Shown: one piece after another, positions 1 to 39,772 of the stretch
Numbering within the stretch: the stretch's first letter is position 1
Layout: every line of letters begins with the position of its first letter
DNA from: an uncultured Ruminococcus sp.
GTDB taxonomy: Bacteria; Bacillota; Clostridia; Oscillospirales; Acutalibacteraceae
Direction of reading: 5' to 3'
Assembly (NCBI GenBank): GCA_902799245.1
Contig: CADBZY010000043.1
Span: 1 to 39,772 of the forward strand
Length of the DNA: 39,772 bases
Notes under the pieces: generated by a model
What the model was told of the DNA's origin: nothing
What the model saw: the letters and a program-made list of their open reading frames with translations, nothing else
The model's database searches: none
Translations under genes and position numbers: made by a program

Positions 1-46
1 CGAAATCAGCTTCGGTGTTTTTGATTGTCTTGGTGATGTTCAGCAT
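1..46 (-). CDS. Start of an unidentified protein, cut by the window edge
   Basis: Only the first 15 codons are visible (MLNITKTIKNTEADF). A strong GGAGG at about 55-59 lies 8 nt upstream of the ATG, so this is a convincing start. The N-terminus resembles the first strand of STAS/anti-sigma-antagonist proteins, which often begin this way, but 15 residues are too few for assignment. It is the last gene visible on the minus strand after the response-regulator operon. Confidence 0.5.
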   Translation of the reverse strand, partial: MLNITKTIKNTEADF

Positions 47-124
47 AAACAGTTCCTCCAAAAAAATTGATCAGAATGATAATATAACGACCCGAAAAGG
101 AATGTGTTCCGGTTTGCTTACCCA

Positions 125-394
125 TTATGATAGCGGATATTCGTCCAAAGACCCATACTGTTCGATCCACACATATTTTCGCCAGTCATCCTCGTTCAAA
201 AAAAGCCTTGCCGCCACATAAGGATGCCTGCGTCCCGCTTCGGCGCTCATGACTTTTTCGTACATTTGTTCCCCCATACACTTTCTTAAAAAGGCATTGG
301 CTTCTTTTTTGTAATCACCCGGAAGATACTTTCCGTCGCTGAAAATTTCCAGTTGTTCAGGACTAAGATTATAAAGGTCATCGGACTTTATCAT
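125..394 (-). CDS. Small hypothetical protein, 89 aa
   Basis: I do not recognise the family. The protein is soluble, acidic to neutral, without signal peptide or membrane segment, and contains a helical stretch with several aromatic residues (DDWRKYVWIEQYG near the C-terminus). An AAAGGAG lies 11 nt upstream of the ATG. A 7-codon ORF also starts at that ribosome site in another frame, so the start is not certain. It lies about 50 nt downstream of the restored end of the response-regulator gene and probably belongs to the same transcript. Confidence 0.55.
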   Translation of the reverse strand: MIKSDDLYNLSPEQLEIFSDGKYLPGDYKKEANAFLRKCMGEQMYEKVMSAEAGRRHPYVAARLFLNEDDWRKYVWIEQYGSLDEYPLS

Positions 395-447
395 TCGTCA
401 TTTCACTCCTTTCACGGCTTTTTTCAACTATTCAACTTTTCAACCAT

Positions 448-1255
448 TTACGACATGATTTTCCCCATCTGCCAGGAAATGTATCCCTCTGTCATATTTG
501 CCCATGAATAGGCGGTCATGTATTCTCCATGATAGGAATTGATGGCGTCAAGATCGCCTTCAAAAAAACAGATAGGCGTCGCAGGTAAACTGCTCCGGAC
601 AGATTCTCATGGTACCGTGCTTGAGTTCAAAGATTCTCTCGATTCCGTACTCCTGCAATGTGGTTCGCATACTTCTGATAATGACGTCTAACTGCTTCTG
701 CATCGGGCGATCATACAGTCGGTCTTCCCACAGAATCCCAAAGGCTTCCGCCCGTGTCACATTTCTCCCGTGCCTGTCAACCAGATAAGCCAGAAGTTCT
801 TTGCACCTTCCCATCTTGAATCTGACCGGTTTGCCGTCCACAAACACATCAAAATTTCCGAACGTACACACCAGCACATGCGACGTCAGTTTTTTGGGTT
901 TGCCGGAAAGCGCGTATTCCACATCTTTGGCGAGCATCTCTTTCGTAACCGGCTTTAACAGATAGCCGGAGGCACGCACCTGAAAAGCGTCCACGGCATA
1001 ATGGGAATAGCCAGTGATAAAGATGATGGACGTATCCGGCGATTTTTCCTTGATACGCAACGCCAGTTCAATGCAGTTCATCATCGGCATGTCGATGTCA
1101 AGAAGCGCCAGATCCGCGGTTTTGTCCTCCAGCCATTGCAGCGCTTCTTTCGGCTTGGTGAATCCCTTTACTTCATCAATCTGAGGCAGCTCGGCACACA
1201 TCGACACCGTGTGCTCCATGAGCAGTTTTTCATCATCGACACAGATGGCTCTCAT
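448..1255 (-). pseudogene. Response regulator, receiver plus SARP-type winged helix, frameshifted near the C-terminus
   Basis: The start is the ATG at 1253-1255 behind AAGGA; an in-frame extension to 1345 lacks a ribosome site and overlaps MscS. Residues 1-120 form a receiver: acidic pocket VDDE at 6-9, phospho-acceptor Asp53 in LLDIDMP, Thr in FITGY and Lys in LLKPV. Residues 125-230 form an OmpR/SARP-type DNA-binding domain (FGNFDVFVDG, CKELLAYLVDRHG). As sequenced the frame stops at 560. A 7-A tract at 562-568 (plus strand) is one base too long: with 6 A the frame continues as FEGDLDAINSYHGEYM and ends at 448, matching the usual C-terminus of these regulators. It could be a true mutation, a slippage switch or a sequencing error. 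It is the last part of the operon led by the L,D-transpeptidase, whose promoter carries the heptamer repeat. Confidence 0.85.
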
Positions 1256-1289
1256 TGCGGTTCGTCCTTGTATTTTCTCATCGTCGCAT

Positions 1290-2064
1290 TCATTTCTTCT
1301 GCACCACATTGATGTAAGGAAAGGGAATCTCAATGCCGTTTTCATTCAGCGCGTGATAAACGCTTCGCCTTATAATACACCGTTGTCACCAGTTTCAGAC
1401 TGCTGTTCTCATACGCAATAAAATAAACATCGCCGTACTCCTTGCCGTTTTTGGTATTCCTTCCGGGGATACTGTATGGCGACGCCTTGACAGTCTGCCG
1501 TATGACGTTCATGGCTTTTTCCACGTCGCTGCCGTAGGCGATGTGAAAGCTGAACTGCGCCGCACGATAGTTTGTATGATAGCTGTAATTCCTGATGCTC
1601 ATGGCGTTGAGCTTGCTGTTGGGAATAATGACCCTTTGGTTTTCCAAAGTGACAATCACGACGTGACGCATGGTAATGTCCTGAATAATGCCCGTCGTTC
1701 CGTTCTCCAATTCAACGCGGTTGCCGATTTCAAACGGCTTGTATATGCTGATCATCAATCCGCCCAGCACGTCTTTAATCACGTCCTGCGCGGCAAACGC
1801 CAGCACCGCGCTGATGATCGCTGTGCCGCCCAGAAAGGTTTTCCAAACCGAGCCAAGACCGCCAAAGCCGGAAAGCGCCAGTATCGTACCGCTGATGAGA
1901 ATGAATGATTTGTTGATTCGCTCAAAGAAGACCAGGTGCAGTCCTTCCTGCTTCTTTCTGATTTCGCGGAAAACGATTCGGTTGACTCTCATCAGCACCC
2001 ACATCAGCACGATGATGACAACGACCACCGCTATTTGAAGCAAAATAGATTTATCAAATGTCAT
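1290..2064 (-). pseudogene. MscS-family mechanosensitive channel, frameshifted near the C-terminus
   Basis: This is a small-conductance mechanosensitive channel that opens under membrane tension to release solutes. One N-terminal membrane helix (about residues 8-25) and two further hydrophobic segments at about 55-105 precede the MscS beta domain (GIIQDITMRHVVIVT, VIIPNSKLN). The frame as sequenced stops at 1342 after a foreign-looking KAKRLSRAE. Shifting frame near 1357-1370 restores a typical MscS ending (ALNENGIEIPFPYINVVQKK) with a stop at 1290-1292. The ATG lies right behind the transpeptidase stop, and the response regulator follows 34 nt after the restored end, giving a three-gene operon. 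Confidence 0.85.
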
Positions 2065-2066
2065 GA

Positions 2067-2843
2067 TTAAAATTTCCCATTCATGTTTTCAAGCGTATCT
2101 ATCACAACCACACAGTCTGATTTCACATTTTGCATCACGAGTTTCATGATATTTTCGGGGATTGCTACGCAGCCGCCGGTGTAGGGCTTTGCGGGACCAA
2201 GACAATGCAGGAATATGGCGGAGCCTCTGCCGGGCGTACCGTCTTCGTTAAAGCTGATGTTCAGACAGTACTGATATTGATATTCATAGTCAACGATATG
2301 CTCGCTGTTCTCCATATCGAGATCAGGAAATTCCTTGAAGCTGACCATCTCATTATAATGCATACCCTGACGGTCATCTCCTGACCAATAGGTATCGTCG
2401 GTGACTTTTGTATAGGAAATGGCACAACCGGGGTCATCGGCAATACCGAAAGCCTTGTTGAAATGATAAATGCCGATGGGAGTCTGTCCGCACCCTTCCT
2501 TGTGGTCCTTGTCCAGACACAGGCCGTTGAGTCCGACATAGCCCGGTGTGGAAAGAATCTGCTTCCAGTTTCCGTCCTTGTCTCTTTGGTGCATGGAAAT
2601 CGAAGCTGTGGTTTTTTCTATATCCAGTCCCGCGACCACAAAGAGCTGTGTGACGGCTTCATCCTGTGCGCTGGAAAGCTGCGTCACCCATTCCGGCGAG
2701 TCAGATTCATGCTGAATGGACGCGTGCAGTCCGTCCTGACTGACGACGTCGCCGGATTTTGGGCTGTCTGAACACCCCGATGTCATCAGAAGCATGGCAA
2801 GTAACAGAGCCATAAAAGATACCGTTTTCTTCATTTTTTTCAC
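2067..2843 (-). CDS. L,D-transpeptidase (YkuD-type) lipoprotein
   Basis: This predicted exported enzyme cross-links or modifies peptidoglycan through a catalytic cysteine. The start is the GTG at 2841-2843, 8 nt behind GGGAGG; the longer ATG frame to 2903 has no ribosome site. A lipobox (LLMTSGC) follows a short basic and hydrophobic segment, so the protein is membrane anchored. The C-terminal half carries the YkuD signature: His in SAIFLHCLG and the catalytic GGCVAIP. It is the first gene of the operon with MscS and the response regulator, expressed from the heptamer-repeat promoter 90-120 nt upstream. Length (258 aa) suits a single YkuD domain with a linker. Confidence 0.85.
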   Translation of the reverse strand: MKKMKKTVSFMALLLAMLLMTSGCSDSPKSGDVVSQDGLHASIQHESDSPEWVTQLSSAQDEAVTQLFVVAGLDIEKTTASISMHQRDKDGNWKQILSTPGYVGLNGLCLDKDHKEGCGQTPIGIYHFNKAFGIADDPGCAISYTKVTDDTYWSGDDRQGMHYNEMVSFKEFPDLDMENSEHIVDYEYQYQYCLNISFNEDGTPGRGSAIFLHCLGPAKPYTGGCVAIPENIMKLVMQNVKSDCVVVIDTLENMNGKF

Positions 2844-2933
2844 ATGGAAAACCTCCCATAAAATTATTATTACTGTCAGCAAGCATTGAACTTGTTGATA
2901 CAAGTGTGAATCAATGCGCTTGCCTTTACAGTT

Positions 2934-2965
2934 ACTGTATCATACGTTGTCCAATAAATGTCCAA
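2934..2965 (-). promoter_or_regulatory. SARP-type promoter P1 (heptamer direct repeat plus -10)
   Basis: Read on the minus strand, TTGGACA copies (2959-2965 and 2948-2954) are separated by TTTA, followed by exactly 8 nt and TACAGT (2934-2939). No usual -35 is present. It drives the transpeptidase-MscS-response regulator operon, so the candidate regulator would control itself. It is divergent from P2. Confidence 0.85.
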
Positions 2966-3090
2966 TATAAAGCCTTAAAAATCGAAAATAATCTATTAAC
3001 ATATTAAGAACTTTTTATGACAAGGCAGCTTAATTTGTCAAAATAAACAAAATAACCGACAAAAGTTTGTTTCGATTTACGCCCGTTATA

Positions 3091-3122
3091 TTGGACATTT
3101 ATTGGACAAGGCATGGTATCAT
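3091..3122 (+). promoter_or_regulatory. SARP-type promoter P2 (heptamer direct repeat plus -10)
   Basis: TTGGACA at 3091-3097 and 3102-3108 with a TTTA linker, then 8 nt and TATCAT at 3117-3122. It drives the fumarate reductase operon. An ACAAAA-type element begins 49 nt (3059) and a TCAAAA element 70 nt (3038) upstream of the end of the second heptamer, as at P4, P5 and P7. The 2966-3090 spacer to P1 is AT-rich and holds no gene. Confidence 0.85.
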
Positions 3123-3153
3123 CTGTTTGAAAACTGCTTTACGGAGGTTATTT

Positions 3154-3702
3154 ATGAATATCAAAAAATGGAACGCGCGACTGTCCCTCTTCACAATGGC
3201 GTTACTGCTGATACACGAATTGTATCAGCTATACGCCTACATTTCATTCTATTATAATCCTGTCCTGTCCAAGGCTTTTGGATATGCCGTTGCCAGTGGA
3301 TTTGTGCTGCACGGCATTCTGTCAGCTGTCTGTATTTTTGCCTTGCATGACGCAAAGACGGTCGCCTATAAGAAGCTGAATTTCAAAACCGTGCTGCAGC
3401 GGGTCAGCGCGGTAATCATCGTGCTGCTTCTTCCGCTTCATATCTTTTCCTTCGCACTGTTGCAAGGCAGCGTGGGAAGCATTGCCTATATCATCGTGGA
3501 AACGGTTCAGGTGGTATTTTACGTTTCGCTGTCATGCCATGTTGGATTATCCTTCAGCAACGCCCTTGTCACACTCGGACGGCTGGAGGATAAGGGAAAG
3601 AAGCGTGTCATTGACAGAATCTGTATCATCTTCTGGACGATGCTTGCACTTGTGATGAGCATTGCCATTACGACGACACACGCGAAAATCTTTCAACTAT
3701 AA
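3154..3702 (+). CDS. Fumarate reductase/succinate dehydrogenase cytochrome b-type membrane subunit
   Basis: This is the membrane anchor that binds quinone and probably haem for the FrdAB heads that follow. The start is the ATG at 3154 behind GGAGG; the longer frame from 3067 would run through the promoter. The 182-residue protein has five hydrophobic segments (about 8-30, 43-66, 84-105, 112-135 and 155-178) with histidines in or near helices (LLIHELYQ, FVLHGIL, LLPLHIF, SLSCHVG), the layout of single-subunit FrdC/SdhC anchors. FrdA starts 22 nt downstream. Sequence similarity is weak, so the call rests on topology and operon position. Confidence 0.8.
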   Translation: MNIKKWNARLSLFTMALLLIHELYQLYAYISFYYNPVLSKAFGYAVASGFVLHGILSAVCIFALHDAKTVAYKKLNFKTVLQRVSAVIIVLLLPLHIFSFALLQGSVGSIAYIIVETVQVVFYVSLSCHVGLSFSNALVTLGRLEDKGKKRVIDRICIIFWTMLALVMSIAITTTHAKIFQL

Positions 3703-3724
3703 GCATTGTCGAGGGGTGAATGAA

Positions 3725-5365
3725 ATGAAGAAAATATTGATTATCGGAAGCGGTATCGCGGGACTGAGCTGCGCCATTAGCTGTGCGGAAAGGAATATGG
3801 AGGTCACGCTGGTGTCCCCGTTTCCTTCGGAACGGTCACAGTCCGTTCTGGCAGCCGGAGGTATCAACGCCGTTACGGATTCGCATGAAGCGGGAGACAG
3901 TATAGAAAGTCATATCCGGGACACACTCAGCGGCGGCTGCGGTATCGCCGGAGAAAACGCGGTCAGAGGTCTGTGCGAAAGCGCTCCGGAGATTATCGCG
4001 TGGCTGAAAAAACTCGGTACGGTATTCACCACCGAGCCTGACGGGAGCGTCAGCAAAAGGGCATTCGGAGGTCAATCGCACAAGCGCACCTGTTATTGCG
4101 GCGCTTCCACAGGAAAACAGATCGTGACCGCACTGGTGATGGAAGCAAGGCGTTATGAAGGCTTGGGACGCATCAAAAGACGGCTGTGGATGGATTTTTA
4201 CAGTGCGCTGATACATGACGGCGTCTGCCGCGGCGCGGTTTTTTATAATGAAGCTTCAGGGCAGCCGGAAGCCATCACAGCGGACAGCGTCGTTATCGCC
4301 ACCGGAGGACAGAACGCCCTGTTCGGAAAGACAACCGGCTCCACTCAATGCGACGGCTACGCGGCAGGCAAGCTGTTCATGCAGGGCGTTGCGCTGAAAA
4401 ACCTCGAATTTATCCAATATCACCCCACCACGATAGAAACCGGTCAGAAACGAATGCTGATCTCGGAAGCGGTCAGAGGAGAAGGCGGAAGGCTGTATTA
4501 TGTGGACGAACAAATCGGCTGCCGCGTCTACTTCATGGAGGAGAAATTCGGGCAGCGCGGCAATCTCATGCCCCGCGACGTCGTCGCAAGGTGCATGGAA
4601 GAAACCGGCAAAGACGTTTTTTTGGATATTACGTTTCTGGGCAAAGAGAAAATACGAAAGAAGCTGCCGGAAGTGTATGATTTGTGCAAAAAATACCGGG
4701 GAATCGACATCTCGAAGCAGAGTATACCGGTATCACCGTCGGTGCATTTCTTCATGGGCGGTATCGCGGTCAAAAACAATCATGAAACCAATATCAGGAA
4801 TCTGTACGCGATAGGCGAGTGCGCATCCATCTATCACGGCGCAAACCGATTGGGCGGCAATTCTCTGCTTGCGGCAATCTACGGCGGAAAGGCTGCCGCC
4901 GCGTCCATAGAAAAAAGCGAACGGGACTGCGCGGAATTTGATTTTTCTGCCGAAGTGCGCGAAGCTGCCGATAAACTGCGTTCTCTCAAAGGCTCGCAAA
5001 GTCCCTATCCCGTCAAATATATCCGTGATATGCTCGCCGAAACCATGCGGGAAAACCTGGGTATCGTCCGCTCCGCCGAAAAGCTGCAAAGGGGCATCGA
5101 CGACGTGTCGTTTTATCTTTCCGTTGCGGATAAGATACATTATGACCGCTCCGAGCTGGCGTATTTCGGATACAGCCTTTCGGCAATCCTGACGCTTGCC
5201 AAGGCGACGCTCATTTGCGCCCAAAGCCGTGAGGAAAGCCGGGGAGCGCATTTCAGGAGCGATTATCCCACAGCCAAAGACGAGAAAAAAGCCGCTACCA
5301 TCATCACATATGGCAACGGCTCCTATCAGACCTACCTTGAAACGGAGGGCAAGTATGAAAATTAA
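3725..5365 (+). CDS. frdA: Fumarate reductase/succinate dehydrogenase flavoprotein subunit
   Basis: This subunit carries covalent or tight FAD and interconverts fumarate and succinate. The start is the ATG at 3725 behind GAGGGGTGA. Residues 1-40 form the Rossmann FAD motif (GSGIAGLSCA), followed by AAGGINAV, the SHKRTCYCG segment, LEFIQYHPTTI, EAVRGEGG and the capping-domain RGNLMPRDVVAR around the active-site arginine. SVHFFMGGI and GANRLGGNSLLAA near residue 380 complete the family pattern. At 546 aa it is close to full family length. FrdB starts inside its last codons, so the two are translationally coupled. The direction of catalysis cannot be read from sequence; the anaerobic context favours fumarate reduction. 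Confidence 0.93.
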   Translation: MKKILIIGSGIAGLSCAISCAERNMEVTLVSPFPSERSQSVLAAGGINAVTDSHEAGDSIESHIRDTLSGGCGIAGENAVRGLCESAPEIIAWLKKLGTVFTTEPDGSVSKRAFGGQSHKRTCYCGASTGKQIVTALVMEARRYEGLGRIKRRLWMDFYSALIHDGVCRGAVFYNEASGQPEAITADSVVIATGGQNALFGKTTGSTQCDGYAAGKLFMQGVALKNLEFIQYHPTTIETGQKRMLISEAVRGEGGRLYYVDEQIGCRVYFMEEKFGQRGNLMPRDVVARCMEETGKDVFLDITFLGKEKIRKKLPEVYDLCKKYRGIDISKQSIPVSPSVHFFMGGIAVKNNHETNIRNLYAIGECASIYHGANRLGGNSLLAAIYGGKAAAASIEKSERDCAEFDFSAEVREAADKLRSLKGSQSPYPVKYIRDMLAETMRENLGIVRSAEKLQRGIDDVSFYLSVADKIHYDRSELAYFGYSLSAILTLAKATLICAQSREESRGAHFRSDYPTAKDEKKAATIITYGNGSYQTYLETEGKYEN

Positions 5366-6044
5366 AATTCTGCGGCAGGCAATGCCGGATTCACAACCCT
5401 ATTGGCAGGAATTCCGCTACGAACGGAAAGAGAACCAGACCGTTGCCGGTATGCTGGAAGAACTCAACTACAAGGACGACCTTACGGACATAAGCGGCCA
5501 TCCTGCCAGAAGAATCCAGTGGGAATGCTCCTGCCTCCAAGGAATGTGCGGCGCGTGCGCTATGGTGATCAACAACAGACCGGCGCTCGCCTGCGAAACC
5601 TTTCTCAGAGATTCGGGCGACGGAACGGTAACGCTTGAGCCGCTCAGAAAATTTCCGACAGTCTGCGACCTTGTGGTGGACAGAGGAATCATTCAGGAAA
5701 ATCTGAAAAAAGTCAGCGCCTACATCGGAGAGTACAGGGAAGCCGACCCGAAAGAATATGAGCACATGTACGCGGCGGGGAAATGCCTGAAATGCGGGCT
5801 GTGTCTCGAAGTCTGCCCCAACTATGACGGCGGAAGGACATTTTTCGGCGCAGCGTTTGCCAACGACTGTTATCTGATCGCGTCCCGCAGCGGATCCATG
5901 GAAGCGTCTGTCAGGGAGGCATACGGCGAGCATTTTGCCAAGGGCTGTTCCAAAGCCCTGTCCTGCGTCGACGTATGCCCCATGAAGATTCCGACGCTCG
6001 CGTCCATCGCAAAGATGAACCGCGGACAGGGCGGGAAGAAATGA
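5355..6044 (+). CDS. frdB: Fumarate reductase/succinate dehydrogenase iron-sulfur subunit
   Basis: It transfers electrons between the flavoprotein and the membrane subunit. The start ATG at 5355 overlaps the end of frdA by 11 nt and has AACGGAGGG upstream. A 2Fe-2S motif (CSCLQGMCGACAM, then LAC) lies in the N-terminal half; the C-terminal half has ferredoxin-type clusters (CLKCGLCLEVCPN and CSKALSCVDVCPM). Length 229 aa is usual. The gene ends 6 nt from the convergent hydrolase gene, with a small terminator inside the 3' end of the latter. Confidence 0.93.
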   Translation: MKIKILRQAMPDSQPYWQEFRYERKENQTVAGMLEELNYKDDLTDISGHPARRIQWECSCLQGMCGACAMVINNRPALACETFLRDSGDGTVTLEPLRKFPTVCDLVVDRGIIQENLKKVSAYIGEYREADPKEYEHMYAAGKCLKCGLCLEVCPNYDGGRTFFGAAFANDCYLIASRSGSMEASVREAYGEHFAKGCSKALSCVDVCPMKIPTLASIAKMNRGQGGKK

Positions 6045-6050
6045 ATTTTG

Positions 6051-7052
6051 TCACTGATTCAAAAAAGCGATCAGTTTTTTCTGAAATTCCTGATAATACG
6101 GTTTTTCGTACATAATGACGTGCGCACCGCCTTCGATGACTTCCAGCGTGGAGCCTTCGGGAAGGGAATCGAGAGAAGAATTGACCAGATCGAAGTTCAG
6201 ATACGGATCATTGCTTCCGCATATCACCAGTGTCGGAACCGAAATGCGGGTTAGATCAATCAGCTTTTCGGATTTTGCCACACAGATGTCTTTCCTTCCG
6301 CCGTTGGGACTGTACTCTCCGTCGTAATGCCAGCAGCTTGAACAGTACATTTCTATCATTTCCGGCTCGGTTATCGTGAGGTCAAAGCTGCCGTCCGCGT
6401 CTCGCTGAAAATCATCGGCGGCGTGTTCCCATGTGTTGTGGTGGAAATCATCGGTGACATCAAATTCGCCAAGACCGCTTAGAATCGGCGCATACATGAC
6501 AAACTTTCCGATATTCTCCGGATACTTTATAACAAAGCGCGAAGCCGTCACCGTTCCCCAGCTCCAGCCGAGCAGATCAATCTTGTCCTGACCGCTTTCC
6601 TCCACAATCTTCTGCACAGCGGCGTGAATATCCTCCGCCGCGTAATCGGAATCGGGCAGGAAGCCGTCGCTGACGATTCCCGACTGACCAAAACCGGCAA
6701 TATCCAGCCGCCACACAGCGTATCCCTCGCGGGCAAGCCTTCTTGCAAGGCTGTAATCCTCATAATCCACATCAAATTCGTGAGAGGAATAGGTAACGCC
6801 GTGGGTAAGCAGGATATTCTTTTGCGGCGAGGAATCCTTCACCGTCATGCAGTCAAGGTGAAGCTCGACGCCGTTCCGACTGATCGGGATATTGATCAGT
6901 GAATATTCCGTTTCATTCTGTCCTGTTTCCGAAGTCTGCGTCGCCCGCTGACGCAGAGAAAGGTCAGAACAGCCGCTCAATTGGGCGTTCGCCGAAAACA
7001 GCAGCGCAAGTGTAAACAATAGCACGAGTGTACTTTTTATAATGTTCTTCAT
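6051..7052 (-). CDS. Exported alpha/beta hydrolase (Ser-Asp-His esterase/lipase fold)
   Basis: Residues 1-30 form a secretion signal (basic MKNIIKS, long hydrophobic run) ending near LSGC, so it may be a lipoprotein, although the lipobox is not canonical. The rest is an alpha/beta hydrolase: LTHGV oxyanion region, nucleophile elbow GWSWGT near residue 168, the acid in ICGSNDPYL and the histidine in EGGAHVIM near the C-terminus. The substrate is unknown. The ATG at 7050-7052 has AAAAGGA a short distance upstream. It is controlled by P3, divergent from the ABC exporter. Confidence 0.8.
   Translation of the reverse strand: MKNIIKSTLVLLFTLALLFSANAQLSGCSDLSLRQRATQTSETGQNETEYSLINIPISRNGVELHLDCMTVKDSSPQKNILLTHGVTYSSHEFDVDYEDYSLARRLAREGYAVWRLDIAGFGQSGIVSDGFLPDSDYAAEDIHAAVQKIVEESGQDKIDLLGWSWGTVTASRFVIKYPENIGKFVMYAPILSGLGEFDVTDDFHHNTWEHAADDFQRDADGSFDLTITEPEMIEMYCSSCWHYDGEYSPNGGRKDICVAKSEKLIDLTRISVPTLVICGSNDPYLNFDLVNSSLDSLPEGSTLEVIEGGAHVIMYEKPYYQEFQKKLIAFLNQ
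6053..6080 (+). terminator. Candidate terminator of the frd operon
   Basis: ACTGAT (6053-6058) can pair with ATCAGT (6070-6075), followed by a run of six T. The stem is short (6 bp) and lies inside the 3' end of the opposing hydrolase gene. Confidence 0.45.
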
Positions 7053-7091
7053 ATTTTGGACGACTCCTTTTTCTGTCTATTTTTCAAGGAG

Positions 7092-7123
7092 ATTCTATCA
7101 ACCGCTGTCCAATAAATGTCCAA
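7092..7123 (-). promoter_or_regulatory. SARP-type promoter P3 (heptamer direct repeat plus -10)
   Basis: On the minus strand TTGGACA (7117-7123) - TTTA - TTGGACA (7106-7112), 8 nt, then TAGAAT (7092-7097). It drives the exported hydrolase and is divergent from P4. Confidence 0.85.
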
Positions 7124-7257
7124 TATAAATTCGGTAAAACGCCCTCAAAATACAAACATTCTGTAAATGAAATGTAAATATTATTCCTCAAAAGCAAGGA
7201 TTGGTCAAAACACACAAAAATCCAAACAAAAATTTGTGAAGCAAAACAAACCTTATA

Positions 7258-7289
7258 TTGGACATTTATTGGACAAGGCATGATAAACT
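7258..7289 (+). promoter_or_regulatory. SARP-type promoter P4 (heptamer direct repeat plus -10)
   Basis: TTGGACA (7258-7264) - TTTA - TTGGACA (7269-7275), 8 nt, then TAAACT (7284-7289). An ACAAAAATTTGT element starts at 7226 and a TCAAAA element at 7205, 49 and 70 nt from the end of the second heptamer. It drives the GAF-ABC/permease operon. The 7124-7257 spacer holds no gene. Confidence 0.85.
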
Positions 7290-7326
7290 AAATAGATAAA
7301 TCATTTGTATCTATGGGAGTGATCAT

Positions 7327-8556
7327 GTGAGCAACACAAAACAGAATAAACGATTTGCGCAGGCAACATGGCAGATCATGGAGCAGCTTCTCGAAGTGGA
7401 CAGTCTGGAAGAAGCTCTTTCGGGCAGTCTGGAAATCATCGTCAAGGTGCTCAACAGTCAGGCGGGCATTATCTGGTTTCTTGACGAGAAGACCGAACGG
7501 CTCGTGCCGATCTATCATATCGGACCGTCGGACATCTCCGGCGTAACCGTTGACAACGACATGAGCATTGAGGGACTTGTGACCAAGACGGGAAAATCCG
7601 TCAGAATCGAGGACGCCTCCAAGGACGAACGATTTGAAGGCACGGTCTTTGACGAAAACGGCTTCGTGACCAAAACCATGCTCTGCGTTCCCCTCAATGA
7701 TACCAAGAAGACGGTCGGCTGTGTGCAGATCATCAACAAAAAAGACGGAAGTCTTTACGATGAGGAAGAACTGGAACTGTGCGAGCGTATGGCGGCTCTT
7801 GCCGCTATCACCATCGACGAAAAAGGGCTGATTGTGTCTGCGGAGGAGGAACGAAAGGTTCTGATTTCCCTTCGCAACATCATCAAGGAATATCCGTCCG
7901 GCGACGGTGTGCTGCGGGTGCTGAAAGGCATCAATCTGGACATCTATGAGAATGAATTTGTCGTAGTACTCGGTGAATCGGGTTGCGGCAAGTCCACCAT
8001 AATGAACATTGTCGGCGGCATGGATTTTGCGACCGACGGCGAACTCATCATTGACGGAAAGGATTTCTCCCATCCTTCGGACGAGGAACTGACCAGATAC
8101 CGTCGGGAATACGTCGGCTTCATCTTTCAGGCGTATAATCTCATGCCGAATCTGACGGCACTGGAGAATATCCAGTTCATCGCGGAAATTGCCAAAGATC
8201 CCGCCGATCCGCAGGAAGCGCTGAACATGGTGGGACTCGGCGAGAAGGGCATGAATTTCCCCGCGCAGATGTCCGGCGGACAGCAACAGCGCGTTTCCAT
8301 CGCCAGAGCGCTGGTCAAAAATCCCCGCCTGATTCTCGCGGACGAACCCACGGCGGCACTGGACTTTCAGACAGGTCAGGAAGTGCTGGTCGTCATGGAA
8401 AAGATCGTCAAGGAGCGCGGCACGACGGTCGTAATGATTACCCACAACGCGGAGATCGCCAAAATGGCGGACCGCGTGATCAAGCTGCGTTCCGGCAAAA
8501 TTGCCAGCGTTAAGCGCAATCTTCACCCGCTGCCGGCTGCAGAGATCGAGTGGTGA
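7327..8556 (+). CDS. GAF domain fused to a MacB/LolD-type ABC transporter ATPase
   Basis: The start is the GTG at 7327, 8 nt behind GGGAG. Residues 1-165 resemble a GAF sensor domain (AGIIWFLDEKTERLVPIY, GLVTKTGKSVRIED, MLCVPL, GCVQIINKKDG). Residues 180-400 are a complete ABC ATPase of the MacB/LolD class: Walker A GESGCGKST, Q-loop FIFQAYNLMP, signature MSGGQQQR, Walker B LILADEP and H-loop MITHN. It powers the large permease encoded 6 nt downstream. A GAF domain on an export ATPase is uncommon; it implies that a small ligand or redox signal could gate the transporter. The frame is intact across the junction. Confidence 0.9.
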   Translation: MSNTKQNKRFAQATWQIMEQLLEVDSLEEALSGSLEIIVKVLNSQAGIIWFLDEKTERLVPIYHIGPSDISGVTVDNDMSIEGLVTKTGKSVRIEDASKDERFEGTVFDENGFVTKTMLCVPLNDTKKTVGCVQIINKKDGSLYDEEELELCERMAALAAITIDEKGLIVSAEEERKVLISLRNIIKEYPSGDGVLRVLKGINLDIYENEFVVVLGESGCGKSTIMNIVGGMDFATDGELIIDGKDFSHPSDEELTRYRREYVGFIFQAYNLMPNLTALENIQFIAEIAKDPADPQEALNMVGLGEKGMNFPAQMSGGQQQRVSIARALVKNPRLILADEPTAALDFQTGQEVLVVMEKIVKERGTTVVMITHNAEIAKMADRVIKLRSGKIASVKRNLHPLPAAEIEW

Positions 8557-8562
8557 TGCACG

Positions 8563-11500
8563 ATGAAGAAAACACAGCGCAAGGACGCATTCAGAAATAT
8601 TTCCAAGCAGTTCGTTTCCTATTTTTCGATCATTGTCATCAGTATGCTGGCAGTCACAGCCTTTCTGGGCATCAATTACTCAGCCGATGCGCTCATCGGT
8701 AACGCATCGGATTATATGAACCGGCTTTCCTTCAGGGACGCCGAAATCACCTCCACCATGCTTGTGACGGAGAATGACATTGAGGCGATCCGGAATATGG
8801 AAGGGATCAGCGAAGCCGAAGGCGTTTATCAGACTTCCACCAAGCTGCTCGGAAAAACAAGCAATCTTTCGGTCTCTGTGATTTCCGCACCACAGAGAAT
8901 CAGTTTGCCGGAGATACGTCAGGGTTGTATGCCGGTCAGCGCCTCCGACTGTGCGCTCGAATTGGAAATTATGGAAAAAATGGGGTTGAGTGTAGGAGAT
9001 ACCGTTGAGATTGGCTCGGTGGGCGGCAAGCCCGCACCTTATCTCCGCCACACCACCCTCCGGATCTCCGGAATCTTTGTCCATGCAGATCACTACGCAA
9101 AGGAATCCTTTGCCAGCGGCAGCCGTTATATTATTGTCACAGAGGACGCCTTCGATGCCGAAGCACTCGATGGCTGCTTTACAAAGGCGTTGGTCAGATA
9201 TGACAAGCCGAACACCATGCGTATGATCGGAAGGGAATACGACGCGCTATCCGCCGAAGTATTTCCCCGTCTGAACCAACTGGCGGAGGAACGCGCGTCT
9301 ATCCGAGACGCGGAAGTAAGAGAAAGATACGCCCAGAGCATTCAAGAAGGACAGGAGCAACTTGATGAGGCAAAGCAAAAGCTCGATGACGGACGGAAAC
9401 AGCTTGACGACAGTGCCAAATTGATTGCGTCCAATGAAAAAAAACTCGCCGCAGGTAAGAAAAAGCTGGACAGCGCATGGAAACAGCTCGAAGCGGGACG
9501 TAAAAAGCTGCAAACCGCGAAAAGCAAGCTGAATGCGGGCAAGAAGAAACTCGATGCCGCTGAAAAAGAACTGAAAGCTGCCATTGATCAAGTGGTTTCA
9601 GGTACCGACTATGCGGGTAATTCTGCTGCGTACACACGAAAAATCAAGAATTACCTCGCCAAAAATTCCGTTGACAAACTGGACAGCGAGACTTCGGAAC
9701 TGCTGCCGCAAGAGGTGACTGATTCTGAAGCATATCAATCCAATTATCCATCCATCAAAAGTAAAGCGAAACAGTACAGCGACGGTCTGAAACAATACAA
9801 TAATGGTTTGAAACAGTATAATAGAGGACTTAAACAATACAACAAAGGACTAAAAGAATATAAGTCCGGTCTGGCACAGTATCGAAGCGGCGTCAAAAAG
9901 CTCAATAATGCCAAAACAGAGCTGAAAAAAGGGGAAAAGGAATACGCCGAAAAACTGACGGAATATCAAGACGGAGAAAAAGAACTGCAAAAAGCCAAAG
10001 ATGATCTGGCCGCGTTGAAAGAATGCCGCTGGGTGGTTCTGGACGCGGAAAGCAATCCGAGCTATGTCCATGCAAAATCCTCCGCTGAAAATATCCGCAA
10101 GCTGGCGCTGACTTTTGCGCTTCTTTTTGTGCTGGTCGGCATACTCGTGATTTACGCCACGGTGGCGCGTATCATCGACGAACAGAGAAAACTGGTCGGC
10201 ACCGTAAAGGCGCTCGGATTCTACAACCGTGAAGCCGCCGTCAAATATCTGCTGTTCGGACTTTCCGGTACCTTTTTCGGAATGGTTCTGGGTACGGCAT
10301 TGAGTTATTTCGTCTTGCAGAAAATGGTTCTGACGGCACACGCACAATTCTATGTGACCGACGGTATACCGTCGCGCTTCCATGTCGCGCTGACGGCAGC
10401 TGCGTTTGCGGTGGGCATTCTGATCGCTGCTATCTCGGTCTGGTGGGCATGTGCGGGTCTTATCAGACATTCCGCCATCGAATTGATGAAGGACAAAATG
10501 CCCTCGCAAAATGTGATTGCCGCGCCGAAGAAAAACGGTCGGTCGTCTCTTTATTCCCGACTGATCCTGCGCAATATCCGCATAGATATTCGCAGAGTGT
10601 GCGTCACGGTGGTCAGCGTTGCCGGCTGCTGTGCGCTGCTGGTGATCGGCTTTACGCTGCGCCACGGCATCGGCACTGCCGTCGAAAAGCAGTACCATGA
10701 AATCCTCCGATACGATCAGCGAGTGGTATTTGACCGGAATCTCTCCAAAACAGCCGAAGAGAACATACAGGCATTTCTCGATGAGAAAAACGTGTCGTAT
10801 ACCAAAATGCATTCGCGTTCAATGAGCTTCAACGCGGGACGAAAAATCACAGCCGGTCAGATGATATGTGCCGATAAGGAGAGCATCGCGCAAATTCTTC
10901 ATATGCTTGACCCGAAAACGGGAGAACAGGTGGTGCCGGGAGAACACGGCATCTGTATCATGCGGCGCACCGCTGAATATTATCATGTGAATGTCGGAGA
11001 TACCGTTATCCTGTACGATGCTTCGATGCAACCTTATGAAGTCACGGTTGAGGGAATTTATCAATACTACACCGGCATCGGCTTCGTGATGACCAAAGAC
11101 GCCTATCAGGAGGTCTTCGGCACACAGGCACGTGACAACAGTTTCCTTCTCCACGACTGCGAGGACATCAGCGGATTCTCTGATGAACTGAGAAACATCA
11201 AGGGAGTGGTGAGCATCAGCAGCAATGTGAGCCTGTACCGTTCCGCCCTGAAGGCGCTCACAGCACTGCGCTATATCATTCTGGTACTGATTATCGCGGC
11301 GGGCGTCATGGCGTACTTCATTCTGATGAATCTGGCAAATATGTACATCAACCAGAAGAAACGTGAACTGACCGTCATGCGGGTCAACGGTTTCACCACC
11401 AGAGAAGTCATCTCCTATGTTGCGCGGGAGGCGGTTGTCACTACGATCATCGGCATTCTGCTGGGCATTGCGGTCGGCGCGGTCTGCGGTTATCTGATCT

Positions 11501-11655
11501 TACGATTCGTGGAGCATCCCAGCGCGGGATTCTATCTCACGCCCAGTCTGTCATCATGGCTTTATGCCGCCGGTATCACGACACTTTATTCCATCGGGAT
11601 TTACGCGCTATCTCTGCGCAAGGTCAAGGACCTCAAGCTGACGGATATCGTGTAA
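8563..11655 (+). CDS. FtsX/MacB-like ABC transporter permease with a long extracytoplasmic coiled coil
   Basis: This 1030-residue permease starts 6 nt after the ATPase stop. A first membrane helix at about 20-42 is followed by a MacB-type periplasmic-core region to about 230, then an Ala/Lys/Leu-rich coiled coil (about 245-345 and 400-485) broken by a short insert. Three helices follow (about 508-535, 560-590, 600-630), then a second extracytoplasmic region and three C-terminal helices (about 905-930, 955-985, 1000-1020), the duplicated FtsX arrangement. Families of this layout export peptides or lipids or couple ATP hydrolysis to envelope enzymes; the substrate here is unknown. Confidence 0.88.
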   Translation: MKKTQRKDAFRNISKQFVSYFSIIVISMLAVTAFLGINYSADALIGNASDYMNRLSFRDAEITSTMLVTENDIEAIRNMEGISEAEGVYQTSTKLLGKTSNLSVSVISAPQRISLPEIRQGCMPVSASDCALELEIMEKMGLSVGDTVEIGSVGGKPAPYLRHTTLRISGIFVHADHYAKESFASGSRYIIVTEDAFDAEALDGCFTKALVRYDKPNTMRMIGREYDALSAEVFPRLNQLAEERASIRDAEVRERYAQSIQEGQEQLDEAKQKLDDGRKQLDDSAKLIASNEKKLAAGKKKLDSAWKQLEAGRKKLQTAKSKLNAGKKKLDAAEKELKAAIDQVVSGTDYAGNSAAYTRKIKNYLAKNSVDKLDSETSELLPQEVTDSEAYQSNYPSIKSKAKQYSDGLKQYNNGLKQYNRGLKQYNKGLKEYKSGLAQYRSGVKKLNNAKTELKKGEKEYAEKLTEYQDGEKELQKAKDDLAALKECRWVVLDAESNPSYVHAKSSAENIRKLALTFALLFVLVGILVIYATVARIIDEQRKLVGTVKALGFYNREAAVKYLLFGLSGTFFGMVLGTALSYFVLQKMVLTAHAQFYVTDGIPSRFHVALTAAAFAVGILIAAISVWWACAGLIRHSAIELMKDKMPSQNVIAAPKKNGRSSLYSRLILRNIRIDIRRVCVTVVSVAGCCALLVIGFTLRHGIGTAVEKQYHEILRYDQRVVFDRNLSKTAEENIQAFLDEKNVSYTKMHSRSMSFNAGRKITAGQMICADKESIAQILHMLDPKTGEQVVPGEHGICIMRRTAEYYHVNVGDTVILYDASMQPYEVTVEGIYQYYTGIGFVMTKDAYQEVFGTQARDNSFLLHDCEDISGFSDELRNIKGVVSISSNVSLYRSALKALTALRYIILVLIIAAGVMAYFILMNLANMYINQKKRELTVMRVNGFTTREVISYVAREAVVTTIIGILLGIAVGAVCGYLILRFVEHPSAGFYLTPSLSSWLYAAGITTLYSIGIYALSLRKVKDLKLTDIV
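9784..9888 (+). repeat. 21-bp tandem repeat in the permease coiled coil
   Basis: Five 21-bp units encode a heptad-like GLKQYNx repeat (GLKQYNN, GLKQYNR, GLKQYNK, GLKEYKS, GLAQYRS). The first three units are most alike, indicating recent copying. Unit number may vary between strains without changing the frame. Confidence 0.8.
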
Positions 11656-11674
11656 TCACCTGAAAATCAGAAAC

Positions 11675-11741
11675 GTGGCTGTCATACACAAACAGGAAAT
11701 CAACTTCCGCCGTGTGGCAGCCACATTTGTTTTTATTTTTC
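11675..11741 (+). terminator. Terminator between convergent operons
   Basis: GTGGCTG (11675-11681) pairs with CAGCCAC (11718-11724), with further partial pairing of ACAC/GTGT inside, followed by a T-rich tail on the plus strand. It ends the ABC exporter operon and faces the convergent STAS-kinase gene. Confidence 0.7.
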
Positions 11742-11749
11742 TATACGCT

Positions 11750-12925
11750 TCAGCCCAAGAGTCCGATCATCTGAGGAAGCATGGGCGCTACCTGCCTGAA
11801 TTTCGGCAAAACCGTAGCGACAATCGCCTTTGCCGTTTCGGGACTTACATTGCTGGAATCCTTGCTCTTGCCGGGAACGACAAGCATCACAAAGGTCGAG
11901 AACGCGCCGATGACCTGATCGTACTTTGCAAGCGTTTCCTGATCCTCTGTGCCGAAGTAGGTCTTCAGCATAAATTCTCTGGTTTTCAGGGCGTTTTCCG
12001 GAGAGAGCTGCATGGACTTTTCAATGACCTGCGGCATACTCTGCGCGGCAATTACATGACCCATATAATTGAAGACCAGATCGAATACCGGATGACCGGT
12101 GCATATGTCGTCCAAGTCTATCAGAATCAGCTCACCGTCCTGTACCATCACGTTCCCCTCATGGAAATCGCAGTGCAGTATGGTGTTTCTTTCGGGGATT
12201 GTCGAAAGCACGTTCCGAAGAAGTGCCGCATCCTCCGCCTCAAGATAATGCGCTTCCATGTAATCGATCCAGCACGCGACTTTTTCCCGGATTGTAGGTA
12301 GTGTTCCCGAAGGAACGTCGGTCGTGTGAAGAATCCGAAGCAGTTGCCCCATTTTCGTGCCGTATTCTTTGATCCTGTCTGGCTCGTCAGAGATGGCGCG
12401 TCCTACCGTTGTGGCGTTGAGCAATTCAAACACAATGCCGTATCTGTCGCCGATTTCCACGGTATCAAAAGATATCGCCGTGGGAATGCCGTTTTTGAAG
12501 GCTTCTCTTGCAAATTTCTTTTCCAGCGCGATTTTATCAATGCTGGTTCCGGGGTTGTAGACCTTGATGATCGTTTCCCTGTCTATGCGGTAGACCGTGC
12601 CGTTGCCGCCCTGCCCGATAACCTCGCAGCCGTCAACCGAGACTTTACGCAAACGCTTCGTTACGTCAAACAGTTCCGAAAAGCCTGTCACTTCCAATAT
12701 TCCATACACGTCAGGCGATACGTTGAGGATGCGGGCTTTTTGCGACAGACTTTTCTGTATTTTGAGTAAAACCCGCAGTCCCGCGCTGGAAATATATTCG
12801 AGTGCCGCCGCGTCAAAGATAGTTTCCTTTTCCGTATCAAGCTGCCCCGCGAGCTTTGTTTCCCACTCGGCGGCGTTGACAGAATCAATTCTGCCAGAAA
12901 GCTGCAGTGTGTTAGTTGATTTCAT
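11750..12925 (-). CDS. STAS domain fused to an aminoglycoside-phosphotransferase-like kinase
   Basis: Residues 1-95 are a STAS/anti-anti-sigma domain with the conserved phosphorylatable motif YISSAGLR (Ser46/Ser47). Residues 98-330 form an APH/ChoK-type kinase: glycine loop GQGGNGTVYRI (104-114), ATP-binding Lys121, catalytic loop HCDFHEGN with Asp253 and metal-binding IDLDD with Asp271. I recall such fusions as a paralogous family (TIGR02172) in Fibrobacter and related gut anaerobes. The kinase might phosphorylate its own STAS serine or a small molecule; this is inference. AAAGGAG precedes the ATG. It is the last gene of the P5 operon, separated from the preceding lipoprotein by about 110 nt with a hairpin. 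Confidence 0.82.
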   Translation of the reverse strand: MKSTNTLQLSGRIDSVNAAEWETKLAGQLDTEKETIFDAAALEYISSAGLRVLLKIQKSLSQKARILNVSPDVYGILEVTGFSELFDVTKRLRKVSVDGCEVIGQGGNGTVYRIDRETIIKVYNPGTSIDKIALEKKFAREAFKNGIPTAISFDTVEIGDRYGIVFELLNATTVGRAISDEPDRIKEYGTKMGQLLRILHTTDVPSGTLPTIREKVACWIDYMEAHYLEAEDAALLRNVLSTIPERNTILHCDFHEGNVMVQDGELILIDLDDICTGHPVFDLVFNYMGHVIAAQSMPQVIEKSMQLSPENALKTREFMLKTYFGTEDQETLAKYDQVIGAFSTFVMLVVPGKSKDSSNVSPETAKAIVATVLPKFRQVAPMLPQMIGLLG

Positions 12926-12970
12926 GTGATTTCTCCTTTGTCAGGCAATATACCTCATCAAATAACATCA

Positions 12971-13015
12971 GAAAGCGGCGCGCGGCAGGATATTCTCGAG
13001 CTGCACACCGCTTTC
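12971..13015. terminator. Intercistronic hairpin
   Basis: GAAAGCGG (12971-12978) and CCGCTTTC (13008-13015) form an 8-bp stem, with possible extra GC pairs inside. A T-rich tail lies only on the plus-strand side, so for the minus-strand operon it is more likely an attenuator or RNA-processing hairpin than a full terminator. Confidence 0.4.
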
Positions 13016-13037
13016 CGTTTATTTTAGGAGGGTGGAA

Positions 13038-13487
13038 TTATTCTTTTACAAACTTAGAGTCACTGCCGGCATCATCCTTGTCGTCCTGCCATGTCGCGGT
13101 GTTGCCCTTAATGGTAAGTCTGCCGGTGCCGTCGGTGTATTCGGTCTTGCTTGTGTCGTTTCCGTTCTCGTCAAACGTGATGATGGTTTTCTTGCAGCCA
13201 GTATATTGCATAACACCATTGTCGTCAAATGTGCCGCTGAAATTCCAGTTGTAGACTTCCTCCGCACTGTTGGGCCATCTGATCCACACGTCGTATCCGT
13301 CATCCTTTTTAGTGACGGTAATGGTGCCTCTTCCGGCATTTGTCTCGACATATTCGCCGGAATAATCAGCGGTTTCCTTTTCAGAGGTTCCACAGGCAAC
13401 TACGCTGAACAGCATCAAAGAAACCAGCGCAAAAAGAACGATTTTTTTTATTGTTTTCATAGATAAAACTCCTCGTTTTTTATTCAA
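13038..13487 (-). CDS. Small lipoprotein with a beta-rich module shared with the SH3 protein
   Basis: The 149-residue protein has a basic, hydrophobic leader and lipobox SVVACGT, so it is membrane anchored outside. The mature part (about 35-149) is a beta-rich domain of unknown function. It clearly resembles the central module of the neighbouring SH3 protein: shared pattern YxGxY...TITVK..., W..SG.FD..., Y..G..R..., TATWQD/TLVWRD. GAGGAG precedes the ATG. It belongs to the P5 operon. Confidence 0.75.
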   Translation of the reverse strand: MNKKRGVLSMKTIKKIVLFALVSLMLFSVVACGTSEKETADYSGEYVETNAGRGTITVTKKDDGYDVWIRWPNSAEEVYNWNFSGTFDDNGVMQYTGCKKTIITFDENGNDTSKTEYTDGTGRLTIKGNTATWQDDKDDAGSDSKFVKE

Positions 13488-13950
13488 TGATACGGCTGTC
13501 AGATTATTTCATATTCCACTTGGCGGCAGCGTACATCTTAATGGTATTAGCCTTTTTATCTACGATATAATAAGTGTTATCCGGATGAGCGGCAATATAT
13601 TCATTGACGGTTACAAAGTTCATTCCGTAATAATCGCAGATGGCTATCAGAATATACGGGTTGAAGGAATTGCTCAGGTGCTTTGCGTCCTGTGCTTTAT
13701 AAACGACATAATCTCCGTTGTGTTTAAAGACATACTTTCCGGCGATGACAGGTTTATCATTTGTAAAATCTTCATCATCCATGCCGTCGATATTCAGACC
13801 GCCCGTGACGGTAAAGGTGATGGTGCTTCCGCTCAGTTTCTCCGTTATCTTAGCTTCGGGATTCATTTTTTTCCATTCTTTGTACTGGCTGTCCGACGTT
13901 ATATTCTCGAAAATTCCCTTCATGAAGGTATCAGACGTTTTATTTTCCAG

Positions 13951-14382
13951 TTTTGCCAAACTGCCCATTACCCAGCCTTTTGTCTGGGAGGTGTACTGAA
14001 TCTGATACCACACTCTGCCGGATGAATCCTTTTTGCTGGCGAGATAGGCGTATGTCTTGCCCTTGGAGGTTTTGCCGAGTTTTTTGTAATTGGTACCTGC
14101 ACCCGATCTGACATTCACGGGTGTTGCGGTTATTTGCACCTGCTTGTCAGTGACAGCGGGCTGTTGATTGCCGCCAACCAGCTTGGCCAGACTGCCCATT
14201 ACCCAGCCTTTGGTTTTGGAGGTGTACTGAATCTGGTACCACACTCTGCCGGACGAATCCTTCTTACTCGCGAGGTAGGTATATGTCTTGCCCTTGGAAG
14301 TTTTGCCGAGTTTCTTGTAATTGGTACCCGCGCCGGCTCTGACATTCACAGGATTGCCGGTAATCTGCACCTGCTTGGCGGT
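13951..14382 (-). repeat. Tandem 231-bp SH3-encoding repeat
   Basis: Two almost identical units, offset by 231 bp (77 codons), encode the paired SH3 domains. Examples of matching segments start at 13961 and 14192. Similarity is high at DNA level, indicating recent duplication and a likely site of copy-number change. Confidence 0.85.
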
Positions 14383-14862
14383 GGCGACGGGCTGTTCCGG
14401 CTGGGTTGCCGTGTCGCTGATCTTGGTGAAGGTCATCTCGCCGTTGTCCTGCTCGTTTTCATCGCGCCAGACAAGCGTTTTGGTGTCCTTAAACTGTACT
14501 CTACCGGTGCTGTTTTTGTAAGCAACCTTCTTGGAGGACACACTGCCGTTGTCGTTGTAGACATAATCCGTTCTGACACCGTTGCCGTAATCAACGCGGT
14601 AAACCGACGAATCAAACATACCGCTCATTTCCCAGACAGAATTTTCCCATGCGGACGAACCCCACTTCACGGTAATCTTCGCGTCGCTCTTGCCGCTTGC
14701 CTTGACCGTAATGGTCGCGCGGTCGCACTGATAGGTACCTTCATACGCCTTTACGGGGTTGGCAGCCGAAGTCTCCGTTTTCTTGGCAAACTGCGAGGTA
14801 ATCCAGCCGGTTTTATTGCCGGAATATTTGATATTGTACCACACTCTGCCGGTGGAATCCTT

Positions 14863-14888
14863 TTTTTGTCCGACATTTTTGTCCGACA
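14863..14888. repeat. 13-bp perfect tandem duplication causing the frameshift
   Basis: TTTTTGTCCGACA occurs at 14863-14875 and again at 14876-14888. Thirteen is not a multiple of three, so the duplication disrupts the SH3 gene; loss of one copy restores the frame. Confidence 0.9.
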
Positions 14889-15103
14889 TAAACGTACTTG
14901 TCGCCCTTGTACGCCTTGCTGACGACGGTGTTTTTCAGACCTGCGTCGGCTCTGATCATCACGGGATTGCCCGTGACCTCCACCTGCGTTGCCGCGGAAA
15001 CGGGCAGGGCAAAACCTGCCGCGAGCATGGCGGTCATGGAAACGGCTGCGATGGTTCTTTTGATAGATTTGTTCATGATGAAAGTCTCCTTATAGTATTA
15101 TTA

Positions 15104-15652
15104 TCAATCAATACTCCACTTTTCAGCAACGTAAATCTTCGTGGTTTTATTCTCCAGGTCTTCAATAAAATAGGTGTTGTCCGCGTTTGCCATGAGATAA
15201 TCGTTGACGTCGCCAATGCTCATATTAAAGTATTGGCAGACCGCGTTTCTGACCTGAATCACGAAGGGGTTGACATATTTCTCCGTGCTGCCGGAAGCGC
15301 CGACGATGTAATCTCCGTCATGTGTGAAGACAAATTCGCCGGCGGCGATCTCCGCGTCGTTGGTGATGTCGTCTTCTTCCTGATCAGCGGGAGCGCCGTC
15401 TTTGTATGTAACGGTGAAGGTCAACTTGCTTCCGTCGAGCTTTTCTTCGATCGTGGCGGCAGGATACATTTCTTTCCACGAAATATAGGCTTCGTCCGAA
15501 GTGATGTCCTCGAAAACCGCCTTCATAACGGTATCTTCTTTGACGGTATCGTCTTTCATGGTATCTTGCTTTTTGCTTTCACACGCCGCGAAAGACAGGA
15601 GCATAGCACCGACCGCCAGAATGGAAATGATGGTTCTGATTGTCTTTCTCAT
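15104..15652 (-). CDS. Lipoprotein with a module shared with the SH3 protein C-terminus
   Basis: The 182-residue protein has a leader and lipobox (LSFAACES) and a mature domain of unknown function at about 45-182. The same domain forms the C-terminus of the SH3 protein: shared FEDITSDEAY.SWKEM/FENITSDSQY.EWKKM, KLDGSKLTFTV/KLSGSTITFTV, FxHDGDYxV, ADNTYFIED/PDNTYYIVD. GAGAAGGGAG precedes the ATG and lies inside the truncated tail of the AIM24-like gene upstream. It belongs to the P5 operon. Confidence 0.78.
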   Translation of the reverse strand: MRKTIRTIISILAVGAMLLSFAACESKKQDTMKDDTVKEDTVMKAVFEDITSDEAYISWKEMYPAATIEEKLDGSKLTFTVTYKDGAPADQEEDDITNDAEIAAGEFVFTHDGDYIVGASGSTEKYVNPFVIQVRNAVCQYFNMSIGDVNDYLMANADNTYFIEDLENKTTKIYVAEKWSID

Positions 15653-16274
15653 GATGCTTTTTCTCCCTTCTCAGTTGGAAGAGGTTGACCACGGTGTTGA
15701 ACAGACCTTCGCCTCCAAGGAAAATGTTTTTCACGCCCTTGACCATGACCACTTCCATCGTGCAGGAAGCGTCCATCGCCGCGAGGTAGCCGGTGTCCAC
15801 AATCTTCTTGTCGCCCGCGGGAATGTCGTACTCGATTGCCGAGCCGTCGATTTCCAGAAACACAATGCCGTTGCCGGAATACTTCTGCATGAGGAAGCCT
15901 TCGCCGCCGAAGAATCCCGCGCCGAGCTTTTTCTGGAAGAACACGGACACCTCGATATTGCCATAGCTTGCAAGGAATGCGCCCTTCTGCGCCACTACCG
16001 GCTTGTCGGGCGTCACCTCTACCGCACGGATCGAGCCGGGAAAAGAAGAAGCAAACGCGATTTCGCCCGGACGATTGGCAACATATTTATTCTGGAACAT
16101 TTTTTCGCCGGTAAACATTCTGCCGAGCATTTTGCCGACGCCGCCGCCCTGCGTTTTCATCTCGATCTCGTCATCCATCCAGGACATAGAGCCGCCCTCA
16201 CAGGTCATTTCTTCGCCCGCTTCCAGATGACACAATACAACGGGTAAATTATCGCCTTTGATTTCATAGGTCAT
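15579..16274 (-). CDS. AIM24/TIGR00266-family protein with a replaced C-terminus
   Basis: Residues 1-195 match the AIM24 family (GGSMSWMDDEIEMKT, GGVGKMLGRMFTGEKMFQN, GGEGFLMQKYSGNG, VKNIFLGGEGLFNTVV), a beta-barrel protein of poorly known function that is cytoplasmic or membrane associated. After FNTVV the family C-terminus is missing, and the frame runs into the start of the next lipoprotein gene in a different frame, giving a basic His/Lys-rich tail. This looks like a deletion ending near 15675. AAGGAG precedes the ATG. The product may still fold, since most of the domain is present. Confidence 0.8.
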   Translation of the reverse strand: MTYEIKGDNLPVVLCHLEAGEEMTCEGGSMSWMDDEIEMKTQGGGVGKMLGRMFTGEKMFQNKYVANRPGEIAFASSFPGSIRAVEVTPDKPVVAQKGAFLASYGNIEVSVFFQKKLGAGFFGGEGFLMQKYSGNGIVFLEIDGSAIEYDIPAGDKKIVDTGYLAAMDASCTMEVVMVKGVKNIFLGGEGLFNTVVNLFQLRREKKHHEKDNQNHHFHSGGRCYAPVFRGV

Positions 16275-16340
16275 TATTTATATCTCCTTATCAATTTTTT
16301 ATTTTTTGCCTTATTTTATTGTAAGGCAATTTTTTGAAAC

Positions 16341-18761
16341 TTACGCTTGTTCTGTCTGTTTTCTCTTACGGGCGAATACAACGCCGTATGACGCGATCAG
16401 CATGAGAGCCATACAGAATGTGGTCATCATGCCGCTTTCGCCTGTGGCAGGGGAAGACGGACCTGAGGAAGGCTTTACGATGGTGAAAGGATGCTGCTCT
16501 AGCGAGGCGACCGTCAGTTCAATCCTGATCGTATGCACACCTGTGCCGAGGGACTGAAGATATTCTGCCGACAGGGTAATCTTAACGCTGCCGGGTTCCG
16601 CGGTGTAATCCTTGTCCTTAGTGAGCGCAACGCCGTCTACATAGACGTTACGGAATCTGTCGAAAGTGGTGGTGTCGTCGCCGTCCTCCGCGACATTCTT
16701 GACAATAACGGTCATACCGTCCTTACTGCCCGCCGTCCATTGATAAGCGTCGGAGGTAAAGGCGAATTTGACGCCGCGCGTCTGCGTGTGGCTTGCGTCG
16801 TTCTGGCAGGTGCAAGTTTCTACGCCCGCTTCGGTATCAGTAGGCTTTTTGGTGACTTCCCACTCACCCCACCTGTGACCGAGAGCGGCAATTTCTCTGG
16901 TTTCCGTATGGGTTGCATCGTGCTTACACACGCGGGTTTCCTCACCCTTCCTCTCACAGGTGGCGTAAGTGGTCACTTTCCACTCGTCCCAGTCGTGACC
17001 GAGGGCATCAGCATCTCTGGTTCGCTTTTTACCGCAAACGCTGCATTTAAGATTTTCTATACCTGACTGGGTACACGTTGCCGTCGTAGATGAAACTTCC
17101 CAATTGTGACTTAAAATGACGGTCGCATTGGTGAAGTAATCAGTCGCTTTGCGGTTTTCATCGAGCGTCACGGGATTGCGTTCGGTGACTGTCAATCCGC
17201 ACGGTATGGTAACGGACGTGAGGTTTTCGCATTCACCGAGGACATCTGTTCCGATGCGTGTCACGCTGTCGGGAATGATCACAGACGTAAGCCCCGGGCA
17301 TTGTCTGAAAGTGTCGCGTTCGATGGTCGTGACGCTGTCCGGAATGGTCAGGGACGTCAGTCTGCTGCAATTCCAAAAAGCGCCGTTACGGATATTCTTT
17401 ACACCGTCTGAAATGGTCACAGACTCCATGTTGAAGCAGCTTCTGAATGCATCGTAATTAATTGTTTTTACACTTCCCGGAATGGTCACGGAGGTGAGAC
17501 TTTCACAATGCTGAAACGCCGTGCTTCCGATAGCTGGTACACCGGCCTCAATCGTCAGGGATGTCAGACCTTTGCAATCCATGAAGGCACCATTCCCGAG
17601 TTCTGTGACTCTACCTGGAATCGTCACAGAAGTAAGACCTATGCAACCGATAAATGAATCTTTTCCGATAGTTGTCAGATTGTCGGGAAGATTCAGAGAC
17701 GTCAGACTTGTACAATGTGAAAACGCCCGATATCCGATCTTTTTCATGGTTGACGGAAACGTCACATTTTTCAGAGCGGTACACTCTTGGAACATATACT
17801 CCCCGGTATCTGTCACGCCTTTCTGAAAAACGACTGTTTCTAATTTTTTACAACGTTCAAACGCAAATATTTCAATACTTGTCACAGTGGAAGGAATAGT
17901 AACGGTTGTAACAGCGGATAGAGAAAATGCCTCTTTGCCTATTGTTGTGACACCTTCCGGAATATCGACCGACTTCAGGCTGGTACAGCCATGAAAAGCA
18001 CTGTCGCCAATTTGGGTTACCCCTCGCGGAATGTAAACGGAAGTCAGACCGCTGCACTCGTAAAACATATCAGCCTCAATCACAGTTACATTTTCCGGAA
18101 AAGCAAAAGACGACAGCTTTTTACAGTGACCAAACGCCTGTATCCCGATGCCCGTAATATTGCTGCCATCAGCAAAGACAACACAGGAAAAATTATCTTT
18201 ACAATCAAATGCGTGGTCGGCGATGGTGCCTGAGCCGCTGATAACCATAGTTCCTTCGCTGTCAATGGTGTAGGTCACACCGTCGCCGCAGGAACCACTT
18301 TCCACGATGCCGGTCATGTACTGATTTGGCTCGGCTGTTCCGGTTATGCTTCTTGCGGAAGCATCGGCAGGCGATACCACATCGTTCTTGGCAGCAATGT
18401 CGATGGGCGTTACCGCTTCGCCTTCCGCCGCGTGGCTCATCAGGAAGGGAACAGCCCCAACCGTCATCGCCAGCGCAAGCGCCGCGCAGCCGATTCTGAC
18501 AAGCTGCTTTTTTTTGCGATTGTTTTTTTTGCCGAGCTTAGCCGTGACGATCTCGCCCTCGGCGTTCTGATAATCGACATAATACGTTTCATTGGTGGAA
18601 ACGCTGCCGTCCGCGTCGGTCTGCGTATCGGTATCAATGCGGGAAACCACTGCGTCCGCCTCAATGCCGTTTTCGTTGATTTTTTTGTTGCGAAGTATGC
18701 TGTAAACGCCTATGGCAACAACTACAACAGCGATGATTCCAATGATAATATAAGTTTCCAT
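16341..18761 (-). CDS. BspA-type leucine-rich-repeat surface protein with a fused N-terminal membrane segment
   Basis: Residues 1-77 look like the start of a small membrane protein of DUF3592 type (one helix at 5-25, then an ADAVVSRI...YYVDY beta part). At about residue 78 an Arg/Lys-rich segment and a second hydrophobic stretch ending MSHAA begin, a full signal peptide for what follows, so two genes appear fused in frame. From about 150 to 545 there are about 16 BspA LRRs of 23 residues (SVTIPGSVxxIxxxAFxxC). Two or three Cys-rich repeats (CSVCGKK, CKHDATH) and an X2-like beta domain (DRFRNVYVDG...VHTIRIEL) follow. The C-terminus is SPATGE, a hydrophobic helix and RKRK, a sortase-like anchor. 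An adhesin or binding role is likely. Confidence 0.85.
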   Translation of the reverse strand: METYIIIGIIAVVVVAIGVYSILRNKKINENGIEADAVVSRIDTDTQTDADGSVSTNETYYVDYQNAEGEIVTAKLGKKNNRKKKQLVRIGCAALALAMTVGAVPFLMSHAAEGEAVTPIDIAAKNDVVSPADASARSITGTAEPNQYMTGIVESGSCGDGVTYTIDSEGTMVISGSGTIADHAFDCKDNFSCVVFADGSNITGIGIQAFGHCKKLSSFAFPENVTVIEADMFYECSGLTSVYIPRGVTQIGDSAFHGCTSLKSVDIPEGVTTIGKEAFSLSAVTTVTIPSTVTSIEIFAFERCKKLETVVFQKGVTDTGEYMFQECTALKNVTFPSTMKKIGYRAFSHCTSLTSLNLPDNLTTIGKDSFIGCIGLTSVTIPGRVTELGNGAFMDCKGLTSLTIEAGVPAIGSTAFQHCESLTSVTIPGSVKTINYDAFRSCFNMESVTISDGVKNIRNGAFWNCSRLTSLTIPDSVTTIERDTFRQCPGLTSVIIPDSVTRIGTDVLGECENLTSVTIPCGLTVTERNPVTLDENRKATDYFTNATVILSHNWEVSSTTATCTQSGIENLKCSVCGKKRTRDADALGHDWDEWKVTTYATCERKGEETRVCKHDATHTETREIAALGHRWGEWEVTKKPTDTEAGVETCTCQNDASHTQTRGVKFAFTSDAYQWTAGSKDGMTVIVKNVAEDGDDTTTFDRFRNVYVDGVALTKDKDYTAEPGSVKITLSAEYLQSLGTGVHTIRIELTVASLEQHPFTIVKPSSGPSSPATGESGMMTTFCMALMLIASYGVVFARKRKQTEQA

Positions 18762-18791
18762 GATGTATTTTCTCCTTCTATTTTGTAGCGA

Positions 18792-19319
18792 TCAATCTTC
18801 GGAATTGCCCATGGTGAGGTAAGCAGAGCGGAAGACATTGTAGCTTTCTTTCAGACCGGGCGCTTTCAGAACGGAATCAAGTCCTTCGGCGGCGCCTGCA
18901 TCCTCAAACTGCCCCTTCACGCTGTCGTAGTCGCCGTCCACGATGGCTTTGTCAAGCAACTGGAATGCTTCCACAAAAGCGTTGTCGATGTTTGCCTGCT
19001 TTTCTTCATCGAACGTGTCGTATTTTGCCTGCATTTCTGATTTAAGCTCTTCTACCTGATCGTCTGTGAAACCAATCACTGCCGCGTAGGATGCGATTCT
19101 GGCGGCAAGTTCCGCCTTCTTCAGGGATGAGCCTGCGGTGCCTTCACCGATTTCGGACGCGTCATTGAAGATTTCTCCCAGTGTGTCGTCTGTGAGTTGT
19201 TCGGTAGCGGAAGAATTAGTGCCTTCCTGACCGGAGGTCTGCTTATTATCGTCGCCGCAGCTTGCCATTAATGAAAGTACCAAGGCTGTCGCTATCATCA
19301 TTACTACTATTTTTTTCAT
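18792..19319 (-). CDS. Lipoprotein of unknown function, first gene of the P5 operon
   Basis: This 175-residue protein has a lipobox (LSLMASCG) and a low-complexity linker, then an acidic helical domain without a family I recognise. Several alternating charged and hydrophobic helices suggest a small all-alpha module exposed at the outer face of the membrane. AGGAG lies 10 nt upstream of the ATG. The LRR surface-protein gene follows after 30 nt. The leader from P5 to this gene is about 170 nt and contains a short ORF. Confidence 0.72.
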   Translation of the reverse strand: MKKIVVMMIATALVLSLMASCGDDNKQTSGQEGTNSSATEQLTDDTLGEIFNDASEIGEGTAGSSLKKAELAARIASYAAVIGFTDDQVEELKSEMQAKYDTFDEEKQANIDNAFVEAFQLLDKAIVDGDYDSVKGQFEDAGAAEGLDSVLKAPGLKESYNVFRSAYLTMGNSED

Positions 19320-19390
19320 TTGGTTCAGTCTCCTACATTTGTTGTCATATTGTTGTTCATATCACTTTGCTATCTGCTTCACGCTCCGCT

Positions 19391-19438
19391 TTACGGCGGG
19401 CGTAAATGAAATTCCATACCCTTTCCGCACCACATCAT
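19391..19438 (-). CDS. Candidate leader peptide, 15 aa
   Basis: MMWCGKGMEFHLRPP is preceded by a near-perfect AAGGAGGTG 4-5 nt from its ATG, stronger than the ribosome site of the following lipoprotein gene. It lies in the 170-nt leader between P5 and the operon. It could couple translation or act in attenuation; it could also be a remnant of a deleted gene. Confidence 0.4.
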   Translation of the reverse strand: MMWCGKGMEFHLRPP

Positions 19439-19495
19439 GCTTCACCTCCTTGAGGAATGGGTGTCATACGCTTACAAAAACCCTGTTTTTTTATT

Positions 19496-19527
19496 AGTCT
19501 ACACAACGCTGTCCAATAAATGTCCAA
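19496..19527 (-). promoter_or_regulatory. SARP-type promoter P5 (heptamer direct repeat plus -10)
   Basis: On the minus strand TTGGACA (19521-19527) - TTTA - TTGGACA (19510-19516), 8 nt, then TAGACT (19496-19501). Upstream ACAAAA elements at 19547-19558 and 19567-19578 lie inside the last codons of the histidine kinase gene. It drives the seven-gene envelope operon. Confidence 0.85.
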
Positions 19528-19546
19528 TAAATTTGGCCGTTTTTGA

Positions 19547-20842
19547 TTACGATTTTGTTATTGTTATTACAGTTTTGTCACCATCTCTTTTTTCAGGCGA
19601 TTCCAGCGGAATACGGATGGTAACCGTCGTTCCCTCGCCGATCACACTGTCGACGGTGAGGGAGCCGCCGCACATACTTTGCAGTCGTTCGCGGACATTG
19701 CGGATGCCGATATGCGCTCCATCGTCCTCGTTGATCTTTTCCGGGTCAAAGCCGCATCCGTTATCCTGTATGATAATTTCGTGATAACCGTCTTTCAGGC
19801 GCGTGACAACTCTGACGATTCCTTCCTCGCAAACACGCACACCGTGCCGGATTGCGTTTTCCACCATCGGCTGAAGGGTGAGCGACGGCATCGAAAACTG
19901 ACTGTCTTCGATATCGTATTCCACTCGTATGGAATCAAAACGAACCATCTCAATATCGGAATAAAGCCGTGTGTGTTCCAGTTCCTTCCGGAAAGGAATC
20001 AAGCCCGTCTGTCCGAGCGAGTCGAGATTCTGTCGCAGATACATACCGAATTTGTCGGTAATATCCGCCGCCTTTTCCGGCCGCTGCAAACACAGCACCT
20101 TGATGGTGGAAATCGTGTTGAAGAGAAAATGCGGCTGAATCTGTGTCATCATGATCTGAATGCGCTGCTGTGCCATGAGTGCCTCTTCATGCTCCCGAAC
20201 CAGCAACAAATGAAGCCAGATATAGAAGAACACACTTCCACAGATGACAGCGGCGGTAAGATAGGTGACAGGATACTCATGCCCGACGATTTTAGTATCC
20301 AGTATAATTGATCCGATAATCAGTAAGACGTTGAAAATGGGAATGGCAACAAGCCATTTTTGAACGCGCCAGTAATCCTTTACAGTCAGATAGACAAAGT
20401 AGGCAAGAAAGATGATGCTGACATTATGACAGGTGTAGCCAAGAGGTCCCCGTTGAAAATGATTGCGTTCGTCAATCCAAAAGCAAAGATGTGAAAATAA
20501 GGCGGTCAGGTTAATGACCGTATTGACACCGAAAATACACCATGCAGGTCTGTATTTCAATTTGGGATTGACAAGGTAGAAGAACATGATCAGAAGCAGA
20601 GGACGCACCGTATATCCGTAAATACTGACAACTGTCCTAAGCAGCGGCCGGGATACTTCCAGCTCAAGGTAATAGCTTGCCAGATTCTGCATAATTAAGC
20701 TGAAATCCAGCGCGGCAATAATGAAAATGATTCTTCTGTGACTGGGCTGGATATAACGGTCATTGAGATCCATGAAGGAGAGGCCGGCCAGCAGCATCAT
20801 CAGCAGCAGAATACACGGCAAATCGGTTTGTATTTTCAACAT
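19547..20842 (-). CDS. LytS-type sensor histidine kinase with a membrane sensor domain
   Basis: Residues 1-215 contain six or seven hydrophobic segments forming a membrane sensor. A short coiled linker leads to the LytS/YehU-type kinase: His238 in QIQPHFLFNTIS is the predicted phosphorylation site. The HATPase domain has the N-box ENAIRHGV, G1 box DNGCGFDP and IGIRNVRERLQ. It has no adjacent response-regulator gene; the SARP-type regulator 18 kb away in this window is a candidate partner. A sigma-A-like promoter lies just upstream. The gene ends directly at P5, and its last codons overlap the upstream elements of that promoter. Confidence 0.9.
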   Translation of the reverse strand: MLKIQTDLPCILLLMMLLAGLSFMDLNDRYIQPSHRRIIFIIAALDFSLIMQNLASYYLELEVSRPLLRTVVSIYGYTVRPLLLIMFFYLVNPKLKYRPAWCIFGVNTVINLTALFSHLCFWIDERNHFQRGPLGYTCHNVSIIFLAYFVYLTVKDYWRVQKWLVAIPIFNVLLIIGSIILDTKIVGHEYPVTYLTAAVICGSVFFYIWLHLLLVREHEEALMAQQRIQIMMTQIQPHFLFNTISTIKVLCLQRPEKAADITDKFGMYLRQNLDSLGQTGLIPFRKELEHTRLYSDIEMVRFDSIRVEYDIEDSQFSMPSLTLQPMVENAIRHGVRVCEEGIVRVVTRLKDGYHEIIIQDNGCGFDPEKINEDDGAHIGIRNVRERLQSMCGGSLTVDSVIGEGTTVTIRIPLESPEKRDGDKTVITITKS

Positions 20843-20891
20843 TGCGGAAAATCACCATTCCTTTTTATTTATTCGGAGATTCCCTGCTTGT

Positions 20892-20920
20892 ATAGTAACG
20901 CAGCCAGAGCAGTTTTTCAA
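20892..20920 (-). promoter_or_regulatory. Sigma-A-type promoter of the histidine kinase
   Basis: On the minus strand TTGAAA (20915-20920), a 17-nt spacer and TACTAT (20892-20897), about 50 nt upstream of the kinase ATG. No heptamer repeat is present, so the kinase appears to be expressed independently of the regulon. Confidence 0.6.
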
Positions 20921-20962
20921 GTGCGTTGACGGGATTGTTTGAATTTTACAAAATGCGGCAGA

Positions 20963-22381
20963 TCAGAGCCCCGGTTGGTAAGGCAGCATTTCCATTTCCT
21001 TCAGGCATTCTCCGTGCGCCTTGTCGAGAATCGAGAGAAACTCGTCCACTTCTTCCTCGGTGTTGTAAATGCCGAAGCTGACGCGGATCATGCCCGGCGT
21101 GCCGCCTTCACCGCATTCCACCAGTTCTTTGGCTGCCTCGTCGGAAATGCCCAGCAGTCGCCAGACGTATGTATGTGCACAGAATGCACCTCTTCTCGTG
21201 GCAACGCCTTTTTCTGAAAGCTTCATGGCAAGATGCATGGAATTGACGTCGGTCAGATTGAAGGTGACCACGCCCACTCTGTCGCTGATGTCCTCCGTGT
21301 CGCCGTAAACAACCGCGTTGTCCATTTTCAGGATTCCGTCGATGAGCCTTCTGACCAGCTTCTGTTCATGCTCGCTGATCGCGTCAAACCCGACCTCCTG
21401 CAATATGTCGATGGCCTTGCCCAATCCGACCACGCCGGGGTAATTCGGAGAACCGGCTTCATAACTGGCGGGCGCGTCCTTGTAGTTCTGTTCTTTATCC
21501 GTCACGATGGTGACAATGCCGCCGCCGTAGAATTCCGGCATATGCTTGTTCAGCACCGAGGTCAGACCGACCACCGCGCCGCCGCCGTAGGGAGAATACA
21601 TCTTGTGGGCGGAGAAGACGAAGAAGTCGATGTTTTCCTCCGGCGTTTCGCCGATCATGGAGAATTTGCGGTGCGCCACGATCTGTGCGCCGTCCACGAT
21701 GATTTTCGCCCCGTATTTGTGAGCGAGCTTTGCCACGCGGTGTACGTCGGTGACGTATCCGGTCACGTTGGACGCGGCTGTGACGGCAACATACTTGACT
21801 TTGTTCTTCTTGAGCATTTTTTCAAGGCTCTTGTAATCCACCCGACCTTGTTTGTCGATCTCGGCATAGATGACCTTGCAGCGCTCTCTCCATGAGAGGT
21901 CGTTGGCGTGATGCTCCATGCGGGTACACAGCACCACGTCATCCTCGCTGGTAATCAACGCCGAAGCAAGCTTGTTCAGACCGTCGGTGGTGTTGTTGAC
22001 ATAGAAGCAGGTGTAATTTTCCTCATCCGCGCCCACGAATTGGAGTACCTTGCTGCGGGTGTCGTTGTAAAGATCAGTGGAATAATCGGATTTTTTGGAA
22101 TAGCCTCTGCCGATGGAACCGTACATTTTCATCTGTGCCTCCACCTCGTCCGAAACGGGCTGAAGGGCGGGCGTGGTAGCGGCATTGTCAAAGTTGATGA
22201 TGGCTCTTTTGCTGCCGTCATCAAGCTCTACCTGTTCGTCAACGCCGACGACATACTCGCGGATAGTGTCGATGGTGTAGCCGCTTTGTTCGTCTTTCGT
22301 ATCCTTGCCGCACGCTGTCAGCGACATCATCGCAACCAGGGCGACGCACAGGAATCTTTGGGTAATTTTGGATTGTTTCAT
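20963..22381 (-). CDS. Lipoprotein-anchored class V aminotransferase (SufS/NifS-like cysteine desulfurase fold)
   Basis: The start is the ATG at 22379-22381 behind GGGAGG. A basic N-terminus, hydrophobic run and lipobox SLTAC (lipid Cys24) predict export and lipid anchoring. The remaining 440 residues are a PLP fold type I class V enzyme: NFDNAATTP, EHHANDLSW as in SufS, Asp/Gln in VDGAQIVAH, PLP lysine Lys260 in FSAHKMYSPYGGG, and a SufS-like catalytic-loop cysteine Cys401 in RRGAFCAH. A complete PLP desulfurase-like enzyme outside the cell is unusual, since cofactor supply and sulfur acceptors are cytoplasmic. The family also contains lyases with other substrates. It is a one-gene transcription unit from P6. 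Confidence 0.85.
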   Translation of the reverse strand: MKQSKITQRFLCVALVAMMSLTACGKDTKDEQSGYTIDTIREYVVGVDEQVELDDGSKRAIINFDNAATTPALQPVSDEVEAQMKMYGSIGRGYSKKSDYSTDLYNDTRSKVLQFVGADEENYTCFYVNNTTDGLNKLASALITSEDDVVLCTRMEHHANDLSWRERCKVIYAEIDKQGRVDYKSLEKMLKKNKVKYVAVTAASNVTGYVTDVHRVAKLAHKYGAKIIVDGAQIVAHRKFSMIGETPEENIDFFVFSAHKMYSPYGGGAVVGLTSVLNKHMPEFYGGGIVTIVTDKEQNYKDAPASYEAGSPNYPGVVGLGKAIDILQEVGFDAISEHEQKLVRRLIDGILKMDNAVVYGDTEDISDRVGVVTFNLTDVNSMHLAMKLSEKGVATRRGAFCAHTYVWRLLGISDEAAKELVECGEGGTPGMIRVSFGIYNTEEEVDEFLSILDKAHGECLKEMEMLPYQPGL

Positions 22382-22429
22382 TGTAATACCTCCCTGATGG
22401 TGTATATGCAAAACACCTATTTTCTTTAC

Positions 22430-22461
22430 AGTCTAAATGACGCTGTCCAATAAATGTCCAG
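22430..22461 (-). promoter_or_regulatory. SARP-type promoter P6 (heptamer direct repeat plus -10)
   Basis: On the minus strand CTGGACA (22455-22461) - TTTA - TTGGACA (22444-22450), 8 nt, then TAGACT (22430-22435). The upstream heptamer has one change. TTACAATT-type elements at 22482 and 22502 match the upstream pair at P5 and P7. It drives the exported aminotransferase. Confidence 0.85.
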
Positions 22462-22548
22462 TAAATCGGGCAGTTTTTTAATTACAATTCAGTCATTATT
22501 ATTACAATTTTGTAAACTATCAGTTTTGCTTACTTTGTACACTTAGTA

Positions 22549-22601
22549 TAGAAAAATTCATAGAAAATAGGTAGAAAAATTCATAAAAGCGTCGTTACAA
22601 T
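22549..22601 (+). promoter_or_regulatory. Promoter with a different direct repeat
   Basis: TAGAAAAATTCATA occurs at 22549-22562 and 22572-22585 (23-bp offset), followed after 10 nt by the -10 hexamer TACAAT at 22596-22601. No good -35 is present, so an activator bound to the repeats may be needed. It serves the hydrolase-nucleosidase operon, which is divergent from the P6 gene. Confidence 0.55.
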
Positions 22602-22642
22602 AGGCTTATTAAACATACAACCTACGGAAGAAGGATGTTATC

Positions 22643-23584
22643 ATGTGGAAGAATAATCGGAACCTGATTTTGGGAGCCGCGGCACTGGTTTTGTTGCTTT
22701 CAGCAATCCTTGTGATAGTATGGACGGTTACACACGGAAAGCAGAACAGCGAGGAGTTGAAAGCGACCGAAAGCATACCGATTGAAACAGTCAAAACGGA
22801 CGCTTTCTCAATGGACTATTTCAAGTTCGGACGGGGCAAAAAAACGCTTGTGATCCTTCCCGGACTCAGCGTGCAGAGTGCCATGGGTTCCGCAGACGCG
22901 GTAGCGGATGCCTATCAGATTCTGACAGAGGATTTTACCGTCTATCTGTTTGACCGCAGAAAGGAACTGCCCGCGTCTTACTCCGTACATGAGATGGCAC
23001 AGGACACGGCGGAGGCGATGCGTGCGCTGGGGCTTGAGAATGTCTGCCTGTTCGGCACTTCGCAGGGCGGAATGACTGCGATGGATATTGCGATCCATCA
23101 TCCTGAGCTTGTGCAGAAACTGGTTCTCGGCTCGACGTCCGCCTGTGTGACAGAAGAGAATTTCAGGACGGTGGAGGAGTGGATTTCGCTGGCAAAAGCC
23201 GGAAACACAACGGATTTATATCTTAAGTTCGGAGAAGCAATTTATCCGCAGGAAGTATTTGAACAGTACCGTGAACTGCTGGCGGACGCCGCCAAAACCG
23301 TGACGCCTGACGAACTGAATCGCTTTATTATTTTGGCGGAAGGTATGAAGGGGTTCAACGTGACGGACGATCTGTCAAAAATTGCCTGTCCGGTGCTGGT
23401 GATAGGTTCCTCTGACGATGGGGTGTTGGGTGCGGATGCGACAAATCAGATTGCGAAGCATCTGAAAGACCGACCGGACTTTCAGATGTATATGTATAAC
23501 GGTTACGGACACGCCGCGTATGACACCGCGCCGGATTACAAGGAACGGTTATTGCGCTTCTTTGCGCCGGAATCAGCGGAATGA
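22643..23584 (+). CDS. Membrane-anchored alpha/beta hydrolase
   Basis: Residues 9-30 form an N-terminal membrane anchor with the domain outside the cell. An alpha/beta hydrolase follows: LVILPGLS oxyanion region, nucleophile elbow GTSQGGMT near residue 145, Asp in IGSSDDGVLG and His in GYGHAAYD near the C-terminus. The catalytic triad seems complete; the substrate is unknown. GAAGGA lies a short distance upstream of the ATG at 22643. The nucleosidase gene starts 26 nt after its stop. Confidence 0.82.
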   Translation: MWKNNRNLILGAAALVLLLSAILVIVWTVTHGKQNSEELKATESIPIETVKTDAFSMDYFKFGRGKKTLVILPGLSVQSAMGSADAVADAYQILTEDFTVYLFDRRKELPASYSVHEMAQDTAEAMRALGLENVCLFGTSQGGMTAMDIAIHHPELVQKLVLGSTSACVTEENFRTVEEWISLAKAGNTTDLYLKFGEAIYPQEVFEQYRELLADAAKTVTPDELNRFIILAEGMKGFNVTDDLSKIACPVLVIGSSDDGVLGADATNQIAKHLKDRPDFQMYMYNGYGHAAYDTAPDYKERLLRFFAPESAE

Positions 23585-23610
23585 TATGTAAAATTAAAGG
23601 AGGTTACTCA

Positions 23611-24408
23611 ATGAAAAGACTGACCGCTATGAGTTTATTGACGATACTGACATGCGGGGTGCTTGCCGGATGCGTGGGAGGCAAGCCGGCTCCGGCACAG
23701 GAAACGATCGGAATTATCGGTGCTATGGATACCGAGGTAGCGTCCTTAAAACAGGAAGCCGATATCAAAAAGACAACCGTCATCGCCGGAATGGAATTCT
23801 GCGAGGGCACGCTGGAAGGGAAAAATGTCGTCATTGTCAAGTGCGGCATGGGAAAGGTCAACGCCGGCATTTGCGCGAATACGCTGATCAACAATTTCGG
23901 TTGCACCAAGATCATCAACACGGGCGTTGCGGGTTCTCTGGACAATCAGATCGACATCGGCGATATCGTCGTATCGGTTGACGCGGTGCAGCACGATTTC
24001 ACCGTGGAAGCCATCGGCTTTGCGAAAGGAGAAATCCCATACACGGGACTTTACGCATTCCCAGCGGACAAGTCCCTGCGCGAGGCAGCGGTAGAAGCCG
24101 TGAAGAAGACCTCTCCCGATATCCATGTGTTTGAGGGCAGAGTATGTTCGGGCGATCAATTCATTTCCACCAAAGAGCAAAAAGAAATCATTACATCCAA
24201 ATTCGGGGGACTGTGCTGTGAGATGGAGGGTGCCGCCATCGCGCAGGCCTGTTATCTGAACAACACGCCGTTTGTGGTGATACGCGCCATTTCGGACAAG
24301 TCGGACGATTCGCAATCCGTGGAATTTGAAACCTTTCAGAAAGAAGCCGCTGCGAACTGTGCGAAGGCTGTTCTGTATATGGTGAAAACCTGTAAAAGAA
24401 TGATATGA
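23611..24408 (+). CDS. mtnN: Lipoprotein-type 5'-methylthioadenosine/S-adenosylhomocysteine nucleosidase
   Basis: The start is the ATG at 23611 behind AAAGGAGG. A leader with lipobox GVLAGC (Cys21) predicts an exported, lipid-anchored form. The rest is a full MtnN/Pfs domain: GIIGAMDTEV with the acidic residue of the active site, CGMGKVNAG, NTGVAGSLD, SGDQFIS, CCEMEGAAIAQ with the ribose-binding Glu and ISDKSDD with the catalytic Asp. The enzyme cleaves adenine from MTA and SAH. Export is unusual because the substrates arise in the cytoplasm. It is followed by a strong terminator. Confidence 0.9.
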   Translation: MKRLTAMSLLTILTCGVLAGCVGGKPAPAQETIGIIGAMDTEVASLKQEADIKKTTVIAGMEFCEGTLEGKNVVIVKCGMGKVNAGICANTLINNFGCTKIINTGVAGSLDNQIDIGDIVVSVDAVQHDFTVEAIGFAKGEIPYTGLYAFPADKSLREAAVEAVKKTSPDIHVFEGRVCSGDQFISTKEQKEIITSKFGGLCCEMEGAAIAQACYLNNTPFVVIRAISDKSDDSQSVEFETFQKEAAANCAKAVLYMVKTCKRMI

Positions 24409-24410
24409 AC

Positions 24411-24470
24411 AAAAACAGCGGGCTGTCATGCCGGGAGTTGCTTTCCCTTGCGTGGCAGCCCGCTGTTTTT
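24411..24470 (+). terminator. Rho-independent terminator
   Basis: AAAAACAGCGGGCTG (24411-24425) pairs perfectly with CAGCCCGCTGTTTTT (24456-24470), 15 bp with T5 on the plus strand and, by symmetry, T5 on the minus strand. It separates the nucleosidase operon from the convergent P7 operon. Confidence 0.9.
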
Positions 24471-24497
24471 ATGTGTAATAATGATAATCCTTCGCTT

Positions 24498-24911
24498 TCA
24501 CTTGGATTCACTCACAGATGGGGCACTCTCCGATTCGTTGGTTTCCACCTTTTTGATGGCGTCGCTGACGTCCTTTGAAAGCTCCATTCGCTGGAAATCC
24601 TCGTCGTCCGAAAGGTACAGATCAAAACTTTCGGTCAGGTCAAAGGCAGCTTCGGCGGTTTCAAATGACAAATCGAGGATATGTCCTCCCTTGGTTCTGT
24701 CATGGGAAATAAAGTGGAAATGCCAGCCCGGAGTGTTCAGACCGCCCATATAATCGGGGCAATAGAGCGCAACGACCGTCCCTTTGATATTCTCGTAATG
24801 AAACTCTCTCTGGTCGGTGGACAGTGCCTGATCAAGTGATTTGTAGGGCTTTTCCTGTTTCAGTTCACTTCGCACAAACATCTTTTGGAATTCTCCGCTG
24901 ACCTTTACCAT
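24498..24911 (-). pseudogene. N-terminally truncated acetolactate decarboxylase
   Basis: The frame matches the C-terminal half of AlsD/BudA: GTVVALYCPDYMGGLNTPG, then the zinc-ligand region GWHFHFISHDRTKGGHILD with three histidines. The coding signal continues upstream of the ATG at 24911 (NGKNLFY, also family-like) to a TAA, after which the N-terminal half, including the first conserved catalytic Glu, is absent. Normal proteins are about 230-260 aa; here 137 aa remain. It probably cannot decarboxylate acetolactate to acetoin. It is the third gene of the P7 operon. Confidence 0.75.
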
Positions 24912-24972
24912 GTAAAACAGGTTTTTACCGTTTTCTTCTACTGTTTGACTTCGTTAAAAATTCCATTCAATA

Positions 24973-25818
24973 TTAATCCGCTACAAACGCGGAGCTGTAA
25001 ACGACGGTGGTCTTGTAAACGCCGGAGTCAGCGGCAGCGATATCGTTCCGGTTGATGGTTATCTGTAGGGCACTGTAATTCGTGTAACCGAAGCTTACCG
25101 GGCCATTGTCATTGGAAGCCGTCACGCCGTAACCGCCGATACGGCAATCCTCATTGGTGCTGAAACTGCCGATGGTAAAGGGGATGGTTTTGGTGCTGTC
25201 ATCTGTTTTTTTGAACAAGCCGTCATACCGCATAAAAGCATAAATATGACCGGCAGTGAAATTGGAAACGTCTGTGATGCTCGCCTCGCCAAGATTAATA
25301 TATTCAACCGGATATGTCACCGAAACATCGGCAGGAATATTGAGTGTCCATGTGGGAGTCGTCACTTCTGCGGTATAAATGATGTAAAACTCCGCGTAGG
25401 TATTGCTATAGGTCTTCGTCGCATTCATGCCGTTGATGGTAAACACTGCGTCGTCGGCGATTCTGAAGCTGTCATTGAGTTGCACATTCACGCTTATCTT
25501 GTACTTCTGACCGGCTTTATATGTATAACCCGTTTCATATCGTACAGCGGTACCTTCGTTTCCATTGTCGTCTGTCTCATAGATGTTGATATTGCCGGTT
25601 TTAAAGAACTGAGCGTTTTCGACAGTCAATGAATCATCTACCGTTTTTCCGGCCGCAGGCAGAACAACGGTAGCTTTGACCTTGTGAATCATAGCGTAGT
25701 CGGAAATGGTGAGCGTAATTTCCTGACTCTGTGAACTATCGGCGAAAGCGGTGACGGCAAACGTACAAAACATACACATCATCGCCGCGGAAAGCAAAAG
25801 CGCAAATGTTTTTTTCAT
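24973..25818 (-). CDS. Secreted beta-rich protein of unknown function
   Basis: The start is the ATG at 25816-25818, 9 nt behind AAAGGAA; the longer frame to 25869 is less supported. A cleavable signal peptide ends TAFADS. The mature part has two beta-rich halves: the first like extracellular adhesion modules, the second with WTLNIPADVSVTYP...INLGEASITDV, a pattern I associate with fimbrial or surface beta-sandwich proteins of gut Firmicutes. No sortase signal is seen. It follows the membrane protein gene directly in the P7 operon. Confidence 0.75.
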   Translation of the reverse strand: MKKTFALLLSAAMMCMFCTFAVTAFADSSQSQEITLTISDYAMIHKVKATVVLPAAGKTVDDSLTVENAQFFKTGNINIYETDDNGNEGTAVRYETGYTYKAGQKYKISVNVQLNDSFRIADDAVFTINGMNATKTYSNTYAEFYIIYTAEVTTPTWTLNIPADVSVTYPVEYINLGEASITDVSNFTAGHIYAFMRYDGLFKKTDDSTKTIPFTIGSFSTNEDCRIGGYGVTASNDNGPVSFGYTNYSALQITINRNDIAAADSGVYKTTVVYSSAFVAD

Positions 25819-25870
25819 GGGTCTTATTCCTTTCATAGTTGCATTTTTGAGGACGTCGTATCGATTCATC

Positions 25871-26476
25871 CTAATAAACTTTTATCGTGATGGGGCTGTC
25901 CGCTCCGTTGAGCGGGTTTTGTGCTTCATCATTGGTGAAGCACTCGTACACCAGACGGGCTTCATACTCTCCGGCGGAAAGAGCGCGGGACAGTACGACA
26001 GTTTCCGACGTCTCGCCGGGTCTGAGAAGCTCCGACTGCCAGAGCGTTTCTCCGTCCAGCACAATCGAAACGCGGAACTGTGCGAAATTCTGTTCGGGAT
26101 TTGTGAAGGTCAATGTCTGCTTTTTGGTTCTTGCAGTGAACGTAAGCCACGCAAATTGCGGGAGGGCAATGGAATCGGTCAATTTATCCGGGTTCTCGTT
26201 CGTTTGCGCGGACGTGGTGAGCGAAAGCTGTGAATTTCCCTTTGAAATGACCGCCCAGACAGCCACACTGACAGAGAGCAGTGTGATAATTAACAGAATG
26301 ACAATCAGTTTATCACGCCCGTCCCTTTCCTTTTGTTTTTTCTCCTGTCGGAATTGACTTTCTTCCTTTTGGTTGTTTTGCTCGTCGATAAGATTCACCT
26401 CCTTTTTTCGGATTGACTTGGGTTGTTTTTCTCCCCATCTGTTTTTGAATGCGGTTTTGCCTTTTTGTTTTCGCAT
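25871..26476 (-). CDS. Membrane-anchored beta-sandwich protein, first gene of the P7 operon
   Basis: A basic, Gln-rich cytoplasmic N-terminus is followed by one membrane helix (about residues 56-77) and an extracellular beta-sandwich of about 115 residues (LTFTNPEQNFAQFRVSIVL, AGEYEARLVYEC). The start is unclear. The ATG at 26476 lies only about 3 nt from the predicted +1 of P7, so it would be nearly leaderless. A perfect AAAAAAGGAGGTG at 26396-26408 sits 8 nt before the in-frame codon ATC at 26387-26389, where a start codon would be expected; initiation there would give IDEQNNQ or, if mutated from ATG, MDEQNNQ. The two adjacent genes probably act together at the cell surface. Confidence 0.72.
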   Translation of the reverse strand: MRKQKGKTAFKNRWGEKQPKSIRKKEVNLIDEQNNQKEESQFRQEKKQKERDGRDKLIVILLIITLLSVSVAVWAVISKGNSQLSLTTSAQTNENPDKLTDSIALPQFAWLTFTARTKKQTLTFTNPEQNFAQFRVSIVLDGETLWQSELLRPGETSETVVLSRALSAGEYEARLVYECFTNDEAQNPLNGADSPITIKVY

Positions 26477-26485
26477 TCCAATTGT

Positions 26486-26517
26486 ATGCTATCATACCCT
26501 GTCCAATAAATGTCCAG
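26486..26517 (-). promoter_or_regulatory. SARP-type promoter P7 (heptamer direct repeat plus -10)
   Basis: On the minus strand CTGGACA (26511-26517) - TTTA - TTGGACA (26500-26506), 8 nt, then TAGCAT (26486-26491). Upstream elements at 26538-26549 and 26559-26570 match the pair at P5. It drives the surface-protein operon. Confidence 0.85.
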
Positions 26518-26682
26518 TATAAACGGGGATTTTTAGGTTACAACATCGTAATCTATTATGACAATTTTGTAATTATTCTGTCTTTGGTGTTGTTTTTTTC
26601 ACTGCTAAAATATTTTTGTGAGAATATACAAAAAATACGATGATAATTTGCTCGCTGATTTTGCGAATATCGTTCATTTACT

Positions 26683-26796
26683 ATGGACATTTATTTGACA
26701 GCATACACGGTGCTGACAATCGTCTCTCCAACCGGTGAGAAAACGGAGTATGAAGTTCACATCGAACGGGACACATACGAAGTGAAGAGGAAATAG
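26683..26796 (+). CDS. Short ORF or gene remnant, 37 aa
   Basis: MDIYLTAYTVLTIVSP...RDTYEVKRK is open for 37 codons and directly followed by a terminator. There is no ribosome site, and its start lies inside a degenerate copy of the heptamer repeat, so it is more likely the tail of a deleted gene than a functional gene. Confidence 0.25.
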   Translation: MDIYLTAYTVLTIVSPTGEKTEYEVHIERDTYEVKRK

Positions 26797-26810
26797 TTTT
26801 TACAAAAGGA

Positions 26811-26868
26811 CAACCGCCGAAGGGAGATTGCCCGAATCTGAGCAATGATCCGCTTCGGCGGTTGTTTT
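26811..26868. terminator. Bidirectional terminator
   Basis: CAACCGCCGAAG (26811-26822) pairs with CTTCGGCGGTTG (26853-26864), 12 bp, followed by TTTT on the plus strand and a T-rich run on the minus strand. It terminates the ADP-ribosyltransferase-like gene and any plus-strand transcript. Confidence 0.8.
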
Positions 26869-26902
26869 ATATCTTTATATAATAGTAGGAATTATCACTG
26901 AC

Positions 26903-27403
26903 TTACGGTTTCAGCAGTTCCACCTTCACATAATGTCTGTAAAGCGTTGTCGGTTCATCCTCCCACGGGTTCTGATGCTGAATTGCCATATTTCCCACGT
27001 CGAGAATACGGTAGCGGGCGTTGTGATTCATCAGGATTTCTTTCTCCTGTGAGTGAACCACTGCGTCAATGCAGACCGCGCCCAGACCTTCCAAGGCTTC
27101 GGGAGAGGCGTAGATGATGAACAGCGTGTCGCCAAAACCGGCGGCAATGCCGGGGTCGGTGGTGGTACTGATCATGATGGGGTCGGTGAAGATGCTTCCG
27201 ATCGCGTCCACCAATTGCTGCTGGGTCGGCAGGACGTCGGTGCCGGCGGCAGCCATATCGTCGACGAATTTCACCGTACCGCGCGTTCCGGGCGGCACGG
27301 GAGCGTAAGGGTCGCTCATCTCGCCGAGGACAATTCTCGTGCCGGGCGGGTAGAGCATTTTGGCGCGCTGAATTCTCAGGCGCTCTCCGTCAAATGAATT
27401 CAT
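26903..27403 (-). CDS. DUF4314-like N-terminus fused to a partial ADP-ribosyltransferase domain
   Basis: The start is the ATG at 27401-27403, about 9 nt behind AAAGGGA. Residues 8-48 match DUF4314 (YPPGTRIVLGEMSDPYAPVPPGT), a small domain common in phage and conjugative elements. From about 50 the protein resembles the second half of an arginine-type ADP-ribosyltransferase: the STS-like strand MISTTTDPGIAAGF and the catalytic E-x-E in SQEKEILMNHNARYRIL. The first half of the fold with its conserved Arg is not apparent, so the protein looks like a deletion chimera and may be inactive. No signal peptide is present. It is the last gene of the mobile-element-like block. Confidence 0.6.
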   Translation of the reverse strand: MNSFDGERLRIQRAKMLYPPGTRIVLGEMSDPYAPVPPGTRGTVKFVDDMAAAGTDVLPTQQQLVDAIGSIFTDPIMISTTTDPGIAAGFGDTLFIIYASPEALEGLGAVCIDAVVHSQEKEILMNHNARYRILDVGNMAIQHQNPWEDEPTTLYRHYVKVELLKP

Positions 27404-27527
27404 TGCTGACATTCCCTTTCTTTCTGTTGGTTTTTGTAGGTTTTTGTGGGTTTCATGCGATTTTTGAAACAACTCTAAGATGATTCCTTTAGGTCACCCC
27501 CTGTATAGGATAAAGTATGCGGATTTC

Positions 27528-28046
27528 TTACATTCCGCTGAAGCCCTGTCCGGTCTGCTGGCTGAGATATTCGTCCATCTCATCGGCGGTGTAGACGAAG
27601 TAATCGTCACCGCTGTTCCAGAAGGACACATAATACTTCTCATCGTCCAGCGTAATCGGGTGCTGTTCAAATGACTCCCCAAAGCCGTCACTCGCCTGTC
27701 CGGTCACTTCGCCTCTCATTTGTTCCGTTTCTTCCGCGGTAAGTGGTTCCTTCAGCGTGAGCTTCATGCGGCCGTAGAGTTCGCCGTTCAGGGTTTCAAC
27801 GCCCCATTCAGCGGAGATCAGCTTGTGCTGAATGTCAGCGTTGTCATCGCAGAGATATCTCTCCATTTCAATGTCGGACTGGTAATCGTCGATGGCTTCT
27901 TGGATTTCGTCCTCGAACCAGCGAACGGAGTCGCTGCTGACGGAATACAAATCCTCGCTGTCCTCGTCCTCCACCTGCACCGACAGAGGGAAGTAAAAGG
28001 TTTCAGTGACGTAATCGTCCGAAAATGCCTTTCTACTATATGGCAT
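27528..28046 (-). CDS. Hypothetical acidic protein of a mobile-element block
   Basis: This 172-residue soluble protein is strongly acidic, contains an all-beta/helical mix and has no family I can name with certainty; similar acidic proteins occur next to conjugation and phage genes in Clostridia. Its ATG overlaps the last codons of the upstream gene by 11 nt, so the two are translationally coupled and probably work together. The 125 bp to the next gene hold short repeats (GGTTTTTGT) and nothing else seen. Confidence 0.6.
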   Translation of the reverse strand: MPYSRKAFSDDYVTETFYFPLSVQVEDEDSEDLYSVSSDSVRWFEDEIQEAIDDYQSDIEMERYLCDDNADIQHKLISAEWGVETLNGELYGRMKLTLKEPLTAEETEQMRGEVTGQASDGFGESFEQHPITLDDEKYYVSFWNSGDDYFVYTADEMDEYLSQQTGQGFSGM

Positions 28047-28407
28047 ATTCTATCGCCTCCGCTTTCTCCAAGCCCAGCCGCCGGATATTGATGGCTGTGA
28101 TAATGACGTTGAACATTTTCTCCGAGATCAAATTGGTGTCGAAGATATCGCTGAGTGAAACATGGTCGGTGTTAAAGTACATATCCTTCGACGCGCTGTA
28201 AAGGGTGTAGCAGTTTTCGCTCACCGTGTCCAGCCTGACTTCGTCGTAGTCGATGCGGCTCTCTCGGATATTGCCCTTCACCTTGTTCCACAGAATCTGA
28301 TCCGCCGTGAGCAGATACATCGCCGCCATGAGTCGGGTGTCTGTTTTGTCCTTCTTTCGGATGGCTTTCTTGAACGTGGACTTGTGCTGCTGACTTTTGA
28401 ATCTCAT
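28036..28407 (-). CDS. DUF6075-like small protein
   Basis: The 123-residue protein begins MRFKSQQHKSTFKKAI and includes DTRLMAAMYLLTADQILW, a pattern I associate from memory with DUF6075 proteins of Clostridia mobile elements. The function is unknown. AGGAGAG lies upstream of the ATG. It is the first of a coupled pair with the following acidic protein. Confidence 0.55.
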   Translation of the reverse strand: MRFKSQQHKSTFKKAIRKKDKTDTRLMAAMYLLTADQILWNKVKGNIRESRIDYDEVRLDTVSENCYTLYSASKDMYFNTDHVSLSDIFDTNLISEKMFNVIITAINIRRLGLEKAEAIEYAI

Positions 28408-28445
28408 TTGGTAATCACTCTCCTAAAATTTCGTTAGCAAACAAA

Positions 28446-28508
28446 AAAGCCGACTGTTTTTTTCTGTCGGACGCTGATCAGACGTCCATCTTCAAAACAA
28501 TCGGCTTT
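28446..28508. other. Structured non-coding element
   Basis: AAAGCCGA (28446-28453) can pair with TCGGCTTT (28501-28508), enclosing GGACG/CGTCC-like inner pairing and a T-run. It lies just upstream of the DUF6075-like gene. It could be a terminator for the upstream operon or a leader structure. The rest of 28510-28700 shows no gene. Confidence 0.35.
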
Positions 28509-28700
28509 GTTGCTTATCTACAAAAAAGCGCACAGATTTTCTACCTGCACGCTTGATTGGTTGGGTATTGAATTATCTTGAAATAGGGGCAAAGGCAGAC
28601 CTCGAAATGAGCATCACAGGAGTTCACCTTCAAAAATACCCCAAAAATGCCCAAAGGCATCTACGGTCAGCCCGCTTCATTTTTTGACCCCTAAAGCGCC

Positions 28701-28727
28701 GTGAAGCCCCTACAGTAGGGGCTTCAC
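28701..28727. terminator. Perfect 12-bp hairpin
   Basis: GTGAAGCCCCTA and TAGGGGCTTCAC are separated by CAG. It lies 30 nt downstream of the stop at 28757. T-tails are weak on both strands, so it may be a terminator or a palindromic remnant of a mobile element. Confidence 0.5.
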
Positions 28728-28756
28728 GGGGGTGGCATCTTTTTTAAGCTGCATTT

Positions 28757-29116
28757 TTATGAAATAAATGTAAATTTGTTTACGATATCTTCGAACGTCT
28801 CTGTCTGACCGCTCTGAATTACAAAATCTGAATGACCTGCACTCTTACAATGACCACTCAGAAAATTGGCATCTCTGTCAGATCTCATTGTGAAGTAAGC
28901 GACTTCATTCGGATTGGCAATTTCGATTTCTTCTTCTCCATAAAGATATGAATCCACATGAACTTTAATTTCATCACTCTCAGGATGCTTTTCCATGAAG
29001 TCCTCGTAGGCAGTCCAGCCGTCAAGATCAGCGACTGTCTTTGGCGTGCCTGATGCAAGAAATTTAACTTGATGCTGATCTACAGTTAATGTTACCTCAG
29101 AAAATAATAGAGCCAT
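28757..29116 (-). CDS. Hypothetical protein, 119 aa
   Basis: I do not recognise the family. The protein is soluble and acidic with several predicted beta-strands and no signal peptide. A strong GGAGGACAAATTTT precedes the ATG. It lies 33 nt downstream of the sigma-4/alpha-CTD gene and is likely cotranscribed. Confidence 0.55.
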   Translation of the reverse strand: MALLFSEVTLTVDQHQVKFLASGTPKTVADLDGWTAYEDFMEKHPESDEIKVHVDSYLYGEEEIEIANPNEVAYFTMRSDRDANFLSGHCKSAGHSDFVIQSGQTETFEDIVNKFTFIS

Positions 29117-29149
29117 AAAATTTGTCCTCCGGAATATTCAAAAGAGTAA

Positions 29150-30259
29150 TCATTTCCGTAGATTTCTTATTGGTGAACTGTCGATGCCCGCCCTTTCTAG
29201 TATAGAAATAAGATCCGCTCTTGACTTTTCGCCAAGACCTCTGAGCTGCAGGATTTTTTCAGGTTCATTTTTGATGAGCCTTTCAAGCTGATCTACAGTC
29301 CGCAATCCCCCGCGGTAAAGAATATTGAAGGTTCGGAAAGAAAAACCAAGCTCCCAAATGTTATAAATATCTGCCGGCTGATGAATTTTTAATTTTACAT
29401 ACACTTCGCTGCAATCTACTCCATGCTCGACAAGTTTATCAGCAATCGCCGTCAGATGTTTTTTATTCAGTTTTAAAAGTTCGGAAGGAGTCTTGTCCAT
29501 TGCCTCCATCACATCTCCGAGTGTGTGAATCTTCATATTCCGAATTTTGAATTTTGCGGATAAGGGAAAACCGGAATCGTCTAATGTTACTTGCTGCAAA
29601 ATCTGTATCTGTTCAGCACGGCTTTTTGCGCACATACAATCAAGCCTTATCTTCTCTTTTCGCCTCGCATTTCCTTGAAGCCCATACCTTATATAATCTG
29701 ATCTCGCATCATGGCGCAGCTTTTGGAGTGCTTTTGCTTTGATCTCACCGATACGGGGAGCGGTTACACCAATCATTTCACTGATTGCCTTTTGTGACAT
29801 ATATTTCTCATAATATTGTCTGATAATCATCTGCTCTCTTTGGGGCAGTGTGGAAATGACATGGCGTAATCCCGCCATCTGATCTTCATTCAGCGTGAGG
29901 GGAACATTTTGAATATCTTGCAGAATGTTTTCCGGCCATCGCGGTTTTGAAGGCTTGGGTTTAGTTTTTTTCTGCGGCTTCACCGATGATGACTCGGCTC
30001 TGGGATGTTTTATCCCCAGCACCTTCTGTATCTCACTTTCCTCTGCGTCCGGGAAGAAGCGGCGTATCTGTTCCGATATTCTGTCCCATGAAGCGCTTGG
30101 TTCTTCACTGTATCGGGAAGAAATAAAATCGTATCCCCACTTGGTTTCAGGCATTTTCATTACGCCGATATGCCAGCCGAATGGCTCGCCAGTCTTGTTT
30201 ATACGCTGACGGAAATCCGACACAATGAGATAGGTCTGCATCTGAAGCTCTGTCAGCAC
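29150..30259 (-). CDS. Sigma-region-4 protein fused to tandem RNA-polymerase alpha-CTD-like domains
   Basis: Residues 1-85 resemble the C-terminal part of AlkZ-related (YcaQ-type DNA glycosylase-like) proteins of Clostridia (LQMQTYLIVSDFRQRINK, GWHIGVM, WGYDFISSRY); this identification is from memory. A basic linker at 90-110 leads to a sigma-70 region 4 (about 128-182: LPQREQMIIRQYY, SQKAISEMIGVTAPRIGEIK). Two HhH units follow: a weak one at about 225-287 and a clear alpha-CTD at about 302-364 (WELGFSFRTFNILYRGGL, LRGLGEKSRADLISIL). These are the two polymerase parts that contact promoter DNA and each other. Start GTG at 30259 is weakly supported; coding similarity extends upstream, so the N-terminus may be truncated by a deletion. 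Confidence 0.75.
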   Translation of the reverse strand: MLTELQMQTYLIVSDFRQRINKTGEPFGWHIGVMKMPETKWGYDFISSRYSEEPSASWDRISEQIRRFFPDAEESEIQKVLGIKHPRAESSSVKPQKKTKPKPSKPRWPENILQDIQNVPLTLNEDQMAGLRHVISTLPQREQMIIRQYYEKYMSQKAISEMIGVTAPRIGEIKAKALQKLRHDARSDYIRYGLQGNARRKEKIRLDCMCAKSRAEQIQILQQVTLDDSGFPLSAKFKIRNMKIHTLGDVMEAMDKTPSELLKLNKKHLTAIADKLVEHGVDCSEVYVKLKIHQPADIYNIWELGFSFRTFNILYRGGLRTVDQLERLIKNEPEKILQLRGLGEKSRADLISILERAGIDSSPIRNLRK

Positions 30260-30309
30260 ACCTTCAAAATTCTTTTCGCCGCCTTCTTTGCCGAAGCCGG
30301 CTTTTTCTT

Positions 30310-30621
30310 TCAGTGCATCAGCGCCTCATTGTCCATCTTGGCTGCGACAATATCGTCAATCGTGATATGAACTATCTCGGCACGTCTTGCCAGTTCCTGC
30401 TCGCCAAGTTCGGAATGTTCGGAATGACGATCAAACTCATTCATAAGAGCCAGATCTTCCAGTTCAAATGTGTTGAACAAAGCGTACACATCTTCACCGA
30501 CTTCAACCGTGACTGATTCATTATCAATATTTCTGAACATGACAAAGAATTTACCGTCTTTCACAATCATCGTGTAAGGGTTATCCTTATCTTTTCTTCT
30601 CGACGGTCTTTTTTCATCCAT
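30310..30621 (-). CDS. N-terminal fragment of a mobile-element sigma-like factor
   Basis: The start is the ATG at 30619-30621 behind GGAGG. The sequence MDEKRPSRRKDKDNPYTMIV...DVYALFNTFELEDLALMNEFDRHSEHSELGEQELARRA matches the N-terminal part of small sigma-70-like proteins of integrative elements, which normally continue into region 4 at about residue 110. Here the frame stops at 103 aa, and region 4 is found only in the next gene after an AlkZ-like piece. A deletion or recombination event probably split the gene. Confidence 0.6.
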   Translation of the reverse strand: MDEKRPSRRKDKDNPYTMIVKDGKFFVMFRNIDNESVTVEVGEDVYALFNTFELEDLALMNEFDRHSEHSELGEQELARRAEIVHITIDDIVAAKMDNEALMH

Positions 30622-30921
30622 TTGGAAAACCTCCAATCAAAAGTTAAGAAAAATTCGAATTTCAAAACGATTGATTGGGGTGGACTGCGGCAGCCTGCGC
30701 TGAAGACAGACTGCCAGCAGAAGTGGATAGAGACCGCAGTGACAAATGCTTGTCCGCAGCGGCTATGAATATATAAACAGACAGTACGGATATGACCACG
30801 TTTAATCTTAAGATTGTTTCTACAATATCCGTTTACATGGGCAATGTCTTTCTTGTCTGAGTATATCTACTTTATGCCGTCATTACTGAAAGACGGCAAA
30901 TGAGGCCGGTATCTTCTCAAC

Positions 30922-31069
30922 ATAAAAAATACCCCTCCAAAAACGAGCTTGGAGGGGTATAATTTTTGACGTAAATAATCACCCCGCCAAAAAGGTCGTT
31001 TTTTTTAAGCAGGGTAATATTAACTTTATTTGATGCTGAATTTGCTGCGATGAACAAATCCTCATTTAT
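30922..31069 (-). ncRNA. Candidate small RNA
   Basis: A sigma-A-like promoter on the minus strand has TTGAAT (31099-31104), a 17-nt spacer and TATAAT (31076-31081). It predicts a transcript from about 31069 to the strong terminator at 30929-30960, about 145 nt. Only short ORFs lie inside (28 aa from an ATG without a ribosome site), so an RNA is more likely. The flanking 30637-30920 and 31180-31260 hold no gene that I can support. Confidence 0.45.
30929..30960 (-). terminator. Rho-independent terminator of the candidate small RNA
   Basis: ATACCCCTCCAA (30929-30940) pairs with TTGGAGGGGTAT (30949-30960), 12 bp, 8-nt loop, followed on the minus strand by TTTTTT. Confidence 0.85.
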
Positions 31070-31137
31070 GGTGATATTATATCACGTCGAAATTGATTAT
31101 TCAATAGTGATGTGAAGATTTCTACTATTTGCACAAA

Positions 31138-31178
31138 AACTTTCTCCCCAACATTCACAAGAATTTGGGGAGAAAGTT
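31138..31178 (-). terminator. Rho-independent terminator
   Basis: AACTTTCTCCCCAA (31138-31151) pairs perfectly with TTGGGGAGAAAGTT (31165-31178), 14 bp, with TTTTT following on the minus strand. It is a second stop downstream of the M56 operon. Confidence 0.8.
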
Positions 31179-31264
31179 CCAGTTAATCATTCGTGGATTC
31201 TTTTATATTGGGGGGTGAAAAAACGGTAATAATTCATTACGAAAGATAATAGACTGTTCCATAA

Positions 31265-31304
31265 AAAACGGGCTTTCCTGCTTAACTGCGGGAAAGCCCG
31301 TTTT
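31265..31304. terminator. Terminator of the blaI-M56 operon
   Basis: AAAACGGGCTTTCC (31265-31278) pairs with GGAAAGCCCGTTTT (31291-31304), 14 bp with T-runs on both strands, 13 nt after the last M56 gene. Confidence 0.88.
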
Positions 31305-31316
31305 ATCACGATTGGT

Positions 31317-33140
31317 TCAATCAATATGAATTCTCTTGAATTTGTCGCCCTCGACCTTGTAGACGGTTTTTTCAACTATTTTTCCGCTGTCGTATTCGGA
31401 CTTGGTGAAATACACGCTTCCGTTGCTGCTGTTGTCGCCGTCCCATTCAACTGTATAAACGTAACGCACGCCGTTTTCGACTTTTTCAATGCTGCCGACA
31501 TAATCGCCGTATTCTGGGTGAAGGTCATAGAGCGCAGCCGCCACATCTTCCGAAACGCCAAAAGTCTGGAGTATCGTCAAATCCTCTGTGTTCCTGCTGT
31601 TCAGTGGTTGAAGAGCGTTTGCTCTGCCAATTTTTATAAGATAGGCTTCTGCGTACTGAAGGCTCTGACCATTAAGTATTGCGCTGAGTTCTTCACCGTC
31701 CGCGTCAATTTCCGCCAGTTTACTTGGAAAAAGCTCTTTTACAGGGCGACCGAAAAGTCTATCCTCGGTAGCCTTTTCTGCACTTTGAAAAAGATAGCCG
31801 CCTTTTTCATCTTTTTCAAAGAGCATCAGCATTTGAGCGCGATCAGTAGTCCATGGCATTAATATTCCATTTCTAAACAAATATGTTTGGGCGAGACATA
31901 TTGCGTAAACTTCCACGCTTCCGTCTTTTTCTCTATAGCCGAGTATCTCATGACCTTCTCCAAGACATTCAGTTTTGTAAGGGGATTCTCTATCGAATTC
32001 CCAGTTTTCACCGACCGCAGCGTAATGACGAATTTGCCCGTCCACCGTAATATCCGACATGGACACGCCGTTCATTGTAAAAATACTGCGTGCCACCGCT
32101 TCGTCCAATTCTTTCGGAACGTCCGTTCTGTAATCAGTCGGTCTGGTGATCACCACGATCAGCGCCGCGACAATTGCGACAATTCCCACGCAGATCAGCC
32201 CAATGGCGGGCTTTTTGTTTTTCAGCACATTCGCCACTCTCCTTCTGACAGCCGATTGCCCGAACTGCACGGGAATCGCGCTGTTTACCGTAAACGCGTT
32301 CTTTTCCGCCGAACATGCCAGCAGCGCCATCGAATAAGCCTTGCGCTCGTCCGGCTGTTTTCCTTTTACCACACTTTCGTCGCAGGCAAGCTCGATGTCC
32401 CTGCAATAGAGAATGTACGCCAGCCATATCGCCGGATGGAACCAATAGACCGCCGCAAGAATGAAGGCCGCCGCCTTTGTCACATTGTCCAGTCGGCGGA
32501 GGTGTGCCTTTTCATGCGCGATCACCTGCCGTAAATTTTCCCCGTCGATGCCGAAGGGAAGGTAGATTTTCGGTCGGACAATGCCGAACAGAAACGCGGA
32601 TTGTATGCGGTCGCTCCGGTAGATTCTGTCGGGATTCTCTGTAGAATCGTCCAGCGGAACCGCGTCGGCAAGCCTGCGCCTGAGCGCGACAGCCGAAGCC
32701 GCCGCGTACAGCAGAATGCCCGACATTCCGGCAAGCCATACCCACGAGCCGATTTTCACAGCGGACGGAAGAATCATGCTGCTGCCAGCGGGTTTGGGTT
32801 CGTTTTGCATTACATGGCTTTGTATTCCTGTTCCGTGCGATTGGCTTGGCTGTTCCTGCTGCGTCGGGTGCTGTTCGGGCAATTCCCCGACTGATTCACT
32901 GACGGACGCGGTGCTTTCCACGCTGCTTCTGACCGCGTCGCTCTTGGGCATCGGACTTGCCTCGCTCTCAATGCCGAATGGACAGATGAGCTTGACCGCT
33001 ACCAACGCCCACATCAGGCAATGCAGCCATTTCGGAGTGCTGCGGAATACAAGCCGAAGCAATATCACCACAAGAACAAGAAATCCCGCTTCAAGGCTCA
33101 ATTGAACAATCTGAAGAAATAATTTGCTGAGTTCTGGCAT
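31317..33140 (-). CDS. BlaR1/MecR1-type M56 peptidase sensor, second copy
   Basis: This membrane metalloprotease has four N-terminal helices in the first 320 residues and the M56 zinc site HEKAH (with downstream ELACDESVV). The C-terminal 270 residues are extracellular, but unlike true BlaR1 they are not a penicillin-binding domain; they form a beta-rich domain shared with the preceding paralogue. The usual role is to sense an envelope signal and trigger cleavage of the BlaI repressor. AAGGAAGGAG precedes the ATG. It follows the first copy after 17 nt and ends the operon. Confidence 0.85.
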   Translation of the reverse strand: MPELSKLFLQIVQLSLEAGFLVLVVILLRLVFRSTPKWLHCLMWALVAVKLICPFGIESEASPMPKSDAVRSSVESTASVSESVGELPEQHPTQQEQPSQSHGTGIQSHVMQNEPKPAGSSMILPSAVKIGSWVWLAGMSGILLYAAASAVALRRRLADAVPLDDSTENPDRIYRSDRIQSAFLFGIVRPKIYLPFGIDGENLRQVIAHEKAHLRRLDNVTKAAAFILAAVYWFHPAIWLAYILYCRDIELACDESVVKGKQPDERKAYSMALLACSAEKNAFTVNSAIPVQFGQSAVRRRVANVLKNKKPAIGLICVGIVAIVAALIVVITRPTDYRTDVPKELDEAVARSIFTMNGVSMSDITVDGQIRHYAAVGENWEFDRESPYKTECLGEGHEILGYREKDGSVEVYAICLAQTYLFRNGILMPWTTDRAQMLMLFEKDEKGGYLFQSAEKATEDRLFGRPVKELFPSKLAEIDADGEELSAILNGQSLQYAEAYLIKIGRANALQPLNSRNTEDLTILQTFGVSEDVAAALYDLHPEYGDYVGSIEKVENGVRYVYTVEWDGDNSSNGSVYFTKSEYDSGKIVEKTVYKVEGDKFKRIHID

Positions 33141-33157
33141 AGCTTCTCCTTCCTTCG

Positions 33158-35212
33158 TTACGCGCCGCCGTAGCTGTCGGGTACGCCGGGAATGTGTATC
33201 TCCGGCTCATACGGAATTTCTATGAGCCTGTCCGTGCGGTCGTTTCCCTCTATGCAGGTGATGGAATCGCCGGAAACGCGATAGCGGTCTTTTTGGTAGA
33301 TTCTGCCGGTGTCGTATTCGTATTTGAGATAGGTGACAATGCCTTCTCCGTTGCAGCCGCCTTCCCATGCGGTGAGATAAACGCAGTGGATTCCGTTCTC
33401 CCAGACCTCGATATTGCCGCAGGTTGCCGCCAGCAGGTTGTATTCATTATACATTGCCATCAGCCCATTGGATACCTCATCCGATATTCCATAGCTCAGA
33501 CTCAGGTCATTTGTTACAAAGGTATCATCGAAATCCTTTATCTTGGCTGTGCGTCCGATGGCTTTAAGATATCCTTCCGCATATTCGTCGCATTGTTTGC
33601 CGATCAGCTTGCCCACAGCGTTGAATACGTAGGTATCGTCATATATTTCCCAGTATTTTTCCGCAACTTCCTTGGGAAACAGCTCATTGATGGAATCCTC
33701 ATACAGTTCACCGTCAAGCGCTCCTTCTTGCTCTTTGAAAATATAATTTCCACTGCTGTCTTTTTCAAACAGCATGACATACGGATTCGCCGCGCAGCCT
33801 CCGACAAGAAATCCGTTTTCAAAGCGATAATCTCCGGGTTCACCCATCAGATAAACCTTCGCGGAGCGTTCTCCTTCTTCAAATCCGAGGACAAGATGTC
33901 CCTCGCCTCCGCAAGCGGAATAACAGACGTCACTTTCGTCACTCATGGAAACATAATTCTGAAAAAGTACATAGCGGTATGTCTTCCCGTCAACCGTGAC
34001 ATAAGAAATTGATTCTCCGCTGTCTGTAATCAACGCTTCCGAAATGGCACGGTCGAGCTTTTCAGGAACCTTCACGTCCGCGAAATATTGCTCGTAAACC
34101 TTCTGGCAGTAGGAGTCGGGAATATCCGGACTATAGAATAAATCAATTTCATGTTCCTTTGTCATATTAAGCAGTGCGGTAATCAAAATAAAGAGGATCG
34201 CTGTGATCATCAGCACCACGGCGGGTTTCTTTTTATTCAGCACATTGAGGACTCTTTTTTTGACAGCCAATTCCCCGAATTTAACGGGAATCGTGCTGTG
34301 TACGCGGAATGCGTTCTGCTGCTGCGAACATTCCACCAGCGCGGAGGAATACGCCTTGCGTTCCTCCGTATCTTTGTCACGGATCACGCGCTCGTCGCAG
34401 GCAAGCTCCATGTCGCGGCAGTAAAGCAGATAAGCCAGCCATATCACCGGATTGAACCAATAGACCGTCACCAGAAGGAAAGCAATGACCTTTGCGATGT
34501 GGTCGCCGCGCCTGAGATGAGCAAGCTCGTGTTCCCTGACCTGCTTCAGATTCTCGTCGGATATACCAAAGGGAATATAGATTCCGGGTCTGATGATACC
34601 GAAAAGAAATGCGGTGCTGATTCTGTCGCTGCGGAAAATACGGTCATCTATCTGAACCGCATCGGCAAGCCTGCGTTTCATGCCGATTACAGAATACAAT
34701 CCATACGCGGCGATGAGGACTGCCCCACCCAGCCAGACATACCCGCATATTCTCATAATACGCAGGAAGCGGCTCTCAATAGGCGTGTATTCCACATGGT
34801 TGAAGTATTCCGCTTTTTCAATTATGTTGTCTTGAGCGGCATTTTTTCCGGCTTGTTTCGTGTTGTCGTTTTCATTCTTTTCCGGTGAAATGGTATCGCC
34901 GTGATTGGTCTTGCCTTCTTCCGTTTCACTTCGCTCCGTGATAATGAGATTCATGGACTGACCCGGTGAAATCTCGCTTTGAAATTCCTCTTTTGCCGCA
35001 TATATAACATAGTTGAGTGACGAATAAAGACCCCAGTCGCGCTCTATCGCAAAAGGACATATCAGCTTGACCGCGACAATCGTCCATATCAGGCAGTGCA
35101 GCCATTTCGGCGCCTTGCGGAATATCACCCGGAATCCCAGCACGACCGCGACCAGAAGACTTGCTTCAAGGCTCATGCGGAGGACTGTCAAAAATATGCT
35201 CCCCATTGTCAA
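33158..35212 (-). CDS. BlaR1/MecR1-type M56 peptidase sensor, first copy
   Basis: This 684-residue paralogue has membrane helices at about 5-60 and 160-180 and near 330, with the zinc motif HELAHLRRGD and ELACDERVI between the latter two. The extracellular part (about 355-684) resembles that of the second copy (NGLMAMYNEYN.../AALYDLHPEYG, Y.TAWEGG/YTVEWDG). The ATG overlaps the blaI stop by 4 nt, indicating translational coupling. The two paralogues may form a heteromer or sense different ligands; no beta-lactamase or PBP gene is nearby. Confidence 0.87.
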   Translation of the reverse strand: MTMGSIFLTVLRMSLEASLLVAVVLGFRVIFRKAPKWLHCLIWTIVAVKLICPFAIERDWGLYSSLNYVIYAAKEEFQSEISPGQSMNLIITERSETEEGKTNHGDTISPEKNENDNTKQAGKNAAQDNIIEKAEYFNHVEYTPIESRFLRIMRICGYVWLGGAVLIAAYGLYSVIGMKRRLADAVQIDDRIFRSDRISTAFLFGIIRPGIYIPFGISDENLKQVREHELAHLRRGDHIAKVIAFLLVTVYWFNPVIWLAYLLYCRDMELACDERVIRDKDTEERKAYSSALVECSQQQNAFRVHSTIPVKFGELAVKKRVLNVLNKKKPAVVLMITAILFILITALLNMTKEHEIDLFYSPDIPDSYCQKVYEQYFADVKVPEKLDRAISEALITDSGESISYVTVDGKTYRYVLFQNYVSMSDESDVCYSACGGEGHLVLGFEEGERSAKVYLMGEPGDYRFENGFLVGGCAANPYVMLFEKDSSGNYIFKEQEGALDGELYEDSINELFPKEVAEKYWEIYDDTYVFNAVGKLIGKQCDEYAEGYLKAIGRTAKIKDFDDTFVTNDLSLSYGISDEVSNGLMAMYNEYNLLAATCGNIEVWENGIHCVYLTAWEGGCNGEGIVTYLKYEYDTGRIYQKDRYRVSGDSITCIEGNDRTDRLIEIPYEPEIHIPGVPDSYGGA

Positions 35213-35571
35213 TCCTCCCTGTAGCTGTCGATCATGCGCCTGATCTCGTCGGCTTCCTCGGCGGAAAGCTGCTTGCTGCCCGTAAATGCCGCGATGAATC
35301 CCGGCAAGGAGCCGCCGAAGGTGCGGTCAATGAATTCACGGCTCTCGGCGCACTGTACTTCCTCCTTGCTGACAAGCGTTGTGACGACGGAATTCTCGTT
35401 TTTCAGCACACCGCGTTCGGCAAGCCGCTTGATGACGGTGTAGGTGGTGGATTTCTTCCAGCCGAGTTGCTGCTCACAAAGCTTGGCAAGTTCCCCGCTG
35501 CCGATGGGTTCCTTTTCCCACAGCAGCAGACAAAAGCGGTATTCGCTCTCAAAAATCTTTGGCGTTGCCAT
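35209..35571 (-). CDS. blaI: BlaI/MecI-family repressor
   Basis: The start is the ATG at 35569-35571, 9 nt behind AAAGGAA; a TTG frame to 35589 is less likely. Residues 3-75 form the winged helix (ESEYRFCLLLWEKEPIGSGEL, GWKKSTTYTVIKRLAERGVL) and the rest the dimerisation helices with the region normally cut by BlaR1-type peptidases. Length 120 aa is normal. It represses its own operon through the inverted repeat directly upstream and is coupled to two M56 sensors. Confidence 0.9.
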   Translation of the reverse strand: MATPKIFESEYRFCLLLWEKEPIGSGELAKLCEQQLGWKKSTTYTVIKRLAERGVLKNENSVVTTLVSKEEVQCAESREFIDRTFGGSLPGFIAAFTGSKQLSAEEADEIRRMIDSYRED

Positions 35572-35597
35572 ATCATCATTTCCTTTCAAAAAGCAAA

Positions 35598-35651
35598 GGT
35601 CTAATGTATTAGAACTAAGTATATTCTAATACATTAGACCAGACTTGTCAA
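35598..35651 (-). promoter_or_regulatory. Operator and promoter of the blaI-M56 operon
   Basis: A perfect 17-bp inverted repeat (GGTCTAATGTATTAGAA at 35598-35614 and its complement at 35624-35640) flanks 9 nt; each arm contains a near-palindrome TCTAATNNATTAGA. On the minus strand the promoter is TTGACA (35646-35651), 17-nt spacer, TAGAAT (35623-35628), so the operator covers the spacer, the -10 and the start site. This suits a BlaI dimer pair. Confidence 0.85.
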
Positions 35652-35703
35652 GGGATATTTTATGAATAATTTTGTAAATTGTTGATACCTGTTATTTTCA
35701 AAC

Positions 35704-36423
35704 TCAACTTAAAGGAAATCTTTCAAACTCCAGTCGGCTTACCGTTTCAGGAGAAAGAAATGTTCTGTCCTCAATGATAATATCCTGTAAATCCAGATAG
35801 CGCAGATCAGGCAGTCCGGCGAGAAATGTGTCGGACTGCATTTTCATCTTGCGGCTGTCGTATGCAGCCTGATACCGGCATATGCCGAGCATTTTCAGAG
35901 ATTTGATCTGTCCTATAGGTGAGTAATCGCTCAGCTTCATGGCTTCACCAATGATCAGCACTTCAAGCGCATTCAGAGAGGCAAGCGAAGAGATGTCCGT
36001 TAGCGAGGGCGCACGCTCGATAAAAAGCGTTTTCAGGTGCTTCAAGTCTGCAATTGATTTGATTTCGGCACACTTCAGCCATTTGATCCGCAGAGATTTG
36101 ATGTCCGTTTGGGTGCATAGGGCGTCAAATATTTTCTGCGTAGTAAGGGTGCAAAGCTGCACTTCTCTGAGCGGAAGCTGATTTCCTCTGAGATAATCCA
36201 CCCACTCTTCCGTGATTTTCTTTTGCCTTGTATCGGTCATTCTGTCGGTATTTGTTTCCCAGTCCATATCTGTATGCTGCGTGCAGCATAGTTTTACAAC
36301 CTCTTGTCCGTCATAGTCTGACGGATATTTTATGTAAGGCACATCGTCGGACTCGCGCAAGTCACGCACAAAGTCGGTGTAGATAAACTTCTCAGCGGAT
36401 GGGTTGTGGCAGTAGTATTTCAT
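35704..36423 (-). CDS. Cytoplasmic leucine-rich-repeat protein
   Basis: The 239-residue protein lacks a signal peptide. Residues about 95-235 contain five or six irregular LRRs (IKSLRIKWLKCAEIKSIADLKHLKTLFIE, LNALEVLIIGEAMKLSDYSPIGQIKSLKMLGI). The N-terminal 90 residues are of unknown type. It is paired with the following small gene 14 nt upstream, an arrangement seen in immunity-type protein pairs, but no toxin is present. GAGGTG precedes the ATG. Confidence 0.65.
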   Translation of the reverse strand: MKYYCHNPSAEKFIYTDFVRDLRESDDVPYIKYPSDYDGQEVVKLCCTQHTDMDWETNTDRMTDTRQKKITEEWVDYLRGNQLPLREVQLCTLTTQKIFDALCTQTDIKSLRIKWLKCAEIKSIADLKHLKTLFIERAPSLTDISSLASLNALEVLIIGEAMKLSDYSPIGQIKSLKMLGICRYQAAYDSRKMKMQSDTFLAGLPDLRYLDLQDIIIEDRTFLSPETVSRLEFERFPLS

Positions 36424-36437
36424 TTTGATTCACCTCG

Positions 36438-36851
36438 TCAGATATCTCTCACAAATCCCTCGCGCCAGCGGCATTCCCCGACGGTCAGGCGGTCAATGTT
36501 CCACTCGGAACGTGCAGATGTTTCTTTCATCATCTTCAATTCTGCTTTGGCACGTTCTTCTGTCAAAAAGCATTCGCTTTCAAGAATGTCAATCTCGTCA
36601 AAATTATCATTAACATTCCACCCCTGCACGATCCAGACTGAAACAGGCATAGCGTTGTCAGAGTTGTCTACGACCTCTTTTTCTTCAATGCGATAGGTGC
36701 AAGAATAGTCACAAAATCCCGGCAAATTGCCAAGGTAATAGCAGGCAGTTTCCTCTGCCTTCTGTCTGGTTGCAAAAATGCCGATAAAGAAATCTTCGGA
36801 ATGATTTTCGTATGACAATTCCGGGTCAGTCAGTATCAGAGAGTATAACAT
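36438..36851 (-). CDS. Small hypothetical protein, 137 aa
   Basis: I do not recognise the family with certainty. The protein is soluble and acidic; it starts MLYSLILTDPELSYENHSED and ends WNIDRLTVGECRWREGFVRDI, the pattern of small helical/beta proteins found near polymorphic-toxin immunity genes. No strong ribosome site is visible, although an AGGCAGG lies upstream. It probably forms an operon with the LRR protein. Confidence 0.55.
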   Translation of the reverse strand: MLYSLILTDPELSYENHSEDFFIGIFATRQKAEETACYYLGNLPGFCDYSCTYRIEEKEVVDNSDNAMPVSVWIVQGWNVNDNFDEIDILESECFLTEERAKAELKMMKETSARSEWNIDRLTVGECRWREGFVRDI

Positions 36852-36945
36852 AATGTAACGCCTGCCTTTTTCTATATCTTGTACGCAAAAAATGATGGAG
36901 AGAAATCGAAGTTCTTTGTATATTATTTTCGTTCATTATCAATTC

Positions 36946-38358
36946 TCACTTCTCCACCTTAATCCCATGTTCTTTCATCAAAGAAGTCAATTCTTCTTCA
37001 TAGCTGAGTGAATCATCCAAGTCGAAGAGATTGATTTCCCTGCCGCTGCTGAGAACGATGACATAAGACGCGGAATACTGCTTCTGATCTTCCGGCTTGA
37101 AATACACCCTCTCGATCTCAGCATAGCTGTAATGGGTGCCTTGCAAGGAGAATAGCTGAGAGTTATCCCAGAAGCCTCCGCTTGTGAATTTCAGGTCTTG
37201 CATGGGAAGCAAAACGCAGGCGACAATACTTGCCGACACAATCATTCCCAGAATCACTCTCATAAATTTGTCCGCTCCTGCTCCGTTCACGACATGATCC
37301 ATTTCCTCATAAGCGTCATATTGCTCTTTGTTGAGCAGCCGGTAAACAAACAGCCTTGTAAAATAGCTGGTTGCAATTCCGGTTAGATATGAGAATACAA
37401 AAGTGTTTATCCATGAGTAAGGATCGGACAAAACATATTCAGCACCGCGGTTTTCAAAGAACTGCACCGCAAAATACAGCAACAGGTAAACCGGTTCTAT
37501 ACACAATGTAAAAACAATCGATGATAGAAACAGTGCCAAAATATCCCTGAGATTCGGCTTTTGCACGCCGTTGCTGTCGTAGAGCTGCAAGCCGTCGGAT
37601 ATGGCGGACAGATCGGGGATTTCGTATGGCTGCCCTGACTGCCACAACCGCGCCATTCGCTTTTCATAACCGAATGATTTTTTGCTTTCGGTTATCTTTT
37701 TCAGTTGCCTTGGGGAAATCTTCTCGCCCTTCATGTACTGAAAAAACGCGCCTGATGTGAGCCTGTCCGTGATCAGATCGAAATAAAAGCGTTTTTCAAG
37801 CTGCATGATCTCGTAGGGAGTAAGCTGTTCCTCGCCGATTTCTCTCTCCTGCTCTAATTCCAACTCCATATCAAACGCGGTATTGAGTTCCTTGCGGTAA
37901 AATTCGGTCAAGGCTTCCTTTTTTTCGCTGTCCGGTGACAGCTTCACGAGCTGCGGCATCAGCTGGGCAATGACCGAGCCAATGCAGCATACTGCCTGTT
38001 TCATGCCGGCAGCGTTGGATATGCAGGGAATGCACATCGGCACGGTGACGTCCCTGTCGAGAAAATCCGTGACCAGCGGCAGCGGAACGCCAATCGTGTC
38101 CTCGGATTTGTCCGCATACACAACGCAGCCGAGAATGCTGTTGATTAAGCTGAGCGTGCCGTGAGCCGTATAGACCAGTTCGCAGATAAAGGAGCCGTAA
38201 TAAATTTTGGCGAAGCGATATTTCAGCTCCCTTTCCTCTTCCTCGCCCTTGTATTCCGATGTGATTTCACACAATATGCCGCCTGTATCGTCGCAAAGTC
38301 CTTGCGCGGCGGCGTCAAATTCACTGTAAATTGCTTCCAGTCTTTCGTTTCTTTTCAT
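36946..38358 (-). CDS. Hypothetical membrane protein, 470 aa
   Basis: The start is the ATG at 38356-38358, just after the stop of the upstream gene; the longer frame to 38544 overlaps that gene. Residues 1-270 are cytoplasmic without a known domain; three or four membrane helices lie at about 278-302, 318-340 and 365-390, then a PH-like or DUF-type region near the end (SYAEIERVYFKPEDQ, YVIVLSSGREINLFD). The last part resembles bacterial PH-like domains, suggesting membrane or protein binding. The function is unknown. It is probably co-expressed with the two upstream membrane proteins. Confidence 0.65.
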   Translation of the reverse strand: MKRNERLEAIYSEFDAAAQGLCDDTGGILCEITSEYKGEEEERELKYRFAKIYYGSFICELVYTAHGTLSLINSILGCVVYADKSEDTIGVPLPLVTDFLDRDVTVPMCIPCISNAAGMKQAVCCIGSVIAQLMPQLVKLSPDSEKKEALTEFYRKELNTAFDMELELEQEREIGEEQLTPYEIMQLEKRFYFDLITDRLTSGAFFQYMKGEKISPRQLKKITESKKSFGYEKRMARLWQSGQPYEIPDLSAISDGLQLYDSNGVQKPNLRDILALFLSSIVFTLCIEPVYLLLYFAVQFFENRGAEYVLSDPYSWINTFVFSYLTGIATSYFTRLFVYRLLNKEQYDAYEEMDHVVNGAGADKFMRVILGMIVSASIVACVLLPMQDLKFTSGGFWDNSQLFSLQGTHYSYAEIERVYFKPEDQKQYSASYVIVLSSGREINLFDLDDSLSYEEELTSLMKEHGIKVEK

Positions 38359-38362
38359 TATT

Positions 38363-39262
38363 TCACCCTTTTTCCAATTTTTCATCATCGTCCCATTCAG
38401 CCGATTGGTCTTCAATTTTTGAAACAAGAAGCGTAATGCGTTCCCGCTGTTTCTGCGAAAAATCCAGATCGGATGATCTTTCATCCTCCGAATCCTCCAT
38501 GATTTCGTTATACCTCTTTTCCCAAGCAAGAATCCGGTTTTCATTGCGGATGATTTTCTTTGATTTTTCTTTGTGAGTTTTCACGATTACACGGATCACG
38601 ATGAAGGATAGGAAAAAGGTAATTGACAAAAACAGTATGATTATTTCCCTTTGATTGTTCTTGTGCGATACGGAACATAATATATCATAATACTCCCACG
38701 CCTGACCGTAATACGCAGTAAGGCTTTCCGCGGATATCCAATGTTTGATCATATAATCTGCTTTTTGAATCTTTTCCGTTTGGTTTGCCAAATTCGGGGT
38801 GAAATTGCCATCATCATATACAAGGTTAGCGATACCTGTATTGGAATGATCATCACTTTTGTGCCAAATCATAACGCGCGTTTTCTTGTTTCTGAATTCT
38901 ATGCAAATATTGATTTCGCACTTGACCCAGTCACCCTGATATTTTCCCTCCGCTTGCAGGTATATGGCACATACATTGCCTCTGAATCTTGGGTATCTGT
39001 TGTTGGAATGATTCACCTTGTAAAACATATATTCCATTTGATCGGACGAAGTAATTGTGAGAACGTTTCCATCGTCATTAAGATATTCTCCGTTTTTGGT
39101 ATCGGATGGTTCGATCACCGCGTTTAATCCGCTGGCGGAAAGCTGCTCTGCGTATGCATCGTAATTGTTCATTATTCTGGAAATGTTACTGGATTGGATA
39201 TACCTGACAGAAAGAAACAATAATATGACTAACCCTGAGACTATGCAAATATACTTTTTCAT
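38363..39262 (-). CDS. Hypothetical membrane protein, 299 aa
   Basis: The start is the ATG at 39260-39262 behind GGAGAAAAG. There is an N-terminal helix (about 3-22), an extracytoplasmic domain of about 180 residues, a second helix (about 205-228) and a charged, coiled cytoplasmic tail. No family was recognised. It lies between two other membrane protein genes, so the three may work as a group. Confidence 0.62.
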   Translation of the reverse strand: MKKYICIVSGLVILLFLSVRYIQSSNISRIMNNYDAYAEQLSASGLNAVIEPSDTKNGEYLNDDGNVLTITSSDQMEYMFYKVNHSNNRYPRFRGNVCAIYLQAEGKYQGDWVKCEINICIEFRNKKTRVMIWHKSDDHSNTGIANLVYDDGNFTPNLANQTEKIQKADYMIKHWISAESLTAYYGQAWEYYDILCSVSHKNNQREIIILFLSITFFLSFIVIRVIVKTHKEKSKKIIRNENRILAWEKRYNEIMEDSEDERSSDLDFSQKQRERITLLVSKIEDQSAEWDDDEKLEKG

Positions 39263-39313
39263 GCGCTTTTCTCCGTAAAATATGTAATGCACTCGTTCAT
39301 TTTCTAAATTCCA

Positions 39314-39772
39314 TCAAATCAACATAAACACGTCCACAACTCCGCGGGAGATTATGGCACTTGCCATATCCCGTTTGCGGTGCAGAACGGCCAATATAAG
39401 TCCGAAAATAACATCTGCTGCCACCGTTACTTTCAAATCATACCCGTAGGCTACCGTATGCGGGACAATCATCATAAAGTACATGGTGAAGAGGCTGAAC
39501 CCTTTCATTTTTTTACCGTGAGAGAAATAGACGCAATAAGCCATAAAGACAGATCTGAACGCCATCACCTCATAGATAGCGGGAGCAGGCCACGTTGAAA
39601 GCCAAACATGGTTCATATCCGTGTACACGAATGTATTGACAAAAGAAAACAAAGAACCGACCACTACGCCAATGACAATGCTCAGTAGGACGGAGTACCA
39701 TTTTTTGTCCGCCAGTAATGAATACGCTTTTGTCTTTTCCATTACGGAGAAAACAGCCAATGAGGTGAGCAA
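39314..39772 (-). CDS. Polytopic membrane protein, divergent CPBP-like, cut by the window edge
   Basis: The frame is open to the right edge, so the N-terminus is missing. At least four hydrophobic segments are visible. The order PAPAIYEVMAFRSVF, MMIVPHTVAYG and DVIFGLILAVLHRKRDMASAIIS resembles the three motifs of CPBP/Abi intramembrane proteases, but the double glutamate and the last His/Asn are not clear, so it may be an inactive relative. Confidence 0.5.
   Translation of the reverse strand: MLTSLAVFSVMEKTKAYSLLADKKWYSVLLSIVIGVVVGSLFSFVNTFVYTDMNHVWLSTWPAPAIYEVMAFRSVFMAYCVYFSHGKKMKGFSLFTMYFMMIVPHTVAYGYDLKVTVAADVIFGLILAVLHRKRDMASAIISRGVVDVFMLI

What the first reader, a model, noticed from the sequence alone, without database searches (positions are those of the whole stretch)
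2934..26517. Seven promoters with SARP geometry in an apparent Firmicute: a local regulon
Seen: TTGGACA-TTTA-TTGGACA (one base changed at P6 and P7) occurs at 2948-2965, 3091-3108, 7106-7123, 7258-7275, 19510-19527, 22444-22461 and 26500-26517. In every case exactly 8 nt separate it from a TANNNT -10 (TACAGT, TATCAT, TAGAAT, TAAACT, TAGACT, TAGACT, TAGCAT). The linker is invariant and no -35 is present. Known: SARP activators of Streptomyces bind heptamer direct repeats at 11-bp spacing, 8 bp from the -10. Inference: the receiver-SARP regulator at 448-1255 acts here, so the window encodes regulator, candidate kinase and at least seven target units (envelope lipoproteins, exported enzymes, ABC exporter, fumarate respiration).
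Basis: partly seen in the sequence, partly recalled or inferred. Interest (0 to 1): 0.88.

Follow-up and report, generated by a model that had tools for sequence, protein, structure and literature searches.

The report
Clostridial regulon with SARP-like promoters
A bacterium, probably from the rumen, carries many copies of one strict promoter signal, a doubled 11-base word set a fixed distance from the -10 box, and comparison across genomes points to one family of two-component regulators that probably switches these promoters on.

Summary
All seven boxes, each with its -10 exactly 8 nt away, are in the sequence, where 0.02 boxes are expected; an eighth, weaker box at 26683 lacks the -10. The pattern is not local: the genome has 19 exact TGGACA-N5-TGGACA sites, 18 box-like. 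In 80 related loci, 88 of 99 core sites carry TANNNT at exactly 8 nt.

The regulator link is well supported but indirect. Across 398 family genomes, close relatives of the regulator and full boxes co-occur in 13; 3 have only the regulator, 2 only the box (p = 7e-20). In 41 of 74 loci a box lies just downstream of the regulator gene.

"SARP" is half right. Pfam finds no BTA domain, but the modelled effector matches AfsR and EmbR ahead of PhoB, with three tail helices where SARPs have a seven-helix BTA domain. The window's own regulator copy is frameshifted; intact paralogs exist elsewhere in the genome. Best reading: a receiver plus minimal-SARP response regulator activating promoters with a -10, often TGN-extended, and probably its own operon. 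I found no paper on it in the searches made.

The parts
2948..2965 (-). Box P1 TTGGACATTTATTGGACA; -10 TACAGT at 2934-2939
3091..3108 (+). Box P2; -10 TATCAT at 3117-3122
7106..7123 (-). Box P3; -10 TAGAAT at 7092-7097
7258..7275 (+). Box P4; -10 TAAACT at 7284-7289
19510..19527 (-). Box P5; -10 TAGACT at 19496-19501
22444..22461 (-). Box P6 (one change); -10 TAGACT at 22430-22435
26500..26517 (-). Box P7 (one change); -10 TAGCAT at 26486-26491
26683..26700 (+). Eighth, weak box (two changes), divergent to P7, no -10 at 8 nt; doubtful
560..1255 (-). Receiver + winged-helix response regulator; frameshifted in a T-run before its conserved tail (out-of-frame remnant to about 448)
1342..2064 (-). 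MscS-like channel (shorter than the C37 copy), between P1's lipoprotein and the regulator gene
2067..2843 (-). Lipoprotein-like protein with YkuD-like domain (below Pfam cut-off), first gene after P1
3154..6044 (+). P2 unit: membrane protein without Pfam family, fumarate-reductase-type flavoprotein and iron-sulfur subunit
6051..7052 (-). P3 gene: alpha/beta hydrolase, exported by the look of its N terminus
7327..11655 (+). P4 unit: GAF-ABC ATPase and FtsX-type permease
18792..19319 (-). P5 gene: lipoprotein-like protein of unknown family
20963..22381 (-). P6 gene: SufS-like class-V aminotransferase with lipoprotein-type signal by eye
19547..20842 (-). Candidate sensor kinase (His_kinase PF06580 + HATPase), 120 nt after the P6 gene on the same strand; co-transcription not shown
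24973..26476 (-). P7 unit: two proteins without Pfam family, exported or membrane-bound by eye

Best explanation
The boxes are operators of one family of response regulators. Each regulator has a CheY-like receiver and an OmpR/SARP-type winged helix with a short conserved tail modelled as three helices. After phosphorylation, probably by the neighbouring PF06580-type sensor kinase, two protomers bind head to tail on two 11-bp units (consensus TwTrTTGGACA twice), take the place of a -35 element, and hold RNA polymerase on a -10 (often TGN-extended) exactly 8 nt downstream. Targets are envelope, exported and signalling genes, in several loci regulator or kinase genes themselves, so the circuit is probably positively autoregulated. 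Shown: the sequence rule, its conservation, its co-occurrence with and linkage to the regulator. Inferred: binding, phosphorylation, activation rather than repression, operon structure, and the signal. In this genome the window's regulator copy is frameshifted; the intact C37 copy (93% identical) probably serves these promoters.
For: De novo scan without a named word: in 1.2 Mb around 80 regulators only a 4-nt gap with 8-10 nt tail stands out, 69/63/68 against at most 25 in any other cell. TGGACA-N5-TGGACA: 99 sites with up to 1 mismatch, 77 exact; 1-19 at other gaps (exact 0-1); 1 for the reversed word; 88 of 99 have TANNNT at exactly 8, next best offset 17 of 99. Co-occurrence 13/3/2/380 in 398 genomes, p = 7e-20; the 48% identity cut was set after seeing the gap in the hits; with all 42 homolog genomes it is 13/29/2/354, p = 3e-12, and without the own genome 12/3/2/380, p = 1.5e-18; by genus 8/2/1/124, p = 1.8e-10. 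0 of 26 genomes with only distant homologs carry a full box. 41 of 74 loci have a box from -40 to +200 nt of the regulator stop; 40 boxes in the 0-200 bin, at most 4 in other same-strand bins and 5 in opposite-strand bins. The flank base of the box follows the regulator tree: 12 changes against 31.4 shuffled, 0 of 200 as low. Within a box the two flank bases agree in 82 of 95 (34.3 expected; 0 of 2000 shuffles). In 63 regulators, Y181, D182, R183, Q186, K187, D190 and R194 of the predicted recognition helix and the loop before it do not vary, like the core. 91 of 101 boxes lie outside crudely called genes in sequence called 87% coding. The stretch after the box encodes a regulator homolog in 9, a kinase in 4 and a receiver-only protein in 3 of 98 distinct boxes. 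Effector model pLDDT 93; top PDB matches AfsR and EmbR.
Against: No binding, transcript or phosphorylation data. G036 has 5 boxes but its best homolog is a 29% receiver match; G136 has one box and no close regulator, and the reversed control pattern also hits 2 genomes of the 398. G184 and G091 have the regulator and no exact box; their one-mismatch core counts are 8 against 5 and 5 against 13 control hits; G333 has one one-mismatch box with -10. L045 and L046 encode 70%-identical regulators with no box found near them, and 14 of 77 loci have no box with up to 1 mismatch and a -10. Related genomes are not independent; the tree is only partly resolved (26 of 74 inner branches starred). Flank agreement between the two units is seen at three positions and not at three others. 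The regulator columns most associated with the flank base are 148 (winged-helix domain), 258 (tail), 12 (receiver) and 215 (predicted wing); a receiver column ranking third shows that shared ancestry alone can give such scores. Activation is inferred from geometry alone.
Confidence: 0.8

Rival explanations
1. The regulator is simply an OmpR/PhoB-type response regulator reading a PHO-box-like operator; the SARP resemblance of the tail is incidental and plays no part in activation.
For: 7-4-7 direct repeats and receiver plus winged helix are the PhoB plan (PMC4415409 passages); NCBIfam PhoB model NF053854 matches 30 of 41 effector domains, AfsR 3 of 41; PF00486 matches 40 of 41, PF03704 none. 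A profile of the effectors finds OmpR-type DrrB and ArlR (E about 0.001) before EmbR (0.038), PhoB (0.55) and AfsR (0.82) in the PDB sequences. The full-length model's first Foldseek match is the OmpR/PhoB homolog DrrB. The E. coli pho box replaces the -35 (PMC4971064 passage).
Against: For the effector alone the best structural matches are AfsR and EmbR over 165-168 columns (TMq 0.66-0.74, rmsd 4.2-5.5) against PhoB over 84 (TMq 0.48, rmsd 2.0-2.1); the gain comes from the tail, which holds G233, G243, Y245, M246, Y249 and W251, invariant in 45 of 45 aligned regulators. The 8-bp spacing is the published SARP value.
Confidence: 0.3
2. A different factor encoded beside the regulator (the distant response regulator, the receiver-only protein, the small protein or a STAS protein) reads the boxes and the regulator only travels with it.
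For: Such genes stand directly after boxes in several loci.
Against: As the stretch after a box they are a minority: small protein 7, STAS 6, receiver-only 3, distant regulator 3 of 98. Three small proteins scanned have no Pfam family and the STAS protein only STAS. The flank base follows the regulator tree. Co-occurrence of these other genes with boxes was not tested genome-wide.
Confidence: 0.08
3. The boxes are promoters of an alternative sigma factor whose -35 happens to be doubled.
For: First repeat core is one mismatch from TTGACA in 89 of 95 boxes.
Against: Its spacing to the -10 is 19 nt; two units with the same variable flank base suggest two bound protomers; the -10 is of the ordinary TANNNT form, with TGN before it in 58 of 95.
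Confidence: 0.04
4. Chance, or copies of a dispersed repeat element.
For: C37 carries paralogs of several window genes, so some boxes were probably copied with their genes.
Against: 0.02 expected in the window; strong conservation is confined to the 11-bp units and the -10, with weak A- or T-rich positions around; full boxes in 9 genera of the family before different genes.
Confidence: 0.01

Closest known systems
SARP activators of Streptomyces (AfsR and its afs box)
   Same: 11-bp direct repeats, 3' repeat 8 bp from the -10; afs box 22 bp centred at -29.5, here about -31 if transcription starts 7 nt after the -10 (assumed); OmpR-type winged helix; effector model's best PDB matches are AfsR 8hvr/8k60 and EmbR
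   Different: N-terminal receiver; no BTA domain by Pfam; three tail helices modelled where AfsR's BTA has seven, of which helices 3-7 seat sigma region 4; host is a Clostridia relative
PhoB/PhoP and the PHO box
   Same: Response regulator with winged helix on two 11-nt units; in E. coli the box replaces the -35
   Different: Word TGGACA instead of CTGTCAT; conserved tail; receiver closest by sequence to LytR/BtsR types; kinase of the PF06580 type
LytTR-type regulators with PF06580 kinases
   Same: Receiver and kinase type; the pairing with LytTR is recalled
   Different: Effector is a winged helix, not LytTR

Membership tests
SARP family | OmpR-type winged-helix DNA-binding domain | tested here: met
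   PF00486 in 40 of 41 at E up to 1, in the own genome's copies below the curated cut-off; model elements
SARP family | BTA domain (PF03704; seven helices in AfsR) | tested here: not met
   No PF03704 at E 10 in 3 regulators or at E 1 in 41 effectors; only three tail helices modelled
SARP family | Overall fold of the SARP domain | tested here: inconclusive
   Best matches AfsR/EmbR, TMq 0.66-0.74, rmsd 4.2-5.5; partial tail only
SARP family | Direct repeats at 11-bp pitch, 8 bp from the -10 | tested here: met
   88 of 99 sites; definition
OmpR/PhoB response regulators | Receiver plus C-terminal winged helix | tested here: met
   PF00072 above cut-off, PF00486 below cut-off
OmpR/PhoB response regulators | Score above a curated PhoB model | tested here: not met
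   TIGR02154 38.6 bits against cut-off 296.2
Both | Binding to the repeats and activation of transcription | not testable with these tools
   needs protein and RNA work

The most novel reading that the evidence does not exclude
A two-component family with a minimal SARP effector, only the first part of the BTA domain, activates SARP-geometry promoters in gut Clostridia, and in this genome the circuit works across duplicated loci: the window keeps the kinase but has a frameshifted regulator, while C37 keeps the regulator but shows only a fragment of the kinase. It would suggest a receiver-driven ancestor or offshoot of SARPs that contacts sigma without the known BTA platform.
Probability: 0.4. 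Interest if true: 0.72.

Novelty: new variant of a known kind. Interest (0 to 1): 0.64.

Why it matters
It gives a precise, testable operator for a regulator family in largely uncultured gut Clostridia, so regulons can be read directly from assembled genomes. It also places SARP geometry, known from Streptomyces antibiotic control, in a receiver-bearing regulator with a much shorter activation domain, which would make the minimal requirements of SARP-type activation directly testable. Recurrent targets (STAS proteins, a SpoIIE-type phosphatase gene, kinases, regulators) suggest a layered envelope-signalling circuit.

Tried and rejected
Placing the regulator in an NCBIfam equivalog: none of the 25 best shown reached its cut-off. 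Finding the box word in print: six spellings, 0 papers; others (15 of 5,170 papers listed; 12 of 138 listed; 10 of 13; 10 of 18) showed nothing on it in their listings; the library holds only open PMC papers. Finding a different 11-bp-pitch box near more distant regulators (32-45% identity): no convincing pattern in the 8 loci scanned. Looking for the regulator outside the family: of 381 genomes of the class (a draw that includes some family members), at E 1e-60 only the own genome has a close relative and two others have 44-45%; boxes were not searched in that set, and in those two genomes core counts were at control level, 3 against 7 and 9 against 8. With two mismatches the genome-wide core count (77/75) is hardly above the reversed control (70/68), so only exact and one-mismatch sites are used. 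Operon ends: terminator and promoter scans were near shuffle level; one search has a promoter-like site in the gap before the kinase, so the kinase may have its own promoter. The full-length model has low pTM (0.56), so it was not used for domain arrangement. Gene calls are crude and include some wrong-strand ORFs.

Rows dropped or capped: one search kept 80 of 145 relatives; 77 of 80 loci had a regulator frame of at least 200 aa starting near the query start; 74 of those 77 have 200 nt downstream; the tree comparison uses the 65 rows with a box of 79, two labelled by hand; the column test uses 63 rows, one C-class row dropped and the C37 copy added. Boxes were chosen with the -10 required. 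The regulator search scored at most 6 candidates a genome.
Full report
Observation. The 18-mer TTGGACATTTATTGGACA occurs in the 39,772-base window at the seven stated places, five exact and two with one change, and at an eighth with two changes (shuffles 0.02). Each of the seven has TANNNT after exactly 8 nt; the eighth does not. In the whole 3.03-Mb genome, up to 3 mismatches, there are 20 sites against 1 for the reversed pattern. The exact core TGGACA-N5-TGGACA occurs 19 times; 18 are box-like and one, on C9, has another linker and no -10. Seventeen of the 19 have the -10 at 8 nt.

Rule from related loci. A scan of genome contigs for relatives of the regulator found 145, of which the best 80 became loci. 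The record titles name Clostridia, Lachnospiraceae, Ruminococcus, Oscillospiraceae and a few others; many titles state rumen, omasum or other ruminant gut, several state no source. The window itself is unnamed; 2,092 nt of it match contig L120 of MAG RUG328 at 99.3%, a rumen genome if I recall the prefix correctly. Without naming any word, I counted exact 7-mer repeats by gap and by distance to TANNNT in these 1.2 Mb: gap 4 with tails 8, 9 and 10 gave 69, 63 and 68; every other cell was 25 or below. The core search gave 99 sites at a 5-nt gap (77 exact) against 1-19 at other gaps and 1 for the reversed word, and 88 of 99 have TANNNT at offset 8. In 95 distinct boxes selected for the -10 the unit is 11 bp, about T-w-T-r-T-T-G-G-A-C-A, twice, and 58 have TG one base before the -10. 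Variants are aTTGGACATTTaTTGGACA, gTTGGACATTTgTTGGACA and CTTTGGACATcCTTTGGACA among others.

Link to the regulator. In a draw of 398 family genomes, 42 have a homolog at E 1e-45 or better. By best hit they fall into 16 genomes at 48% identity or more and 26 at 43% or less. Full boxes with -10 occur in 15 genomes; the reversed control hits 2. The overlap is 13; 3 have the regulator only (G184, G333, G091), 2 the box only (G036, G136), 380 neither; Fisher p 7e-20. The cut was set after seeing the hits; with all 42 homolog genomes the table is 13/29/2/354, p 3e-12, and without the own genome 12/3/2/380, p 1.5e-18. By genus it is 8/2/1/124, p 1.8e-10. None of the 26 genomes with only distant homologs has a full box. 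In 41 of 74 usable loci a box lies from 40 nt before to 200 nt after the regulator stop on the same strand. The flank base tracks the regulator tree (12 changes, shuffled mean 31.4). Flank bases of the two units agree within a box at three positions (82 of 95 where 34.3 are expected at the best one) and show no excess at three others. The predicted recognition helix is nearly invariant, like the core. The columns most associated with the flank base are 148, 258, 12 and 215; since 12 lies in the receiver, ancestry alone can produce such scores, and contact with DNA was not tested.

The regulator. It has PF00072 and, below cut-off, PF00486; PF03704 (BTAD) is absent at E 10 in three copies and at E 1 in 41 effectors. 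The receiver scores best with BtsR/LytR models. By sequence profile the effector finds OmpR-type domains (E about 0.001) before EmbR (0.038) and AfsR (0.82). The full-length model (pLDDT 86, pTM 0.56) matches OmpR/PhoB regulators first. The effector alone models at pLDDT 93, pTM 0.88, with a winged helix and three tail helices, and Foldseek then ranks AfsR (8hvr, 8k60) and EmbR first, TMq 0.66-0.74 over 165-168 columns, with PhoB at 0.48 over 84 but with lower rmsd. According to PMC10936776 (passages) the AfsR BTA domain has seven helices, of which 3-7 seat sigma region 4. That platform is not seen here, so sigma contact, if any, must be made differently; this is inference.

State in this genome. 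The window regulator frame ends at 560 after 231 residues, 37 short of the intact C37 copy, so it lacks the tail whose G233, G243, Y245, M246, Y249 and W251 are invariant in 45 aligned regulators; the five relatives compared keep the frame open at that place. The match in one of them, L120, spans 7 nt more than its residues need, so that copy may be disturbed elsewhere (not followed). The MscS gene before the regulator is also shorter than its C37 copy. Intact regulators lie at C37:21290 (93% identical) and C27:21137 (62-65%). The kinase is intact in the window and on C27; on C37 only an N-terminal fragment was found. Assembly error cannot be excluded.

Circuit. P1 precedes a lipoprotein-like gene, MscS and the regulator on one strand; P6 precedes the SufS-like gene and, after 120 nt, the kinase. 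Co-transcription was not shown, and a promoter-like site lies before the kinase. The intact C37 regulator likewise follows an MscS gene behind a box. Among 98 distinct boxes, the stretch after the box encodes a regulator homolog in 9 (before the main regulator in L103 and L111, before a second regulator gene in L068, L069, L078, L088, L109 and L117; L093 is weak at E 1e-8), a kinase in 4, a receiver-only protein in 3, a STAS protein in 6, an MscS in 3 and a small conserved protein in 7; by a crude pattern 30 more look exported and 36 are unclassified (positions). On C37 a box precedes a SpoIIE-type phosphatase with a HATPase domain. The signal is unknown; an envelope or secretion stimulus is a guess from the targets.

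Verdict. The SARP reading is right for geometry and partly for fold, wrong for the defining BTA domain, and the local regulator copy is probably not the one that acts. Three papers were seen as passages (PMC10936776, PMC4415409, PMC4971064), others only as search listings; the rest of what is said about PhoB, SARPs and LytTR systems is recalled.

Noticed in passing
window 20963-22411, 23581-24408; L187 7452-8459: Enzymes that are normally cytosolic (SufS-like aminotransferase, PF01048 nucleosidase/phosphorylase, prephenate dehydratase domain PF00800) carry lipoprotein-type signal peptides by eye.
   Followed up: partly
window 128-394 (-); L050, L061, L089, L090, L099, L106, L108, L119: A small protein family (three members scanned, no Pfam match), several beginning with an LSxEQLExxSGG-like leader, follows a box in these loci; double-glycine leaders look like this from memory. 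The window member lies after the regulator, with no box found there.
   Followed up: partly
L187 (G000:C37:1-19000) and L022 against the window: Contig C37 carries paralogs of many window genes (MscS, regulator, SufS-like gene, LRR protein, lipoprotein-like genes): a partial segmental duplication with complementary damage to kinase and regulator.
   Followed up: partly
window 26903-27472 (-) and L187 3340-6216: By eye the window protein resembles the C-terminal part of the C37 LRR protein, which has only a sub-threshold Pfam match to an ADP-ribosyltransferase family (E 0.088).
   Followed up: no
window 31317-35589 (-): Two membrane proteins with M56-peptidase-like features beside a small repressor-like protein, like a BlaR/BlaI pair doubled; label by eye, not searched.
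   Followed up: no
L023 919-1329 (-), L053, L054: A receiver-only protein behind a regulator box, possibly a phosphate sink or competitor for the kinase (guess).
   Followed up: no
genome G036: Five full boxes but no close regulator in a 98% complete assembly.
   Followed up: partly
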